In this document: piece by piece, positions 1 to 64,000 of the stretch
How positions within the stretch are numbered: position 1 is the first letter of the stretch
Layout: every line of letters begins with the position of its first letter
DNA from: Gemmatimonadota bacterium
GTDB lineage: Bacteria; Gemmatimonadota; Gemmatimonadetes; Longimicrobiales; Gaopeijiaceae
Reading direction: 5' to 3'
Length of the DNA: 64,000 nt
Assembly: GCA_028874905.1 (NCBI GenBank)
Contig: JAPPGZ010000087.1
Span: 13,223-77,222, forward strand
Translations under genes and position numbers: made by a program
Notes under the pieces: generated by a model
Database searches by the model: none
What the model saw: only the letters and a program-made list of their open reading frames with translations
Told to the model about the DNA's origin: nothing

Positions 1-53
<53 letters not shown>

Positions 54-102
54 AATTCAATCCCTTCCGCGCCGCACCAATGCCCGCGGAACGGGGGAAT
101 AA

Positions 103-131
103 ACCCTAGGCGCGCCATGGTGCGGTGTCAA
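103..131 (-). promoter_or_regulatory. Sigma70-type promoter for the tRNA-Gly gene
   Basis: On the minus strand a perfect -35 hexamer TTGACA (126-131) is followed after exactly 17 bp by TAGGGT (103-108), which keeps the TA and final T of a -10 box. Transcription would start near position 95, about 40 bases before the mature tRNA 5' end at 53. The call rests on motif, spacing and position only. Confidence 0.6.
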
Positions 132-293
132 GCGGCGAACGGAGCCGAACGGGTGGCCATCGCCGCCGCCCGCAGCAGGGTGCGGACGCGCTCCACACGT
201 TCGCCGGGTGGGCGGGCCGCATTATCTTGTCTTCGCGACCCCGTTCGCGGAGTCAGCGCCCGGTCCCCGGGCCCCCGACAACCCGGATGAGCC

Positions 294-1928
294 GTGCATC
301 GAACCTCAACCCTCATCTCGAATCTCCTGTGCGTGCTCTGCGTTTGCGCGCCCGTCGCCGCCGCCGCGCAGGAGCCGTATTCGCCGCTGGTACCCCGGGG
401 CACGGTGCGCCTCGGCCTGCGCGGGGACTATTTTTCATTCTCTTCGCGCTACGGCCTGGGGGCGAGCGGCTCTGCCGGGCTGGAACAGCTGAGCGACGCG
501 TTTTCCGGACCGGCCGACGCAGGCGTATTCCCCCAGCTGGACCCGTTCGCGACCGCCGTGAGAAACGCCGCAGGCGAACAGTTCGCCGTCAGTCTCGGGG
601 CGCTGGACGCCGTGATGGAGAAGGCGACGACTCGCGTGCCCATGTCCCTGGACGTGGGGATCTTCGACTGGCTGACCGTGGGCGCGGAAGTCCCGTTCGT
701 CCGGAGCGACACCGAGTTCTCGCTGACGTTCGCCGCCGACTCCGCCAACGCCGACACGGGATTCAGTCCCGGGATGGCCGACCCCGGCCTGGTGAACGGC
801 TTCCTTTCCGGCCTGCAGAACTCGATAACCGCGTACGACGCGTTTCGGGCGTCCACGTGCACCGCCGATCCCACCTCGCCCGGGTGCCGGGACGCAACGG
901 CGCTGGTCGCGGACGCGCGGATCTTCCGCAGCTCGCTGGCGACAATGTACGGGACCATGTTCGCGCCCGTGGGCTGGTCGCCCGCCGGCGTGGCCCTCCA
1001 GGCCAGGCTGACGGCGCTGGCGGAGGCCTTCCAGGCAGCAGGCGTCACGGGGACACCCGGATCCGTGCCTCTCGCGGCCGGTCTTCTGACCTTCGAGGAG
1101 TTGCTTGGGCTGGTCATGGACCCGGCCTACGGCATCGCGGCAAGCCATCCGCTCGAGAACTGGCAGTCCCTCTGGGCACTGGGGGATATCGAAGCGCGGG
1201 TGGACGCGCGCCTGCTGGAGTCCGGGGACCCGGAAGGGCCGAGCCACATGTTCGCCGGCGCGGGCGCGCTCGTCCGCCTTCCAACGGGACAGCAGGACGA
1301 CCCCGCGAACTTCCTCGACATCGGCAGCGGTGACGCGCAAATGGACGTGGAAGCCCGGGCGTGGATGAACGGCCGTTGGCACCGCGTGGGACTGTGGGCC
1401 GACTTGCGCTACGGCGTGCAGATGACGGGGACCACCGAGCGGCGCGCCTTCGACCCCAACGTCACCTTCGCTCCGATGTCGTCGCAGGTTCAGCTCGACT
1501 GGAATCCGGGCGACTACCAGTTCCTGGAACTCGCGCCGTGGTACGAAATGGCGCCGACCCTGAGGCTGCTGGCGGGATACCGCTACTTCCGCAAGGGAAT
1601 GGACGCGTTCGCGATCCGGACGGCCCCGCCGCCGGACACCGTGCCGCCTGCTGGCGCGGCTGTTACCGCCCTCGCTACGGCGGATGCGGGGCTATTGGCC
1701 GTTCCCGACCCCGAAGCGCTGGTGCCCGAGAGCGGGGCGTCGTCCAGCCGGCTGATGCTCGGGCTCGTCTACAACCGGGGGGATGTCGCGGTGGGCGATG
1801 GGGTGGCCAGCCGACCCCTCGAGATCCGCGCGGTGTACCGGCACGTGGTCGGCGGCGGCGGGGACGTGCCGAGCGCGCGCTCGTTCGAAGCCGGGTTCCG
1901 GTTCTTTGTGGGACTATGGGGGGGTTAG
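294..1928 (+). CDS. Exported beta-barrel-like protein of unknown function
   Basis: 544 residues from a GTG start. The first 25 or so residues form a classical Sec signal peptide (hydrophobic core followed by AAAAQ). The rest has many alternating hydrophobic/aromatic stretches such as LRLLAGYRYF, and ends in GFRFFVGLWGG, an aromatic beta-strand terminus of the kind seen in outer-membrane barrels. I do not recognise a named family. It converges with recN, whose stop is only 18 bases away, and it lies between the tRNA-Gly gene and the housekeeping block. An outer-membrane transporter or porin-like role is inference from signal peptide and strand pattern. Confidence 0.75.
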   Translation: MHRTSTLISNLLCVLCVCAPVAAAAQEPYSPLVPRGTVRLGLRGDYFSFSSRYGLGASGSAGLEQLSDAFSGPADAGVFPQLDPFATAVRNAAGEQFAVSLGALDAVMEKATTRVPMSLDVGIFDWLTVGAEVPFVRSDTEFSLTFAADSANADTGFSPGMADPGLVNGFLSGLQNSITAYDAFRASTCTADPTSPGCRDATALVADARIFRSSLATMYGTMFAPVGWSPAGVALQARLTALAEAFQAAGVTGTPGSVPLAAGLLTFEELLGLVMDPAYGIAASHPLENWQSLWALGDIEARVDARLLESGDPEGPSHMFAGAGALVRLPTGQQDDPANFLDIGSGDAQMDVEARAWMNGRWHRVGLWADLRYGVQMTGTTERRAFDPNVTFAPMSSQVQLDWNPGDYQFLELAPWYEMAPTLRLLAGYRYFRKGMDAFAIRTAPPPDTVPPAGAAVTALATADAGLLAVPDPEALVPESGASSSRLMLGLVYNRGDVAVGDGVASRPLEIRAVYRHVVGGGGDVPSARSFEAGFRFFVGLWGG

Positions 1929-1946
1929 GGCATCGGCGCCCACCCA

Positions 1947-3611
1947 TCATCGACCGCGTCCGAGCAAATCCCGCGCATGCTCCAGCGACGGATCCGAACC
2001 CGGGTCCCCGCCCAGCATCCGGGCGATTTCGTGGACCCGTTCATCACCGTCGAGCTGCCGCACGAGGCTCACCACCGCACCATCGACCGCGTCCTTTTCC
2101 ACAACGAGATGGTTGGACGCGCGCGCCGCTATGCGCGCGAGATGCGTGACCACGAGCACCTGCCGTCCGCTGGCCACGGCTTCCAGCCGGTCCGCCACCC
2201 TGGCAGCGACCCCGCCCCCGACGCCGGCATCCACCTCGTCGAACACCAGGGTGGGAAGATCGTCGATGCCCGCCAGCACGGAGTTGAGCGCCAGCATGAC
2301 GCGCGACATCTCGCCGCCGGAGGCGATTTGCGAGAGGGGCGCCGGCGGGAAGCCGGGGTTCATCGTGGCCATGAAGCGAACCCGTTCCAGTCCACCGGCC
2401 GACGGGCCGGTCTGGTCCTCGAAGTGCACGGCCAGGCGCGCCCCCTGCAGCCCGAGTCCGGGGAAGACGGCCCGTGCCTCGGCGGAGAACCGGGCAGCCG
2501 CCTCTCGTCGACGGCGCGACAGTTCCTCCGCACCGGCTCGCCAGGCCGCACCGGCTCGCTCCAGCTCGGTCCGCAGGGTGCCCGCGTCCATGTCGGCGGT
2601 TTCGAGTTCATCCAGCTCGCGGCGCAGGGTCTCCCCCCGCTCGATGACCGCGGGCAGCGTAGGGCCGTACTTACGCTCGAGCCGTTGAATCAGGGCCTGT
2701 CGCTCGCGAATGGACTCCAGCCGTGCCGGGTCGTGGTCGATGCCCGTGGCGTAGTCCGCAAGGGCGCCGGCCGCGTCAGACACCTGGTGGTATGCGTCGT
2801 CGAGCGTGGATGAACAGGCCTCGAGCGCCGGGTCCATCTCACCAAGGCGCCGCAGACGGGCGGCCGCATCCGCAAGTCGGTCCGCGACGGCATCGTCTTC
2901 GGCGTGGAGAAGCCGGTGCAGCGCGTGACTCTCCCGCGCGAGCGTGTCGGCGTGCGCGAGACGGTTCGCTTCGATACGCAGTTCCTCGTCCTCACCCTCA
3001 TGGAGCTTCGCGCCCGCGATCTCGTCGAGCTGGAAGCGGATGAAGTCGGCGCGGCTCTCGAGCTCCCCGCGCCGCTCCTCCAGCGATGCCAGCCGGTCTC
3101 CGAGTTCGGCCACCCGACGGAAGCGGTCCGTAACCTCTTCGGCCAAATCGTCACAACCCCCGAAGGCGTCGAGTACCTGTCGCTGAAAACCTGCCGACAG
3201 CAGCCGCTGGTGCTCGTGCTGTCCGTGGATGTCGACCAGCAGCGATCCGATGCGGCGTAGCATTCCGGCGGTCGCGGGCGAGCCGTTCACCCAGCCCCGG
3301 CTTCGGCCCTCGGCGCGGATCTCGCGGCGCAACACCAGGTGGTCGTCGTCGCACTCCAGGCCCAGTTCGGCGAGCAGCTCCGCGACGGCGTCGAGACCGC
3401 CGACATCCACTACTCCCTCGACCAGCGCGCGGGCTTCCCCGGCGCGCACCATTCCCGACGAGGCACGGCCGCCCAGCAGAACCTCCAGCGCGTCCACCAC
3501 GATGGACTTGCCGGCCCCGGTTTCCCCCGAAAGGACATTCAACCCTGGTTCCAGAGAAATCCGCAAGTCCTTGAGGACAGCGACGTTGCTTATTCTGATT
3601 TCAACGAACAT
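1947..3611 (-). CDS. recN: DNA repair protein RecN
   Basis: 554 residues, normal for the family. RecN is an SMC-like ATPase that acts on broken DNA ends in recombinational repair. Walker A GETGAGKS is at residues 29-36, immediately after the N-terminal [12 protein letters not shown] strand. The centre (about 160-370) is a long charged coiled coil. The ABC signature [12 protein letters not shown] is at 426-437, and Walker B with the catalytic glutamate, [13 protein letters not shown], starts near 453. The ATG start is followed directly by the conserved family N-terminus. It is the last gene of the folD-to-recN cluster, 69 bases after nadK. Confidence 0.97.
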
Positions 3612-3680
3612 GGACCTTCAGGTTGGGACCGGCGGAGGGGCGCCGCCATAGCCGCATGGGCGCGCCCCAAACGCTCGCCC

Positions 3681-4622
3681 TCACCCCCCGTCGATCGGCC
3701 GGACGGCCCAACTCAGCTTCTGCCGCAGCGTGGTGAAGAAGGAGTGGCCGGGCAGGCGGACCAGCGGGACGCGCGACGCCCCCATGCGCACGACCACGCG
3801 GTCGCTGTATCCGACCGGCCCACCCTCCTGCCCGTCGACCGTCAGGAAGAGGGGTTCGCGGCGGTCGAGCGCGGTCACGGTGATCTCCTCGTCGCCGGGG
3901 ACCACAAGGGGCCGGACCGCGAGCGTATGAGGCAGAATTGGGGTCACCAGGAAGCAGTTCAGTTCGGGCACGACGATGGGGCCGCCGGCCGACAGCGAAT
4001 ACGCGGTGGACCCGGTGGGAGTGGCCAGAATGACGCCGTCCCCGGAGAAGCTGCCGATCTCCTCCGGATCATCCTCCGGTCCCACCCACAAGTCGAGACG
4101 GATGACCTGGGCCGCACCGGCCTTGTGAACCACCACATCGTTCAGCACGGTAAACGCGGCCCTGCGGATCCCTTCCGGGGACCGTACCTCGGCCTCCAGC
4201 GTCCGCCGCTCCTCGATCGAGTATTCGCCCCGCAGCACATGCCGGAGACCCTCTTCGATCGCCTGGCCGGACACGGATGTCAGGAACCCCATGCTGCCCA
4301 TGTTGATGCCCAGGACGGGGATCCCCCGGCCGAACACGGACCGTGCGGCGCGCAGCAGCGTGCCGTCTCCGCCGAGCGAGATGACCAGGTCGACGGGATG
4401 ATCGGAGTCGGGACCGTGTCGATCCACAGATGCGACAAAATCGGACATGCCTGCGACAATTTCGGCCGATTGGACCGCGGAGGATCCCAGATTCGGTTCC
4501 AATGACACCGAAGCGCCGAATTCGGCCGCTACCTGCGCGACTTGTTCGGACGCGTCGCGGATGCCGGGATCCGCGCCGTCCCTGCCAAGAATCGCGATAT
4601 GCCGGAAAGCCAAGGTCGTCAC
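3681..4622 (-). CDS. nadK: NAD kinase (ATP-NAD kinase)
   Basis: 313 residues. It phosphorylates NAD to NADP in the cytoplasm. The diagnostic GGDGT motif lies at residues 84-88, with D86 expected to be catalytic. An ND pair binding the nicotinamide ribose is at 161-162, and the glycine-rich TPTGSTAYSLSAGGP is at 201-215. The open frame continues far upstream, but that part is antisense-like translation over ispA. I chose the GTG at 4622 because it overlaps the ispA stop as GTGA, a coupling seen repeatedly in this cluster; a TTG at 4613 is an alternative. In many bacteria nadK and recN are neighbours, as here. Confidence 0.95.
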   Translation of the reverse strand: MTTLAFRHIAILGRDGADPGIRDASEQVAQVAAEFGASVSLEPNLGSSAVQSAEIVAGMSDFVASVDRHGPDSDHPVDLVISLGGDGTLLRAARSVFGRGIPVLGINMGSMGFLTSVSGQAIEEGLRHVLRGEYSIEERRTLEAEVRSPEGIRRAAFTVLNDVVVHKAGAAQVIRLDLWVGPEDDPEEIGSFSGDGVILATPTGSTAYSLSAGGPIVVPELNCFLVTPILPHTLAVRPLVVPGDEEITVTALDRREPLFLTVDGQEGGPVGYSDRVVVRMGASRVPLVRLPGHSFFTTLRQKLSWAVRPIDGG

Positions 4623-5533
4623 CGTTTGCGTTGAATCACGAAGCGCGCCAGCTGCCTCAGCCGGGGTGCGGCCAGGCCGGTAGCGTCGAGCGCCGCTAGT
4701 CCGCGGGCGATGAGTTCCCCTGCCCGCCCGCGCGCGCCGTCCACGCCCAACAGCCCAACATAGGTGGATTTCTCCAGTTCCGCGTCGGAAGGGCGCTTTC
4801 CGAGCACTTCCGCCGACCCCGTGGCATCGAGCACGTCGTCCATGACCTGGAACGCCAGTCCCAGCGCGCGGCCATAGTCGCCGATCGCGCGCAATGCCGA
4901 GTCCGCGGCACCTGACGCCATCGCGCCCATCTCGAGCGACGCAGCGAGGAGCGCGCCGGTCTTGAGGCCGTGCAGGGTCGCCAGTTCTTCTTCCGTAAGC
5001 GACTGTCCCTCGGAGAGCAGGTCGAGAGCCTGACCGCCGATCATGCCGCCGGCCCCTGCCGCTTCGAGCATGTAAGCCACGATTCCCCTGGCCGTGGATG
5101 CCGTGCATCCCGTCGCGCAGGCACTGCGATAGGCCCACGTGGCGGCCCAGGGGATGAGGACCACGCCGGCGTACGTCGCCGTGCGCACGCCATGGGTGAC
5201 GTGGACCGTCGGATTCCCCCGGCGCAGGGGTGCGTCGTCCATGCAGGGAAGGTCGTCGTGGATCAACGAATAGGCGTGGATCAGCTCCACCGAGACCGAA
5301 AGATCGTAGAGCGGGTCGCCGCACCGGCCCCCGGTTTCCTCGCAGGCGGTGGCCAGAAGGAGCGGGCGCAGGCGCTTGCCCCCGCTCATGACTCCGCCCT
5401 CGACGGCGGAAAACAGTCCGGCGGGCACGACCTCGGCCATCTCGTCCATGCAGCGGCGCATTGCGGTCTCGATACGAGTTCTGCGGTCATCCAGCCAGGC
5501 CGCGAAGGAGAGGTCAGTCGCGGTCCCCGTCAT
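4619..5533 (-). CDS. ispA: Short-chain polyprenyl (farnesyl/geranylgeranyl) diphosphate synthase
   Basis: 304 residues, IspA-like. It condenses isopentenyl diphosphate with allylic diphosphates. Visible motifs are GGKRLRP (51-57), the first aspartate-rich motif DDLPCMDD (93-100), GMIGGQ with the following ALDLL (163-172), and the second aspartate-rich motif DDVLD (232-236). The segment after THGVRTATYAG (114-123) lacks the usual Asp of the AGDAL motif and reads AGVVLIPWAA instead, which I take as lineage divergence because the frame is intact on both sides. The ATG overlaps the end of xseB by 20 bases and the stop overlaps nadK by 4. Product chain length cannot be fixed from sequence alone. 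Confidence 0.92.
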   Translation of the reverse strand: MTGTATDLSFAAWLDDRRTRIETAMRRCMDEMAEVVPAGLFSAVEGGVMSGGKRLRPLLLATACEETGGRCGDPLYDLSVSVELIHAYSLIHDDLPCMDDAPLRRGNPTVHVTHGVRTATYAGVVLIPWAATWAYRSACATGCTASTARGIVAYMLEAAGAGGMIGGQALDLLSEGQSLTEEELATLHGLKTGALLAASLEMGAMASGAADSALRAIGDYGRALGLAFQVMDDVLDATGSAEVLGKRPSDAELEKSTYVGLLGVDGARGRAGELIARGLAALDATGLAAPRLRQLARFVIQRKR

Positions 5534-5768
5534 CGCGGTCTCCCTGGTCAGGGGCCTCGAACTCCCGAACCTCGTCCCCCTGGGCGCCGATCAACTCCTC
5601 GACTTTCAGCTCCGCCGTCTCGAGAATCTGCTGCGCGCGCCGGAGGTGACCTACCCCCTCTTCGAAAAGGGCGAGTGCCTCGTCGAGATCGACCTCATCG
5701 GAGTCCAGCGACGCGACGATGTCCTCGATTCGCTTGAGGCGCCGGTCCAATCCGCCCTCACTCGGCAC
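5514..5768 (-). CDS. xseB: Exodeoxyribonuclease VII small subunit
   Basis: 84 residues from a GTG that overlaps the end of xseA. XseB binds XseA to form the single-strand exonuclease ExoVII. The core pattern RLKRIEDIVASLDSDEVDLD followed by ALALFEEGVGHLRRAQQIL is characteristic of the family helical hairpin. The tail EAPDQGDRDDGDRD is acidic and variable. The frame stays open upstream, but the coding signal there belongs to xseA in another frame, so the start at 5768 is preferred; a TTG about six codons later is possible. Confidence 0.9.
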   Translation of the reverse strand: MPSEGGLDRRLKRIEDIVASLDSDEVDLDEALALFEEGVGHLRRAQQILETAELKVEELIGAQGDEVREFEAPDQGDRDDGDRD

Positions 5769-7137
5769 GGTGGGCCCTCCCGGCACGGCCAACCCTCTCG
5801 GCACGGCGCGAGGTCGCCGTCGGTCCGCCGCCCGGTTCGTCAGCAACCCTGCACGCCACACCGCCGTCCACGACCCGCAGGCTGAATTCCCGCGCCGGCG
5901 GGAAGTCCGCGGTCTTGCGAAGGAGCCGACCGCGGGTATCGAGAGGGACCGCGTACCCGCGCGCGAGCGTGGACATGGGAGACAGTGCCTCCATGGCCGC
6001 AGCGTCCCGGGCGAGACGGGCCCGGTGACGCGCAATTCTCGCCCGCATGACCCCGGCCACGAGCGATCGTTCCCTCACAAGCCGACCTCGACAGGTCTCC
6101 ACCCGCCGTCGGCCGCGCCGGTGAAGCAGGTCGCGCGCCTGGTCGAGCCGCCAGCGCCGGGAGCGCGCCTGCCCGGCAAGCCCCTTACCCAGCCTGGTCC
6201 CGAGGTTGTCCAGAATGCGGACGACGGCCCGCCGATCCGGCAGCGCCGCCTCCGCCGCGGCGGAGGGAGTCGCGGCGCGCACGTCGGCGACCAGGTCGCA
6301 GATCGTGACATCCGTTTCGTGCCCCACACCCGACACCACCGGCACCGGGCTCGAGGCGACCGCGCGCGCGACGGCCTCGTCGTTGAAGCCCCAAAGGTCC
6401 TCGATCGTCCCGCCCCCGCGAGCCACCACGATCACGTCCACGTCCCGCGACGCCAGGGTGGAGACCGCCGCCGCGATCTCCTCGCCCGCCCCGCGGCCTT
6501 GCACGCGCGTACCCCTCACCAGAACCCGCACCCAAGGGGCCCGCCGTCGGGCGACCGCAATCACGTCTCGCAGGGCAGCGCCCGTCGGCGAGGTCACGAC
6601 TGCCACCGTGCCCGGGAAGGCCGGCAGACCCCTCTTGCGGGCCGCGTCGGTCAGTCCCTCGGCGTCCAGCCGCCTCTTCAGACGGTCGAAGGCAAGCTTC
6701 CACATGCCGCCTTCGCCCTCCGCCTCCAGCCTCGCCACCACGAGCTGGTAGACGCCCCGGGCCTCGTAGAGCGTGAGTCCGCCGAAGACCCGCACCATCA
6801 TCCCCTCACGGGGGTCCGTAGGCAGCCGGGCGGCCTCCCTCCGGAACATCACGCAACGGAGTTGGGCGGTATCGTCCTTCAGGGTGAAGTAGCAGTGCCC
6901 GGAGCGTTGCCGCCGGAAGTTCGTGACTTCGCCGCCCACCCATAGTTGCGGCAGACTCTGCTCCAGCTGCAGGCGCACCGCCCGATTGACCTGGCGGACC
7001 GTCCAGACGCGGGGCCCGGGCATGCCCGAAGCCCGGAGCCCCTCGGAGGGGCCGGCCCCCGCGTCCGCGGCGGACGAGGGCTCACGGGAGTGAGCGGGTG
7101 CGCGGTCCGCGAACAGATCGAGCGTGCCGTCGCTCAC
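5758..7137 (-). CDS. xseA: Exodeoxyribonuclease VII large subunit
   Basis: 459 residues. Catalytic subunit of ExoVII, which degrades single-stranded DNA. After about 40 variable residues comes the OB-fold domain ([17 protein letters not shown], then [20 protein letters not shown] and [15 protein letters not shown]). The catalytic domain follows, with [34 protein letters not shown] and [20 protein letters not shown], all hallmark ExoVII blocks. The C-terminal part is arginine-rich and helical. The GTG start overlaps the folD stop as GTGA, and xseB starts inside its 3' end. Confidence 0.96.
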
Positions 7138-8027
7138 CGCGCACCGCTGTTCTGCCGGATCGCAGCTTCGACGGTATTGGCCAGAAGCATGGCAATCGTC
7201 ATCGGACCCACTCCGCCGGGCACCGGCGTGATCGCGGAAGCCACCTCGCTCACGCCCTCGAAGTCAACGTCCCCGACCACGCGATACCCCCGTTCCCGGG
7301 ACGGGTCGTCCACGCGGTTGGTTCCCACGTCGATCACGGTCACGCCGGGCTTGACCATGTCCCGCGTAACGGTGTTGGGCCACCCGACCGCAGCAATCAG
7401 GATGTCCGCGGTGCGCGTCACGGCGCCAAGGTCACGCGTACGGCTGTGGGCGACGGTCACCGTGGCGTTGCCCCCGGCGGCCTTGCGAAGCAGAAGCAGG
7501 GCCATCGGCTTGCCCACGATGTTCGAGCGCCCGACCACGACGGCGTGCTTCCCGGAGGGGTCCACCCCGCTCCGCACCAGCATCTCGATCACGCCGCGGG
7601 GTGTACACGGCGCCAGGACGTTCGGGTCGCCCGTCGCGAGGCGGCCCACGTTGACGGGATGGAAGCCGTCGACGTCCTTGTCGGGGTCGATGGCCAGGAG
7701 GACCTTGGACTCGTCGATCTGACGCGGCAGCGGCAGCTGCACCAGAATCCCGTGGATCGCGGGGTCCGCGTTGAGCTCCGAGATGAGGTCCAGAAGCTCG
7801 GTTTCACCGACCGAGTCCGACAGCGTGATCTGCCGCGAGTGAATCCCGGCCGCGGCGGCTGCCTTGTTCTTCATGCCCACGTATAGCCGGCTGGCCGGAT
7901 CGTCGCCCGCCAGCACGGTCGCCAGCCCGGGCACCAGCCCTTCCTTTGCCAGCGCCGCGACCTGCTCGTTCAACTCATCCCGGATCGTCCCGGCGATTTC
8001 CTTCCCTGAAATGATCTTGGCCGACAT
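7134..8027 (-). CDS. folD: Bifunctional methylenetetrahydrofolate dehydrogenase/cyclohydrolase FolD
   Basis: 297 residues from the ATG at 8027, the usual family length. It interconverts 5,10-methylene- and 10-formyl-tetrahydrofolate with NADP. The catalytic YxxxK is Y49 and K53 ([10 protein letters not shown]). A QLPLP block follows, then the NADP-binding [14 protein letters not shown] and the C-terminal [15 protein letters not shown] signature. The open frame extends upstream of 8027, but that part has no family similarity. There is an 83-base gap to rny upstream and a GTGA overlap with xseA downstream, so folD, xseA, xseB, ispA and nadK are probably translated from one transcript. Confidence 0.96.
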
Positions 8028-8110
8028 GAATATCCAGTTTCGCGGTTGCGTGTGGTGACTACAGGCCCGATCAGGGGGTCCCGGGCCGCGAACAATGAAA
8101 GGTGTTCCAG

Positions 8111-9679
8111 CTAGCGCGCGAAGTCGATGGCACGGGTCTCGCGAATCACAACGACCTTGATCTGGCCCGGGTACTGCAGCTCGCCCTCGATCTTCCGGGC
8201 TACCGCCTCCGAAATGCGTGCCATGGCCTCGTCCGATACCTGCTCCGGCTCCACCATGACCCTCAGCTCGCGTCCCGCCTGAATCGCGAAGCATCGTTCG
8301 ACTCCGGGGTGTTCGGTCGCGATCTCCTCAAGCTTCTCAAGTCGCTTCACGTACCCCTCGAACATCTCCCGGCGCGCGCCCGGGCGGGCCCCGCTGATTG
8401 CGTCGGCGGCGGTCACCAGCCAGGCCTCCGCATAGCGGTGCGGCTCTTCGTCGTGGTGGGCCTTGATCGCGTTCAACACGATGTCCGGCTCCTTGAATCG
8501 CTTGCACAGCCGATACCCCAGCTCCACGTGCGTCAGTTCCTGCTCGTGCGTCAGCCCCTTGCCGACGTCGTGGAGCAGCCCCGCACGCCGCGTCGCCGGC
8601 ACATCGAGCCGCATCTCGGCCGCCATGTTCCCCGCCAGCAGCGCGACCTCCCTCGCGTGAGCCAGCTGGTTCTGTCCGTACGACGTTCGGAACTTCAGGC
8701 GCCCGAGCACCTTGACGATCTCGGGGTGCACGCTGTGGATCCCCAGCCCGTAGAGCACCTCCTCGGCCGCCTCGCGCATTTCGACCTCGACCTCCTTCTC
8801 GCTTTTCGCGACGGTCTCCTCGATCCGCGCGGGATGAATCCGGCCATCCTCGATCAGCTTCGCGAGCGCGACGCGGGCGACCTCGCGCCGCACCGGGTTG
8901 TAACCCGACAACACGACCGCCTCGGGAGTATCATCGATGATCACATCGATCCCGGTGGCCTGTTCGAACGCACGAATGTTGCGTCCTTCGCGGCCGATGA
9001 TCCGTCCCTTCATTTCGTCGGACGGAAGCTGGACCACAGAGACTGTGAGCTGCGCCGTCTCGTCGGCCGCCATGCGCTGGATGGCCATCGCGACCAGCTT
9101 CTTCGCTTCGCGGTCGGCCGTCCGCTGCGCCTCGTCACGAATCTCGCGAACCCGGTTGGCGGCTTCGGCGCGCGCCTCGTCCTTGATCTCGGCGACGAGT
9201 TCGCTCCTGGCCTCCTCGGCCGTGATCCCGGCCAGCGCCTCCAGCCGCGTGCGCGTCTCGGCGAGGGCACGCTCGATTTCCGCTCCCCTCCCGGCGACCT
9301 CGGACTCCTGGCGCTTCAGACCCTCTTCGCGCTCCTCCAGCGCATTGGCACGACGGTCCAGGGTATCCGACTTGCGATCGACGGCCTCGGTGCGGTTGAG
9401 CAGCCTGCGCTCGCCCCGCTCGACATCCTCGCGGCGCCGGCTCTCTTCGGACTCCCAAGTCTCCCTGAGCCGGTAGACCTCCTCCTTGGCCTGCAGGTCG
9501 GCGGCACGGCGCACGTTGTCGGCATCTTGCTCTGCCCGCTTGCGGATCAGCGACGCCTCGTCCCGTGCCGCTTCCTTCTCTTCAAGCTGCCGCGCGCGCT
9601 CCCGGTTCCTCCCAAGGAGGTACCCGAGGATTGCCGCGGCAACCGCGCCGACCGCCAGGGACATACCCAGCGGATCCAT
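8111..9679 (-). CDS. rny: Ribonuclease Y
   Basis: 522 residues, the standard size for RNase Y, a membrane-anchored endoribonuclease that starts mRNA decay. One transmembrane helix lies at residues 6-24 ([17 protein letters not shown]). A long charged coiled coil follows to about residue 200. The KH domain contains [15 protein letters not shown] with the GxxG loop. The HD domain contains [11 protein letters not shown] with the metal-binding HD pair, followed by HVELG. I chose the ATG at 9679 because GGAG sits 7-8 bases upstream and the membrane anchor follows at once; upstream in-frame sequence looks non-coding. It has its own probable promoter at 9774-9802. Confidence 0.96.
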
Positions 9680-9773
9680 GTATTTTCTCCAAGGCCGAAC
9701 CGTCGTCCGGCCATGTGATTCGACAAGGTAAACACGGCGGGGGATCCGGCCGCGGACTTCCTTGATTGCGCCT

Positions 9774-9802
9774 ACAGTATTCCCGTACCGACCGGGGCGC
9801 AA
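9774..9802 (-). promoter_or_regulatory. Candidate promoter for rny-folD-xseAB-ispA-nadK-recN
   Basis: On the minus strand TTGCGC (9797-9802) is followed after 17 bp by TACTGT (9774-9779). Each box keeps only the strongest consensus positions, but the spacing is optimal and the site lies in the 158-base gap between the cytochrome gene and rny, just after two hairpins. Predicted start is near 9767, giving a leader of about 88 bases. Confidence 0.4.
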
Positions 9803-9832
9803 GCGCCCACCCCGACGTGGGGTTTCCCCACG
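9793..9832 (-). terminator. Paired GC-rich hairpins after the cytochrome gene
   Basis: Two perfect inverted repeats lie directly after the stop of the cytochrome gene: CGTGGGG (9816-9822) with a 3-base loop and CCCCACG (9826-9832), then GGGCGC/GCGCCC with a 2-base loop near 9795-9808. There is no T-tract on the minus strand, so an intrinsic terminator is only possible. A Rho-assisted end or mRNA-stabilising hairpin is equally compatible. The second hairpin overlaps the proposed rny promoter. Confidence 0.4.
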
Positions 9833-9837
9833 GGCTG

Positions 9838-10488
9838 CTACCGAATCTCCGGCCCTCCCGTTCGGTCGTCGGGCACGAAGCGGTCACGATAGGGCATCTC
9901 GACGGCCGCGAGCGAAGCGGCATCCAGCACCGCGTCCGCCGGCACCAGGCCGCCCAGGTGCAACACGTACGCGACGACCGCATAGACATCGTCGTCGCTC
10001 AGTGTGCCGGGGGTGGCCTGCGGCATCGCCTTGCGCGTGTAGTCGTACAGCGTCGTGGCGTAGGGCCAGTATCCGCCCACGGTACGGCCGGCGGGCCACT
10101 GCTCCCACGGACCCGGGCTGACCAGGCGGTCGTTGGGGCCCTCTGTGCCGGTGGGGCCGTGGCACTGGAGACAATGGGCCTCGTAGACGGCCTGTCCCTC
10201 GGCGACTGAACCGCTGCCGGGCGGCAGCCCCTCGCCGTCCGGCTTGACGTCGATGTCCCAGAGGGCCACGCGGTCTTCCGTGGCGGCCGTTCCGAATCCG
10301 AAACGGCCGGGAGCATGCTCGGGCAGCGCGACGTGCCAGTCGGTGCCGCCCCCCACAGCCGCCTGGGGCGAGGGGGTGCCCCCCGCAACCGCCCGGGGCA
10401 GGGGCTCCTCCGGCGCGCACGCGGCCAGTGCACACACGACCAGCAGGCCACCAACCGTCGATCGGCACATGCCGCCGCCGGGCGTCAC
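9838..10488 (-). CDS. Lipoprotein monoheme cytochrome c, SoxD/SorB-like partner of the molybdoenzyme
   Basis: 216 residues. A short signal ends in the lipobox LAAC (C24), so the protein is probably a periplasmic lipoprotein. One heme site CLQCH is at 106-110, in the normal class I context GQAVYEAHCLQCHG. A later Met in KAMPQAT is a likely axial ligand, and DDDVYAVVAYVLHLGG is the typical C-terminal helix. The GTG start overlaps the stop of the molybdoenzyme gene as GTGA; an ATG at 10470 is an alternative. The coupling implies that it accepts electrons from that enzyme. Shorter than the two-domain SoxD of Paracoccus, so the SoxD/SorB assignment is inference. Confidence 0.85.
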   Translation of the reverse strand: MTPGGGMCRSTVGGLLVVCALAACAPEEPLPRAVAGGTPSPQAAVGGGTDWHVALPEHAPGRFGFGTAATEDRVALWDIDVKPDGEGLPPGSGSVAEGQAVYEAHCLQCHGPTGTEGPNDRLVSPGPWEQWPAGRTVGGYWPYATTLYDYTRKAMPQATPGTLSDDDVYAVVAYVLHLGGLVPADAVLDAASLAAVEMPYRDRFVPDDRTGGPEIR

Positions 10489-11768
10489 AGCAAGTCCCCC
10501 AGACCGAACGTGACCGCGCCGTCCGCGGCGACCTTCCAGGCGCGCTGATGATTGTGGTGGTAGGCTGTGCCCTCACCCCGCACATCCCACAGCTGCTGAA
10601 CCGTGGGCTGCACATAGCCCGTCTCGTCCGTTGCGCGACTGAGGATCACGGTCTCGCGCCCGTTCCAGTTCCAGAGGTGCCGGAAGCGGACGGTGGATTT
10701 CGACAGCACGGGCGGCTGCAGAACGGCGTCGGACCACGACCGCCCGCCGTCCGTGCTGACTTCGACCCGGGTGATCCTGCCGCGTCCCGTCCAGGCCAGC
10801 CCCTCGATCTCCCACCAGCCTCGCTCGGGCAGGACATAGGGGTAAGACGGGAAGGTGATGAGCGATTTCGCGTCCATGACGAAGCTGAAAATCCGCGACG
10901 TCCCGTCCTTGAGCGGATCCGTGTAGCGCGACGTCTCGTCGCGGGTCATGGTCGGCCGGTCCGAGACTTCGATCCGTCTAAGCCACTTCACCTGGGCGTT
11001 GCCCTCCCACCCGGGCAGAAGCAACCGCACGGGGTATCCCTGCTCGGGACGAATCGCCTCGCCGTTCTGCCCGTAGGCCAGCATGGAATCGTCCATCGCC
11101 TTGTCCAGCGGGACGCTCCGTGACATGACCGCGGCGTCGCGACCCTCGGCGAGGATCCAGCTGGCTCCCGGCCGCACGCCCACTTCGCGGAGAATGGTCG
11201 ACAGCATGACGCCCGTCCACTCGCTGGTGCTGAGCAGTCCGTCCAGCTGCTGCGGGGATATGGCCGTGGGCATGCGGCTGCGGTTGTAGGCACCGCCACC
11301 GTTGCCGGAACACTCGATGAAGCAGATTCGTGATGTCTGTGGATACCGTCTCAGGTCGGCCATGCGAAACACCATTGGCCGCTCGACCATGCCGTGCACG
11401 AGGACCTCATGTTCCTCCGCGGCGATATCCGGAACACCCGCGTGGTGGCGCTCGAAGTGGAGGTCCGATGGGGTGATCGTGCCCTGCAGGTCCTGAAGCG
11501 GCGTGCGCGACGAACTTGACAGGGCGACGGTGCGCAACAGGCGACGGGGCTGTTCGTCCGGGGCTCGCGTCCCCAACTCGGAAACGAACCTTCCCGGCAC
11601 CCTGGTGGGGTCGGAGGCCGACGGCGCGACCTGTTGCGGCGGCGGGACCGGGGGCGGCTCCGCCTTGAGCGCGTCCCAGCGCGTCATCACAATCCCCGAG
11701 GCCGCCGTTCCGGAGGCGGCGGCAAGCCAGGCGCGGCGGGAAAGACGGGTGTGCTCGGTGTCGGGCAT
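10485..11768 (-). CDS. SoxC/SorA-like sulfite (or sulfane) dehydrogenase, molybdopterin subunit
   Basis: 427 residues. It belongs to the sulfite oxidase family: a periplasmic Mo-pterin domain followed by the dimerisation (Mo-co oxidoreductase) domain. The N-terminus has a Tat-like signal (LSRRAWLAAASGTAASG). The Mo-coordinating cysteine is probably C153 in CFIECSGNGGG, and PVRLLLPGWEGNAQVKWLRR is the conserved sulfite oxidase block. The C-terminal part has the Ig-like GRGRITRVEVSTDGGRSW. The FIECSGN form is the one I associate with SoxC. The ATG has GGAGG nine bases upstream. The substrate (sulfite versus protein-bound sulfane) cannot be decided without other sox genes, and none is visible here. 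Confidence 0.88.
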   Translation of the reverse strand: MPDTEHTRLSRRAWLAAASGTAASGIVMTRWDALKAEPPPVPPPQQVAPSASDPTRVPGRFVSELGTRAPDEQPRRLLRTVALSSSSRTPLQDLQGTITPSDLHFERHHAGVPDIAAEEHEVLVHGMVERPMVFRMADLRRYPQTSRICFIECSGNGGGAYNRSRMPTAISPQQLDGLLSTSEWTGVMLSTILREVGVRPGASWILAEGRDAAVMSRSVPLDKAMDDSMLAYGQNGEAIRPEQGYPVRLLLPGWEGNAQVKWLRRIEVSDRPTMTRDETSRYTDPLKDGTSRIFSFVMDAKSLITFPSYPYVLPERGWWEIEGLAWTGRGRITRVEVSTDGGRSWSDAVLQPPVLSKSTVRFRHLWNWNGRETVILSRATDETGYVQPTVQQLWDVRGEGTAYHHNHQRAWKVAADGAVTFGLGDLL

Positions 11769-11790
11769 CTGCTCGATCCTCCCGTGTCTG

Positions 11791-12072
11791 CTATTCTGTC
11801 AGTGCGTTCTCGATTCTCCCGGCCACCACCATGGCGCGCGCGCGGGTGCGGGCCTCCTGCCGAAACAGTTCGTCGGAGAGCGCGAGCGCGGCCAGAATCG
11901 CGGTCTTCTTCGCGTCCAGACCGGTCTCTCCGCCGATTTCGCGCATGCGCTCGTCCACCAGTGCGGCGCAGCGGCGCGTATACTCCTCGTCCGCGTCGGT
12001 GCGCAGCGTGTACGTCTCTCCGGCGATCCGGACCCGGATGGCCTTGCGGGAACCCCCGCTCGACTCGCTCAT
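11791..12072 (-). CDS. zapA: Cell division protein ZapA
   Basis: 93 residues. ZapA cross-links FtsZ filaments at the division site. The N-terminal half has the family pattern AIRVRIAGETYTLRTDADEE, and the C-terminal half is a predicted coiled coil containing ILAALALSDELF. The ATG overlaps the stop of the upstream coiled-coil gene as ATGA. The pheT-coiled coil-zapA arrangement is common in several phyla, which supports the assignment of such a short protein. Confidence 0.88.
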   Translation of the reverse strand: MSESSGGSRKAIRVRIAGETYTLRTDADEEYTRRCAALVDERMREIGGETGLDAKKTAILAALALSDELFRQEARTRARAMVVAGRIENALTE

Positions 12073-12383
12073 CGACGGTCCTCCAGGAAGCGGATGCTGG
12101 CCAGGATGCTGTCCACGCCCTCTCGTCCCTGCTCGATCCGGGCCCGGAGATTCTCGTTTTCGGCCTCAAGCTCCGCAACGCGGTTCGCGAGTTCGCCGGG
12201 ATCCTCCCGCCCGTCCACGAATTGGCGCAGCAGCTGCTCGCTGCGCTCCGCGCGCGCCTCCGCCTGTGCAGCGCGCTCCCGGACCGCACGGATCTCCTCG
12301 ACCGCGCGTTCCACCGCCGCCTCCAGCGGGGCCAGGGCCGGCACGTGGGATGCGGCCGAAGGCTCACCTCCTCGGTTCGACAC
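12069..12383 (-). CDS. Small coiled-coil protein between pheT and zapA
   Basis: 104 residues from a GTG with a strong AAAGGAG ribosome-binding site 7-8 bases upstream, which decides the start even though it lies inside the last 20 bases of pheT. Almost the whole protein is a heptad-patterned coiled coil (RAVEEIRAVRERAAQAEARA, later LANRVAELEAENENLRARI). It resembles ZapB-type or generic FtsB-like coiled coils by composition only. Overlap with zapA as ATGA suggests that the two are made together and may act together at the divisome; that is inference from context. Confidence 0.8.
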   Translation of the reverse strand: MSNRGGEPSAASHVPALAPLEAAVERAVEEIRAVRERAAQAEARAERSEQLLRQFVDGREDPGELANRVAELEAENENLRARIEQGREGVDSILASIRFLEDRR

Positions 12384-14817
12384 CGGTCTTCTCCTTTACT
12401 GTTCTGACCACCCGACGGCAGGTCTTGTCCACTTCCCTGTCCGTCAGGGTCCGTCCCCGGGCGCGGAAGCGCAAGCGCAGTGCGACGGAACGCGTCCCCG
12501 GAGGCAGGTCCTCTCCCTCGTAGACGTCGAAGACATCCGCGGTCTCCAGCAGGCGGCCCGCGGCCATTCTCGCGGCGTCGAGCACCTCACCGGCAGCCGT
12601 GCCCACGGGAACCAGAAACGCCAGATCCCGTTGGACCGCCGGCTGATCGGGCAGGTCCCGGGCGGTCACGTCTGGCTTGCGAGGCGGCACCGCGGGAAGC
12701 ACGACCTCGGCACCCACCACCGCGCCCGCCCAGGGGGGAAGGTCCATCATCTCCGGCCGGACCTGACCGCCCCACCCCACAACCTCGCCGCCACCGGAGA
12801 CAAGCTCGTAGCACCTCCCCGGCGCGAACAGGCGTTGGGCCTGTCCGCCCGCCGGTGCACTCGCCCGCCCGCCCGCCCGCCCGCCGGCACGCACGCCCGC
12901 CGGTACGACCGCGGCATCGGGGCAGGCTTCGCGAGCGATCAGTCCGAGCACGCCGGCGATGTCGTGGATGTCGAAGGGCTCGGCCCCGGAAGACCAGTGG
13001 GGGGGCGTGCGCCCGCCCGTGAGCGCCACCGCGACACGCGACGACTCGATGGGAGGGCCGTCGTCGGAGGGCGCGAAGGCGGTCCCGATTTCGAATAGGC
13101 GCACGTCGCGCACACCCCGGGACATGTTCCTTTCCACGTGCGTGAGCAACCCCGGAAGCCGATCCCGGCGCAGGTGGCCCTCGTCCTGTGACATCGGGTT
13201 GAGAAGGGCGACGTCACCATGCCGTTTCGGTCCAAGCGCGGGAGTCTGCGCCTCACTGATCCCGTTGGCGGCAAGCAGGTCCCGCAGCCGGTCTTCGAGT
13301 TGGAAGAGCGGGTGATCCGGAACCGTGCCGGACCGCGCCGCGGACATCACCTCCGGGAACGCGTCGTAGCCGTGCGTGCGGGCCACTTCCTCGATCAGGT
13401 CGACTTCACGCAGCGTGTCGTAGGTGCGATGCCCGGGAACCGTCACGTCGAGCCGATCCGCGCCCGCGACTTCGACCGCGTAGCCGAGCGGAACCAGAAG
13501 CTCCGCGATCGCCTCCGGCGCGAAATCCACGCCGAGCACGTGGCTGACTCGGGACGGCCGCAAACTCACGACCGCGGGCACCCAGGGCCGGGGATGTGCA
13601 TCGATGATCTCCCCGTCGAGCGTTCCGCCCGCGGTCGCGAGAATCAGCGACACGGCCCTCAGCACCGCGGCCTCCATCGTGACCGGATCGACACCGCGTT
13701 CGAAGCGGTAGCTCGCGTCGGTCGACATGGCCAGCGCCCGCCGCGTCGCGCGCACCTTCCGCGGCTCGAATAGCGCGCATTCGAGCAGGATGTCCGAGGA
13801 CCCTTCGGACACCTCGGAGTCCCGGCCGCCCATCACGCCGGCGATTGCGACGGGTTGGACGGCATCGCGAATCATCAGCATGTCCGGGGTGACCGCCCGC
13901 GTCTCGTCGTCGAGCGTCACCAGCGACTCGCCGGGGCGGGCCCGGCCGACCACGATGGTGGCATCGGCCAGCTTCTCCAGGTCGAAGGCATGCAGGGGCT
14001 GGCCCAGCTCCAGCATGACGTAGTTCGTCGCGTCGACGACGTTGTTGATGGGACGCGCCCCGGCCGCGCGCAGGCGGTCGGCCAGCCAGGCCGGTGACGG
14101 ACCGACCGTCACGCCGCGTATGACGGCGCCCAGATACCGCGAGCACAGCTCCGGGTCCTCGATATGGATGCGGCAGCCAGCCGAAGCGGCCTCCGCCGCA
14201 CCGCGCGCGAACGAAGCCGCCGGCTCGCCCCGACCGCCGGGAAACGGCGGCAACGCGATCCCGTCCTGCCCCGCCGGGTGAAGCTCCCTCGCGATTCCCA
14301 CGTGCGACAGCAGGTCTCCCCGATTCGGGGTGACTTCCACGTCCATGCGGACGTCGTCGAGCCCGACCGATGCGGCGAAGGGCGCTCCCACCTCGTACTG
14401 CCCTTCGAGCAACATGATCCCCGCATGGTCCTCGCCCAGTTCGAGCTCGCGCTCGGAACAGAGCATCCCCTCGCTGTAGGACCCGCGAATCTTGCGCCTG
14501 CCGATCCGGAAGCCGCCGGGAAGGACCGCACCCACCGGAGCGAAGGGATAGTACGCGCCAACCCGCACCACCGGAGCGCCGCAGACCACGGGCACTTCGC
14601 CGTCCGGTCCGGCCACCCGGCACAGCGTCAGCCGGTCGGCGTTCGGGTGCGGGCCGGCTTCCAGGACACGGCCGATCACGATGTCCTTCAGCCCCGCCGC
14701 GAGGTCGACCACTTCCTCCACGGGTGCCCCCCGCAGCGCAAGCCGTTCCATCGCGCGGTCCGGGCCGAGTCCGATACCGGGAGCCACGTCGCGGACCCAG
14801 CGGAACGAGACGTTCAC
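12364..14817 (-). CDS. pheT: Phenylalanine-tRNA ligase beta subunit
   Basis: 817 residues from a GTG start, normal for bacterial PheT. The order is: N-terminal MNVSFRWVRDVAPGIG, tRNA-binding EMAP-like domain around 40-150 (IVIGRVLEAGPHPNADRLTL, VVCGAP), B3/4 domain, B5 domain, a catalytic-like core with MSQDEGHLRRDRLPGLL, and the FDX-ACB anticodon-binding domain at the C-terminus (VFDVYEGEDLPPGTRSVALR). An Ala/Gly/Arg-rich linker at about 640-660 is encoded by a tetranucleotide repeat (12862-12885). It is translated after pheS with a 61-base gap. Confidence 0.97.
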   Translation of the reverse strand: MNVSFRWVRDVAPGIGLGPDRAMERLALRGAPVEEVVDLAAGLKDIVIGRVLEAGPHPNADRLTLCRVAGPDGEVPVVCGAPVVRVGAYYPFAPVGAVLPGGFRIGRRKIRGSYSEGMLCSERELELGEDHAGIMLLEGQYEVGAPFAASVGLDDVRMDVEVTPNRGDLLSHVGIARELHPAGQDGIALPPFPGGRGEPAASFARGAAEAASAGCRIHIEDPELCSRYLGAVIRGVTVGPSPAWLADRLRAAGARPINNVVDATNYVMLELGQPLHAFDLEKLADATIVVGRARPGESLVTLDDETRAVTPDMLMIRDAVQPVAIAGVMGGRDSEVSEGSSDILLECALFEPRKVRATRRALAMSTDASYRFERGVDPVTMEAAVLRAVSLILATAGGTLDGEIIDAHPRPWVPAVVSLRPSRVSHVLGVDFAPEAIAELLVPLGYAVEVAGADRLDVTVPGHRTYDTLREVDLIEEVARTHGYDAFPEVMSAARSGTVPDHPLFQLEDRLRDLLAANGISEAQTPALGPKRHGDVALLNPMSQDEGHLRRDRLPGLLTHVERNMSRGVRDVRLFEIGTAFAPSDDGPPIESSRVAVALTGGRTPPHWSSGAEPFDIHDIAGVLGLIAREACPDAAVVPAGVRAGGRAGGRASAPAGGQAQRLFAPGRCYELVSGGGEVVGWGGQVRPEMMDLPPWAGAVVGAEVVLPAVPPRKPDVTARDLPDQPAVQRDLAFLVPVGTAAGEVLDAARMAAGRLLETADVFDVYEGEDLPPGTRSVALRLRFRARGRTLTDREVDKTCRRVVRTVKEKTGVEPRR
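12862..12885. repeat. Tetranucleotide repeat (CGCC)6 inside pheT
   Basis: Six perfect tandem copies of CGCC lie within pheT and encode residues 645-652 on the minus strand, part of an AGGRAGGRA-like linker. Further Gly/Ala-rich codons flank it, so the region has probably expanded by slippage. Because the unit is 4 bp, only changes by three units keep the reading frame. Confidence 0.9.
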
Positions 14818-14878
14818 GGACCGGCCCCCCCGGCCGCAGGTCCGCCGCCGCTGCCACCAGGCCGCATCGACGCCGCGC

Positions 14879-15913
14879 TCATCTGAATTGTCCCAGAAAA
14901 CGCATGTCGTTCTCGTAGAAGAGCCTGAGGTCCCGCACCCCGTGCCTCAGAAGCGCGACCCGGGCAGGACCCATCCCGAAGGCCCAGCCGGTGTAGCGCT
15001 CCGAGTCGTATCCCACGTTGTCGAGCACGGCGGGGTCGACCATGCCGGCGCCCATGATCTCGATCCAGTCGGTCTCCTCCTCGCGCCCGTCCTCGCGCAC
15101 GATGATCCTCTTGACGTCCACCTCCGCGGAAGGCTCGGTGAAGGGGAAGAACGACGGGCGAAATCGCACGCGGGTGCCCGGTCCCCAGAAGCGCCGCGCG
15201 AACTCGGCCAGGGTGGCCTTGAAGTCCACGAACGTCACCCCTTCGTCCACCACCAGGCCCTCGATCTGGGCGAAGGCGGGCGTGTGGGTCGCATCGTAGG
15301 TGTCCCTGCGGTAGACCATGCCCGGCGCGACGATGCGGATCGGCGGCGAATGCTGCTCCATGGTGCGAATCTGCACCGGAGAGGTATGGCTCCTGAGCAG
15401 CAGGCCCGGCGACAGGTATAGCGTGTCCTGCTCGTCCGCGGCGGGATGATCCAGGGGCGTGTTGAGGGCGACGAAGTTGTACCACTCCGTATCGACCTCG
15501 GGGCCGCGGGCGCGTGTGAACCCCAGGCTGCGGAAGATCGACCAGATGTCGTCGATGACCCGGCTGACCGGATGAATGGTGCCCTGCCAGCCACTCCGCG
15601 CCGGCAGAGTCAGGTCCGGGCCGTCCTGGTCCGACGCGCCATCCAGCGACAGGGCTGCCCCTCTCTCCTGCAGCGCCTTGTCAACAGCCCCCTTCACCCG
15701 GTTCGCTTCGGCGCCGGCGGCCGGTCTCTCCTCGGCGCTCAACCCGCCCAGCCGCCTGAGGCACCGGGAAACCATGCCGTCCCTGCGGCCCAGATAGCGG
15801 ACTCGAACCTCTTCCAGTTCACGCGGATCGCGGGCCGTACGGACTTCCCGAAGGGCGTCCGCCTCCAGCCTTTTCAGGTCCTCGATCACGAATCCGCGCG
15901 CAGCCGGAAGCAC
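14879..15913 (-). CDS. pheS: Phenylalanine-tRNA ligase alpha subunit
   Basis: 344 residues. Catalytic subunit of the PheRS heterotetramer. The N-terminal helical hairpin (EDLKRLEADALREVRTARD) contacts tRNA. The class II core includes IHPVSRVIDDIWSIFRSLGF, the motif 2 region PGMVYRRDTYDATHTPAFAQ, RPSFFPFTEPSAEVDV, and motif 3 GWAFGMGPARVALLRHGV. The GTG at 15913 is used here; a second in-frame GTG at 15889 would begin exactly at the family-typical IEDLKRLEA and is a good alternative, since neither has a clear ribosome-binding site. It lies 42 bases after rplT, so it is probably in the infC transcript. Confidence 0.96.
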   Translation of the reverse strand: MLPAARGFVIEDLKRLEADALREVRTARDPRELEEVRVRYLGRRDGMVSRCLRRLGGLSAEERPAAGAEANRVKGAVDKALQERGAALSLDGASDQDGPDLTLPARSGWQGTIHPVSRVIDDIWSIFRSLGFTRARGPEVDTEWYNFVALNTPLDHPAADEQDTLYLSPGLLLRSHTSPVQIRTMEQHSPPIRIVAPGMVYRRDTYDATHTPAFAQIEGLVVDEGVTFVDFKATLAEFARRFWGPGTRVRFRPSFFPFTEPSAEVDVKRIIVREDGREEETDWIEIMGAGMVDPAVLDNVGYDSERYTGWAFGMGPARVALLRHGVRDLRLFYENDMRFLGQFR

Positions 15914-15955
15914 CCGCGGGATCCGTTTGCCCGCGGGTTCAGTCGCCGCTTCGCC

Positions 15956-16315
15956 CTACCGGTTGAGGGCCGACTTCGCCCGATCCGCGAGCGTGGCGAA
16001 GGCGTCAGGACTCCGAATCGCCAGATCGGCGAGCGCCTTGCGATCCAGCTCGACACCAGCCCGCCGCAACCCGTTCATGAACCGGGAATACGACAGGTCG
16101 TTCTGGCGGGCCGCGGCGTTGATCCGTGTGATCCACAGGCGACGGAAGTTCCGCTTCTTCTTCTTCCGGTCCCGGTAGGCATGCTCCCACCCCTTCTCGA
16201 CGGCATCCTTGGCCGTCCGGTACAGGTTCTTGCGCCCCCCGAAGTAGCCCTTCGCAGTCCCGAGGATCTTCTTCTTCCGCTTATTCCGTGCGACGGCGCG
16301 AGTCGAACGCGGCAT
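15956..16315 (-). CDS. rplT: 50S ribosomal protein L20
   Basis: 119 residues with the invariant L20 layout: basic N-terminal tail [58 protein letters not shown] and [15 protein letters not shown]. An AGGAG site precedes the ATG. L20 is an early 23S rRNA-binding assembly protein and, in several bacteria, the autogenous repressor of its own operon through leader RNA; see the infC leader upstream. Confidence 0.98.
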
Positions 16316-16348
16316 CGGTCCATTCTCCTGGCAGTGAAAACTGTGCTT

Positions 16349-16546
16349 CTACGTTCCGGGCAGCATCCGGCGGATCCGTCCGGCATCGGCCTTCGAGGCC
16401 GTGGTCCTGCTGCGAAGCCGGCGTTTGCGCTTCCGGTTCTTCTTCGTGAGGATGTGGGACTTGTAGGCTCGCATTCTTGCCAGCTTCCCCGACCCCGTCT
16501 TCCGGATCCGCTTCGCGGCACCCCGGTTTGATTTCATTTTCGGCAT
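16349..16546 (-). CDS. rpmI: 50S ribosomal protein L35
   Basis: 65 residues with the typical L35 start [20 protein letters not shown] and the highly basic [12 protein letters not shown] stretch. AGGAGA lies 7 bases before the ATG. It sits between infC and rplT in the universally conserved infC-rpmI-rplT order. Confidence 0.97.
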
Positions 16547-16609
16547 GGGTCTCTCCTGCTTCCTCGTCGTGGTTGGTTGAAGAAGGGCGATCTCGTACCG
16601 CCGGCGTCC

Positions 16610-17122
16610 CTACTTCACGGGGGTAAGGATCATCGACATCTGACGACCCTCGAAGTTCGGATACTGCTCGATCTTTCCGAACTCGCCGAGATCCTCCGTA
16701 AGGCGGAGCAATACCTGGCGCCCCAGCTCGGGATGCGTGATCTGTCTGCCTCGGAACATCATGGTCAGCTTGACCTTGTTCCCCTCCTCAAGAAAGCGCC
16801 GCGCGTGGCGGAGCTTGAATTCGTAGTCGTGGTCTTCGATCCCGGGCCGGAATTTCACTTCCTTGATCTGGGTCGTGTGCTGTTTTCGCCTGGCCTCCCG
16901 GGCGGCGCGCGCCGCTTTGTACTTGTATTTGCCGTAGTCCATCATGCGAACCACGGGCGGCCTCGAATCGGGGGCTACTTCGACCAGATCCAGGCCCCGC
17001 TCGGCGGCCCGGGCGCGCGCCTCGTCCAGCGAAACTATTCCGATCTGTCCTCCATTCTCTGCGATCAGTCGAATCGGGCTGATTCGGATCTGCTCGTTCA
17101 CTCGGACACGTCTTTCCGCGAT
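16610..17122 (-). CDS. infC: Translation initiation factor IF-3, probable ATC start
   Basis: 170 residues if translation begins at the ATC at 17122. The N-domain (VNEQIRISPIRLIAENGGQI, then LDLVEVAPDSRPPVVRMMDY), the YGKYKYKAARAAREARRKQ linker and the C-domain (IKEVKFRPGIEDHDYEFKLR, KVKLTMMFRGRQITHPELG) are unmistakable. The first standard codon in frame is GTG at 17101, but IF-3 proteins normally carry a few basic residues before the NEQIR block. In-frame codons back to the stop at 17143 include no ATG, GTG or TTG, whereas AAAGGAG sits 9 bases before ATC. Rare AUU/AUC starts are known in infC, where IF-3 itself discriminates against them to autoregulate. Confidence 0.94.
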   Translation of the reverse strand: MAERRVRVNEQIRISPIRLIAENGGQIGIVSLDEARARAAERGLDLVEVAPDSRPPVVRMMDYGKYKYKAARAAREARRKQHTTQIKEVKFRPGIEDHDYEFKLRHARRFLEEGNKVKLTMMFRGRQITHPELGRQVLLRLTEDLGEFGKIEQYPNFEGRQMSMILTPVK

Positions 17123-17372
17123 CTTGGAACTCTCCTTTTGTCAGGTGTGGCTACCAAAAAAGGCCCGGAAGACCGGGCCTCGTGACCTGGCGGTGGAACG
17201 CGCATGCGCCCGCCGCCGACCTGGTACCCGGAAGCCCGATAGCTACGAGGGTGAGAGGCTGTCAGTCCTCTGCTTCCTGATTGTCAGCACCGCCACCGCC
17301 GTGGTTGTCAACGACTCGCCGATGGTGGCAGGTATAGATTTTCACACTGGCAGATTGTGGGTCGGCTGTCAA
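17123..17372 (-). promoter_or_regulatory. infC-rpmI-rplT leader region, candidate attenuator
   Basis: About 250 bases upstream of infC carry no gene but are rich in structure on the minus strand. GGCGGTGG (17293-17300) can pair with CCACCGCC (17189-17196), and AGAGG/CCTCT can form a small stem near 17250-17270. A terminator hairpin lies at 17156-17180, only 33 bases before the proposed start. TTGACA hexamers occur at 17367-17372 and 17306-17311, but neither has a convincing -10 at normal spacing, so the promoter is not settled. L20-dependent leader control of this operon is known in other phyla; here it is inferred from layout alone. Confidence 0.5.
17156..17180 (-). terminator. Intrinsic terminator hairpin in the infC leader
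   Basis: On the minus strand AGGCCCGG, a TCTT loop and CCGGGCCT form a perfect 8-bp stem followed by a run of T (six T including the last stem base). There is no T-run on the other strand, so it acts only toward infC. It lies inside the leader, just before the ribosome-binding site, with no minus-strand gene upstream within at least 300 bases, which points to attenuation rather than to the end of another gene. Confidence 0.8.
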
Positions 17373-17564
17373 GGCTGGTCGGCGGTGGGCAATGCCACGC
17401 GAGCACCGGGGGCGTGACGAGCCCGATCCCCCGCTTGCGCCGTTTCCGAATCCTCACGGATAATGAACCTCACAGCGCCCGACGCACCCGGCGTTCCCCG
17501 GCGTTCAGGCCCGTCATGCCTCGCACGAGCCGTGCAGGCCCGACTTCCGGGACAGGAGTGGCCC

Positions 17565-20474
17565 GTGAGAAAAACGATCCGGACAGCCGCGCGGCGGGAG
17601 TTGCCAACGCTCCTGCCACCCCGACTGCGGAGGCGGTTGTCGATCGCCCTCGCGCTGGCCGGTTTCATGGTCGCCGACACGTTCTATCTGGTTCTGGTCC
17701 GTCTGGCCGACCGCGTGGGGCTGGAACCCTTCGCCCTGGGCGCGTCGGATCTTCCGCGCTCCTACCAGGCGCTTCTCCTCGCCCACACGGGCGCCGGGCT
17801 CCTGCTGGCGGCGGTGATGGCGGCGTTCCTTGTGGCACACCTCCCCAAGGTGTGGCCGCGCTACCACGCGCGCGCCGTCTGGACCGGCGCGTCCTACGCG
17901 GTCTTCGGCCTGACGCTTGCCGCAAGCGGGCTTTTCATCACTTCGGCAGCCGCGAGCGAGGGCAACCGGTGGGCCTGGTGGCTGCACGCCGGAATGGCCG
18001 TGCTGGCGGTCACGGGTTATTGGGTGCATCGCCGCGTGAGCCACACCCCACCCGCCCCCGCTCGCCTCGCCCGGTTCCTGGCCGCCGCCGCCGCCGCGAG
18101 CCTGGCGCTCTTCCTGGTGCACGGTGCGGAGGCGGTTCACACCAGCCGATCTCGCGAAGCCCCGGGCACAGGCGCCACCGGGCCGGGTGGTGTCGGCCGC
18201 GACGCAGCCGCGCTGTTGCAGGGCGATTTCGGGCCATCGGGATGGGTGCCTGCGGGCGCCGTGCCCCCCGCGAGTCCATTCTTCCCTTCTCCCGCGACGA
18301 CCACGACCGGAAGGCTGCTGCCATCCCGCTTTCTGGCTCCGGACGAACCGGGCGCGGCCCCGGGGGCCGTCCGAGCCGAGGCCGACGCCCGCGGCTTCGT
18401 GCTGGAGACGCGCATCGGAGCCGCGGGGTGTGGCCGGTGTCACCAGGACATCGTCAACCAGTGGGCGGCGTCGGCGCACCGCTTTGCATCGTTCAACAAT
18501 CCCTTTTACGAAGCGACGATCAGGAGCATGCGCTCCGAGTCGACAGAGTCCAATCGCTGGATCGACCGTCACCTCGCGTCTACCGGAGGCGCCGGAGGCG
18601 ACGTGCGGCGTGCCAAGAGCAAATGGTGCGCGGGTTGCCATGACCCCGTACTCCTGCTGGCCGGAGCAATGACAGGCGAGATCGACCGGGGTTCGGTGGA
18701 AGCGCAGGCGGGTCTCACATGCCTTGCATGTCACGCGATCGACCGAGTCCATGACGTGACCGGAAACGGCAACTACAATGTCGCGGACCAATCGGACGAC
18801 CCCTACGTCTTCGCGTCGTCGCCCCAGGCCTCGCTGGGTCGATTCCTTCACGACGCCGCGCTCAAAGCCCGCCCCCGCGTGCACGCTGCGCGCATGCGCA
18901 AGCCGTTCTTTCGAGAAAGCGCGTACTGTGCCACCTGCCACAAGGTCAGCCTCACGGAGCCGGTCAACGGATACCGCTGGCTGCGGGGCCAGAACGAGTT
19001 CGACAGCTGGGATGACAGTGGCGTGTCTCTCAACGCTGCACGCACCTTCTACCTGCCTCCGGCACGCCGGGAATGCCAGGACTGCCACATGCCACTGGAG
19101 CCCGCAACGCTGGGGGACCTCGCCGCGGAAGACGGGATGGTGCGCTCCCACAGGTTCCTCGGGGCCAACACCGCGCTCCCCTTCATCAGGGGCGATGACG
19201 CAACCTTGCGGCGCATCGCGGACTATCTCAGGGCCGACAAGCTCCGGATCGACATCTTCGCGGTACGAACGCCGGGCGCGGACTCGGCCCGGCTGCTGGC
19301 GGACGAGGGATCCTCGGTGCCGGCCGGCGTACCGGTCACCTTCGACGTGGTGACGCGGAATCTAGGCGTAGGGCACACCTTCCCGGGCGGGACCAACGAC
19401 TCCAACGAGGGATGGATCGAGTTCACCCTCAGCGACTCGCTCGGGGGGCGTCTATTCGCGAGCGGTCTTGTAGGGTCCGACGGGCATCTGGATCAAAACT
19501 CACACACCTTCAAGTCGGTGCTGGTCGACCGAAACGGCGACGTGATCGACCGGCGCAATGCCCAGGACATCCACACTGCGGTCTACGCCAACGTCATCGG
19601 ACCCGGCACCGCCGATCTCGCGCACTACCGGCTCACACTGCCCCCGACGCTGGCTGGCTCGACGCTCACCGTCACCGCACGCCTGCTGTGGAGGAAATTC
19701 GAGCGTGCGTACACCGAATTCGCGTTCGAGTCGAACCCCGCGGGCTTCCGGGAATTCGATGCGCCGCCCGAGTTGCCAATCACGGAGATCGCGTCCGATT
19801 CGGTTCACATCCGCGTGACCGCGTCCGGCGCCCCTCCCGCGCCGCCGGTTGCGACGGAGCCGGACTGGACCCGGCACAACGACTACGGGATCGCTCTGCT
19901 GCTGGAAGGTGACCTGCGCGGTGCGGGCCAGGCTTTCGCCCGAGTGGAAGCGCTGGCTCCCGGCCGGATCGACGGGCCGCTCAACCTCGCCCGCACAGCC
20001 CTTGCCGAAGGAAGGCTCACCCTGGCCTACGCGGCCCTGGAACGCTCCGAGGCGATCGATTCCGGCAACCCGAGAGCCGCCTGGGTGTGGGGGCGTGTAC
20101 TTCAGGAAGACGGCCGTTACGAAGACGCGGAGTCCGCCTACAGGCGAGTGCTGCGGGATTTTCCGGACGATCGCGCCGCCTGGCGGGCGCTGGGCCGGAC
20201 GCTGTTCCTGGACGGGCGCTACCAGGATGCACTCGTCGCGCTTGACCGGGTGCTCGACATCGATCCCGAAGACCGGGTCGCCCACTACCACCGCATGCTG
20301 TCGTTGCGGGCGCTGGGTCGCAATGAGGCGGCGGCGCGTGCCGAGGCGGCGTACCTCTACTACGGAATCGACGAATCCGCGCAGGAGATCACACGGGCAT
20401 ACCGGGCCCGCCATCCAGGCCCCAACATCATGGCGCAACCGATCCGGATCCATCGGCTCGAGGTCATCCGATGA
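17565..20474 (+). CDS. Membrane pentaheme c-type cytochrome with C-terminal TPR repeats
   Basis: 969 residues from the GTG at 17565. I chose it because AGGAG lies 6 bases upstream and a basic N-terminus then runs straight into the membrane part; an ATG at 17463 would add 34 residues of non-coding-like composition. Four hydrophobic segments occupy roughly residues 25-180. Five heme-binding motifs follow: CGRCH (289), CAGCH (355), CLACH (386), CATCH (455) and CQDCH (504). A beta-rich domain comes next, and the last 200 residues are TPRs (YEDAESAYRRVLRDFPDD, YQDALVALDRVLDIDPED). It probably moves electrons on the periplasmic face; donor and acceptor are unknown. Its stop overlaps the next start as ATGA. 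Confidence 0.85.
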   Translation: MRKTIRTAARRELPTLLPPRLRRRLSIALALAGFMVADTFYLVLVRLADRVGLEPFALGASDLPRSYQALLLAHTGAGLLLAAVMAAFLVAHLPKVWPRYHARAVWTGASYAVFGLTLAASGLFITSAAASEGNRWAWWLHAGMAVLAVTGYWVHRRVSHTPPAPARLARFLAAAAAASLALFLVHGAEAVHTSRSREAPGTGATGPGGVGRDAAALLQGDFGPSGWVPAGAVPPASPFFPSPATTTTGRLLPSRFLAPDEPGAAPGAVRAEADARGFVLETRIGAAGCGRCHQDIVNQWAASAHRFASFNNPFYEATIRSMRSESTESNRWIDRHLASTGGAGGDVRRAKSKWCAGCHDPVLLLAGAMTGEIDRGSVEAQAGLTCLACHAIDRVHDVTGNGNYNVADQSDDPYVFASSPQASLGRFLHDAALKARPRVHAARMRKPFFRESAYCATCHKVSLTEPVNGYRWLRGQNEFDSWDDSGVSLNAARTFYLPPARRECQDCHMPLEPATLGDLAAEDGMVRSHRFLGANTALPFIRGDDATLRRIADYLRADKLRIDIFAVRTPGADSARLLADEGSSVPAGVPVTFDVVTRNLGVGHTFPGGTNDSNEGWIEFTLSDSLGGRLFASGLVGSDGHLDQNSHTFKSVLVDRNGDVIDRRNAQDIHTAVYANVIGPGTADLAHYRLTLPPTLAGSTLTVTARLLWRKFERAYTEFAFESNPAGFREFDAPPELPITEIASDSVHIRVTASGAPPAPPVATEPDWTRHNDYGIALLLEGDLRGAGQAFARVEALAPGRIDGPLNLARTALAEGRLTLAYAALERSEAIDSGNPRAAWVWGRVLQEDGRYEDAESAYRRVLRDFPDDRAAWRALGRTLFLDGRYQDALVALDRVLDIDPEDRVAHYHRMLSLRALGRNEAAARAEAAYLYYGIDESAQEITRAYRARHPGPNIMAQPIRIHRLEVIR

Positions 20475-22198
20475 GGGCACGCGTGGTGCTGCTGGCGTAC
20501 GCCGTGTTCGGCTGCGGCGATCCACCGGCCGACGACGCGCCGGCCTATGCGGATCGGGAGTACGCGACGAGGTCCGAGGGCGCCGTAACGACCCGCCTGC
20601 GATTCACCGAGATTGCCGCCGAGGCCGGAATCGACTTCGAACACGAGACCGGCGCGTTCGGTGAGAAGTGGATGCCGGAGACACTCGGCAGCGGGGCCGC
20701 GTTCCTGGACTACGACGGCGACGGCCTTCCCGACCTGCTGCTGGTGAACGGTGACTGGTGGCCCGGACATGAGGGATCCGGCAACCGTCCGACCCAACGT
20801 CTTTACCGCAACCGCGGTGATGGGCGGTTCGAGGACCGCACCGCGGCGACGGGTCTCGACCTCTCGCTCTACGGGATGGGAGCGGCCGTAGCAGACTACG
20901 ACGGCGACGGCGACCCCGACATCTACCTGACCGCGGTAGGTCCGAATCGCCTGTTGCGCAACGACGGAGGCAGGTTCACCGATGTCACCGCGGCCGCAGG
21001 TGTGGAGGGCAACCCACCCGAGGGGCCTCCGGCGTGGTCGACGGCGGCGGCCTGGACCGATGTCGATCTCGATGGCTGGCTGGACCTCTACGTCTGCAAC
21101 TATGTGAAATGGACGCCCGAGACCGACCTCTTTACGACGATCGACGGCACCACGAAGTCCTACGCGACACCCCAGCAATACGAGGGAGAGTCCTGCCGCC
21201 TGTACCGGAATCCGGGTCACGGGGGCAGGTTCGCCGATATCACCGTCGCCGCGGGCCTCTACAACCCGGCGGGCAAGTCACTTGGCGTGGCCGTAACGGA
21301 CTTCAACACGGACGGCTGGCCGGATCTCGTGGTGGCCAACGACACGCAGCGCAACTTCCTCTACCGCAACGAAGGCGACGGCACCTTCGTGGACATCGCC
21401 GTCCGAGCCGGTGTGGCCTTCGACGAGGCCGGCCGGGCCAGGGCGGGCATGGGGATCGACGTCGCCGACCTGACCGGCGAGGGAGGCTGGTCGATCGCCA
21501 TCGGCAACTTTGCGCACGAACCGCTCGCGCTCTTCACGAGGATCGGCACCGATCTCTTCCAGGACCGGGCCGGCGCCGCAGGACTCTCGCGCCCGACCCT
21601 CGTGCCGCTGACCTTCGGCGTCGCCTTCGCCGATTTCGACCTCGATGGCATCCTCGACATCGTGGCGGCCAACGGCCATATCGAGCCTGGCATCAACACC
21701 GTGAGACGAGAGCAGACCTTCGCGCAAAGCCCACAGCTCTTTCTGGGAAACCGCTCCGGCGGGTTCAACGACGCCAGTACCGAAGTCGGCGAGGATTTCG
21801 GGGAGCCGCTCGTCGGGCGTGGCAGTGCCTACGCCGACATCGATCTTGACGGCGACCTCGACCTGCTCGTGACGGTAAACGGCGGCACACCCAGGCTGTT
21901 TCGCAACGACCTCGCCGGGGCCTCGGGCATCGGCGTGCTCCTCGAGGGAGCGGCACCCAATCGGGACGCGCTTGGGGCACTCGTGACCGTCTACGCCGAG
22001 GGCCGCAGCCAGCGGCGTTTCGTGGCAACGGGATCGTCGTATCTTTCCCAGTCGTCCCTTCGGCCACTTCGGTTCGGTGTCGGGGAGGCATCCGCGGCAG
22101 ACAGCCTGCAGGTACGATGGCCGGGGACCGGGACGGTCACCCGCATGGGACGCCGGCCGGCGGGTACGACGGTGACGGTACGGCAAGAACCCGGATAA
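20471..22198 (+). CDS. FG-GAP/VCBS repeat lipoprotein with ASPIC/UnbV domain (CRTAC1-like)
   Basis: 575 residues. A short leader ends in a possible lipobox (AVFGC), so the protein is probably exported and lipid-anchored. The body is a beta-propeller of FG-GAP/VCBS repeats with calcium-binding loops, for example LDYDGDGLPDLLLVNGD, ADYDGDGDPDIYLT and IDLDGDLDLLVTVNGG, linked by the recurring RNxGDGxFxD(V/R)T motif. The C-terminal ASPIC/UnbV region ends in SLRPLRFGVGEASAADSLQV then RWPGTGTV. Translation is coupled to the preceding cytochrome gene by ATGA, so the two probably act together. The biochemical role of this family is not established. Confidence 0.88.
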   Translation: MRARVVLLAYAVFGCGDPPADDAPAYADREYATRSEGAVTTRLRFTEIAAEAGIDFEHETGAFGEKWMPETLGSGAAFLDYDGDGLPDLLLVNGDWWPGHEGSGNRPTQRLYRNRGDGRFEDRTAATGLDLSLYGMGAAVADYDGDGDPDIYLTAVGPNRLLRNDGGRFTDVTAAAGVEGNPPEGPPAWSTAAAWTDVDLDGWLDLYVCNYVKWTPETDLFTTIDGTTKSYATPQQYEGESCRLYRNPGHGGRFADITVAAGLYNPAGKSLGVAVTDFNTDGWPDLVVANDTQRNFLYRNEGDGTFVDIAVRAGVAFDEAGRARAGMGIDVADLTGEGGWSIAIGNFAHEPLALFTRIGTDLFQDRAGAAGLSRPTLVPLTFGVAFADFDLDGILDIVAANGHIEPGINTVRREQTFAQSPQLFLGNRSGGFNDASTEVGEDFGEPLVGRGSAYADIDLDGDLDLLVTVNGGTPRLFRNDLAGASGIGVLLEGAAPNRDALGALVTVYAEGRSQRRFVATGSSYLSQSSLRPLRFGVGEASAADSLQVRWPGTGTVTRMGRRPAGTTVTVRQEPG

Positions 22199-22213
22199 CT
22201 GGGAGGAGTCGGC

Positions 22214-25200
22214 ATGACGCCGGTGAGGCTTATCATGGCCATCGCGCTCGCCGTCGCGGGAGTGACGGCGTGCAGGGATGTCGGTAGCGATCCCGCGACG
22301 CTGCTGACGATCCAGGCAATCGGGCTCGCACATCTCGAAGAGAACAGGCTCGACCAGGCCGCCGCCGAGTTCGAGCGGCTCGTGGAAATGGCCCCCGACG
22401 AGGCGGCCGGCTTCGCCAATCTGGGACTCGCATATCTGCGGATGGGGCGTTTGCGGGAAGCCGAGACTGCCGTTCGCCGGGCCCTCGACCTCGAGCCGAA
22501 CGATCCGGACGCACGGCTGGTCATGGCGGACATCCTCCTCGCTGGCGAACGGGGGGACGAAGCCCGGGAGGAACTCGTGGCAGCGCTGGCAGTCGATCCG
22601 GGACACGCCCGGACGCTGTACGCGCTGGCGTCTCTCGATGCCGATTCGAGCAGCCGACAGGCCGTCTCCCGCCGGGCCTCCACGCTTGGGGACCTTGTGG
22701 CGCGTCAACCCGGCAACGTCGCCGCGCGAATCGAGCACATCGAGGCTCTCCTCACGGCGGACACCCCTGACCCGGCCGCGGCCGGCCTCGAAATGCTCCG
22801 TCAGATCGTGCCCGTGTTCCCGGTAGAAGGGCAGGATCTCTTCGATTCGGCTCTGCGGGCAGCGAGAGCGAGCGACGCTTCCGGTGCGCTGGGCGCCGTG
22901 CTGCCCTTTCATAACGTGATGCTCACCACCCCGGTCTACCAGCGGGGCCTGCGCGATCTCGCCGGACCGGGCGGCGTGCTGGCAGGCTTTCCGGTCGTCA
23001 CCTTCAGCGGAGCCATGGGCGGGAGCGAGCGCGACGCGGAGTCGGTCCTGTCATCGCTGCGATTCACCGACGTGACCGGGAGCGCCGGGATCCCGGGCGG
23101 CGGCACCGAGGATGCCGGCGGCGCCCTTTCCGTCGTCGACTTCGACGGTGACGGTGACACCGACATCTACGCCGGCGGCCGGCTGCTGCGAAGCGATCCG
23201 GCAAGCTTCACCGACGTGACCGACGCCGCCGGGCTCAGCGGGCCGACGCCCACGGCGGCGGCTTTCGGCGACTTCGACAACGATGGCGCGCTCGACCTCT
23301 ACGTGGCTCGCGAAGAGCGCGGAGCCCTCTTCCGGAACCTGGGCGACGGCTCCTTCGCCGACGTGACCTCGTCTCTCGGCGTCGCACTTCCATCCGGGGC
23401 TCCGCTCTTCATCGACTACGACCATGACGGGGACCTCGACCTGCTGCTGGCCGGTGCCGGCAGCACGGTCATGCTCCGCAACAACCTCGACGGCACCCTT
23501 ACGGACGTCACCGCGATCGCGGGCATCGAGCAGGAAGCGGCGGGCGCCGGATCGGCGGCATTCGGCGACTTCGACGACGACGACGACCTCGACTTCGTCT
23601 TCGCCGATCCCGGAGGGCCCCTGCGCCTTTACGACAACGAACGCGGGGGACGTTTCATCGAACGCGCCGACGAGCGCGGCATTGCGGTGGCAGCGCATGG
23701 CGTCGCCTCGGTCGGAGACTACAACAACGATGGCATGCTGGACCTGCTCACGGCGCCGAGCAATGGCGCGGGGATCGCGCTGTGGTTGAACCAGGGCCGC
23801 GGATACTTCGCGCTGGACGAGCGGCCGGAAGCCCTCCTGGACGGCACGGCGGGCGTCACCGTCCAGGACGGAGTCTTCGTGGACTTTGACAACGACGGGT
23901 GGCTCGATATCGCTCTGGCCGTCGAGTCCATCCGTGGTGACGGTGCCATTGCCCTGTTCCGCAACGCTGCCGCCGGCCGATTCGACGACGTCTCGCAACT
24001 CGCGCCCCCCCTTCCCCCGGTGCGCCGGATCGCCGCCGCCGACTTCGGCGCGGACGGTGATCTCGACCTGTTCGCATCGACCGCCGACGGATCGGTGCGG
24101 CTGCTTCGCAACGACGGCGGCAACGGAAACCGCTTCCTGAGAATACGGCTGGTCGGGCTTTCCACCGGGAGCGGCAAGAACAACCACTTCGGGATCGGGG
24201 CGAAGGTCGAGGTCCGGGCGGGCGCCCTGTACCGAACCGTGGTCGTCGACAGGCCCGAAGTCCATGTGGGGCTCGGCCAGCGTCCGGGCGCCGACGTGAT
24301 CAGGGTGCGATGGCCCAACGGTGTGCCCCAGAATATCCTTTACAGCGGCGCCAACCAGTCGATCGTCGAGGAACAGATTCTCAAGGGTTCGTGCCCCACT
24401 CTGTTCGCCTGGAACGGAGAACGCTTCGAATTCGTGACCGACATCCTGTGGAAGAGTGCGCTGGGAATGCCGACCGGGCTCATGGCGCGAGGAGACGCGC
24501 TCTACGCCCCGCCGCATGCGTCCCGGGAATACCTTCGCATTCCGGGCGACGTGCTGCGCGAACGGGACGGCAGCTACGAACTGCGGGTCACCGACGAGTT
24601 GTGGGAGATCTTCTATATCGATGAGATCGATCTGATCGCCGTGGATCACCCCGATTCCGTGGACGTCTTCGTCGACGAGCGCTTCGTGCCACCGGGACCC
24701 GAGGTTCGACTGGAACTCCACCAGGTCGCGGAGCGGCGACGACCACGGTCGGCCACCGACCACCTGGGGCGCGACGCTCTTGAGGCGCTTGCCGCGACGG
24801 ACGACGTGTACGTCGGCGGCTTCGAGCCGCTGCGCTACCAGGGCATAAGCGAACTGCACGATCTCGTGCTCGACCTGGGGGACTTCCCCCCCGGCCAGCC
24901 GGTGCGGCTGCATCTGCGCGGATGGATCTATCCGACCGATGCGAGTATCAACGTCGCGCTTTCGCAGTCGCGGGCGCTCGGGACCGTCATGCCGCACCTG
25001 CAGGTGATCGGGGCGGGCGGACAATGGGAAACCGTGGTTCCCGCGCTCAGCTTCCCGTCCGGCAAGAACAAGATGATCGTGCAGGATCTCACAGGGCTGT
25101 TTCCGACCGCCGACCACCGCGTTCGCATCCGAACCAATATGAACATCTACTGGGACGAGGTCTTTCTGTCCGTGGGCGCGATCGAGGCCCCAACGCGGTT

Positions 25201-25690
25201 GACGGTGCTCGACCCCGCGTCGGCCGACTTGCGCTACCGCGGCTTCTCCCGGGAATACCGCAAGGGAGGGCGCTACGGTCCCCCCTGGTTCGACTACGGC
25301 TCGGTCTCCGGGAATGCCCGATGGCGCCCGCTTGCCGGCACCTTCACGCGGTTCGGCGATGTGCTGCCGCTGATGCTTGAAGCCGACGACCGCTATGCGA
25401 TCATGGGGCCCGGCGATGAACTCGCACTCCGCTTCGATGCCGAGGGCCTCCCATCGCTACCCGAGGGGTGGACGCGCGACTTCCTGATCTACAGCGAGGG
25501 ATGGCTGAAGGACTCGGACCTCAACACCGCAGCGGGATGGAAGGTCGATCCGCTGCCCTTCCACGCAATGACGCGCTACCCGTACACGTCCGATGAGGCA
25601 TACCCGCTTCCGGAAGTCGTCGAGGCGTGGCACACACGCGTCCATCCGCCTGCCCGGAGGCCCGGCGAAGAAGGGCCGTCGGAGAGCTAG
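22214..25690 (+). CDS. TPR + FG-GAP + ASPIC/UnbV lipoprotein with a large uncharacterised C-terminal region
   Basis: 1158 residues. A GGGAGGAG site precedes the ATG. The leader ends in the lipobox VTAC (C20). Domain order: TPRs at about 30-150 (LDQAAAEFERLVEMAPDEAA), a spacer, an FG-GAP/VCBS propeller from about 275 to 635 (VVDFDGDGDTDIYAGG, FGDFDNDGALDLYVAR and others, including an unusual DDDDDLDF loop), then an ASPIC/UnbV block (HFGIGAKVEVRAGALYRTVV, VHVGLGQRPGADVIRVRWPN). The last 430 residues (from CPTLFAWNGERFEFVTDI) belong to no domain I know. It lies 15 bases after the preceding gene and ends this three-gene unit. Confidence 0.86.
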   Translation: MTPVRLIMAIALAVAGVTACRDVGSDPATLLTIQAIGLAHLEENRLDQAAAEFERLVEMAPDEAAGFANLGLAYLRMGRLREAETAVRRALDLEPNDPDARLVMADILLAGERGDEAREELVAALAVDPGHARTLYALASLDADSSSRQAVSRRASTLGDLVARQPGNVAARIEHIEALLTADTPDPAAAGLEMLRQIVPVFPVEGQDLFDSALRAARASDASGALGAVLPFHNVMLTTPVYQRGLRDLAGPGGVLAGFPVVTFSGAMGGSERDAESVLSSLRFTDVTGSAGIPGGGTEDAGGALSVVDFDGDGDTDIYAGGRLLRSDPASFTDVTDAAGLSGPTPTAAAFGDFDNDGALDLYVAREERGALFRNLGDGSFADVTSSLGVALPSGAPLFIDYDHDGDLDLLLAGAGSTVMLRNNLDGTLTDVTAIAGIEQEAAGAGSAAFGDFDDDDDLDFVFADPGGPLRLYDNERGGRFIERADERGIAVAAHGVASVGDYNNDGMLDLLTAPSNGAGIALWLNQGRGYFALDERPEALLDGTAGVTVQDGVFVDFDNDGWLDIALAVESIRGDGAIALFRNAAAGRFDDVSQLAPPLPPVRRIAAADFGADGDLDLFASTADGSVRLLRNDGGNGNRFLRIRLVGLSTGSGKNNHFGIGAKVEVRAGALYRTVVVDRPEVHVGLGQRPGADVIRVRWPNGVPQNILYSGANQSIVEEQILKGSCPTLFAWNGERFEFVTDILWKSALGMPTGLMARGDALYAPPHASREYLRIPGDVLRERDGSYELRVTDELWEIFYIDEIDLIAVDHPDSVDVFVDERFVPPGPEVRLELHQVAERRRPRSATDHLGRDALEALAATDDVYVGGFEPLRYQGISELHDLVLDLGDFPPGQPVRLHLRGWIYPTDASINVALSQSRALGTVMPHLQVIGAGGQWETVVPALSFPSGKNKMIVQDLTGLFPTADHRVRIRTNMNIYWDEVFLSVGAIEAPTRLTVLDPASADLRYRGFSREYRKGGRYGPPWFDYGSVSGNARWRPLAGTFTRFGDVLPLMLEADDRYAIMGPGDELALRFDAEGLPSLPEGWTRDFLIYSEGWLKDSDLNTAAGWKVDPLPFHAMTRYPYTSDEAYPLPEVVEAWHTRVHPPARRPGEEGPSES

Positions 25691-25852
25691 CGCTGCTCGC
25701 GGAAACGCCAGGCGCGGGGCCCACTTGCCCGCGAACGTGGCCAGCCCCATGGTAACCGGACCCCCGGCCGGACTTGCCGGCGGCTCCGAAGCGATTGGAT
25801 GCATTCGCAGACCGCTACGACGCGACGACGTGCTCGGGCGAAGGAGCTGCGC

Positions 25853-28800
25853 ATGCGACGAAACCGGTTGGCCGGGACGGTGCTGCCAGCGCTCCTGGTG
25901 CTCGCTCCGTTTCACCAGCAGATCCGGGCCCAGACCCTCTCGGGAGTTGATCGAGCCGCAGACCCGCTCGTCGTCCAGGAAACCCTCCTCTCCGGCCTTT
26001 CCTGGCGGGAGATCGGCCCCGCCATGTTCGCCGGGCGGGTCGCCGATGTCGCGGGGGTGGCGGGCAACCGGAACATCCTCTACGTGGCCGCCGCATCGTC
26101 GGGGTTGTTCAAGTCCACGAATGGCGGGATCACATTCGAGCCGGTCTTCGAGGACGGCGGAACGCTGTCCATCGGGGCGATCGCGGTGCACCCGGACGAC
26201 CCGGACGTGGTCTACGTCGGCACCGGGGAGGGCGCGGTGCGCAACAGCATCTCGATCGGCGACGGCCTCTACCGGAGCACCGACGGCGGCGCGACCTGGA
26301 CGCACCTCGGGCTGACCGACACCGAGCGCTTCTCGCGCATTGTCATCGATCCGGAGAACCCCGAGATCCTCTTCGCAGCGGCCATGGGCCACGCTTGGGG
26401 ACCGAACGAGGAGCGGGGCCTCTTCCGCAGCAGCGACGGCGGCGACACCTGGGAACGCGTCCTCTACGTGAACGAGACCACGGGCGCGAGCGATGTCGCG
26501 ATCGACCCGCTCAACCCCGACATCGTCTACGCCGGCATGTACGACTACCTGCGGCGGCCCTGGCACTTCCGCAGCGGCGGCCCGGGGAGCGGTCTTTTCC
26601 GCTCGGCAGACGGCGGCAACAGCTGGACGCGCCTCACCGACCCCGGGCTGGAGAACGGCCTGCCGGGCACGGGCGTCATCGGGCGCGTGGGGGTCAGCGT
26701 GCACGCGGCGGACCCGAACCGGGTCTACGCGCTCATCGAGTCCCGGGAGGAAGGCGAACTCTGGCGCTCCGACGACCGTGGGATCGCCTGGCAGATGGTC
26801 AGCGCCGAGCGCCGTCTCAACAACCGTCCCTTCTACTACACGCAGGTGCGCGCCGACCCGGTGGATCCGGACCGCGTCTACACGCTCGCGGGCCAGTTCA
26901 GCGTCTCGACGGACGGGGGGCTCACCTTCGGCGGGCATGGCGGGAGCATGTTCGGGGACCATCACGCCCTCTGGATAGACCCGACGGACCCGGCGCGGCT
27001 GCTGTCGGGGACCGACGGCGGTTTCTGGATCTCCAACGACTTCGGCGGGAACTGGGATTTTCTGAACAACATGCCGATGGCGCAGGCGTATCATCTCGGG
27101 CTCGACATGGCCGAGCCGTACAACGTCCTCGGGGGCTTCCAGGACCACGAGATCTGGCGCGGGCCGAACGAGAAGTGGAACCGGGTCGGCGTGCGCGAGG
27201 GCGACTGGGTGCGGCTGCGTTACATGGCCGACGGGATGTACACGGTCGCGGACCCGCGCGACCCCGAGATCATCTACTACAACGGCCACTTCGGCGATAT
27301 CACCCGGATCGACATGCGCACCCGCGAGGAGCGCTACATCCAGCCGTATCCGCCCGGCCCGGCGGGCGGGGGCGCCGAGCTGGAGGAGTACCGCTTCAAC
27401 TGGAATTCGCCGATTCACATGTCGCCGAGCGACCCCGACGTGATCTACTACGGCGGCAACGTCCTCTTCCGCACCCGCGACGGCGGGGAGAACTGGGACA
27501 TCATCAGCCCGGATCTGACCACCGACGATCCCGGGAAGCAGCGGCTCTCCGGCGGGCCGATCTCGCCCGACAACACGCGCGCCGAGTACCACAGCACAAT
27601 CCTGTCGATCTCCGAGAGCGCCCTCGACCCGGAGGTGATCTGGGTAGGGACCGATGACGGTAACGTGCAGATCACCCGGGACGGTGGGGGCACGTGGACG
27701 AACGTGGCCCCGAACATCGAAGAGACGGGCGCGCCGGCGAACTCGTGGGTCGCGAGCATCCAGGCGTCCCGCGCCGTGCCGGGGCGGGCGTATGTCGCGA
27801 TCGACCAGCACCGGATGGACGACTTCGAATCCTACGTCTTCGTGACCGACGACTTCGGGTCCACCTGGCGGCGCATCAGCGACGGGCTGCGCAGCTACGT
27901 GCACGTGGTCGACGAGGATCTGCGTTCGCCAAATCTGCTGTATGCGGGCACCGAACTCGGGATCTTCGCCTCTTTCGACGGGGGAAACAGGTGGGTGGAC
28001 CTGCGGCTGGGCCTGCCGCCGGTGGCGGTGCGCGACCTGGAAATGCACCCGCGCGACAACGACCTGGTGATCGCCACGCACTCGCGGGGGTTCTACATCC
28101 TGGACGACGTGACCGCGCTGCAGCGCCTGGCGGCTGGGGGTGCGCCGGAGGCGGGAGGCGAGTCGGCGGCGGAAGGCGTGCCGGAGGCGGAGGGCGGCGG
28201 ACTCGGGCGCCTCGAGCTGTTCGATCCGATGCCGGCCGTGCGCTACACCCGCGCGGCCGACGTGAGCACGCTGGGGAACCGCGTCTGGGTGGCGCCGAAC
28301 CAGCCGTACGGGGCGCTGCTGACGTACTGGGTGGACCCGGAGTGGAGGCCGGAAGGGCGGGTGCGCGTCGATGTCATGGACACGGACGACCGCCTGGTAC
28401 GCTCGATGACGGGGCCGGCGGAGCCCGGCGTGAACCGCGTGGTGTGGAACCTGGACGAGCGGTCCGCGTGCGTTCCCGAGGGGGAGGACGCTACGCCAGC
28501 GGCGGTGGCGGGGGGCGGGGGACCCGGCGGGAGGAGACGGGGCGGCGGCACCTGGGTGCGCGCGGTTCCGGGGACGTATTCGGTGCGCCTCAGGCTGGAT
28601 GGCGAGACGAGTGAGCGGCCGGTCGTGGTGCGCATGGACCCGAGGGTGGATGCGTCGGCGGCGGACATGGACGAGTGGTACCGCGCAGCGGCCATGATCG
28701 AGCGGGCGGAGTGCACGGTGCGGGACGCGCTGGCCAGGCTGCGGCCGCTGGACGCCCGCCTGCAGGAGGTGGAGCAGACTTCCGGCGACGCCTCGATCCG

Positions 28801-29071
28801 GGCGGAGGCCGCGGCCGTGCGCGACGCCCTGCGGCCGATCCTGCTAGGCTTCGCCGGTGATGTCCTGGATCCCGGACACGTGAACCTCGCGGGGCGCCTC
28901 AACTGGTTCACGATCCAGGTGGGCAACTACAGCGGGCGGCCAACGGCAGCCCAGTGGGAGTGGATCGAGCGCTACGCTCGTCAGGTCGCGGATTATTCGG
29001 CCATGCTGGAGCCCATTCTGGAGGGTCCGGTGGCCGAGCTGGAGCGGAAGCTCGGAAACGGAAGGGAGTAA
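25853..29071 (+). CDS. Exported VPS10/sortilin-like BNR propeller protein
   Basis: 1072 residues from the ATG at 25853, which has AAGGAG 6 bases upstream and starts a clean signal peptide (RRNRLAGTVLPALLVLAP ending HQQIRAQ); an in-frame ATG at 25799 has neither. At least eight Asp-box/BNR motifs are visible (STDGGATWTH, SSDGGDTWER, SADGGNSWTR, SNDFGGNWDF, TRDGGENWDI, TRDGGGTWTN, TDDFGSTWRR, SFDGGNRWVD), as in VPS10 or WD40/YVTN-like glycosyl hydrolase-annotated proteins. A low-complexity Gly/Glu/Ala linker is near 765-785, followed by a C-terminal domain. No catalytic site can be named. The next gene starts one base after its stop, so it is co-transcribed with the GH127 and sulfatase genes. 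Confidence 0.85.
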   Translation: MRRNRLAGTVLPALLVLAPFHQQIRAQTLSGVDRAADPLVVQETLLSGLSWREIGPAMFAGRVADVAGVAGNRNILYVAAASSGLFKSTNGGITFEPVFEDGGTLSIGAIAVHPDDPDVVYVGTGEGAVRNSISIGDGLYRSTDGGATWTHLGLTDTERFSRIVIDPENPEILFAAAMGHAWGPNEERGLFRSSDGGDTWERVLYVNETTGASDVAIDPLNPDIVYAGMYDYLRRPWHFRSGGPGSGLFRSADGGNSWTRLTDPGLENGLPGTGVIGRVGVSVHAADPNRVYALIESREEGELWRSDDRGIAWQMVSAERRLNNRPFYYTQVRADPVDPDRVYTLAGQFSVSTDGGLTFGGHGGSMFGDHHALWIDPTDPARLLSGTDGGFWISNDFGGNWDFLNNMPMAQAYHLGLDMAEPYNVLGGFQDHEIWRGPNEKWNRVGVREGDWVRLRYMADGMYTVADPRDPEIIYYNGHFGDITRIDMRTREERYIQPYPPGPAGGGAELEEYRFNWNSPIHMSPSDPDVIYYGGNVLFRTRDGGENWDIISPDLTTDDPGKQRLSGGPISPDNTRAEYHSTILSISESALDPEVIWVGTDDGNVQITRDGGGTWTNVAPNIEETGAPANSWVASIQASRAVPGRAYVAIDQHRMDDFESYVFVTDDFGSTWRRISDGLRSYVHVVDEDLRSPNLLYAGTELGIFASFDGGNRWVDLRLGLPPVAVRDLEMHPRDNDLVIATHSRGFYILDDVTALQRLAAGGAPEAGGESAAEGVPEAEGGGLGRLELFDPMPAVRYTRAADVSTLGNRVWVAPNQPYGALLTYWVDPEWRPEGRVRVDVMDTDDRLVRSMTGPAEPGVNRVVWNLDERSACVPEGEDATPAAVAGGGGPGGRRRGGGTWVRAVPGTYSVRLRLDGETSERPVVVRMDPRVDASAADMDEWYRAAAMIERAECTVRDALARLRPLDARLQEVEQTSGDASIRAEAAAVRDALRPILLGFAGDVLDPGHVNLAGRLNWFTIQVGNYSGRPTAAQWEWIERYARQVADYSAMLEPILEGPVAELERKLGNGRE

Positions 29072-31615
29072 ATGGAGAGGCGCTCTTCGGCCCGGCGGCC
29101 GGATTCCGACGAGTTCGCCGCGGCGCCCGAGCGGCGGGGGGCCATGGACCGCCGGCTCTTTCTGCATATGGCGGCCGGCGCAGGACTGCTTCCCCTCCCT
29201 GCCGTGCTCCAGCGACTCGCGGGAGACCCCGGCAACCGTACCGGCCCGCTCGCCGAACTCGACGCCTCTCCGCTTTCTCCCGTTGCCGCCGACTATCCGC
29301 TCCGCCCGGTCCGTTCGGCCCAGGTGACGATCACCGACGAGTTCTGGCGTCCGCGGATGGACGCCAACCGCGCGGTCTCCCTGCCGTACTGCTTCGATCG
29401 GTTCGGGGACGGGGGATTCAGCCTTTCGAAGCTCATCGAAGCGGCGGCCCATATGCTTGAGGAACGCCCCGACCCCGAGCTGGAGGCGTATGCCGACGAG
29501 CGCATCGACGGGATGCTCGCGGAACTGGAACGGCGGATCGAGACGCCGCAGCAGTCGGTCCGGGTCTCGGGCCACGTGCTGGAGGCGGCGACCGCGTATG
29601 CGGCGGCGACCGGCAAGTCCGGGCTCCTGGACGCGGTGGTGCGCCTCGCCGACCAGATGGATTCCGTCTACGGGCCCGGGAAGGAGACGTACATCTCGGG
29701 GCACCAGGGGCTGAAGATCGGACTGGTCGCGCTGTACCGGGCCACGGGCGACGAGCGCTACCGGGAGCTGGCGAAGTTCTTCGCCGACGCACGGGGCCGG
29801 GACGATTACGAACGCACCGGCGAGTACGCCATCGACCGCACCTACGCTCAGGACCACAAGCCCGTCGTGGAGCAGACCGAGGCGGTCGGGCACGCGGTGC
29901 GGGCCACCTTCCTGTATATCGCGATGACCGACATCGCGGCGCTCTCCGGGGACGCCGGCTACATCGACGCGGTCCATCGCATCTGGGAGGACCAGACCTA
30001 CCTGAAAACGTACCTCACCGGGGGCATCGGGTCGACGCGGTTCCACGAGAAGTACGGCGAGCCCCACGAGCTGCCCAATCTCAGCGCCTGGAACGAGACC
30101 TGTGCCGCTTACGGAAGCGCGGTCTGGTGCCACCGGCTGGCGCTCCTGGACCGCGACGCCCGCTACGTCGACGTGATGGAGCGTGTGCTGTACAACGCTC
30201 TGCTCGTCGGCGTGTCGCTCCGGGGGGACCGCTTCTTCTACCAGAACCCGCTCATGTCCTTCGGCGACTATGAGCGCTTCGACTGGATCAACGTTCCCTG
30301 CTGCCCGCCGAACGTGATCCGCATGCTCGCGTCGATCGGCAGCTACGTGTACGCGACCGATCCGTCGTCAGGGGGTCTGTATGTGAATCTTTTCACAAAC
30401 TCCGACGCCCGCCTCGATGTCGGTGGGGTGCCGGTGCGGATCCGCCAGGAGACGCGCTATCCGTGGGAGGGACGCGTCCGCATCCGCATCGATCCGGAGC
30501 GCGAAGCCTCCTTCCCGCTTTTTGTCCGGATCCCGGGGTGGGCGCGCGGCGAGGTCATGCCGGGCGAGCTGTATCGGTACGCGGATGCGGATCCTGAGCC
30601 GCCGACGCTGCGGGTGGGACGCGGTGGGTCACGCGCCGCCCAGGCCGCGGGCCGGGAGGTGAACACCCGTCGGCTGGAACGCGGATACGCCCGGATCGAG
30701 CGCACATGGCAGCCCGGCGACGTCGTCGAACTCGACATGCCGATGCCGGTGCGGCGGGTGCTGGCCCACCAGGCGATTCAGGACGACCGCAGGCGCGTCG
30801 CCCTGCAGCGCGGGCCCCTGGTCTACTGCGCGGAGTGGCCGGACAACGGCGGGCGGGCGCTCGACATCGTCGTGCCGGACGGAGCCGCTTTCGAATCCGA
30901 GTTCCGGCCGGACCTGCTGGACGGGGTTCAGATCGTGCAGGGCGACGTGGAGGCGATCCGGAAAGACAGCCGCGGCGAGGATGCCCCGACCGTTCCGCAC
31001 CGGCTCACCGCCATCCCCTACTACGCGTGGGCAAACCGGGGGATGGGCGAGATGGCCGTTTGGATGGCGCGGGAACCCGCCGCGGCCTGGCTGCCGCCGG
31101 CGCTCCCGGCCCCGGTCGCCGCCGTGCGCACCTCGGGTGGCGTCGAGAAGGGCTGGACCGGGTACAACGACCAGAACGACGACCTCGCGGCGATCCACGA
31201 CGGGCGGGAGCCGATCAACTCGGCCGACCAGTCGCATCGCTTCTTCCGCATGCGGCCGCCGGTGGGCAAGCGCGCGTGGCTGGAATACGAGTTCGAGGCG
31301 CCTGTGCGTGTCTCCTCGTCACGAGTCTACTTCTTCGACGACAAGCGATTCTGCAACCTCCCCGAGTCGTGGCGGGTGCTCTGGCGGGACGGCGGGGAGT
31401 GGCGGCCGGTGGCGGCCCGCGGCCCCTTCACGGTCGAGCGGGACGCGTGGAGCACCGTCGAGTTCGAGCCGGTCGTGACCCGTGCCCTGCGCCTGGAGGT
31501 CGAGCCCCGCACGGTCTCGTACGAGGCCGGGCAGATCGGCCCGCCGGCGGCGATGTTCATCGACGAGGACATCGCGTGGCGGGAGTTCGGAGTCATCGAA
31601 TGGCAGGCAGGCTGA
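29072..31615 (+). CDS. GH127 (DUF1680) beta-L-arabinofuranosidase-like enzyme with discoidin-like C-terminal domain
   Basis: 847 residues. The GH127 catalytic barrel runs from about 85 to 400. The zinc/cysteine site known from the Bifidobacterium enzyme HypBA1 (Glu-x-Cys plus Cys-Cys, where one Cys is the nucleophile) is present as E342-T-C344 in SAWNETCAAY and C410-C411 in NVPCCPPNVIR. The beta-sandwich domains follow, and the last 150 residues (YFFDDKRFCNLPESWRVLW, RALRLEVE) resemble an F5/8-type carbohydrate-binding domain. The N-terminus (MDRRLFLHMAAGAGLLPLP from an internal Met at 29144) looks like an export signal. No gap to the preceding gene and 4 bases to the next GH127 gene. Confidence 0.9.
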   Translation: MERRSSARRPDSDEFAAAPERRGAMDRRLFLHMAAGAGLLPLPAVLQRLAGDPGNRTGPLAELDASPLSPVAADYPLRPVRSAQVTITDEFWRPRMDANRAVSLPYCFDRFGDGGFSLSKLIEAAAHMLEERPDPELEAYADERIDGMLAELERRIETPQQSVRVSGHVLEAATAYAAATGKSGLLDAVVRLADQMDSVYGPGKETYISGHQGLKIGLVALYRATGDERYRELAKFFADARGRDDYERTGEYAIDRTYAQDHKPVVEQTEAVGHAVRATFLYIAMTDIAALSGDAGYIDAVHRIWEDQTYLKTYLTGGIGSTRFHEKYGEPHELPNLSAWNETCAAYGSAVWCHRLALLDRDARYVDVMERVLYNALLVGVSLRGDRFFYQNPLMSFGDYERFDWINVPCCPPNVIRMLASIGSYVYATDPSSGGLYVNLFTNSDARLDVGGVPVRIRQETRYPWEGRVRIRIDPEREASFPLFVRIPGWARGEVMPGELYRYADADPEPPTLRVGRGGSRAAQAAGREVNTRRLERGYARIERTWQPGDVVELDMPMPVRRVLAHQAIQDDRRRVALQRGPLVYCAEWPDNGGRALDIVVPDGAAFESEFRPDLLDGVQIVQGDVEAIRKDSRGEDAPTVPHRLTAIPYYAWANRGMGEMAVWMAREPAAAWLPPALPAPVAAVRTSGGVEKGWTGYNDQNDDLAAIHDGREPINSADQSHRFFRMRPPVGKRAWLEYEFEAPVRVSSSRVYFFDDKRFCNLPESWRVLWRDGGEWRPVAARGPFTVERDAWSTVEFEPVVTRALRLEVEPRTVSYEAGQIGPPAAMFIDEDIAWREFGVIEWQAG

Positions 31616-31619
31616 GGGC

Positions 31620-33983
31620 ATGGACATGAACAAGCGGATCCCTCGACGGCGCTTCCTGCGAACCGCCCCAGCCGTGGGCGCACTGGCGTACTCGGCTGCG
31701 GAGCGAACCCTGCTGCCCGCCACGCCCGGTCACTCGTCGATCGCCAGCCTGCCCGACATCGACCTCTGGAAGTCGGGGCGCGCGCCGGCTGCCGAATACC
31801 CCATTCGTGCCGCCCTCCATTCCGAGGTCGTCCTAGCCGACGACTTCTGGCAACCCCGCGTGCAGAGGAACGCCGAGGTCACCATTCCCCTCGAAGTCCG
31901 CAAGCTGGAAGCTTCGCCGAGGCGCACGCGCGGGGGTGTCCTCGAAGCCGCCATGCTGTCGCTCGTCACCCGTCCCGATCCGTGGCTTCAGGCATGGGTG
32001 GAAAGAAGGGTCGACGAGATGGCGGGCCAGGAGGCCCCAGCCAGCAACCGCGAGTTCGGGGTCGCGGCAACATGGTACCGGACGACGGGCCGACAGGATT
32101 TGATCGATCGGGCGGTTCGGTCGGCGGCGCTCCTCCACGACGATTTCCAGGCCAACAACCCTCCGTTCTCGGGCGGAGAGCGGGACTCTCTCAACTGCTC
32201 CCGGCTCTACCGGATCACCGGCGACCCACAGCACCTCGATCTGGCCCGGCACTACCTGGACATCAGGGGCCGCGACGACTCGGTCGGGCGGAGCCGCCAC
32301 AACCAGTCCCACATGCACGTCCTGGAGCAGACCGAAGCGGTGGGCCACGCGGTGAATTGCCTGACCCTCGCGGTTTCCATGGCGGACGTGGGCATCCTCT
32401 CGGGACGGGAGGAGTACCTGCGGGTCGCTCAGAGCATGTGGCACGACGCCGTGAGCCGGAAGATGTACATCACGGGGGGCGTCGGAACGACCGGCAACGA
32501 GGGCTTCGGCGAGCCGTACTCGCTGCCGAACATCGACGCCTACTCGGAAACCTGCGCGGTTCTGATGCTGATCACCCTGAGCCACAACCTGTTCCTCGCC
32601 TCGGGTGACGCACGCTACATCGACGCGATGGAACGCGGCATGTACAACAATGCCGTGTGCGGAGTGTCGGTGTCGGGGGACCACTACTTCTACGTGAATC
32701 GGCTGGCTAGCGCCGGAGACGGCCGCGACCTGCGCTGGCAGCGCGCCTCGCTGGAGTGCTGCCCTCCGAACCTGGTGCGCTTCATGGCCCGCATGCCGGG
32801 GTACATCTACGCACAGGACCCGGACGGGGTGGTCTTCGTGAACCTGTACGTGTCCGGCGAAACGGGGTTCGAACTGGACGGCGGTACGTTGGGGCTCTCG
32901 GTGGAGAGCGAGATGCCGTGGGGCGGAAGGTCGTCGGTCACGGTGTCGGCGGAGCAGGCGCTGGAAGGGACCATCCGACTGCGCATACCGGGATGGGCCC
33001 GAGACCAGCCGGACCCGGAGGGTCTCTACGCATACACGGATCGGCTCGAGGCCCGAGCAACGGTGTCCGTGAACGGCCGGCAGGTGGACACGACGCCCGA
33101 CCAGTTGGGCTACGTGACGCTCACGCGGCTCTGGCGGGATGGCGACACGATCGAGGTCGAGTTCCCGATGGAGGTCCGCAGGGTGGTCGCGGATGGGCGG
33201 GTTCGCGAGAACCGGGGCCGGTTCGCGGTCGAGCGCGGCCCTGTCGTGTACTGCTGCGAGTGGCCCGAAGTCGCGGACGACAAGGTCCTGGACCTGCTTT
33301 TCGACAACGACGGCGACCTGCGAACAGGCCTTGACGCGGACCTCTTCGGGGGCCACCCGGTCATCGAAACGGAAGCCCGGAGCCTGACCGATCCATCCGC
33401 GCCTGCGATGCCCGTGACCCTGATCCCCTATCACCTGTGGGCCAACCGCGGAGCCGGCGAGATGTCCGTCTGGCTGTCAAGCCGCGAACTGGCGCCGGGC
33501 GACACAGGTCCCGCCGGAGGGTTCATCTTTTACGTGAATCCGAACCATGCAAGTGACAGTTGGCGTTATCTTGAGGCCGCACCGTTCGACCAGAGTGGCG
33601 GGGCGAAGTGGGGGTGCTTCCGGCGGGAGGTCCAGGGTGCGCGCGGCACGGCGGTGGGGACCGGCAGACAGAACACGGCAGATATCCTGGCCGCCTGCGA
33701 CGAGCCGGGCTCGGCCGCGTATCTGTGCGCGAATCTCGTGCTCAACGGGATCAGAGGCTGGTTCCTGCCTTCGACCGACGAGCTTGTGCTGATGTACGAG
33801 AACCTTCGCGCCACGGGGCTCGGCAACTTCAGGGACACGGGCCTGGTCGACAATTTCACGTATTGGGCCTCGTCCCAGGTCAGCGCCGACATGGCCGCCC
33901 ACGTGGACTTCCCCGACCTCGGCCGGGTTCACGGCGATGACAAGGACTTCCCCCGCAGAGTGAGGGCGATCAGGGCCTTTTGA
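31620..33983 (+). CDS. GH127 (DUF1680) enzyme fused to a DUF1566/Lcl-type C-terminal domain
   Basis: 787 residues from the ATG at 31620. A Tat-type leader (RIPRRRFLRTAPAVGALAYS) is present. The catalytic part keeps the metal/cysteine site: E310-T-C312 in DAYSETCAVL and C380-C381 in LECCPPNLVR. From about residue 628 the sequence changes to a DUF1566 (Lcl_C) domain, with PAGGFIFYVNPNHASDSWRY, GTAVGTGRQNTADILAAC, IRGWFLPSTDELVLMYENL and TYWASSQVSADMA. Bases around 33525-33600 are clearly less GC-rich (agt, aat, cat, cgt, tat codons) than the GH127 part, which suggests that the domain was acquired separately. This enzyme replaces the F5/8-like domain of its upstream paralogue. Confidence 0.9.
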   Translation: MDMNKRIPRRRFLRTAPAVGALAYSAAERTLLPATPGHSSIASLPDIDLWKSGRAPAAEYPIRAALHSEVVLADDFWQPRVQRNAEVTIPLEVRKLEASPRRTRGGVLEAAMLSLVTRPDPWLQAWVERRVDEMAGQEAPASNREFGVAATWYRTTGRQDLIDRAVRSAALLHDDFQANNPPFSGGERDSLNCSRLYRITGDPQHLDLARHYLDIRGRDDSVGRSRHNQSHMHVLEQTEAVGHAVNCLTLAVSMADVGILSGREEYLRVAQSMWHDAVSRKMYITGGVGTTGNEGFGEPYSLPNIDAYSETCAVLMLITLSHNLFLASGDARYIDAMERGMYNNAVCGVSVSGDHYFYVNRLASAGDGRDLRWQRASLECCPPNLVRFMARMPGYIYAQDPDGVVFVNLYVSGETGFELDGGTLGLSVESEMPWGGRSSVTVSAEQALEGTIRLRIPGWARDQPDPEGLYAYTDRLEARATVSVNGRQVDTTPDQLGYVTLTRLWRDGDTIEVEFPMEVRRVVADGRVRENRGRFAVERGPVVYCCEWPEVADDKVLDLLFDNDGDLRTGLDADLFGGHPVIETEARSLTDPSAPAMPVTLIPYHLWANRGAGEMSVWLSSRELAPGDTGPAGGFIFYVNPNHASDSWRYLEAAPFDQSGGAKWGCFRREVQGARGTAVGTGRQNTADILAACDEPGSAAYLCANLVLNGIRGWFLPSTDELVLMYENLRATGLGNFRDTGLVDNFTYWASSQVSADMAAHVDFPDLGRVHGDDKDFPRRVRAIRAF

Positions 33984-33990
33984 GGAGTGG

Positions 33991-35700
33991 ATGATGATTG
34001 AGGGAATGGACCGCCGGGAGTTCATCCGCCGCGCCTCCGCCGGTTCGGCGGTGCTCGCGGGCTCTTCGGTGCTTGCCGGCACCTCGGTGTTCGGGGGTCT
34101 GACCGGCTGCACGGAGCCGTCCCGAGACGGAGCCCCCCACCCCAACGTGGTCCTGATCTTTTCTGACGATCTGGGCTATTCCGACATCGGCTGCTACGGC
34201 GGAGAGCTTCGGACCCCCAACATCGACGCCCTCGGAATGGGCGGGCTCCGCTTCACCAACTTCATCAACGCGGCCCGCTGCTGCCCTTCGAGGGCGTGCA
34301 TCCTGACCGGGCTCTACCCCCACCAGGCCGGGGTGGGCGGCATGATGAACGATCGGGGCGTACCGGGATACAGGGGCGATCTGGGGCGCGACTGCGTCAC
34401 ATTGGCGGAAGTCCTGCGGGAAGCCGGCTACGGCACCTACGCCACAGGCAAGTGGCACGTCACCCGCTTCATCGAGGCGGACGGACCGAAGCACAACTGG
34501 CCGCTACAGCGCGGCTTCGATCGCTACTTCGGCACGATCACGGGCGCGGGCAGCTACTTCGAACCGCAGACACTGACCCTGGACAACGATCCTGTCGAGG
34601 AGCTCGGGGCGGGTTTCTACTACACCGACGCCATTGGTGACCGATCCGTGCAGTTCATCGAGGACCACCTGGACGGCACCCCCGCAGCGCCTTTCTTCCT
34701 CTACCAGTCCTTCACGGCGCCCCATTGGCCGCTCCACGCGACAGAGGAAGACATCGCCCTCGCGCGGGGGCGCTTCGACGCCGGCTGGGACCGTCTGCGC
34801 CTGGAACGCCATGAGCGGATGCTTGCCGCGGGCATCGTGGACCCGCGCTGGGTGCTCCCGGAGCGGGAATCCGAAGCCCCACCCTGGGACGAGGCGCAGA
34901 ACAGTGACTGGCAGCTCCGCCGCATGGAGATCTACGCGGCCCAGGTCGAGTCGATGGACCGCGCGATCGGGCGTCTGGTCGAAATGTTGCGCCGGCGTGG
35001 CGTGCTGGACGACACGCTGATCCTCTTCCTCTCCGACAATGGCGGGTGCGCCGAGGAGATCAACACGCAGGGATGGTACGACTACATCCTCCGTGGCGGC
35101 GAGCGCGTGAGCCGCGAGTTCACGCTGGACGGCCGGCCCATCCAGGTGGGCAACGACCCCACCGTCATGCCCGGCCCCGACGACACCTACCAGAGCTACG
35201 GTCTGCCGTGGGCCAACGTCTCGAACACGCCCTTCCGGCTCTACAAGGCCCTGACGCACACCGGGGGTGTGGCGACGCCCCTCATCGCTCACTGGCCGGG
35301 GGGCATCTCCGCCGCAGGCGAACTTCGCGACCAGCCCGGCCACCTAATCGACATTATGCCGACCCTCGTGGAACTGGCCGGGGCTGCCTATCCCGCCGAC
35401 TACGCCGGCGAAGCGATCCAGCCCATGGAGGGCGTGAGCCTGGTGCCGACGTTCGCCGCCGACCGCCGTATGGACCGGGAAGCGATCTATGTCGAGCACG
35501 AGGGGAGCCGAGCCGTGATGGAAGGGGACTGGAAGGCGGTGGCTCGGGGGGCCGCCGGCCCGTGGGAACTCTACGACACGGAACTCGACCGGACCGAGAC
35601 GCTGAATCTGGCCGCGCGCCATCCGGATGAGCTGGCTCGGCTAGCGGCGATGTGGGACGGCTGGGCGAACAGGGTGCGGGTGTTTCCGCGGCCGGGGTAG
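33991..35700 (+). CDS. Tat-exported Cys-type sulfatase (arylsulfatase family S1)
   Basis: 569 residues. GAGGAG precedes the ATG pair at 33991. The leader MDRREFIRRASAGSAVLAG fits Tat export, followed by a possible lipobox (LTGC). The metal-binding start NVVLIFSDDLGYSDIGCYGG and the formylglycine motif C97-CPSRACILTG are intact, so the enzyme needs conversion of Cys97 to formylglycine. TGKWHV and LFLSDNGG are further family blocks. It hydrolyses sulfate esters; the position and sugar are unknown. It is the last gene of the VPS10-GH127-GH127-sulfatase unit, 7 bases after the preceding gene, and converges with the GH31 gene. Confidence 0.92.
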   Translation: MMIEGMDRREFIRRASAGSAVLAGSSVLAGTSVFGGLTGCTEPSRDGAPHPNVVLIFSDDLGYSDIGCYGGELRTPNIDALGMGGLRFTNFINAARCCPSRACILTGLYPHQAGVGGMMNDRGVPGYRGDLGRDCVTLAEVLREAGYGTYATGKWHVTRFIEADGPKHNWPLQRGFDRYFGTITGAGSYFEPQTLTLDNDPVEELGAGFYYTDAIGDRSVQFIEDHLDGTPAAPFFLYQSFTAPHWPLHATEEDIALARGRFDAGWDRLRLERHERMLAAGIVDPRWVLPERESEAPPWDEAQNSDWQLRRMEIYAAQVESMDRAIGRLVEMLRRRGVLDDTLILFLSDNGGCAEEINTQGWYDYILRGGERVSREFTLDGRPIQVGNDPTVMPGPDDTYQSYGLPWANVSNTPFRLYKALTHTGGVATPLIAHWPGGISAAGELRDQPGHLIDIMPTLVELAGAAYPADYAGEAIQPMEGVSLVPTFAADRRMDREAIYVEHEGSRAVMEGDWKAVARGAAGPWELYDTELDRTETLNLAARHPDELARLAAMWDGWANRVRVFPRPG

Positions 35701-35711
35701 GTTGGCTCGGA

Positions 35712-38060
35712 TCAGAACGCCACCTCTACCCGCGACCCGGCGTACAGGACCGTGCGCGTCTCCCCACCCGGGAGCAGCTCCACCACGATCGTGCGCTCCG
35801 CGGGCAGCAGGTTGACGGCCCCCGGCGGCCCGCCCGGCTCGATCGTCAGTCGCGACGCGGCGTCGTCCCAGGTCATCCGCGTCCAGGTGCCGCGGCCCTG
35901 CAGGTAGTCGAGGCTGACTCCGTCGTCCTCGTACAGCGTGAACACGCCGTCGGAGCCCCGGAACACCTTGATCGTGGTGGGTTCGTCGACCTCCTCGTCC
36001 ATGTACTGCCGCACAGGGTCGAAGGGGATGACGGCTCCGGCGCGCGCGTAAAGCGGCATGATCGACAGGTCCACCTCGCGTGTGACCGTTCGCCCGCCCG
36101 TGTGCCGCTCGCCCGTCCACCAGTCGTACCAGACGCCCGCTGGAAGGTAGACCTCGCGGCTCGCGGCGCCTTGTTTGAAGACCGGCGCGACGAGCAGATC
36201 GCGGCCCCACAGGTACTCGCTGCCGACTCCGCGGGCGCGCTCGTCCTCCGGGTAGTGGAGCCACAGGGCGCGCATCAGCGGCATACCGGTGTCCCGCGCC
36301 TCACGCGCGAGCGTATACGTGTACGGAATCAGCTGGTAGCGCAGCTCACCGTACCTGCGGGTGATCGTCTCGATCTCGGGGTTGTTCATCTCCGAAGCCG
36401 GCGGGAGCTCCGTCTGGCCCTCCGGGAAGCCCATGTTCGGGAGTCCCCACCCCCACGGCAGCCGCAGCCGCCAGATGCGCCCGTGCGCGCGGAACGACGG
36501 GGTGAATGCCGAGAACTGGAACCAGCGGGCGTAGAGTTCGCCGGTGAGCTCCGCGGTGGTGTAGAAGCCGCCGGTGTCGGATCCCCAGTAGGGGCTGAGG
36601 CTGAGCGAGTGGTTGATGCCCACGGAGACCTGGGCCTCCAGGGTCTTCCAGGTGGCCTGCGGGTCGCCCGACCACACCCAGCCGCCCCACTGCGCGATGC
36701 CGAGGTGCCCGTTGCGGTGCAGGCTCCAGGGACGGACGTCAGGGGTCGACCAGAGCGGGCCTTCGTAGTAGAGCTGATGGCGCTTGATGCGCTCGTAGAG
36801 GTCGAACCAGTCGCCTTCGTCGGGCCACCACGCGTTTACGCCGGCGCGCACCAGCGGGATGTGCTCCTGCCAGTAGGAGAAGACGTGCGACCGGTCGAGG
36901 ATGTCGCCGGGAGCGGGCGGGATCGTGCCGTGCAGGGTGGGAAGGCGGTCGCGGCGCCAGGGCACGATGTGGGTGATGACCCTGACGTTGCGGGCATGCA
37001 GGTCGGCGAGGACCTCCGGCGGCTGGCGCTGGAAGACGCGGGGGTTGAAGTCGAAGGAGGGCTGGGGCGTGTTCCACCCGGTGGGGGTGAATCCCGTGCC
37101 CAGGTAGATGACCGCGTCGAGCGGCATCCGCTTCTCGCGGAAGGTGTCGACCACCCAGGTGAGGATCTCCTCCGCGTCGCGCTGGTCGTCGCGGAGCTCC
37201 CGGTGCGACTGCATGTACCCGAGCGCCCATATTGGAGGCATGACCGCGGGCCCGGAGATGTAGGCGACGTCCCGCATGAAGGCGACGGGATCGTGCGCGT
37301 CGAAGACGAAGGCGTCGAAGACGTCGGTGGGCTGGGAGGCGGGGGGTCGTCCCTGCACCTGGCGCTCGTAGGTGCGATCCGCGTCGTCGGCGCCGGGGTC
37401 GGGGGCGGCGGGGGGACCTGGGGTGGGAGGGGCGGCGCGCTGCCAGGGGATGAAGGCGCCGCGGTCCGGGTCGCTCAGGTCAACGTGCACCCAGGGCGTG
37501 GCGACATAGAGCCCCCACCCCTCGGTGCCGACGAGCAGCGCGACCGGGTTGCGCGAGCCGTAGGCGTTCGACTGCCAGCGGGGGCGCATCTCGTGGAAGC
37601 GGCCGCGGCGGTCGAACTCCACGGCGTGATCGGTGCGCCAGCCTTCGCCGGGTTCGGGGCCGCCTTCGCCCATGCCGAGCACGGGGTGGGGGCCGATGGG
37701 GAAGGTCACCGTGCCGTCGTGGCCGAAGCGCAGCGTCTGGACGGGGGTGCCGTCCGCGCGCCTCACCTCGACGGAAACGGGCGCCGGGCGAACCGTCACG
37801 TCGAGGTTCCCGACACGCCGCGTGACCGGCGCGGTGAGCTGGTCGAGGGAGATGACGGGCGCCGGGTAGGTCCGTCCGGCAGCGAGGGTCGGCGAGAAGG
37901 GCAGCTCGTCCGCGAAGCTCAGAGGCTTGAGCGTGACGCGCACGCTGTGCTCCCCCGCAACCCGAACCTCGAGCCGCCCAGGCTGGCCGCCGCGGGCCTC
38001 GACCTGCTGGGCAAGCGCAGAATGAGCGGCGGCGGCTTGAAGGCACAAGCCGATTGGCAC
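35712..38060 (-). CDS. Exported GH31 glycoside hydrolase (alpha-glucosidase/alpha-xylosidase family)
   Basis: 782 residues from the GTG at 38060, which starts a short signal peptide ending in AHSALAQ. The N-terminal beta-sandwich is followed by the GH31 barrel: PIWALGYMQSH, the nucleophile region WWPDEGDWFD, then HRNGHLGIAQWGGWVWSGD and the acid/base block YWGSDTGGFY. The C-terminal domains include YLWGRDLLVAPV, YLPAGVWYDWWTGE and a DUF5110-like end (KVFRGSDGVFTLYEDDGVS). The start has no strong ribosome-binding site. It lies directly behind an AT-rich island with an inverted repeat (38064-38102), the best regulatory-looking site in the locus. Exact specificity, alpha-xylose or other, cannot be read from sequence. 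Confidence 0.9.
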   Translation of the reverse strand: MPIGLCLQAAAAHSALAQQVEARGGQPGRLEVRVAGEHSVRVTLKPLSFADELPFSPTLAAGRTYPAPVISLDQLTAPVTRRVGNLDVTVRPAPVSVEVRRADGTPVQTLRFGHDGTVTFPIGPHPVLGMGEGGPEPGEGWRTDHAVEFDRRGRFHEMRPRWQSNAYGSRNPVALLVGTEGWGLYVATPWVHVDLSDPDRGAFIPWQRAAPPTPGPPAAPDPGADDADRTYERQVQGRPPASQPTDVFDAFVFDAHDPVAFMRDVAYISGPAVMPPIWALGYMQSHRELRDDQRDAEEILTWVVDTFREKRMPLDAVIYLGTGFTPTGWNTPQPSFDFNPRVFQRQPPEVLADLHARNVRVITHIVPWRRDRLPTLHGTIPPAPGDILDRSHVFSYWQEHIPLVRAGVNAWWPDEGDWFDLYERIKRHQLYYEGPLWSTPDVRPWSLHRNGHLGIAQWGGWVWSGDPQATWKTLEAQVSVGINHSLSLSPYWGSDTGGFYTTAELTGELYARWFQFSAFTPSFRAHGRIWRLRLPWGWGLPNMGFPEGQTELPPASEMNNPEIETITRRYGELRYQLIPYTYTLAREARDTGMPLMRALWLHYPEDERARGVGSEYLWGRDLLVAPVFKQGAASREVYLPAGVWYDWWTGERHTGGRTVTREVDLSIMPLYARAGAVIPFDPVRQYMDEEVDEPTTIKVFRGSDGVFTLYEDDGVSLDYLQGRGTWTRMTWDDAASRLTIEPGGPPGAVNLLPAERTIVVELLPGGETRTVLYAGSRVEVAF

Positions 38061-38063
38061 AAC

Positions 38064-38102
38064 TGTAAACCAAACCTTACATAAAGTATGGTAAAGTTTA
38101 CA
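38064..38102. promoter_or_regulatory. AT-rich inverted repeat, candidate operator before the GH31 gene
   Basis: TGTAAAC (38064-38070) and GTTTACA (38096-38102) are perfect inverted copies 25 bases apart; extended to 13 bases the arms match at 10 positions. The island is strongly AT-rich in a 70% GC background and abuts the GH31 start codon. A weak promoter TTGGGA-16-TGTAAA on the minus strand would place its -10 on one arm, the arrangement expected for a repressor site. No cognate regulator gene is present in the window. Confidence 0.5.
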
Positions 38103-38167
38103 AGTAATCCGCCTGCGGTCCCAAGGCGTTCGTCCGGCGGCGGATTCCAGCATGGGTGACGCCCTGC

Positions 38168-39706
38168 TCACCACGCATGACCCTTGCCAGGTCTTGAGAA
38201 GATCCGTTCATACGGAAGGGCGTCGCGGTCCACCATGCGTCCGTCGCGGATGATCGTGCCGATCGCGCGGATGTTGGCGATGTCCTCGACAGGGTTCGCA
38301 TCGAGGATCAGGAGGTCCGCGAACTTTCCGACCTCCAGCGTGCCCAGGTCGTCGAGCATCTTGCACGCGATCGCGCCGTTCCTCGTGACGGCCACGATCG
38401 CCTCCATCGGGGTCATGCCGAGTTCGACCAGCCCTTCCGTCGCGATGACGCTGCCCATCCCGAATGCCTGGTTCTCGGCCTTGGGCGACCGTCGGAACTC
38501 GGGAGCGCTGCCCAGGTAGTTGTCGGTCCCGATGGTGGTAATGCATCCGGCCTCGATGAGCCTCTCGGTGTTGCGGCGGCGGATCTCAATGCCCTCGCCG
38601 CGCGCGCGCCGCTCGGCCCGCAACTCGGCCGAGGTCTTCTTCCTCGCGTCCTCGTCCCGGCCTTCCGTCTCCGCTTCGGCCTTCTCCTCGGCCTCCCTCT
38701 CCGTCCGCTCGGCCTGCGCATCGAGGTGATCCTGCCAGGCCTTGCCCGTGACGGTGTTGGAGAGGAACGCGCACACAATGCCGCGTTCGACGATCATCTC
38801 GATCAGCTCGTCCGACATGTCCGAGGACAGCACCCCGGGATGCTGAATCAGATCGATCCCCGCTTCCACGGAGATGCGCAGACCCTCGGGGCTCGTGGAG
38901 TGCGTCTCGGCGGAGAGGCCGCGCTTGTGCGTCTCCTCGACCATCACGCGCTGGGCCCTGTGCGAGAACCCGATCATGATCGGATTCGAGAAGTGGCCCG
39001 TCCCCCCGAACTTGATGAAGTCCGGCCCCAGGTCGAGGTAGTCGTTGATCGCGACTCGGAGGTCTTCGGGTTCCATCTCCATGAGTTCCTCGCCGGAACC
39101 CTGGGTGATGTAGTCGTTGAACTGCTCCTGGAAGAGCGTGAGGTTCCGTTCGCGGATGAGCGAGAAACTGATCGAATACGGCCCGCCCCAACCCACGATG
39201 TTGCCCGCCACCAGCATGCGCGGGCCAACCGTGTCGCCGCGGGCAATGGCATCGCGAACCTCCATCAGGGCGAGAAGCGACCCGTAGCTGTCCCGCACGG
39301 TCGTGAAGCCGTGCTTGAGCTGCATCTGCGCGGCCTCGAGCGTCAGCGCCGCGTTGCGGTCGAAGTAGCGGACGATCGTCTCCCCCGCCCCGTACAGCGA
39401 CAGGTGCACGTTGCTGTCGATGAAGCCGGGGGTGACGAACTTGCCCGCGCCGTCGATCACGGTGGCGCCCTCGGGCACGTCCACCTCGCCGCTCGGTCCA
39501 ACAGCCGTGATCCGGTTGCCGGCCCAGACGATCGTGCCGTCCTCGAGGGGCGGACCGCCGTTGCCATCGATGAGCGTCGCCCCGACGATTGCGGTGGCGG
39601 TCTGGGCGGCTATGGCTCGGCCGGCCGGTGTGACGGGATCGCCGGCGAGGAGGAGCGCGGCGAGGACTCCGGGAACGGAAAGGCGGAGGAAGGGTGGACG
39701 CATCAT
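38168..39706 (-). CDS. Exported amidohydrolase-family protein with an altered HxH motif
   Basis: 512 residues from the first of two ATGs, with GAGAGG just upstream. A signal peptide covers about residues 1-34. It has the imidazolonepropionase/prolidase-like amidohydrolase layout: GNRITAVGPSGEVDVPEGAT, TPGFIDSNVHLSL, FIKFGG, AETHSTSPEG, LIQHPG, TTIGTDNYLG and a C-terminal LEVGKFADLLILDANPVEDI. In place of the usual metal-binding DxHxH it has D97-S-N99-V-H101, so one metal ligand is Asn. A highly charged stretch (EREAEEKAEAETEGRDEDAR) interrupts the barrel. Substrate unknown. It is transcribed divergently from the octaheme gene. Confidence 0.85.
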   Translation of the reverse strand: MMRPPFLRLSVPGVLAALLLAGDPVTPAGRAIAAQTATAIVGATLIDGNGGPPLEDGTIVWAGNRITAVGPSGEVDVPEGATVIDGAGKFVTPGFIDSNVHLSLYGAGETIVRYFDRNAALTLEAAQMQLKHGFTTVRDSYGSLLALMEVRDAIARGDTVGPRMLVAGNIVGWGGPYSISFSLIRERNLTLFQEQFNDYITQGSGEELMEMEPEDLRVAINDYLDLGPDFIKFGGTGHFSNPIMIGFSHRAQRVMVEETHKRGLSAETHSTSPEGLRISVEAGIDLIQHPGVLSSDMSDELIEMIVERGIVCAFLSNTVTGKAWQDHLDAQAERTEREAEEKAEAETEGRDEDARKKTSAELRAERRARGEGIEIRRRNTERLIEAGCITTIGTDNYLGSAPEFRRSPKAENQAFGMGSVIATEGLVELGMTPMEAIVAVTRNGAIACKMLDDLGTLEVGKFADLLILDANPVEDIANIRAIGTIIRDGRMVDRDALPYERIFSRPGKGHAW

Positions 39707-39762
39707 GAACCTCTCTTCCTGCGAAGGTGGGCGTCCCGACCAGGGCAAACGTCGCCGGTTTC

Positions 39763-39791
39763 GATATAGCGCGCCACGCGTGGGCGGACAA
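39763..39791 (-). promoter_or_regulatory. Candidate promoter for the amidohydrolase gene
   Basis: On the minus strand TTGTCC (39786-39791) is followed after 17 bp by TATATC (39763-39768). The predicted start near 39756 gives a leader of about 50 bases. It lies in the divergent gap and does not overlap the opposing promoter. Confidence 0.5.
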
Positions 39792-39797
39792 GCGTTC

Positions 39798-39827
39798 TTG
39801 CCGCCTGCGAGCGTCCGCACCTATCCT
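39798..39827 (+). promoter_or_regulatory. Candidate promoter for the octaheme lipoprotein gene
   Basis: On the plus strand TTGCCG (39798-39803) is followed after 18 bp by TATCCT (39822-39827). The predicted start near 39834 leaves a short leader of about 20 bases to the ATG at 39855. The two opposing -35 boxes are only 6 bases apart, so one regulator could control both directions. Confidence 0.45.
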
Positions 39828-39854
39828 GGCGCGCACAGACCGGGCGGAACCGAC

Positions 39855-42212
39855 ATGCGAAGAGCGCAAACCATCTGCCTGACCGCCTCCCTCGTGGCGT
39901 GCGGCGGGGAGAGCGGGAAGGGAGCGGCGGTGTCCCCGCCGAGCTTTGTGGGCGGCGATGTCTGCGCGTCCTGCCACCAGGCCCAGGCGGAACTCTGGCA
40001 GGGCTCGCACCACGACCTCGCGATGCAGGACGCGACCCCGGAGTCGGTCCTGGGCGACTTCCGCGGCGTGAGTTACGAGGGCGACGGCGCGGTATGGACG
40101 TTCGTGCGCAGGGACGGCGCGTTCTTCGCTCGCGAGGACGCACCGGAGGGTCCGCGCATGGCACTCGCAGGGCCGCGGAACGAACCGGTGGATCACCGCG
40201 TTGCGTACACCTTCGGGGTCTCTCCTCTCCAGCAGTACCTGGTCGAGCTCCCGGGCGGACGCTACCAGGTGCTGCCGATCGCGTGGGACTCGCGCCCGGC
40301 TGCCGCCGGGGGACAGCGGTGGTTCGATGTGCGGGCCGGGGAGGTCGGGGCGGACCGGCCAGAGGACCCTGCAGACGGGGATGCGGATCCGAGTGCCAGT
40401 GGCCGAGCGCAACACTGGACCGGACCCGACCTGACCTGGAACTCGATGTGCGCCGAGTGCCATTCGACGGGGCTGACGAAGAACTACTCGCCCGCTACGA
40501 ATCGCTTCTCGACCGAGTGGGCCGAGCTGGATGTGGCGTGCGAAGCGTGCCACGGACCGGGTTCGGAGCATGTGGAGTGGGCGGAGGCCGTCGCTGACGG
40601 CTCTGCCCCATCGCCCGGGGCTGCAGGGGCGTCGAACCGCGGGCTGCTCGTCTACTTCGAACCCCACGATCCGGCTGCCTGGGCGCCGGACCCCGTGACG
40701 GGTACTCCACTGCCGCGCGGCGATCCCGGGCGCGACGGACAGCTGGACGCATGCAGCCGCTGCCACGCACGCCGCACGGCCATCACCGCGGGGTACGTGC
40801 ACGGCGAAGCGCTGCTCGACACCCACCAGCCGGCGCTGCTGCAAGACGGCCTCTACTTCGCGGACGGCCAGATCCGGGAAGAGGTCTACGTCTGGGGCTC
40901 CTTCGTGCAAAGCGCCATGTACCGCGCCGGGGTCACCTGCAACGACTGTCACGACGCGCATTCGCTGGGCGTGCGCGGGGACGAGGGCAACGCCGTCTGC
41001 ACCCGGTGCCACGCGCCCGCGCGATTCGACGCCTCCGCGCACCACTTTCACGAGGCGGGAACGGAGGCGGCAAGGTGCGTCTCCTGTCACATGCCGGCGC
41101 GCACCTACATGGGGATCGATGCGAGGCGGGACCACTCCTTCCGTGTGCCCGCACCGGAAGTCGCCGAAGCGGTGGGGGCGCCGGACCCGTGCACGTCGTG
41201 CCACTCCGGGATGACCGGCACGGAGGCAGCCACCGAAATCGCCAGGCGGGCGGACAGTGTCCCTATCCGGCGCACCGAGCACTACGCCGAGGCCATCGCG
41301 TCCGCCCGCCAGGGAGACCCGCTGAGCCGTTCGGGTCTGTACGCGTTGTTGCGGGACTCGAAGGCGCCATCGATCACGCGAGCGACCGCGCTGACGCTGC
41401 TGGGCGGGGATCCGAGCCCGGAGCGCGTCGCCGCGGTCCGGCGGGGCGTGCGCGATCCCGACCCACTCGTGCGGATGGGCGCGCTGAGGGGAATTCGCCT
41501 GGCGCCGACGCCCGAGCTCGCTACCATGGCCGCACCGCTTCTTGACGATCCGGTGCGTGCCGTGCGTCTGGCCGCCGTCGAGGCGGTGGCGCCGTCCGCG
41601 CTGCCGGCTGCGGCCCGGGCCGTCGCCGAATACCGCGAGGCCCAGCTCGCCGGTGCGGAACGCCCGGAGTCGCAGCTCAACCTGGCGTGGCTGGGAGCGG
41701 CCCTGGGCTCCCCGGCGGACGCGGAACGAGCCCTTGAAACGGCGATCTCCCTCGACTCCGCCTTCGTGCCGGCCTACATCAACCTCGCGGATCTCTACTT
41801 CCGCGCCGGCCGCGATCCGGAGGGAGAGCCGCTGCTGCGCTTCGCGATCGAGCTGTCCCCCGGGTCGGCGGATGCGCATCATGCGCTGGGGCTCCTCCTG
41901 GTCCGCAACGGCCGTGCGGGCGAAGCAATGCCTCTCTTGCAACGCGCCGCAGAGTTGGAGCGCCAAGGCACGCGCTTCGCCTACGTATACGCCATCGCCC
42001 TCCAGTCGGCCGGGGACACCGCCATGGCCCGGGCCGTCCTCGAGCGGACACTGGTGGAGCACCCGCGCGACCGCGACCTCCTGATTGCCCTCGCGACGCT
42101 GCACCGCGACGGAGCCCGCGCGGCCGAGGCACTGCGCTATGCCCGCGCCCTCGCCCAGGCCCACCCGTTCGACCCCGCAGGCCCGGCGCTGATCGCGGAA
42201 CTGGAACGCTGA
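39855..42212 (+). CDS. Octaheme c-type cytochrome lipoprotein with HEAT-like and TPR repeats
   Basis: 785 residues from the ATG at 39855. The leader ends in the lipobox LVAC (C16). Eight heme motifs are visible: CASCH (37), CAECH (199), CEACH, CSRCH, CNDCH, CTRCH, CVSCH and CTSCH, all in the first 460 residues. A HEAT-like segment follows (VRRGVRDPDPLVRMGALRGI, VRAVRLAAVEAVAP), then TPRs to the end (YINLADLYFRAGRDPEGEPL, ALGLLLVRNGRAGEAMPLLQ). This is a periplasmic or outer-membrane-anchored electron carrier or redox enzyme. Octaheme enzymes of nitrogen and sulfur cycling share the heme count, but I see no match to their catalytic heme motifs. It is related in architecture, not order, to the pentaheme-TPR gene at 17565. 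Confidence 0.87.
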   Translation: MRRAQTICLTASLVACGGESGKGAAVSPPSFVGGDVCASCHQAQAELWQGSHHDLAMQDATPESVLGDFRGVSYEGDGAVWTFVRRDGAFFAREDAPEGPRMALAGPRNEPVDHRVAYTFGVSPLQQYLVELPGGRYQVLPIAWDSRPAAAGGQRWFDVRAGEVGADRPEDPADGDADPSASGRAQHWTGPDLTWNSMCAECHSTGLTKNYSPATNRFSTEWAELDVACEACHGPGSEHVEWAEAVADGSAPSPGAAGASNRGLLVYFEPHDPAAWAPDPVTGTPLPRGDPGRDGQLDACSRCHARRTAITAGYVHGEALLDTHQPALLQDGLYFADGQIREEVYVWGSFVQSAMYRAGVTCNDCHDAHSLGVRGDEGNAVCTRCHAPARFDASAHHFHEAGTEAARCVSCHMPARTYMGIDARRDHSFRVPAPEVAEAVGAPDPCTSCHSGMTGTEAATEIARRADSVPIRRTEHYAEAIASARQGDPLSRSGLYALLRDSKAPSITRATALTLLGGDPSPERVAAVRRGVRDPDPLVRMGALRGIRLAPTPELATMAAPLLDDPVRAVRLAAVEAVAPSALPAAARAVAEYREAQLAGAERPESQLNLAWLGAALGSPADAERALETAISLDSAFVPAYINLADLYFRAGRDPEGEPLLRFAIELSPGSADAHHALGLLLVRNGRAGEAMPLLQRAAELERQGTRFAYVYAIALQSAGDTAMARAVLERTLVEHPRDRDLLIALATLHRDGARAAEALRYARALAQAHPFDPAGPALIAELER

Positions 42213-42268
42213 CCGCGCGACCGCCGGCCTGGGGCCAGCGCGACCACGCGACCGCGGAACACCCGCCG

Positions 42269-43816
42269 TCAGTTGCCCCCCGTCCCCCTGGCCTCCTCCG
42301 CCTCCAGGATCGGCGCCAGCCACTGGGCCAGCGCGGCCACGGTATCCGCATACATCGGATCCGCCACCAGGTTCGTCCGCTCCTCCGGGTCACTGTCGTG
42401 GTCGTACAGTTCCCCGCTGCCGTCCCGGTACCGGATGTAGCGCCACCGGTCCGTCCGCACCGTGTGCTGGCCGCTGGCGAATGTCGAGATCGCCGGGCGG
42501 TCCCGAAGGCGCGCGGGATCGCGGAACCAGGGCATCAGACTGCCGCCTTCGAACTCGTGGCCGGGCGCCGGCACCCCGGTCAGCTCCACGAGCGTGGGAT
42601 AGATGTCCAGCAGATCGACCGCGCGCCCCGACCTGGAGCCCGGCTCCACCTGACCGGGTGCAACAACGAAGAACGGCACTCGCGTGGATTCCTCCCAGAG
42701 GGTGAACTTCTCCCACGTCTCCCGCTCCCCCAGGTGGAAGCCGTGGTCGGACCAGAGCACGATGATCGTCTCATCCGCCCGCCCGCTCGCCTCCAGCGCA
42801 TCGAGCAGCCGCCCGACCTGCGCGTCCGCGAAGCTGATCGACGCCAGATACCCCTGTACCGCCCGCGGCCACTCGCCGTTGGCCTCGATCCAGCGGTGCC
42901 AGACCCTGCGCTCCGCCCCCATCCGCTGCCCGGCCTCGGGCAGACCCTCGCGCCAATCCCCCGGCTCGGGCAGAAGCACGTCCTCCAGCGGGTACAGCTC
43001 GAAGAACGGCTCGGGCACGAACCACGGGATGTGCGGCCGGAAGATGCCCACGGCCAGGAAGAACGGCTGCCCCTGGTCGCGGCCCAGTTGGTCCACCGCC
43101 CAGTCGGTGACCTGCTCGTCCGGAAACGGTTCGCCCTCCGGGAAAGGGCCCCAGTCCATGTAGTAGGGCACGTCGATCTCGGAGAGTTCGCCCACGCCGG
43201 CCGCGACGCGCTCCCATTCATACAGCCAGAACCCCTGCTCGTCGACGGTCCGCACCGTCCCTTCGGGAAAGCGCGCGTCGGGCATCTGCTGGTCGAGCGA
43301 AGGATGGAACTCGTCCCATGCGTTCCGGTCGTTCTGGTCCACGCCGTAGTCGCCGTTCAGCCACGAAAGGGCGTGGAAGATCTTGCCCGTGCCCAGGGTC
43401 CGGTAGCCGTTCGCGCGGAAGTGCCCGGGCAGCGTAGCGACTCCCTGGAGCGCGGGCGCGTCGTACCAGAGCGTACGCAGGTCGTAGACGCCGGAGGTGG
43501 ACGGGCGCAACCCGGTCAGCACCGCGATCCGGGACGGGTTGCAGGAGACCGCGGGCACGTGCGCGTTGGTGAAGGTCATGCCCTGCTGCGCGAGGCGCTC
43601 CAGGTTCGGTGTGTGAACCGTCCCGGGGTAGCCGCCCAGCGGGCCGATCCAGTCGTTCATGTCGTCGATGGCGATGAAGAGCACGTTGGGGCGGCCGGCG
43701 GCGTCCGCGGGTGGACGAGCATCGGGGACGGTGCAGGCGTGGATGCCCAGGGAGAGGGCTGGCGCCAGCGCGGCAGCGGCCAACAGTCGGCGGGGACGGG
43801 CCTGGCGCGTCATCAT
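42269..43816 (-). CDS. Cys-type sulfatase, iduronate-2-sulfatase-like
   Basis: 515 residues from the ATG at 43816, which overlaps the stop of the upstream sulfatase as ATGA; open frame farther upstream is antisense-like translation of that gene. A signal with lipobox-like IHAC is at the N-terminus. Family blocks: NVLFIAIDDMNDWIGPLGGY, the formylglycine motif C92-NPSRIAVLTG, GTGKIFHA, FLAVGIFRPHIPW, and VLWSDHGFHLGERETWEKFT. The last pattern and the DDMNDW start are typical of iduronate-2-sulfatase-type enzymes (S1_7-like), though the sugar here is probably different. It is translated together with the following-strand neighbour sulfatase, so two sulfate positions may be attacked jointly. Confidence 0.92.
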   Translation of the reverse strand: MMTRQARPRRLLAAAALAPALSLGIHACTVPDARPPADAAGRPNVLFIAIDDMNDWIGPLGGYPGTVHTPNLERLAQQGMTFTNAHVPAVSCNPSRIAVLTGLRPSTSGVYDLRTLWYDAPALQGVATLPGHFRANGYRTLGTGKIFHALSWLNGDYGVDQNDRNAWDEFHPSLDQQMPDARFPEGTVRTVDEQGFWLYEWERVAAGVGELSEIDVPYYMDWGPFPEGEPFPDEQVTDWAVDQLGRDQGQPFFLAVGIFRPHIPWFVPEPFFELYPLEDVLLPEPGDWREGLPEAGQRMGAERRVWHRWIEANGEWPRAVQGYLASISFADAQVGRLLDALEASGRADETIIVLWSDHGFHLGERETWEKFTLWEESTRVPFFVVAPGQVEPGSRSGRAVDLLDIYPTLVELTGVPAPGHEFEGGSLMPWFRDPARLRDRPAISTFASGQHTVRTDRWRYIRYRDGSGELYDHDSDPEERTNLVADPMYADTVAALAQWLAPILEAEEARGTGGN

Positions 43817-45405
43817 CCGCCCACCACCGAGAACGCCGGCGGCCACACCGGTGAAAAGTCCCGGATCCGCTCTGACAGCTCTTCGCGCACATCCGCGTAG
43901 TCCCCGTCCTCGAAGCGGTTGATCAGCTCGAACGGGTCGTCCTCCATGTCGTAGAGGTCGCCTTCCCCATCGTGGGGATAGAGCCCGAGCTTCCAGCGGT
44001 CCGTCACGATCGAGACATTGCCGCGGACCTCGATGAAGACCTCGTCCTGCACCGAAGCCTCGGCGTCCCTCAGGAGCGCGGTGAGGTCGCGGCCCTCCAT
44101 CGCTTCGGGCAGCGGCGCGCCGGCCAGCGAGAGGAGCGTCGGCATGAGATCGACGTGGGCGCTGAAGCCGTCCCGCACGCCGGGCTCGATGCTCGCCGGA
44201 TGGCGAACGACGAGCGGCACGCGCGCCGAGAGGTCGTAGTGCGTGCCCTTGTGGATCAGGTCGTGGTCGCCGAGGTGGGAGCCGTGATCGCTGGTCCACA
44301 TGACGATGGCGTCGTCCAGCTCGCCGCGCCGCTCCAGCGCGCCGATAACGCGGCCCATCTGTTCGTCGATGAATGACAGGTTGCCGTAGTGGCCCGCGCG
44401 GATGGCGTGGATGATCTGGTCGCGGCGCCGGTAGTCCGAGTCGATCAGACGGGGTATGTCGCCGGTGTAGTTGAAGCGCAGCCGCGTGTGGTCGGTGGGC
44501 TTGGTGTCTAGTTCGCCGGGGAAGGTATGCCCCAGCGGCAGCTCCATCTCCCTGTAGGGAGCCGAGCAGCGGGCCGGCGGATCCCACGGATTGTGGGGAC
44601 CGTTGAAGGAGATCCAGAAGAACCACGGCTCCCGCAGCTCGCCGCGCTCGACGATCTCCAGGGCGCGCGCGCCGACGTAGTGGTCGATGTGCCAGGACTC
44701 GTCCCATGGCCAGTCGTAGACGTGGGGCGTCGGCGCCTCGACCCCCATCCGCAGATAGTCGTCGCGCACGAGTCCCCGTTCCGCCAGGAAGGCGGCGTAG
44801 TCGTCCTGCTGGCCCGCGGCCCCGAAGTTGCCCTTGCGGTCGGCCGAGACCCAGCGGTCGAAGCCTCCAACGGGCTCGTCGTCGGGGAAGCCCAGGTGGA
44901 GCTTGCCCACCGCGGTGGTCTGATACCCGCGCGCGCCGAGTTCCGCCATGAGCACCGGACTCGTCTCCGGCACCCACCCACCGATGTTCTCCCACTTGCC
45001 GTGGGTGTGGGGGTACTGCCCGGTGATCCAGGTGTTGCGCGCCGGGATGCAGATTGGCCCGGTCGAATAGTGGCGGCGGAAGGTCGCCCCCTCCCGGGAG
45101 AGGCGGTCGAGCGTAGGCATGTCGAGGAAGCGGTGGCCGATCGCGGGGACGTCCATCCCGCTCTGGTAGTCGGTCGTGACCAGGAGAATATTGGGGCAGT
45201 CCGGAGCCTCGCCGGACGCGTTGGCTGCACCGCGTCGTGTGCCGTCTTCCGGACGATGGGGGGTGTCCGGCGTGCAACGCGCGAACGACAGCGCCAGGGC
45301 GCCGAGACCGGCCTCGCGCAGGAACCCCCGCCGGGAGGTGCACGCAACCGGCTTCGGGGGCGCCGGAGCGGCGTAGCCATCACGTGTCAATCGAAGTCCA
45401 TCCAT
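43813..45405 (-). CDS. Tat-exported Cys-type sulfatase with CIPAR motif
   Basis: 530 residues from the ATG at 45405; GTG and TTG codons up to 45444 are alternatives. The leader contains TSRRGFLREAGLGALALSF with a lipobox-like FARC. Sulfatase blocks are NILLVTTDYQSGMDVPAIGH, the formylglycine motif C119-IPARNTWITG (Ala in place of the common Ser), TAVGKLHLGF, FFWISFNGPHNPWDPP and MWTSDHGSHLGDHDLIHKGT. The first aspartates read TTDYQ rather than the usual DDxxxx, an atypical but known variant. It lies back to back with the GH146-like gene across a 150-base gap that should hold both promoters. Confidence 0.91.
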   Translation of the reverse strand: MDGLRLTRDGYAAPAPPKPVACTSRRGFLREAGLGALALSFARCTPDTPHRPEDGTRRGAANASGEAPDCPNILLVTTDYQSGMDVPAIGHRFLDMPTLDRLSREGATFRRHYSTGPICIPARNTWITGQYPHTHGKWENIGGWVPETSPVLMAELGARGYQTTAVGKLHLGFPDDEPVGGFDRWVSADRKGNFGAAGQQDDYAAFLAERGLVRDDYLRMGVEAPTPHVYDWPWDESWHIDHYVGARALEIVERGELREPWFFWISFNGPHNPWDPPARCSAPYREMELPLGHTFPGELDTKPTDHTRLRFNYTGDIPRLIDSDYRRRDQIIHAIRAGHYGNLSFIDEQMGRVIGALERRGELDDAIVMWTSDHGSHLGDHDLIHKGTHYDLSARVPLVVRHPASIEPGVRDGFSAHVDLMPTLLSLAGAPLPEAMEGRDLTALLRDAEASVQDEVFIEVRGNVSIVTDRWKLGLYPHDGEGDLYDMEDDPFELINRFEDGDYADVREELSERIRDFSPVWPPAFSVVGG

Positions 45406-45557
45406 CGGCAGGTCCACACCTTCGGCCGACTTGACCACCGACAATCAGCGTATCGCCGCCGGCTGCCGGGCGACAGGGCGTATAGCGCCAGTGCCGACTC
45501 GCGCCGTAACGTGTACCGGTGTGGCAATCCCCAACCTCGGAGTCAGGAGGTTCCCCG

Positions 45558-48044
45558 ATGACGGTCTCACGCCGCACCGCTCTCAAGATCGGCCTCGGAG
45601 CCGGCACGCTGCCCCTGCTGGGCTGCTCGCCAATCGGCACCGGATCGGGCGCTCGCACCGCTGCCCTGGCCGCCGCGGCAGGGCTCATCAACGCCCGTGC
45701 CCTCCCGCTCAGCGCAGTCCGCCTCACCGGCGGCCCTCTCAAGCACACCCAGGACCTCAACGGTCGCTATCTGCTCGACCTGGAACCCGACCGGATGCTC
45801 GCGTACTACCGCGACCGGGCCGGCCTCACGCCGAGGGGTGAGCCGTACGGCGGCTGGGACGGCGACGGACGCAACCTGACGGGCCACATCGCGGGTCACC
45901 ACCTCACCGCAGTGAGCCTCATGTGGGCCGCCACAGGCGACGAGCGCTACAGGGACCGCGCGGACTACCTGGTCACCGAGCTCGAAGAGGTGCAGGATGC
46001 CCACGGCGACGGCTACCTCAGCGCGCTGGCGGGCCTGCGGCGGGCCTTCGGGGAACTCGCCCGCGGCGAGATCCGTTCGGCGTCCTTCGACCTGAACGGC
46101 GAGTGGGCGCCCTGGTACACGCTGCACAAGACCTTCGGCGGCCTCCGCGACGCCTATCGCTTCACCGGCAACGAGACCGCACTCGAGATGGAGATCGCCT
46201 TCGCGACGTGGGCGGAAGGGATCCTCTCGGGCCTCTCCGACGCCCAGCTCCAGCACATGATGAACACCGAGTTTGGCGGCATGAACGAGATCATGGTCGA
46301 TCTCTTCGCCGACACCGGCGACGAGCGCTGGCTCGACCTCTCGTACAAGTTCGAGCACCGCGCCTTCATCGAACCCCTGCAACGGCACCAGGACATCCTT
46401 GCCGGCAAGCACGGGAACACCGCCGTGCCAAAGCTCATCGGCTCCGCGGACCGCTTTGCCTTGACGGGGAATCCCGCGGACCTGATCGGCGCGAGCTTCT
46501 TCTGGGACAGCGTGGTCCAGAACCACACCTTCTCGAGCGGCGGCCACGGCAAGGACGAGTACTTCGGCCCGCCCGGGCAGCTCAGCGATCGCATCGACGG
46601 GCGCACGGCCGAAACGTGCAACATCTACAACATGCTCAAGCTGACCCGGCAGCTCTTCTCGCTCCGGCCGGACCCGCACTACGCCGATTTCCACGAGCGT
46701 GCGCTCTTCAATCACATCCTGTCCTCGATCGACCCGGAGGACGGGCGTACCTGCTACATGGTGCCGGTGGGCCGCGGCGTGCAGCGCGAGTACCAGGACA
46801 TGCAGCGCAGCTTCACCTGCTGCGTGGGGTCGGGGATGGAGAGCCATGCGCTCCACGGGGACGGGCTCTACTACGAGGACGGCGACAGGCTGTGGGTGAA
46901 CCTCTACGCGCCTTCCACGGTGGATTGGGCCGACGCAGGAGTGCGGCTGGCCATGGAGACCGGGTTCCCGGAGGGCGAGACCGCGACGCTCCGCGTGGAG
47001 GCGCGGCAGCCGCGCGAGTTCACCCTGATGCTGCGGCAGCCTTTCTGGGCAGGCGACGGCTTCGCCGTGAGGGTCAACGGCGAGGTGGTGGCGCCCGCCG
47101 CACGCCCCGATGGCCTCGAATTCACCGGCCGCAGCCAGTACGGGCGGCTCCAGTACGATGCCAGCACGTTCAGGGAACTGAAGCGCACATGGCGAAGCGG
47201 CGACGTGGTGGAGGTCGACCTGCCCAAACCGCTCCGGCTGGAGGCGCTCCCGGACAACCCGCGCCGCGCGTCCATCATGTGGGGACCGATCGTGCTGGCC
47301 GGGGACCTGGGGCCGGAACGCGAACGCGGCGGCGAGGGTTCGGAGCGGCGTGAGCCGCCCAAGGTGCCGGTGATCGTTGCGGCCGAGGAGCCGGTGGCGT
47401 CGTGGGTGCGGGCGGTGGACGGAGCGGCGGGCCACTTCCGCACGGATGGCGTCGGCCGCGAGCCGGACGCCGCCGGACGGGCCACGGACGTCGACCTTCA
47501 CCCGTTCTTCCGCCTGCACCGGCGAACATACTCGACGTACTGGGATCTGTTCACACCGGACGAATGGGAGGAGCAGAAGGTCGAATACGCCGCCGAAGCG
47601 GAGCGCCTGAGAAGGCTGGAGGGGGCCACCGTGGCGTACCTGGAGCCCGGCGAGCGCGTCTTCGAGGACGCGTTCAACTACCAGGGCAGCGAGGACGCAG
47701 TGACGCAGCGCATGCTGGGCCGGCCGGGACGCAGGGGCGGGGGCTGGTTCTCTTTCGACATCCCGGTGGCGCCGGACCGTCCCATGACGCTTATTGCGAC
47801 GTACTATAGCGATGACCGCCGGGGCACACCGGCGTCGTTCGAGATCCTCGTGGACGGGACCAGGGTGGCCGAGCCCGAAATCGACCGCAGCGAGCCGCCG
47901 CGCTTCTACGACGTCGCGTATCCGCTGCCGGCCGGGGTGGCTGCGGGCAAGGAACAGGTGACCGTGCGTCTGCAGGCGAAGCCGGACAGCCAGATCGCGA
48001 CCGTCTTCGGGCTCAGGATGGTGCGCGCGGACGAACTGCGGTGA
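45558..48044 (+). CDS. GH146-like (DUF1680-related) beta-L-arabinofuranosidase
   Basis: 828 residues. AGGAGG is 7 bases before the ATG at 45558, which decides the start. A Tat/lipoprotein leader is visible ([20 protein letters not shown]). The barrel shows the longer GH146 style ([60 protein letters not shown]). The Glu-x-Cys site is E352-T-C354 in [19 protein letters not shown], and C421-C422 is in [14 protein letters not shown]. The C-terminal part ([20 protein letters not shown]) matches the DUF4986/DUF6805-like modules that follow GH146 domains. araA starts 22 bases downstream, linking L-arabinose release to its metabolism in one transcript. Confidence 0.9.
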
Positions 48045-48066
48045 AGGGCGCCAGGTACACAGCCGC

Positions 48067-49545
48067 GTGATCGACTACACGCCGCTCGAAGCCTGGTTCG
48101 TTACCGGCAGCCAGCACCTCTACGGGCCAGAGGCGCTGGAGCGCGTGCGGGCCAACTCGGAGGCGATCGTGGCGGGCCTCAACAGGTCCGGGACGCTGCC
48201 TGTGCGCGTCGTCTTCAAGGCGGTGGTGACGACGCCGGAGGAGGTCTCGGCGGCTCTGCGCGAGGCGGGCGCCGCGCCCAACTGCATCGGCGTCGTCGCG
48301 TGGATGCACACGTTCAGTCCGGGCAAGATGTGGATCGGCGGACTGAGCGGGCTCGCGAAGCCGCTCTGCCACCTGCACACCCAGATGGGTCGCGACATCC
48401 CCTGGTCCACCATCGACATGGACTTCATGAACCTGAACCAGTCGGCGCACGGGGGGCGCGAGTTCGGCTTCATCTGCACCAGGCTGGGCATCGAGCGGAA
48501 GGTGGTCGTCGGTCACTGGCAGGACGCAGCCGTGCAGGACGGGATGGCGACCTGGCTCCGGGCAGCGGCAGCGTGGCACGACAGCCAGGGCATGAGGATC
48601 GCGCGCATCGGCGACAACATGCGGCAGGTCGCGGTGACCGACGGCGACAAGGTGGAGGCCCAGCGCAGCTTCGGGTATGCGGTGGACGGGTACGGGCTCG
48701 GGGACCTCGTGGCGCACGTCGAGGCCGCGGGCGAGGCAGCCGTCGATGCGCTGTGCGGGGAATATGCCGACACCTACACGATGATGGAGTCGCTGCTGCC
48801 GGGCGGCGCGCGGCACCAGTCGTTGCGCGAGGCGGCGCGGATCGAACTGGGGCTGCGCTCCTTCCTGTCCGACGGCGGCTTCTACGCCTTCACCGACACC
48901 TTCGAGAACCTGCACGGCCTGCGCCAGCTCCCCGGCATCGCCGTCCAGCGCCTCATGGCCGACGGCTACGGGTTCGGCGCCGAGGGCGACTGGAAGCACG
49001 CCGCGCTGGTGCGGTCCATGAAGGTGATGGCACACGGCCTCCCGGGCGGCACCAGCTTCATGGAGGACTACACCTACCACCTCGACCCGGAAGGCCAGGC
49101 CGTACTGGGCGCCCACATGCTGGAGATCTGCCCGTCGATCGCCGCGGGGACGCCGTCGTGCGAGGTCCACCCGCTCGGGATCGGGGGCCGGGAGGACCCC
49201 GTACGGCTCGTGTTCGATGCGGCCGCCGGGCCGGCCGTGAACGTGACGGTGGTGGACCTGGGCGACCGCTTCCGGATGGTGGTCAGCGAGGTGGAGGTGA
49301 TCGAGCCGGTCGCACCGCTACCGAGGCTCCCGGTAGCGCGCGCGTTGTGGAAGCCGCGTCCGGATCTGGAAACCGCGGTCGCCACGTGGATCCACGCGGG
49401 CGGCGCGCATCACACGGGATTCTCGCGGGCGCTGATCGCGGAGCACTTGGAGGACTTCGCCGCGATGGCGGGACTGGAGTGCCTGTTCATCGATGGGGAG
49501 ACGGAACTGAGGAGGTTCAGGCGGGAGCTGCGGCGAGTGAATTAA
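48067..49545 (+). CDS. araA: L-arabinose isomerase
   Basis: 492 residues from a GTG start, the usual length. It converts L-arabinose to L-ribulose in the cytoplasm. The Mn-binding residues fall at the same numbers as in the Escherichia coli enzyme: E306 ([11 protein letters not shown]), E333 ([10 protein letters not shown]), H350 and the HH pair at 448-449 (GGAHHTGFS). Other signatures are [30 protein letters not shown] and [19 protein letters not shown]. It is preceded by the GH146-like gene and converges with the frameshifted GH127 gene. Confidence 0.98.
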
Positions 49546-49626
49546 GGACGTGGAAACCGACCTCGGTTCGCTCCGTTACGTCGCTTCAACGCTGCCGCGA
49601 TGGCGCACCATTGGCCATCCCGGGGG

Positions 49627-52100
49627 TCACCTCTCCTCGATCCACACCACCGACGTCACCGGGAACGGCTCGCCACGGCTCCCGTCCGCACGGGGCTCCG
49701 GTCGCCGGGGCCCGTAAGTACCGTCCACCCGGTTCTCCCGCGCGTAATTCGGAATCGCCAGCAGGGGCGAGCCGTCGGCGAAGGTACCGGTGATCACGGT
49801 CACGCCCCCCAGGAAATCCTCGCGCCATTCGGGCGTCAGACCGGCGTCCGGTGGCAGCGGCTGGCGAATGTCCTGATCCACCGCCTCGATGTTGTCACGA
49901 GGGGGCCGTACCTGAGCGCCACGCGCCCTCGGTTCGCCTCGATCCGCTCGTCGGCGTACACGCGCTGCACCTGCAGGGGGAGGACCAGGTCGATCCGGTC
50001 TCCGGCCTCCCAGGTGCGGTCGATCACCGCGTAGCCGTTTTCGACGAACGGATCGATGGGCGTCCCGTTGAGCCTGATGGAGGTGATGCCGTCCGCGTCG
50101 GGCGTGGCCCTGTACAGGTCGCTTACCATCCGGCCCGGCACCCGCACGCGCACGCTGAACCGCCTGCGTTCGGCGGGATTGACGATGATCGCCACCTTTT
50201 CGTCCGAAGGGTACTCGGTCTCCTGCACCACCTCCACATCGGCACCGGCCACGTCCTCCAGGGTCACGGTGCTGCCGATGAACAGGTTCACGTAGAGTCC
50301 CCGCGCGTCCTTCGCGTACATCCAGGTCGGCAGCATCAGGAGCGTCCGCGGGATGTTGCCCACACAGCAGGGGCAGGGGTGCCAGGCGTAGCGGGCGATC
50401 CGGTTGTCGAGCGGGTTGTCGTAGTAGTAGTGCCGGCCCTCAAGGTCGGTGGACCCCAGCAGGGCGTTGTACATCGTCTCCTCGATGAGGTCGGCGTACT
50501 GCGCGTCCCCGTAGAGACGGTTCATCTTCGACTGGAAGAAGAGCTCGCCGCAGCTGGCGCAGGACTCGCAGTAGGACATGTTCCGCAACGAGTAGTCGGG
50601 TCCGAAGCCCTCCGACGTCTCCCCGCTCCCCACCCCGCCCGTCACGTAGTACTTCCTGTGGACGATGCTGTCCCACAGCGAGCGGACCGCGCTCAGGTAG
50701 TCCACGTCACCCGTTTCGAGCGCCACGTCGGCCATGGCCGAATAGCCGTACACCGCGCGTACCGCGTGTCCGACGGCCTCGTACTGCTCCACCACGGGAA
50801 GGTGGCTCTGATCGTATTCCCCGCCCCCGCGGCGGCAGTCCAGGAGAAACTTCGCCAACTCCGAGTACCGGTCTCCACGCCCGTCCCCCTCGACCTCGTT
50901 GACGAAACGGCCGAAGCGTACCAGCGCCTGCTCCATCTCCTGGTGTCCGTCGAACCACTCCTGCTTCGGCGGGGGTCCGATTTGCTCGTACCACGTGTCG
51001 GCGAGTTGCACGGCCGCGTCATATAGTCGCGTGTCGCGTCCTTCGGTCATGACGTAGTGGTTGATGGCGGACTCGATGAAGTATCCGGCCACGTACCCTT
51101 CGTGATGACGCCTGCCTTCGGGTGTCCAGCGCTCGGCCCAACGATCGCGGTCGCGCAGGGTGAACGCGGTGTGCAGGTAGCCGTCGGGCTCCCGCGCCGC
51201 GAGGATCTTCGGGATCCAGTCCTCCAGCGTCGCCCTCATCTTGTCGTGGGCCGCGATGACTTCGGGATCGTCCCGGGGGTCGACCATGAGCGCAATACAC
51301 ATCGCCTCGACGGTCTGGTGCACCCAGGCGTTGGAGAAGACGTACCCCTTGTGGCTGCCGTGGGGCTCTCCCGCCAAGGCCCTGGCCGCCTCGATGAAGT
51401 TGTCGATCCCACCCGGGCCGAGTTCCAGGTCCGACCGGTTGATCTGGTCGATGCACCACGGGATCCAGTTGACCATGAGCGCTCTGGCCTTCCGGCCCCA
51501 CAGCCGGTCCGTGATGCGGTATCGCTTCGTGTGAACCGCCTCCAGCGGCAACCGCGATGGCGCCGCTTCGACCGTAACGTGGAATGACGACGTGACTTCT
51601 TCCTCGCCGTCCTTCGCAGTCAGCCTGAGCACATAGGCACCGGGCGCCGAAAAGGAGGCCGTGGTCACGACGGACGCGGGGTCGGCGAAGGCGACATCAC
51701 CCGGGCCCGACTCCTTCGACCAGTTCACGGCCACCTCTTGCTCCGGCTCGGGAGACGGCGGCTCGGGATCGCCCCAGCGCCGGCGCCGCCGCACCGGTGG
51801 CTCGCCATGCCCCGCCCATCCGTTGACGTAGGTCGCGCCAGGGAGCACGGTCACGCGATCGGGTCCGGCTGCCGCCATGAGGGGCTCGGGCGGCGAAACG
51901 GGCTCAGCCGGGAGGTTGTAGGGTGCTGCCGACGTTCCACGGACCGACGGCGGCAGCACAACGGTCGCGACTGCCGCCTTGCTCACGGTTTCCAGCACAT
52001 CGCGGCGAGTCATTTTATGGAGGCCCGTGCGGGGCCGGCTCATGTCCGGCCGGGTCTTGTCCGGCCGGGTCGCGTCGTGCCTTCCTGAGCCGTCGCTCAT
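49627..52100 (-). pseudogene. GH127 (DUF1680) enzyme gene interrupted by a one-base frameshift
   Basis: Frame one runs from the ATG at 52100 (GGAGG five bases upstream) to a stop at 49836; the true C-terminus continues in another frame to 49627. The break is at 49895/49896: the reading frame gives YGPLV then TTSRRW, whereas one extra T would give GPLVYNIEAVDQDIRQ, matching GPLVYCAEW and GPVVYCCEW in the two paralogues. Up to that point the enzyme is complete: a Tat-like leader, a Pro-rich and Ig/PKD-like domain (VNWSKESGPGDVAFADPA), and the catalytic barrel with E512-S-C514 (CESCASC) and C578-C579 (CPCCVGN). Either a recent mutation or a sequencing error; only about 90 C-terminal residues are affected. 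Confidence 0.85.
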
Positions 52101-52234
52101 GGGATCCTCCGGTGACCGCACGGAGTGGTAGCTTCCGCCAGGGGGAGCCTCTACTATGTCCCGGAGCATATTGAGGGCGGCAGAAACTGCCAGCAAGAGT
52201 GGCTCCTCGGAACCCTCGGAAAAGAGCGCTTCTC

Positions 52235-53434
52235 ATGGCCCTTGCAAGATCCGCGTCGACCAGACCGGCCGCGATCGCACTTACCGCCATCCTGCCCATC
52301 CTCGCCACCTGCGCACCCGACGACTCCCTCATGCCGCGAAGCATCGCCACCGTCCCGTTCGGCACGACCGCGACGGGCGAAGTCGTCGACCTCTTCACGA
52401 TGACCAACGCCAACGGCATCGAGGTGAGGGCCATCACCTACGGGGGGATCATCCTCTCGATCAAGACGCCGGACCGGGACGGACGCTGGGACGACATCGT
52501 CCTGGGCTTCGACTCCCTGGAACCCTACGAGGCGCGATCGCCCTACTTCGGCTCGATCATCGGGCGCTACGGCAACCGCATCGCCGGGGGACAGTTCACA
52601 CTGGACGGCGAGACCTTTGCGCTGGCGACCAACAACGGGCCGAATCACCTGCACGGCGGCGACGTCGGCTTCGACAAGGTGGTGTGGGCGGGCGAGGCCT
52701 TCGAACGCGAGGACGCGGTCGGGGTCGTCTTCACCTACACCAGCGCGGACGGCGAGGAGGGGTATCCGGGGACGCTGGACGTGCGCGTCACCTACACGCT
52801 CACGGACGCCGACGAACTGATCTTCGACTACCACGCGACCACCGACCGCGCGACGCCGGTCAACCTCACCCAGCACAGCTACTTCAACCTCGCCGGGGGC
52901 GCCAGCGACGACATCCTCGGGCACGAACTCACCCTCGACGCCAGTCGCTTCACCCCCGTCGACACGACGCTGATCCCCACCGGCGAGCTCGCGCCCGTCG
53001 GGGGCACGCCCTTCGACTTCCGCACCGCCACCGCCATCGGCGCGCGCATCAACGACGACCACCCGCAGCTCGCGGCCGGACTGGGCTACGACCACAACTT
53101 CGTGCTGGACGCGGACGACCCTGACGTAACGTCAGGGTTAACGGAAAACAACCGCGGGGGCCTGCATCGCGCGGCGTTCGTGCTGGAGCCGCTCACCGGT
53201 CGCACCCTGGAGATCCACACCGCGGAACCGGGGGTCCAGTTCTACTCGGGGAACTTCCTCGACGGCACGATCACCGGCAAAGCCGGCCGCGTCTACGGTC
53301 ACCGGAGCGGGTTCTGCCTGGAGACGCAGCACTTTCCGGACTCTCCCAACCAACCGGCCTTCCCCTCCACCATTCTCCGTCCCGGCGAGGCGTACAGCAC
53401 GCGCACCGTTCTGACCTTCGGGGTGGCGGGCTGA
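52235..53434 (+). CDS. Exported aldose 1-epimerase (galactose mutarotase family)
   Basis: 399 residues from the ATG at 52235; a GTG at 52199 is an in-frame alternative. Unlike cytoplasmic GalM it has a lipoprotein-type leader (AIALTAILPILATC), so it acts outside the inner membrane. Family blocks: NGIEVRAITYGGIILSI, FGSIIGRYGNRIAGGQFTL, NHLHGGDVGFDKVVW, the catalytic histidine H214 in LTQHSYFNLAG, GYDHNFVLD, and the catalytic glutamate E331 in TAEPGVQFYSGNFL. It probably interconverts anomers of released L-arabinose or related sugars before uptake by the symporter that starts 4 bases later. A palindrome at 53119-53137 adds a short in-frame insertion. Confidence 0.92.
   Translation: MALARSASTRPAAIALTAILPILATCAPDDSLMPRSIATVPFGTTATGEVVDLFTMTNANGIEVRAITYGGIILSIKTPDRDGRWDDIVLGFDSLEPYEARSPYFGSIIGRYGNRIAGGQFTLDGETFALATNNGPNHLHGGDVGFDKVVWAGEAFEREDAVGVVFTYTSADGEEGYPGTLDVRVTYTLTDADELIFDYHATTDRATPVNLTQHSYFNLAGGASDDILGHELTLDASRFTPVDTTLIPTGELAPVGGTPFDFRTATAIGARINDDHPQLAAGLGYDHNFVLDADDPDVTSGLTENNRGGLHRAAFVLEPLTGRTLEIHTAEPGVQFYSGNFLDGTITGKAGRVYGHRSGFCLETQHFPDSPNQPAFPSTILRPGEAYSTRTVLTFGVAG
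53119..53137. repeat. Perfect 19-bp palindrome inside the epimerase gene
   Basis: CCCTGACGT, one central A, then ACGTCAGGG. The segment and its flank are read in frame as DPDVTSGLTENN and use codons rare in this window (gta, tca, tta). GalM homologues normally have no such stretch between the DHNFVLD block and the next strand, so it looks like a small palindromic element inserted in frame. I found no second copy in this window. Confidence 0.6.
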
Positions 53435-53438
53435 CCCC

Positions 53439-55202
53439 ATGGCGACCCTCGACTGGCTGATCATCCTCGCCTATCTCGGGGTCGTGGGCGGGCTCGCCGC
53501 GTGGGTCTTCCAGAGGCGCAAGGACACGCCGGACGACTACTTCCTCGCCAACCGCAACCTCGGCTGGTTCATCGTCGGGGCGTCGATCTTCGCGTCGAAC
53601 ATCGGTTCCGAGCACCTCGTGGGCCTGGCCGGCTCGGGGGCCACAGACGGCGTGGCCCTGGCCCACTACGAGCTGCACGCGTGGTGCCTGCTGGTGCTGG
53701 CCTGGGTGTTCGTCCCGTTCTTCATGCGCTCGCGGGTCTACACCATGCCCGAGTTCCTCGAGCGGCGGTTCTCGCCGGCCGCGCGCTGGGTGCTCTCGCT
53801 GATCTCCCTGGTGAGCTACGTGCTGACCAAGATCGCGGTGGGGATCTTCGCCGGCGGTGTGGTCTTCGCGACGCTCCTGCCCGACGTGCAGCTGCAACTC
53901 GGGGCATGGGTGCTGAACAGCTTCTGGGTGGGTTCGCTGGTCGTGATCGTGCTCACCGGTGTGTACACGGTTGCCGGGGGGATGCGCGCGGTCGCCTACA
54001 CCGAGGCGCTGCAGACGCTGGTGCTGGTGCTGGGGTCGGGGCTGCTCACCTGGTTCGGGCTGTCCGCGCTCGGGGGATGGGGGGGACTGAGGGAGGCCCT
54101 CGACCCGGACATGTTCAACCTGTGGAAGCCGATCATCCCGGAGGGGATGGACGGGACGTGGGCGCCGGTCCTGGAGCCGAACCGGATCGCATGGTACTTC
54201 AACGGGAACTTCCCGTGGCCGGGGATGCTTCTGTGCGCGCCGATCATCGGGCTCTGGTACTGGTGCACCGACCAATACATCGTGCAGCGCGCGCTGGGCG
54301 CCCGGAACGAGACCGAGGCGCGCCGCGGCAGCATCTTCGCGGGGATGCTCAAGCTGCTTCCGGTGTTCATCTTCATCATTCCGGGGATGATCGCGCTGGC
54401 GCTGGCCCGCACCGGGGAATACGGAGCGCTGAGCCAGATGGTCGACACGGACGGGAACGTGATCCCCGGCACCGCGCAGGCCGCCTTCCCGCTCCTGGTG
54501 ACGAGCATCCTGCCGGTCGGCGTGCGGGGACTGGTGGTGGCGGGGCTGCTCGCAGCGCTGATGAGCTCGCTGGCCGGCGTGTTCAACGCTTCATCCACGC
54601 TCTTCACGATGGACCTGTACCAGAAGTGGCGACCGGGAGCGTCGAAGCAGCGGCTGGTGTGGGTGGGCCGGGTTGCCACCACGACGATGGTCGTCGTCGG
54701 GCTGCTCTGGATCCCGGTGATTCAGGGGTCGCGCGGCCTCTACCAGTACCTGCAGGGCGTACAGGGATATCTCGCGCCGCCAATCTTCACGGTCTTCTTC
54801 CTGGGCGTCTTCATGAAGCGGCTGAACGCGAAGGGATGCCTGGCCGCGCTCGTCGTCGGCTTCGTGCTGGGCGCTTTCCGGCTGGCGGTCGACACCCCGG
54901 TGTCGATGGGGATGGCGGGCTTCGAGGCCGGTTACGATCCCGGCTCCTTCCTGTGGATCGTCAACAACATCTACTTCCAGTACTACAGCCTCTTCATCTT
55001 CACGGTATCGGTGGTGGTGATGGTCGTCGTGAGCTACCTCACCGAGCCGCCGTCGTACAAGCGAATATCGGGGCTGACCTACGCCACGGTGACGGACGAG
55101 GACCGCTCGGCGTCGCGGAGAAGCTGGAACCGCCGGGACGTGGTCGGATCCGCGGTCGTACTGATCATGATTCTCCTGGCCTACCTCTACTTCCGCGGCT
55201 GA
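53439..55202 (+). CDS. Sodium/solute symporter (SSS family, SGLT-like), probable sugar transporter
   Basis: 587 residues with about 14 transmembrane helices. SSS hallmarks: DDYFLANRNLGWFIVGASIF, FASNIGSEHLVGLAGSGA (sodium-site region), VYTVAGGMRAVAYTEALQTL, WYWCTDQYIVQRALGARNET and GLLAALMSSLAGVFNASSTL. The WCTDQ/QRALGA pattern is that of sugar-transporting members. It sits between the exported epimerase (4-base gap) and araB, so L-arabinose or another released monosaccharide is the likely cargo, driven by the sodium gradient. It is the only sugar importer visible in the window. Confidence 0.94.
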   Translation: MATLDWLIILAYLGVVGGLAAWVFQRRKDTPDDYFLANRNLGWFIVGASIFASNIGSEHLVGLAGSGATDGVALAHYELHAWCLLVLAWVFVPFFMRSRVYTMPEFLERRFSPAARWVLSLISLVSYVLTKIAVGIFAGGVVFATLLPDVQLQLGAWVLNSFWVGSLVVIVLTGVYTVAGGMRAVAYTEALQTLVLVLGSGLLTWFGLSALGGWGGLREALDPDMFNLWKPIIPEGMDGTWAPVLEPNRIAWYFNGNFPWPGMLLCAPIIGLWYWCTDQYIVQRALGARNETEARRGSIFAGMLKLLPVFIFIIPGMIALALARTGEYGALSQMVDTDGNVIPGTAQAAFPLLVTSILPVGVRGLVVAGLLAALMSSLAGVFNASSTLFTMDLYQKWRPGASKQRLVWVGRVATTTMVVVGLLWIPVIQGSRGLYQYLQGVQGYLAPPIFTVFFLGVFMKRLNAKGCLAALVVGFVLGAFRLAVDTPVSMGMAGFEAGYDPGSFLWIVNNIYFQYYSLFIFTVSVVVMVVVSYLTEPPSYKRISGLTYATVTDEDRSASRRSWNRRDVVGSAVVLIMILLAYLYFRG

Positions 55203-55212
55203 GGTGCGGGTG

Positions 55213-56952
55213 ATGGCCGAGCGGGACGGCGGGCACGACCCCTCCGCGGACACATACGCCATCGGTCTCGACTACGGCACGAACTCGGTCCGGGCGGTGG
55301 TGGTCTCCTGCACGGACGGCCGCACCATCGGTACGCATGTCTTCGACTACCCGTCGGGGGAGCGCGGCGTGATCGTGGACGCGAGCGATCCGCATCTCGC
55401 CCGGCAGAACCCGGCGGATTACGTCGCCGGGCTTCGCGAGGCAACGCTGGGTGCGCTCGCGGAAGCCGAAGGAACTGCCGGCTTCTCGCGGGACCGGGTC
55501 ATTGGCATCGGTACAGACACGACCGGATCCACGCCAATTCCCGTGGACGCAGCGTGCCGCCCGCTTGCCCTGGACCCGAAATGGCGCAGCAACCCGGCAG
55601 CGCACGCCTGGCTGTGGAAGGACCACACCTCGGCCGGGGAGGCCGCCAACATCACCGAGGCCGCGTACGCGCACGCGCCCGAATACCTGGCGCCCATCGG
55701 CGGCACATACTCGTCCGAGTGGTTCTGGTCGAAGGTCTGGCACTGCCTGAACGTGGCGCCCGATGTCTTTGCGGCGGCCGCCAGCTGGGTGGAACTCGCC
55801 GACTTCGTGCCGGCAGTGCTCGCGGGCGCCTCCGACCCGCGCATCATTTTTCGTTGCGTGTGCGCCGCGGGGCACAAGGCGATGTACTCGCGGTCCTGGG
55901 GCGGCCTGCCTTCCGCGGAATTCCTCGGACGGCTCGATCCGCGGCTCGCGGGATTGCGCGACCGCCTCTACGACGTGGCGCATCCCCCCCACCGCCCGGC
56001 CGGCAGGCTCTCGGTGAAATGGGCCGAACAACTCGGTCTCCGCGCCGGGATCCCGATCGCGATGGGAGGTTTCGACGCCCATTACGGAGCGGTGGGAGCG
56101 GGGGTGGCGCCCGGCACCCTGGTCAAGATCATCGGGACATCGACCTGCGACATCACGATTGCGCCCAACAACGCGCCGCTCGGCGACGTTGCCGGCATAT
56201 GCGGGATCGTCGACGGCTCCGTCATGAACGGCTACTACGGCATCGAGGCCGGCCAGTCCGCCGTCGGCGATCTGCTTCACTGGTGGATCGATTCCGTCTG
56301 CGAAGGAGACGACACCCTGCACGCCACCCTGTCCGACGAGGCGGCGAAGCTCCGCCCGGGCGAGTCCGGCCTCCTCGCCCTCGACTGGAACAACGGGAAT
56401 CGCACGGTACTGGTCGACCCGCGCCTGACGGGCCTCGTCCTGGGACAGACGCTGGGAACCACGCGGGCCGAGATGTACCGCGCGCTCATCGAGTCGACCG
56501 CCTTCGGCGCGCGGGTGATCGTGGAGCGGCTCACGGACTGCGGCATTCCCATCGACCGGATCGTGTGCTGCGGAGGGATCGCGGCGAAGAACGACCTCTT
56601 CATGCAGATCTATGCCGACGTGCTGGGGCGGCCGATGCTCCTCGCGGGTTCCCGGCAGACGCCGGCGCTTGGCGCGGCCATCTCCGCAGCCGTCGCGGCT
56701 GGCCCGGACAACGGGGGATACGCAAGCTTCGAGGACGCCCAGGCACGGATGACGTCGCTCGGCGACGAGCGCTTCGACCCGGAGCCCGGCGCGCGCGCCA
56801 TCTACGACGAGCTCTACGCCATGTACCGTGAACTGCACGACTCGTTCGGCGGAGTCGACGCGGCCGCAGCCGATCTTGCCACCCTGATGAAACGGCTGCT
56901 GGGGCTGCGCGACCGCGTCGCGGTGGCCGGCGCGAGGGCAGGCACGCCATGA
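55213..56952 (+). CDS. araB: Ribulokinase
   Basis: 579 residues from the ATG at 55213; GTG codons at 55204 and 55210 are alternatives. It phosphorylates L-ribulose. FGGY-kinase blocks: AIGLDYGTNSVRAVVVSC, GIGTDTTGSTPIPVD, AHAWLWKDHTS, IIGTSTCDITIAP, GYYGIEAGQSAVGDLLHWW, LDWNNGNRTVLVDPRLTGLV and CCGGIAAKNDLFMQIYADVL. The SEWFWSKVWH and DWNNGNR patterns separate AraB from xylulokinase and glycerol kinase. It starts about 10 bases after the symporter stop and is followed by araD. Confidence 0.97.
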   Translation: MAERDGGHDPSADTYAIGLDYGTNSVRAVVVSCTDGRTIGTHVFDYPSGERGVIVDASDPHLARQNPADYVAGLREATLGALAEAEGTAGFSRDRVIGIGTDTTGSTPIPVDAACRPLALDPKWRSNPAAHAWLWKDHTSAGEAANITEAAYAHAPEYLAPIGGTYSSEWFWSKVWHCLNVAPDVFAAAASWVELADFVPAVLAGASDPRIIFRCVCAAGHKAMYSRSWGGLPSAEFLGRLDPRLAGLRDRLYDVAHPPHRPAGRLSVKWAEQLGLRAGIPIAMGGFDAHYGAVGAGVAPGTLVKIIGTSTCDITIAPNNAPLGDVAGICGIVDGSVMNGYYGIEAGQSAVGDLLHWWIDSVCEGDDTLHATLSDEAAKLRPGESGLLALDWNNGNRTVLVDPRLTGLVLGQTLGTTRAEMYRALIESTAFGARVIVERLTDCGIPIDRIVCCGGIAAKNDLFMQIYADVLGRPMLLAGSRQTPALGAAISAAVAAGPDNGGYASFEDAQARMTSLGDERFDPEPGARAIYDELYAMYRELHDSFGGVDAAAADLATLMKRLLGLRDRVAVAGARAGTP

Positions 56953-57016
56953 GTCGCGCCCCATGCCCCGCAAGCATCGCCGCCGTCGCACTCTCCGGCC
57001 GCTCCGGGAGCTGCTC

Positions 57017-57721
57017 GTGAGCCTGCGTGCGCGAGCGCTCCGGGAGTCCGCCTGGGCCGCCAACCTCGCACTCGCCGGCGGCGGCCTCGTCACCGGCACT
57101 TTCGGCAACGTGTCCGCGGCCGACCGCCGGGCCGGCCTCTTCGCGATCAAGCCCAGCGGGGTCCCCTATGCCGATCTGACCCCGGACCACATGGTGCTCG
57201 TCTCCCTGGACACCGGAGAGGTGGTCGAGGGCGATTTGCGCCCGTCGTCGGACACGCCCACGCACCTCGAACTCTACCGTGCGTTTCCCTGCGGCGGCGT
57301 GGCCCATACACACTCCGAGTTCGCGACCGCGCTGGCCCAGGCCAGACTCCCCGTGCGCTGCATGGGCACGACGCACGCGGACTTTTTCCGCGGCGATGTC
57401 CCGGTGACGAGAGAGCTGACCCGGGAGGAAGTCGCGGGCGAGTACGAGCGCAACACCGGGCTCGTCATCGTCGAGGCGTTCGCGGACGCCGGCATCTCGC
57501 CCGAAGAAGTGGCGGCCGTCCTGGTCGCGAATCACGGACCGTTCACGTGGGGCGCGGATGGCCATGAGGCCGTGACGCGCTCGGAGATGCTGGAAGTGCT
57601 CGCCCGCATGGAGTGCACGATCCTCGCGATCGCGCCCGACGCCCCGCGCCCCGCTCGCCACCTCGTCGACCGGCACTTTCTGCGAAAGCACGGCAGCGAC
57701 GCGTATTATGGGCAGGGCTGA
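57017..57721 (+). CDS. araD: L-ribulose-5-phosphate 4-epimerase
   Basis: 234 residues, close to 231 in Escherichia coli. I chose the GTG at 57017 because GGGAG lies 6-7 bases upstream and the protein then begins at the family-typical helix before ANLALAGGGLVTGTFGNVSA; the frame is open up to 56963, but that part is only Arg-rich. It converts L-ribulose 5-phosphate to D-xylulose 5-phosphate. The zinc ligands are H97 and H99 (VAHTHSEFAT) and H173 (NHGPFTWG). KPSGVPYADLTPDHMVLV and VRCMGTTHADFFRGDVPVT complete the fit. With araA and araB it gives a full L-arabinose pathway. Confidence 0.97.
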   Translation: MSLRARALRESAWAANLALAGGGLVTGTFGNVSAADRRAGLFAIKPSGVPYADLTPDHMVLVSLDTGEVVEGDLRPSSDTPTHLELYRAFPCGGVAHTHSEFATALAQARLPVRCMGTTHADFFRGDVPVTRELTREEVAGEYERNTGLVIVEAFADAGISPEEVAAVLVANHGPFTWGADGHEAVTRSEMLEVLARMECTILAIAPDAPRPARHLVDRHFLRKHGSDAYYGQG

Positions 57722-57823
57722 GGGCGTGTAGGCGGCGCCGGCCCGACGCAATGACCGCGCGTGCTGGTGGACGTGGATACCACGCCCCATGTTGTGGCGG
57801 GAGGACCTGACGGAGACTGGCCC

Positions 57824-60667
57824 ATGGCAGAGATTGGCGCGGCTCTCGATCGACGATCCGGCCCGCTTGGAGGGCGTCCGCGGCCCCGTGGCGGGTTGGC
57901 CCGCGTCCGGCTGCTCGCGATGGCCGCAATCGCGACTCTGCAATTCGCCTGCGCTCAGGAGCGCGGCGCCGTGGACCCCGTCCCCACCCTCGGGCTCGAA
58001 CAGGGATTGCAGGACCTCAAGGCGGGCCCGCTGCGCCTTGCCCTCGTACGCGCCTCACAGACACTGGCCGCTCTACGGCCCGAAGGTCACGGCGGGTTCG
58101 ATTTCACTCCGTCCGACTGGCTGGAGCGCCGCGCGGGTAACGAGTACTTCCACCTCGGCGACCTGACGCTGCGTCTGCGCTGGGAAGCGTCGGACGGCTG
58201 GAGGCACTACTCGACCGCCGAGGCGCGTCGCCCCGTCGCGAAGCTTCCCGCCCGGGAACCGGTCCTCGCCGCCGCCGACCTGGCCCCCACCCTCCCCACC
58301 GACATCCCGCTGCGCGTCCGTCGCCACTGGGAGTCTCGAGACGGCGGTCTCGCACTCCGCTTCGAACTGCACAACCCGGGCGCGGTTCCCGTGGAGATCG
58401 GGGCACTGGGCATCCCCATGGTCTTCAACAACATCCTGTCGGATCGGTCGCTCGACGAAGCGCACGCGGTGTCCTCGTTCTCCGACCCCTACATCGGACG
58501 GGACGCCGGGTACCTGCAGGTCACGCGTCTGAGCGGTCACGGGCCCGCCCTGCTCGTCGTGCCTCTAGGCGACACCCCGTTCGAAGCGTACAATCCGCTG
58601 CTGAGCGACCCGACCCCCCGCGGCGTCACCTTCGAGGGGTTCCACGAGTGGATGACACACAGCCTCGCCCACGCCGAGGACGAGTGGAGCGCTGCCGATC
58701 CGTGGAATCCGCCGACCTCGGCCACGCTGGCCCCGGGCGAAAGCCGTTCGTACGGCGTCGAGTTCCTCCTGGCCGAGGAGATCCGCGCAATCGAGTCCAC
58801 CCTGCTTGCGAGCCACCGGCCTGTCGCCGTGGGCATCCCCGGCTACGTGGTGCCGATGGACATCGAGGCCCGGCTGTTCCTCAGGCACACCGCCGGCGTG
58901 CAGTCGCTCGAGGTGGAGCCGCCCGGAGCGCTCACGATCACGCCCGCCGCAGAGGCGGTGGGGACGCGCGCAACGATCACCGCGGACCCGGCCGCGTCCG
59001 GCTGGCTCGCCTACGACGTGCGCGGACGCTCGTGGGGACGATCACGCCTCACCGTGACCTGGGAGGATGGTGTCACGCAGACCATCCACTACAAGGTCAT
59101 CAAGCCGGCCGCCGAGGTAGTCGCCGACCTGGGTCGCTTTCTGACCACCGAGCAGTGGTTCGAGACGCCCGACGATCCGTTCGGACGAAGCCCATCGGTC
59201 ATCAGCTACGACTACGACGAGCGCCGCCACGTGACCGAGGACAACAGAGCCTGGATCGCCGGCCTCGGGGACGAGGGCGGATCGGGCTCCTGGCTGGCCG
59301 CGATCATGAAGCAGCTCGTCCGGCCCGACTCCGCCGAGCTTGCCAAGATGCAGCGCTTCGTGGACGAGGTGGTGTGGGGCGGGCTGCAGTACGACGAGGG
59401 GGAACTCGCCTACGGCGTTCGCAAGAGCATGTTCTACTATGAGCCGGACGACATGCCCGAGGGCACCTACAGCGACGAGGTCCGCTACGGCGGCTGGTCG
59501 AGCTGGGACCGCGAGCACGCCATGACCGTCGTCCGCTCCTACAACTATCCCCACGTCGCCGCGCTGCACTGGGTCCTGTACCGGCTGGCCCGCAACCGGG
59601 AGGGTCTGGTCACCAGTCATCCCTGGGACTGGTACCTCGATCGCGCGTGGCGGACCGGTGTGGCGATGGCCGAGCACGCCCCGCGCTACGCCCAGTTCGG
59701 CCAGATGGACGGCACGGTCTTCCTCCTCATCCTGCTCGATCTGCAACGTGAGGGCTGGGCGGAGCAGGCCGCGGCGCTCGAAGAGACGATGCGCGCGCGC
59801 GCCGAAGTGTGGCGCTCTCTGGGCTATCCCTTCGGCAGCGAGATGCCGTGGGACTCGACCGGGCAGGAAGAGGTCTACGCGTGGTGCAGGTACTTCGGCT
59901 TCGACGAGAAGGCGCTCGTGACGCTGAACGCGATCCTCGGCTACATGCCGACGGTGCCGCACTGGGGATACAACGGGAGCGCGCGCAGATACTGGGACTT
60001 CATGTACGCGGGGAAGCTGCGCGGGGTCGAACGGCAACTCCACCACTACGGCTCGGCATTGAACGCGATTCCGGTGCTGTCGGAGTACCGAAGCCACCCC
60101 GACGACCTCCACCTGCTGCGCGTCGGACACGCCGGCATGATGGGCGCCATCGCCAACGTCACGCAGGACGGGTTCGGCCCCAGCGCCTTTCACGCCCATC
60201 CTTCGGCGCTCCGGATCGACGGGTACTCGGGCGACTACGGGCCCGGGTTCTTCGGGCACGCGGTGGGCACGGGCACCTATGTCGTGAACGACCCGGAGTT
60301 CGGCTGGCTGGCGTTCGGGGGGAATCTGAGGATGGCAGCGGGTGGCGCGGGCGTGGCCGCGGGCTTGGTTCACGTAACTCCCCTCGACGCCGCTCGTTCG
60401 CGGGTGTACCTGGCGCCGCTGGGTCTTTGGCTCACCCTCGACGCGGGCACCTTCGAGGCCGTCGAGATGTCTGGAGCGGTGATCCGGGTGACGCTCTCGC
60501 CAGCCACTGCCGCCGTTCGCAGCGCGCGCTTGCGCATTGAGCAGCCCGCCCCCGTCGAGGGGGTGGGCAGCATCGCGCCGATCGAGTCGTTTCAGATGGA
60601 GCGGGGCGCCTACGTGGTGCCGCTGGGCGAGGAGCCGGCCGTGGTCGTGCTGGGCACCCAACGATGA
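57824..60667 (+). CDS. Exported DUF5695-type protein, putative glycoside hydrolase-like
   Basis: 947 residues from the ATG at 57824 (GGAG 8 bases upstream); the signal core LLAMAAIATLQFAC with lipobox lies 30 residues in, so a later start such as the ATG at 57920 is possible. The N-terminal half is beta-rich (VRRHWESRDGGLALRFELHN, GALGIPMVFNNILSDRSL). The C-terminal half looks like an (alpha/alpha)6-type barrel rich in aromatic residues (GGWSSWDREHAMTVVRSYNY, PHVAALHWVLYRLARNREGL, MDGTVFLLILLDLQREGW, PHWGYNGSARRYWDFMYAG). This matches what I know as DUF5695. No catalytic residues are established for that family; a role in arabinan or glycoprotein attack is inferred from its place behind araD. 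Confidence 0.82.
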   Translation: MAEIGAALDRRSGPLGGRPRPRGGLARVRLLAMAAIATLQFACAQERGAVDPVPTLGLEQGLQDLKAGPLRLALVRASQTLAALRPEGHGGFDFTPSDWLERRAGNEYFHLGDLTLRLRWEASDGWRHYSTAEARRPVAKLPAREPVLAAADLAPTLPTDIPLRVRRHWESRDGGLALRFELHNPGAVPVEIGALGIPMVFNNILSDRSLDEAHAVSSFSDPYIGRDAGYLQVTRLSGHGPALLVVPLGDTPFEAYNPLLSDPTPRGVTFEGFHEWMTHSLAHAEDEWSAADPWNPPTSATLAPGESRSYGVEFLLAEEIRAIESTLLASHRPVAVGIPGYVVPMDIEARLFLRHTAGVQSLEVEPPGALTITPAAEAVGTRATITADPAASGWLAYDVRGRSWGRSRLTVTWEDGVTQTIHYKVIKPAAEVVADLGRFLTTEQWFETPDDPFGRSPSVISYDYDERRHVTEDNRAWIAGLGDEGGSGSWLAAIMKQLVRPDSAELAKMQRFVDEVVWGGLQYDEGELAYGVRKSMFYYEPDDMPEGTYSDEVRYGGWSSWDREHAMTVVRSYNYPHVAALHWVLYRLARNREGLVTSHPWDWYLDRAWRTGVAMAEHAPRYAQFGQMDGTVFLLILLDLQREGWAEQAAALEETMRARAEVWRSLGYPFGSEMPWDSTGQEEVYAWCRYFGFDEKALVTLNAILGYMPTVPHWGYNGSARRYWDFMYAGKLRGVERQLHHYGSALNAIPVLSEYRSHPDDLHLLRVGHAGMMGAIANVTQDGFGPSAFHAHPSALRIDGYSGDYGPGFFGHAVGTGTYVVNDPEFGWLAFGGNLRMAAGGAGVAAGLVHVTPLDAARSRVYLAPLGLWLTLDAGTFEAVEMSGAVIRVTLSPATAAVRSARLRIEQPAPVEGVGSIAPIESFQMERGAYVVPLGEEPAVVVLGTQR

Positions 60668-63567
60668 ACGTCGTAGCGGCGCTCACGCTTTCGCTCGCGG
60701 TCCAGGACTCCGGGTGCGTCCAGCCGCTCAGGACCCGCGCGCAGCTTGATTCCGCGGCCGCCGAGACCGAGCGCCTGGTCGAGGACCGGCCCGCGTCGCG
60801 GGAACTCCGTTGCCGAATGGCAGCGCTGCGAATGCAGGCGGGCCGCTACGAAGAGGCCGATTCGATCCTTGGGCAGCTGCTCGCCGACGATCCGCACCAA
60901 CTCGAACCCCTGCTCGCGCGGACGAGCCTCCGCCGCCGGCAGTACCGTTTCGGTGATGCGGCCCGGACCCTGGCACAGGCTGCCACGCTGGCCCCCGGAA
61001 GTTCCCGGGTCGTCGTGCTCGAGGGGCGGCTGGCCCTCGACAGGATGGATCTCATCGCCGCGGACACGATTTTCACGGGGCTGCTCGAGAGGGATCCGGA
61101 TTCGCCCGGAGCGATTCTGGGTTTGGCCGAGATCGCATTCTGGACCGACCGGCACGCGGACGCGCGGGAACTCCTGCAGCGGACGCTGACCCTGGATCCA
61201 TCCCTCGCCTCTGCCCACCTGCTGGCCGCGCGGATCCATCGCGAGGCCCAGGCCAACGCCGAGTGGAGAGCGTCGGTGCTTCAGGCAGTCGCCGTCGATT
61301 CGCTGTCCGCCAACGCACACGCCGCGCTGGCCTCCGTCCTCAGAAGCGACGGAGCACTCGAAAGCGCGTATCGGCACGCTCAACTGGCCATCGACCTCGA
61401 TCCGTTCTCACAAGGCGCCCACTCCTACCTCGGCAACGGCGGATCGCTCCTCGGCTACGACTCGGTGCCGGCGGATCCCGGCGAGTTCGACGGCCGGGTC
61501 GGCGAGCTCCTGGCCCTCGGCGACGAACTCCTCCTGGCCCGGCGGTATCGGGAGGCGTTGGCACCCTTCCACGAGGTCCTGGCCACCGATCCCGGGAACA
61601 CGGTCGCCCTCGTGGGCATCGGCACGACGCACTATCACCTGGGAGATTTCGAAACCGCGCTGGGCTGGTTCGAGAGAATTCTCGCCGATCATCCCGGATA
61701 CGGGCTCGCCCACTACGGCATCAGCTATGCGCTTCGCCGGATGCGGGACCGCGTGATCGTGGGGCTGGACGAGATGCGCGCGGTCTTCGAGCAGCGCGAT
61801 GCGCCGGAGCCGCCCGGTCTGCGGGAGGTCTTCCCGGACTACGAGCGTCTCGACGACGAACTCCGGAAGATCGTGCGCCTGTCCGTGGAGCCTTTCAGCA
61901 ACTACCTGCCGGCGCTGGCGGTCGGCGGCGCCACCTTCCATCTGCTCCCGTTTCACAAGCTGCTCTGGCAGTCGCCCCACAAGGAGCGCACCAGGGGGAC
62001 GCGGACCTTCGATCTGCGGCTGTGGGACGACGTCAAGGGGCAGGGCGGCTTTCACGCCGTCGGCGGGGAGGAATGGGTGCGTGACGTGCGCTACCAGCGC
62101 TGGAACGTCGTCACGCACGAGTTCACGCACCAGGTGCACGGCATGTTTCCCGACAGTCTCCGGGCCGAGGTCGCGCGGCTCTTCCAGACCGCGAAGGCGG
62201 AGCGGCGCACGCTCGACTACTACGCGGACTTCAACGAGATGGAGTACTTCGCGCAGGCGGCCGAGGCCGTGATCTCGGAGGTCAAGTTCAAGGATCAGAG
62301 GGGGACGTCGAAACACACGCGGGATCACCTGCGCGTAAGGGATCCCGCGCTCTTCGAATTCCTCGGCCGCATCAACCGACGCGACAGCTACCGGGATGTC
62401 GAGGTGCGCGCGGCCCGGCAGAAGGGAAACACACTGATCCGGGCCGGCGACCTGACCGGGACAGCCAGGGCGGCCAGGGAGGCGCTGAGCCGCTACGGCG
62501 ACCACCCCGGTCTCCTGGACCTGCTCGCACGCGCGCACCGGCTCCGGGGCAACTACGCCGAGGCGCGAAGTCTGCACCAGATGTCCGTCGAAGCCTTCCC
62601 GCAGGCCATTGCCGGCTACGCGGGACTGGCGGAGGACGTGGTTCTGGAGACGCGCGACCACCAGCGGGCCATCGGACTTCTCCGCGCCGTCGCCGAGCTT
62701 CATCCGGGCTCCGCCGAGCCGCTGCTGAGGCTCGCCGATGTCTACCATTTCGCCGGCAGGCTCGACAGCCTGGACCTGGCCCTCGACTCGGCGCTGGACA
62801 TCGAGGAGTCGCCCAACCCGTACGGCGGCATCGCGAACCCCTGGATTCTGAGAGCAGGCGGCAGAATGCTGAGGGAAGACTACGAGGGAGCCGAGCAGGC
62901 GCTCCGGCACACTCTGGAGAACATCAATCGCCGGGACCCATCGGCCTGGGCGGAGCTGGCGGTGGCGCAACTGCGAACGGGAAGGCCCGGCCCCGGACGC
63001 GAAGACCTCGCTACCGCGCAGCTAGTGGACGCGGACGACCCTCGCGTTTTGGAAGTACAATCGGAGTTCGCGGCGCACGATGGGGCCGCGGCGGACGCGC
63101 GGCGCCTGCTCGAACGGGTGCTCGACCTCGACGGTTCCCGGCTGAGCGCCATCGTGATGCTCAGCGAGTTGCTCGACGGCGTGGACGAAGACGCATCGCG
63201 CGCGCTCCTCGAGCGGGGGCTGAGAATGGTCCGGGAGCCGGCTCCGGTCGAGTTCGTCTTCCGAGGCGGCGAATTCGCGCCGATCGGCGCCTTCGGCGAG
63301 CCCACGGCGTCCCGGGTGCACACCCGTGCTGCCGTGCTTGCCGAACACGACGGCGACCTTGCCGGCGCGGTCGAGCATCACGAACTGGCGGTGGCGCGTT
63401 TCCGGTTCAACTTCCCGTCGCTTCTGGCCCTGGTCCGGCTTCACGCACGGGAGGGGCGTGTCGCGGACGCCCGCCGCCACTTCCGCGGACTGGAGACGGC
63501 CGGAGCCCCGGACCGCTACCTGTCGGAAGCGCGCGGCTTCCTGGACCTCGACAGATCACCGCGATGA
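60664..63567 (+). CDS. Exported TPR protein with a gluzincin-like metallopeptidase domain
   Basis: 967 residues. The ATG overlaps the preceding stop as ATGA. The N-terminus (NVVAALTLSLAVQDSG) may be a short signal. TPR-like repeats occupy about 25-360 (YEEADSILGQLLADDPHQLE, YREALAPFHEVLATDPGN) and 580-960. Between them is a zinc peptidase-like domain with the HExxH motif at H485-E-F-T-H489 (VVTHEFTHQVHG) and a probable third ligand at E527 in NEMEYFAQAAEAV, a gluzincin pattern. The active residues look intact. Coupling to the DUF5695 gene suggests that the two act on the same polymer, for instance a glycoprotein; that is inference. Confidence 0.82.
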   Translation: MNVVAALTLSLAVQDSGCVQPLRTRAQLDSAAAETERLVEDRPASRELRCRMAALRMQAGRYEEADSILGQLLADDPHQLEPLLARTSLRRRQYRFGDAARTLAQAATLAPGSSRVVVLEGRLALDRMDLIAADTIFTGLLERDPDSPGAILGLAEIAFWTDRHADARELLQRTLTLDPSLASAHLLAARIHREAQANAEWRASVLQAVAVDSLSANAHAALASVLRSDGALESAYRHAQLAIDLDPFSQGAHSYLGNGGSLLGYDSVPADPGEFDGRVGELLALGDELLLARRYREALAPFHEVLATDPGNTVALVGIGTTHYHLGDFETALGWFERILADHPGYGLAHYGISYALRRMRDRVIVGLDEMRAVFEQRDAPEPPGLREVFPDYERLDDELRKIVRLSVEPFSNYLPALAVGGATFHLLPFHKLLWQSPHKERTRGTRTFDLRLWDDVKGQGGFHAVGGEEWVRDVRYQRWNVVTHEFTHQVHGMFPDSLRAEVARLFQTAKAERRTLDYYADFNEMEYFAQAAEAVISEVKFKDQRGTSKHTRDHLRVRDPALFEFLGRINRRDSYRDVEVRAARQKGNTLIRAGDLTGTARAAREALSRYGDHPGLLDLLARAHRLRGNYAEARSLHQMSVEAFPQAIAGYAGLAEDVVLETRDHQRAIGLLRAVAELHPGSAEPLLRLADVYHFAGRLDSLDLALDSALDIEESPNPYGGIANPWILRAGGRMLREDYEGAEQALRHTLENINRRDPSAWAELAVAQLRTGRPGPGREDLATAQLVDADDPRVLEVQSEFAAHDGAAADARRLLERVLDLDGSRLSAIVMLSELLDGVDEDASRALLERGLRMVREPAPVEFVFRGGEFAPIGAFGEPTASRVHTRAAVLAEHDGDLAGAVEHHELAVARFRFNFPSLLALVRLHAREGRVADARRHFRGLETAGAPDRYLSEARGFLDLDRSPR

Positions 63568-63619
63568 GCCGGAGAGCCGGGGCAGCGGGGCCGGCCGAAG
63601 CCGGAGTCGGGTGGCACCC

Positions 63620-64000
63620 ATGCGCGTGACCGAAGTCATCCAGGCGGTGGACCTGCACGCGGACGGGGAGCCAGGACGGGTCATCGTCGGCGGCGTGCTC
63701 GACGTGCCCGGCGCTACCATGTTCGAGAAGATGCAGTACCTGCAGGCCCACATGGACCATTTGCGCAAGCGCATGCTTCGCGAGCCGCGGGGATACCCGG
63801 CGGCCAACTGCAACCTGATCCTGCCGCCGACGCGCCCCGAAGCGGATGCCGGTTTCGTCATCATGGAGCAGACCGAGTATCCCCCGATGTCGGGCACGAA
63901 CACGATCTGCGTGGCGACCGCACTCATCGAGACGGGCATGGTGAGGGTGGAGGAACCGCAGACCTCGCTCGTCCTGGAGGCGCCCGCCGGGCTGATCCGG
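63620..64000 (+). CDS. Proline racemase-family protein, 5' part only (proline/hydroxyproline racemase, epimerase or dehydratase)
   Basis: 127 residues are visible before the window ends. The start RVTEVIQAVDLHADGEPGRV and the conserved GATMFEKMQYLQAHMDHLRK, then LREPRGYPAANCNLILPP are typical of the family. The first catalytic position lies in PPMSGTNTICVATALIETGM, where S91 replaces the usual Cys of MCGH-type racemases. Ser at this place occurs in subgroups acting on hydroxyproline isomers, so the substrate may be 3- or 4-hydroxyproline rather than proline. It lies 52 bases after the TPR-peptidase gene. The second catalytic residue is beyond the window. Confidence 0.88.
   Translation, partial: MRVTEVIQAVDLHADGEPGRVIVGGVLDVPGATMFEKMQYLQAHMDHLRKRMLREPRGYPAANCNLILPPTRPEADAGFVIMEQTEYPPMSGTNTICVATALIETGMVRVEEPQTSLVLEAPAGLIR

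What the first reader, a model, noticed from the sequence alone, without database searches (positions are those of the whole stretch)
45558..64000. Possible locus for sulfated, beta-L-arabinosylated hydroxyproline-rich glycoprotein
Enzymes for beta-L-arabinofuranose (GH146 plus GH127 paralogues), an epimerase, a symporter and araABD are followed by a DUF5695 protein, a TPR-metallopeptidase and a proline-racemase-family gene with a Ser at the first catalytic position. In plants and green algae beta-L-arabinofuranose is linked to hydroxyproline in extensin-type glycoproteins, and some algal versions are sulfated. Sugar, sulfate, peptide and hydroxyproline steps would then all lie in one place. 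No alpha-L-arabinofuranosidase family (GH43, GH51, GH62) or endo-arabinanase is seen, which argues against ordinary arabinan. The combination is inference.
Basis: partly seen in the sequence, partly recalled or inferred. Interest (0 to 1): 0.75.

Follow-up and report, generated by a model that had tools for sequence, protein, structure and literature searches.

The report
Gene locus for arabinosylated hydroxyproline glycoproteins
An uncultured Gemmatimonadota bacterium carries a gene set that probably strips arabinose from hydroxyproline-rich glycoproteins and uses the sugar and, less certainly, the hydroxyproline; related operons in other bacteria join the same steps and include an enzyme family of unknown function.

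Summary
In detail: GH146, GH127 paralogues, araA/araB/araD, mutarotase, symporter, DUF5695, a TPR protein with HEFTH, and a proline-racemase-superfamily (PRS) gene are there. The complete PRS has a Ser/Cys pair. Comparison rescues the idea. In 37 of 70 DUF5695 loci outside Gemmatimonadota a Hyp epimerase gene lies within 25 kb. In Flavobacterium the order is DHDPS, ALDH, Hyp epimerase, amino-acid oxidase, permease, DPP4-like peptidase, LamG-GH127/146, DUF885, DUF5695. A 73% identical relative of the window's PRS in Gemmatirosa lies between Hyp-type genes and araB-araD. The genome assembly has no GH43 or GH51 hit. I judge the right half of the locus to act on arabinosylated Hyp-rich glycoprotein (0.58). 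Against: one of seven genus loci lacks the PRS, 27 other Gemmatimonadota PRS relatives show no such context, no close HypD/HypS is in the genome, and sulfatases are optional. DUF5695's predicted fold resembles PL27, a lyase of arabinogalactan-protein breakdown. The sulfated part is unproven.

The parts
29072..31615 (+). GH127a (left module)
   Evidence: Pfam PF07944 238 bits; best solved relative 6EX6, 463 bits; ETC and CC motifs
31620..33983 (+). GH127b (left module)
   Evidence: Pfam 167 bits; 6EX6 354 bits; motifs kept
33991..35700 (+). Sulfatase A (left module)
   Evidence: PF00884 212 bits; CCPSR
35712..37943 (-). GH31 glycosidase (left module)
   Evidence: Pfam
42269..43816 (-). Sulfatase B
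   Evidence: PF00884 162 bits; CNPSR
43813..45444 (-). Sulfatase C (start uncertain)
   Evidence: PF00884 166 bits; CIPAR
45558..48044 (+). GH146 beta-L-arabinofuranosidase-type protein with DUF6805
48067..49545 (+). araA, L-arabinose isomerase
   Evidence: NCBIfam PRK02929 782 bits against 622
49836..51878 (-). GH127c, accessory: not found in the G016, G001 and G013 stretches
52235..53434 (+). aldose 1-epimerase (mutarotase)
   Evidence: Pfam 306 bits; PRK11055 305 bits against 240
53439..55202 (+). sodium:solute symporter, presumed L-arabinose uptake
   Evidence: Pfam 267 bits; substrate inferred from position
55213..56952 (+). araB, ribulokinase
   Evidence: PRK04123 624 bits against 428; below TIGR01234 cut-off
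56963..57721 (+). araD, L-ribulose-5-phosphate 4-epimerase
   Evidence: PRK08193 303 bits against 257; below TIGR00760 cut-off
57920..60667 (+). DUF5695a, predicted PL27-like fold
   Evidence: Pfam 1255 bits; model pLDDT 84.5; Foldseek 5NOK E 2.4e-26
60664..63567 (+). TPR protein with HEFTH zinc-site motif, presumed peptidase
   Evidence: no peptidase family matched
63620..64000 (+). PRS, Ser/Cys type; runs on to 64693. Beyond the window: DUF5695b 64924-67680+, cyclophilin 67677-68402+, HEFAH protein 68473-69438-, SusD 74097-75587-, SusC 75619-78861-

Best explanation
The right half of the locus (GH146 to SusC, 45558 to about 78861 on the window's scale) is a utilisation locus for arabinosylated hydroxyproline-rich glycoprotein, extensin-type arabinosides first, Hyp-linked arabinogalactan second. 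SusC/SusD capture glycopeptide. GH146 and GH127 enzymes remove beta-L-arabinofuranose with a zinc-bound cysteine nucleophile. DUF5695a and b remove a further part of the glycan. The HEFTH and HEFAH proteins and the cyclophilin act on the Pro/Hyp-rich peptide. Mutarotase, symporter and AraA, AraB, AraD take L-arabinose to D-xylulose 5-phosphate. The PRS enzyme starts hydroxyproline use by epimerisation or dehydration. The left module (GH127a/b, three sulfatases) adds sulfated substrates. Shown: genes, motifs, cross-phylum synteny, predicted fold. Inferred: substrate, DUF5695 reaction, peptidase activity, and the Hyp steps after the PRS.
For: GH146 matches BtGH146 (474 bits) and keeps its motif; characterised GH146 enzymes Bll4HypBA1 and XeHypBA1 cut Araf-beta1-Hyp (PMC10850190, passages). 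No GH43 or GH51 in the assembly. DUF5695a orthologues in 70 loci outside Gemmatimonadota: 54 have a GH127/146-family gene, 44 a DPP4-like, DUF885 or M24 gene, 26 at least one Hyp-type gene, 24 both Hyp-type and GH127/146. Hyp epimerase within 25 kb on the same contig in 37 of 70, in 10 genus-level groups. Flavobacterium operon with Hyp pathway, permease, DPP4-like, GH127/146, DUF885, DUF5695 on one strand. Gemmatirosa: M24 peptidase, ALDH, second PRS, DAO, DHDPS, the PRS relative, araB, araD. Peteryoungia: DHDPS, ALDH, FAD oxidoreductase, PRS. Ser/Cys is the pair of a cluster assayed as 4HypE (PMC4113996, passages).
Against: G001 (closed chromosome) has the block without the PRS. Of 27 further Gemmatimonadota with a 62-74% relative, none has araABD, DUF5695, DAO, DHDPS or ALDH hits beside it; one has a GH127/146-family gene (39%), one an M24 gene, one an OCD gene, one a DPP4-like gene (26%). 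L053-L055, other Gemmatimonadota with GH146 beside DUF5695a, have no PRS in the flanks. The Gemmatirosa stretch (about 65 kb) has no DUF5695 and no GH127/146 hit. No close HypD or HypS in the genome; the PRS passes no NCBIfam cut-off. 33 of 70 outside loci have no epimerase shown within 25 kb (8 of them are short contigs). 13 of 22 genus mates searched have no DUF5695 hit.
Confidence: 0.58

Rival explanations
1. Arabinose locus plus bystander: the GH146-ara-DUF5695 block serves a beta-L-arabinose glycan without protein, and the PRS handles free hydroxyproline or proline from other sources, such as collagen of a presumed sponge host.
For: The block exists without the PRS in G001 and GH146 sits by DUF5695a without a PRS in the L053-L055 flanks; the PRS has relatives in unrelated contexts in 27 Gemmatimonadota.
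Against: Six of seven genus loci place the PRS between TPR protein and second DUF5695 or beside the block; Bacteroidota recruited a different, Cys/Cys, epimerase to the same context; PMC8163846 reports that no collagenase genes were found in sponge MAGs (passage).
Confidence: 0.22
2. The target is a plant-type polysaccharide or arabinogalactan tip with terminal beta-L-arabinofuranose (RG-II, RG-I arabinan, arabinogalactan), not the Hyp-linked arabinoside.
For: BT0349 lies in an RG-I locus and Bll3HypBA1 acts on AGP and arabinan tips (PMC10850190, passages); GH127c has a sub-threshold match to aceric acid hydrolase (238 bits against 950); DUF5695 resembles PL27, which works on gum arabic.
Against: No GH43 or GH51 in the assembly; the outside DUF5695 operons carry Hyp and peptidase genes. 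An AGP target would still be Hyp-linked.
Confidence: 0.13
3. The locus, at least its left module, degrades a carrageenan-like sulfated galactan, with GH127 as anhydrogalactosidase.
For: The Zobellia carrageenan cluster also has three GH127 and three S1 sulfatases (PMC5698469, passages).
Against: araABD, GH146 and DUF5695 do not fit; no GH16, GH82 or GH129 among the proteins scanned, though not every gene was scanned and no DagA sequence was at hand.
Confidence: 0.07

Closest known systems
Bifidobacterium longum arabinoside system (HypBA1 GH127, HypBA2 GH121, HypAA GH43; GH146 Bll4HypBA1)
   Same: GH127 and GH146 beta-L-arabinofuranosidases; proposed target Ara-Hyp of plant glycoproteins (PMC7263609, PMC10850190, passages)
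   Different: Here no GH43 in the assembly and no real GH121 match; DUF5695, SusC/SusD, sulfatases and a PRS are present; the passages read describe no Hyp catabolism or peptidase genes
Hydroxyproline catabolic operons with PRS enzymes (PMC4113996, passages)
   Same: PRS, DAAO, DHDPS and ALDH families, fully joined in the Bacteroidota relatives and Gemmatirosa
   Different: In the window only the PRS is present; in the Bacteroidota operons they are joined to arabinosidases and DUF5695
Zobellia carrageenan cluster (PMC5698469, passages)
   Same: Three GH127 and three S1 sulfatases
   Different: araABD, GH146 and DUF5695 here
PL27 L-rhamnose-alpha-1,4-D-glucuronate lyase BACCELL_00875
   Same: Predicted fold of DUF5695a (Foldseek E 2.4e-26): beta-sandwich and (alpha/alpha)6 barrel (PMC8377490, passage)
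   Different: 14% identity; a profile of 52 DUF5695 proteins finds no PDB sequence at E up to 10
Extensin use proposed for Latescibacteria (PMC4454575) and sponge MAGs (PMC8163846)
   Same: GH127 read as acting on Hyp-linked arabinose of algal extensins
   Different: The passages argue from gene inventories and mention neither a Hyp operon nor DUF5695

Membership tests
GH146 (gene 45558-48044) | sequence similarity to a characterised member | tested here: met
   5OPJ 474 bits over 752 residues
GH146 (gene 45558-48044) | zinc and cysteine-nucleophile motif | tested here: met
   ETC at 352, CC at 421, aligned with those of 5OPJ
GH146 (gene 45558-48044) | beta-L-arabinofuranosidase activity | not testable with these tools
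   needs purified enzyme
Hydroxyproline PRS enzyme (4HypE or t3HypD) | PF05544 fold family | tested here: met
   406.7 bits against 27
Hydroxyproline PRS enzyme (4HypE or t3HypD) | catalytic pair of a characterised Hyp subgroup | tested here: met
   Ser/Cys, as in the assayed cluster 9 of PMC4113996 (passages)
Hydroxyproline PRS enzyme (4HypE or t3HypD) | NCBIfam equivalog cut-offs | tested here: not met
   363.9 against 550 (t3HypD), 274.8 against 376 (4HypE), 325.7 against 556 (ProR)
Hydroxyproline PRS enzyme (4HypE or t3HypD) | Hyp pathway neighbours | tested here: inconclusive
   absent here; present for Gemmatirosa and Peteryoungia relatives; not seen for 27 others
B. longum Hyp-arabinoside system | GH121 and GH43 partners | tested here: not met
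   GH43 absent from the assembly; only a 26-bit match of 63 residues to HypBA2; no genome-wide GH121 search
SusC/SusD-type utilisation locus | SusC/SusD pair beside glycosidases | tested here: met
   SusD and SusC 74097-78861, same place in G016, G017, G005, G001
Carrageenan locus | GH127 plus S1 sulfatases | tested here: met
Carrageenan locus | GH129-like DagB, carrageenases, anhydrogalactose (dau) genes | tested here: inconclusive
   no such family among the locus proteins scanned; no genome-wide search
PL27 (DUF5695a) | fold | tested here: met
   TM 0.77-0.78 by target length
PL27 (DUF5695a) | sequence similarity | tested here: not met
   0 PDB sequences at E up to 10
PL27 (DUF5695a) | catalytic residues and lyase activity | not tested
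   no residue-level superposition was made

The most novel reading that the evidence does not exclude
DUF5695 is a new carbohydrate-active enzyme family, PL27-like in fold, that acts on the Hyp-linked glycan of hydroxyproline-rich glycoproteins (the arabinoside core or its cap) and takes the place of GH121 in Bacteroidota and Gemmatimonadota; its operons carry one substrate all the way, with sugar, peptide and hydroxyproline steps encoded together.
Probability: 0.35. Interest if true: 0.75.

Novelty: new variant of a known kind. Interest (0 to 1): 0.6.

Why it matters
Hydroxyproline-rich glycoproteins are major wall proteins of plants and green algae, yet the described bacterial system (Bifidobacterium) stops at the sugar in the passages I read. 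Operons that also encode peptidases and the hydroxyproline pathway would make growth on the whole glycoprotein directly testable in cultured Flavobacterium and Allomuricauda strains. They also give a specific substrate hypothesis for DUF5695; the one held paper that names it only lists it in a table about fungal velvet proteins. For Gemmatimonadota of this genus it would name a glycoprotein as a food source.

Tried and rejected
Local proof of a Hyp pathway after 64000: rejected; none among the proteins scanned. Second PRS of the genome (C49) as part of a Hyp operon: rejected; Cys/Thr type, next to a symporter, an S58 peptidase and sugar-type genes. DAO at C61 as D-Hyp oxidase: unsupported; 31% identity, no HypD/HypS hit beside it, and 23 of 23 genomes searched have some hit at E 0.001 or better, many weak. 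Pyr2C reductase families as a sign of a trans-3-Hyp route: OCD in 10 of 10 genomes. Ldh_2 in 7 of 10, and these are exactly the seven with the ara block, but one of them (G001) lacks the window-type PRS, and in G000 the gene lies on another contig (C79) without PRS or ara genes recognised by eye in the ORFs listed; so a weak hint only. Structure of DUF5695b: model too poor (pLDDT 43, 6 sequences), not used. Window-type PRS with ara or Hyp genes across Gemmatimonadota: tested and not general. PRS tree: long branches; used only to say that window and Bacteroidota enzymes lie far apart.

Labels not from a profile search: 'AraC-type' for the regulator beside the Bacteroidota operons (cluster 16) is my reading by eye. 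Cluster names rest on one representative scanned per cluster or on tblastn against window proteins.

Dropped rows: tblastn pieces under 80 aa or 90 aa and overlapping weaker hits; the 10 Gemmatimonadota loci L046-L055 were left out of the clustering of 70. The tool kept only the best 80 of 171 DUF5695 loci. Alignment A1 used 52 sequences: the window, L047 and 50 of the 68 listed. Seven of the 27 PRS stretches were cut by contig ends to 15 kb or less.
Full report
What is there. The window lies in contig C68 (105,988 bases) of a 4.05 Mb assembly, 94.8% complete. The nearest named records are Gemmatimonadota MAGs; from names such as RHO3_bin_72, SB0672_bin_21 and bin94 I recall several as sponge-derived, which no call shows. 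Past 64000 the contig continues with the rest of the PRS (to 64693), a second DUF5695 (64924-67680), a cyclophilin (67677-68402), a protein with VHEFAHAIHS and no Pfam family (68473-69438, minus strand), an ASPIC/UnbV protein, SusD and SusC (74097-78861, minus strand). To the left are two GH127 genes, three sulfatases, a GH31 and an amidohydrolase.

Sugar side. The 45558 gene is GH146: 474 bits to 5OPJ. The three GH127 proteins are nearest 6EX6; I recall that entry as BT3674 of an arabinogalactan locus, which no call shows. All four keep the motif of zinc ligands and nucleophile (role: PMC10728902, passages). AraA, AraB and AraD each pass at least one NCBIfam model; AraB and AraD fall short of others. 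The assembly has no GH43 and no GH51 C-terminal domain hit, so alpha-arabinan is an unlikely target.

Conservation in the genus. DUF5695 was found in 11 of 40 genomes: the own genome, 9 of 22 genus mates and one of the same order. I laid out the nine genus mates. In six of them and the window the araB-araD-DUF5695a block is present. The PRS follows the TPR gene in six of these seven (window, G016, G019, G005, G017, G013) and is missing in the single-contig genome G001, where only a 33% PRS lies elsewhere. G011 has the DUF5695 genes with other neighbours; G004 and G007 are on short contigs. G013 has the right module without the sulfatases, so the sulfate step is optional.

Cross-phylum test. 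DUF5695a orthologues at 52-63% identity (best segment) came from 70 loci outside Gemmatimonadota: 69 Bacteroidota and one Blastocatellia by record title. In 54 of 70 a GH127/146-family gene is in the locus; in 44 a DPP4-like, DUF885 or M24 gene; in 12 an araA, araB or araD gene; in 26 at least one of DAO, Hyp epimerase, DHDPS or ALDH; 24 of those 26 also have the GH127/146 gene. One representative per family was named; the epimerase of L106 passes PRK13971 (588 bits against 376). The set matches the trans-4-Hyp pathway of PMC4113996 (passages). Extending 20 loci showed that in Flavobacterium the pathway lies just outside the first flank: DHDPS, ALDH, epimerase, DAO, permease, DPP4-like, LamG-GH127/146, DUF885, DUF5695, mostly followed by GH42, one strand and gaps of 3 to 512 bases in F. 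pectinovorum, with GH43, M24, GH36 and DUF6055 genes further on in most. In all, 37 of 70 have the epimerase within 25 kb on the same contig: 18 inside the first flank, 18 by extension (contig lengths agree; gaps 10-21 kb) and L089 (22.7 kb). For one gene placed at random in a 5 Mb genome I would expect about 1%. The 37 are not independent (14 Flavobacterium, 13 of the Muricauda group) but span 10 genus-level groups. Of the other 33, eight are short contigs; the rest have the gene farther off, on another contig, or without a hit (41 of 47 genomes sent have a match, six none).

The window's PRS. It has a Ser/Cys pair, unlike the Cys/Cys Bacteroidota enzymes aligned and the Cys/Thr paralogue in its own genome. 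PMC4113996 reports 4HypE activity for a Ser/Cys cluster. Relatives on plasmids: Gemmatirosa kalamazoonensis (73%), flanked by M24, ALDH, second PRS, DAO and DHDPS genes on one side and, after one unassigned ORF, araB-araD on the other; Peteryoungia (60%), after DHDPS, ALDH and FAD oxidoreductase genes; Rhizobium (about 61%) beside an Ldh-type gene and a GntR regulator. Against this, the Gemmatirosa stretch has no DUF5695 or GH127/146 hit. Of 298 Gemmatimonadota genomes, 32 have a close relative: four in the genus, Gemmatirosa (G155, same coordinates), and 27 others. Of these 27 stretches none shows DAO, DHDPS, ALDH, araABD or DUF5695 hits; one has a GH127/146-family gene, one an M24, one an OCD, one a weak DPP4-like gene, six a distant symporter. 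So the gene's place here is a genus-level association, and its Hyp reading rests on kinship, the catalytic pair and the contexts of some relatives.

DUF5695. The AlphaFold model is good (pLDDT 84.5, pTM 0.89). The best solved fold is the PL27 lyase BACCELL_00875 (E 2.4e-26, TM 0.77-0.78 by target, 14% identity), without detectable sequence similarity. PL27 releases rhamnose from gum arabic by beta-elimination (PMC8377490, passage). The fold points to the same class of substrate but does not decide between lyase and hydrolase; GH94 phosphorylases also match, weakly. No residue-level comparison was made.

Literature. Six searches listed no paper whose title or abstract start describes a DUF5695 or hydroxyproline operon with GH146; the library holds only open-licence papers. 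Extensin as a GH127 substrate has been proposed for Latescibacteria (PMC4454575) and for sponge MAGs (PMC8163846, which also names coral mucus and carrageenan); I read passages of both.

Verdict. Observation confirmed; interpretation partly supported. The protein-glycan reading has gained independent support from other phyla; its local hydroxyproline and sulfate parts have not.

Noticed in passing
window 17667-25690, 39855-42212; beyond the window 69739-73002: Multihaem-cytochrome/TPR proteins and ASPIC/UnbV FG-GAP proteins flank both ends of the locus and recur in genus mates; role unknown.
   Followed up: partly
L006 (own genome, C49), 9945-10955: Second PRS, Cys/Thr type, beside a symporter, S58 peptidase, GFO/IDH/MocA, AP_endonuc_2 and 3-keto-disaccharide hydrolase genes and two M66-like peptidases.
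   Followed up: partly
beyond the window 68473-69438 (L003:8696-9661): HEFAH protein without Pfam family; relatives lie near DUF5695 in Bacteroidota (14 of 80 loci by tblastn including genus mates).
   Followed up: partly
L177 (Sinomicrobium, another contig than its DUF5695 locus): LamG-GH127/146, DPP4-like, DAO, Hyp epimerase, ALDH and DHDPS genes beside a SusC/SusD-like pair, without DUF5695 in the stretch held.
   Followed up: no
L088:20751-22586, L090:12602-13993: DUF6055 proteins recur in the Bacteroidota DUF5695 loci (clusters 13 and 14, 13 and 11 of 70 loci); function unknown.
   Followed up: no
G000:C79:31307-32275 and genus mates: An Ldh_2-family gene occurs in the seven genomes with the ara block and in none of the three without.
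   Followed up: partly
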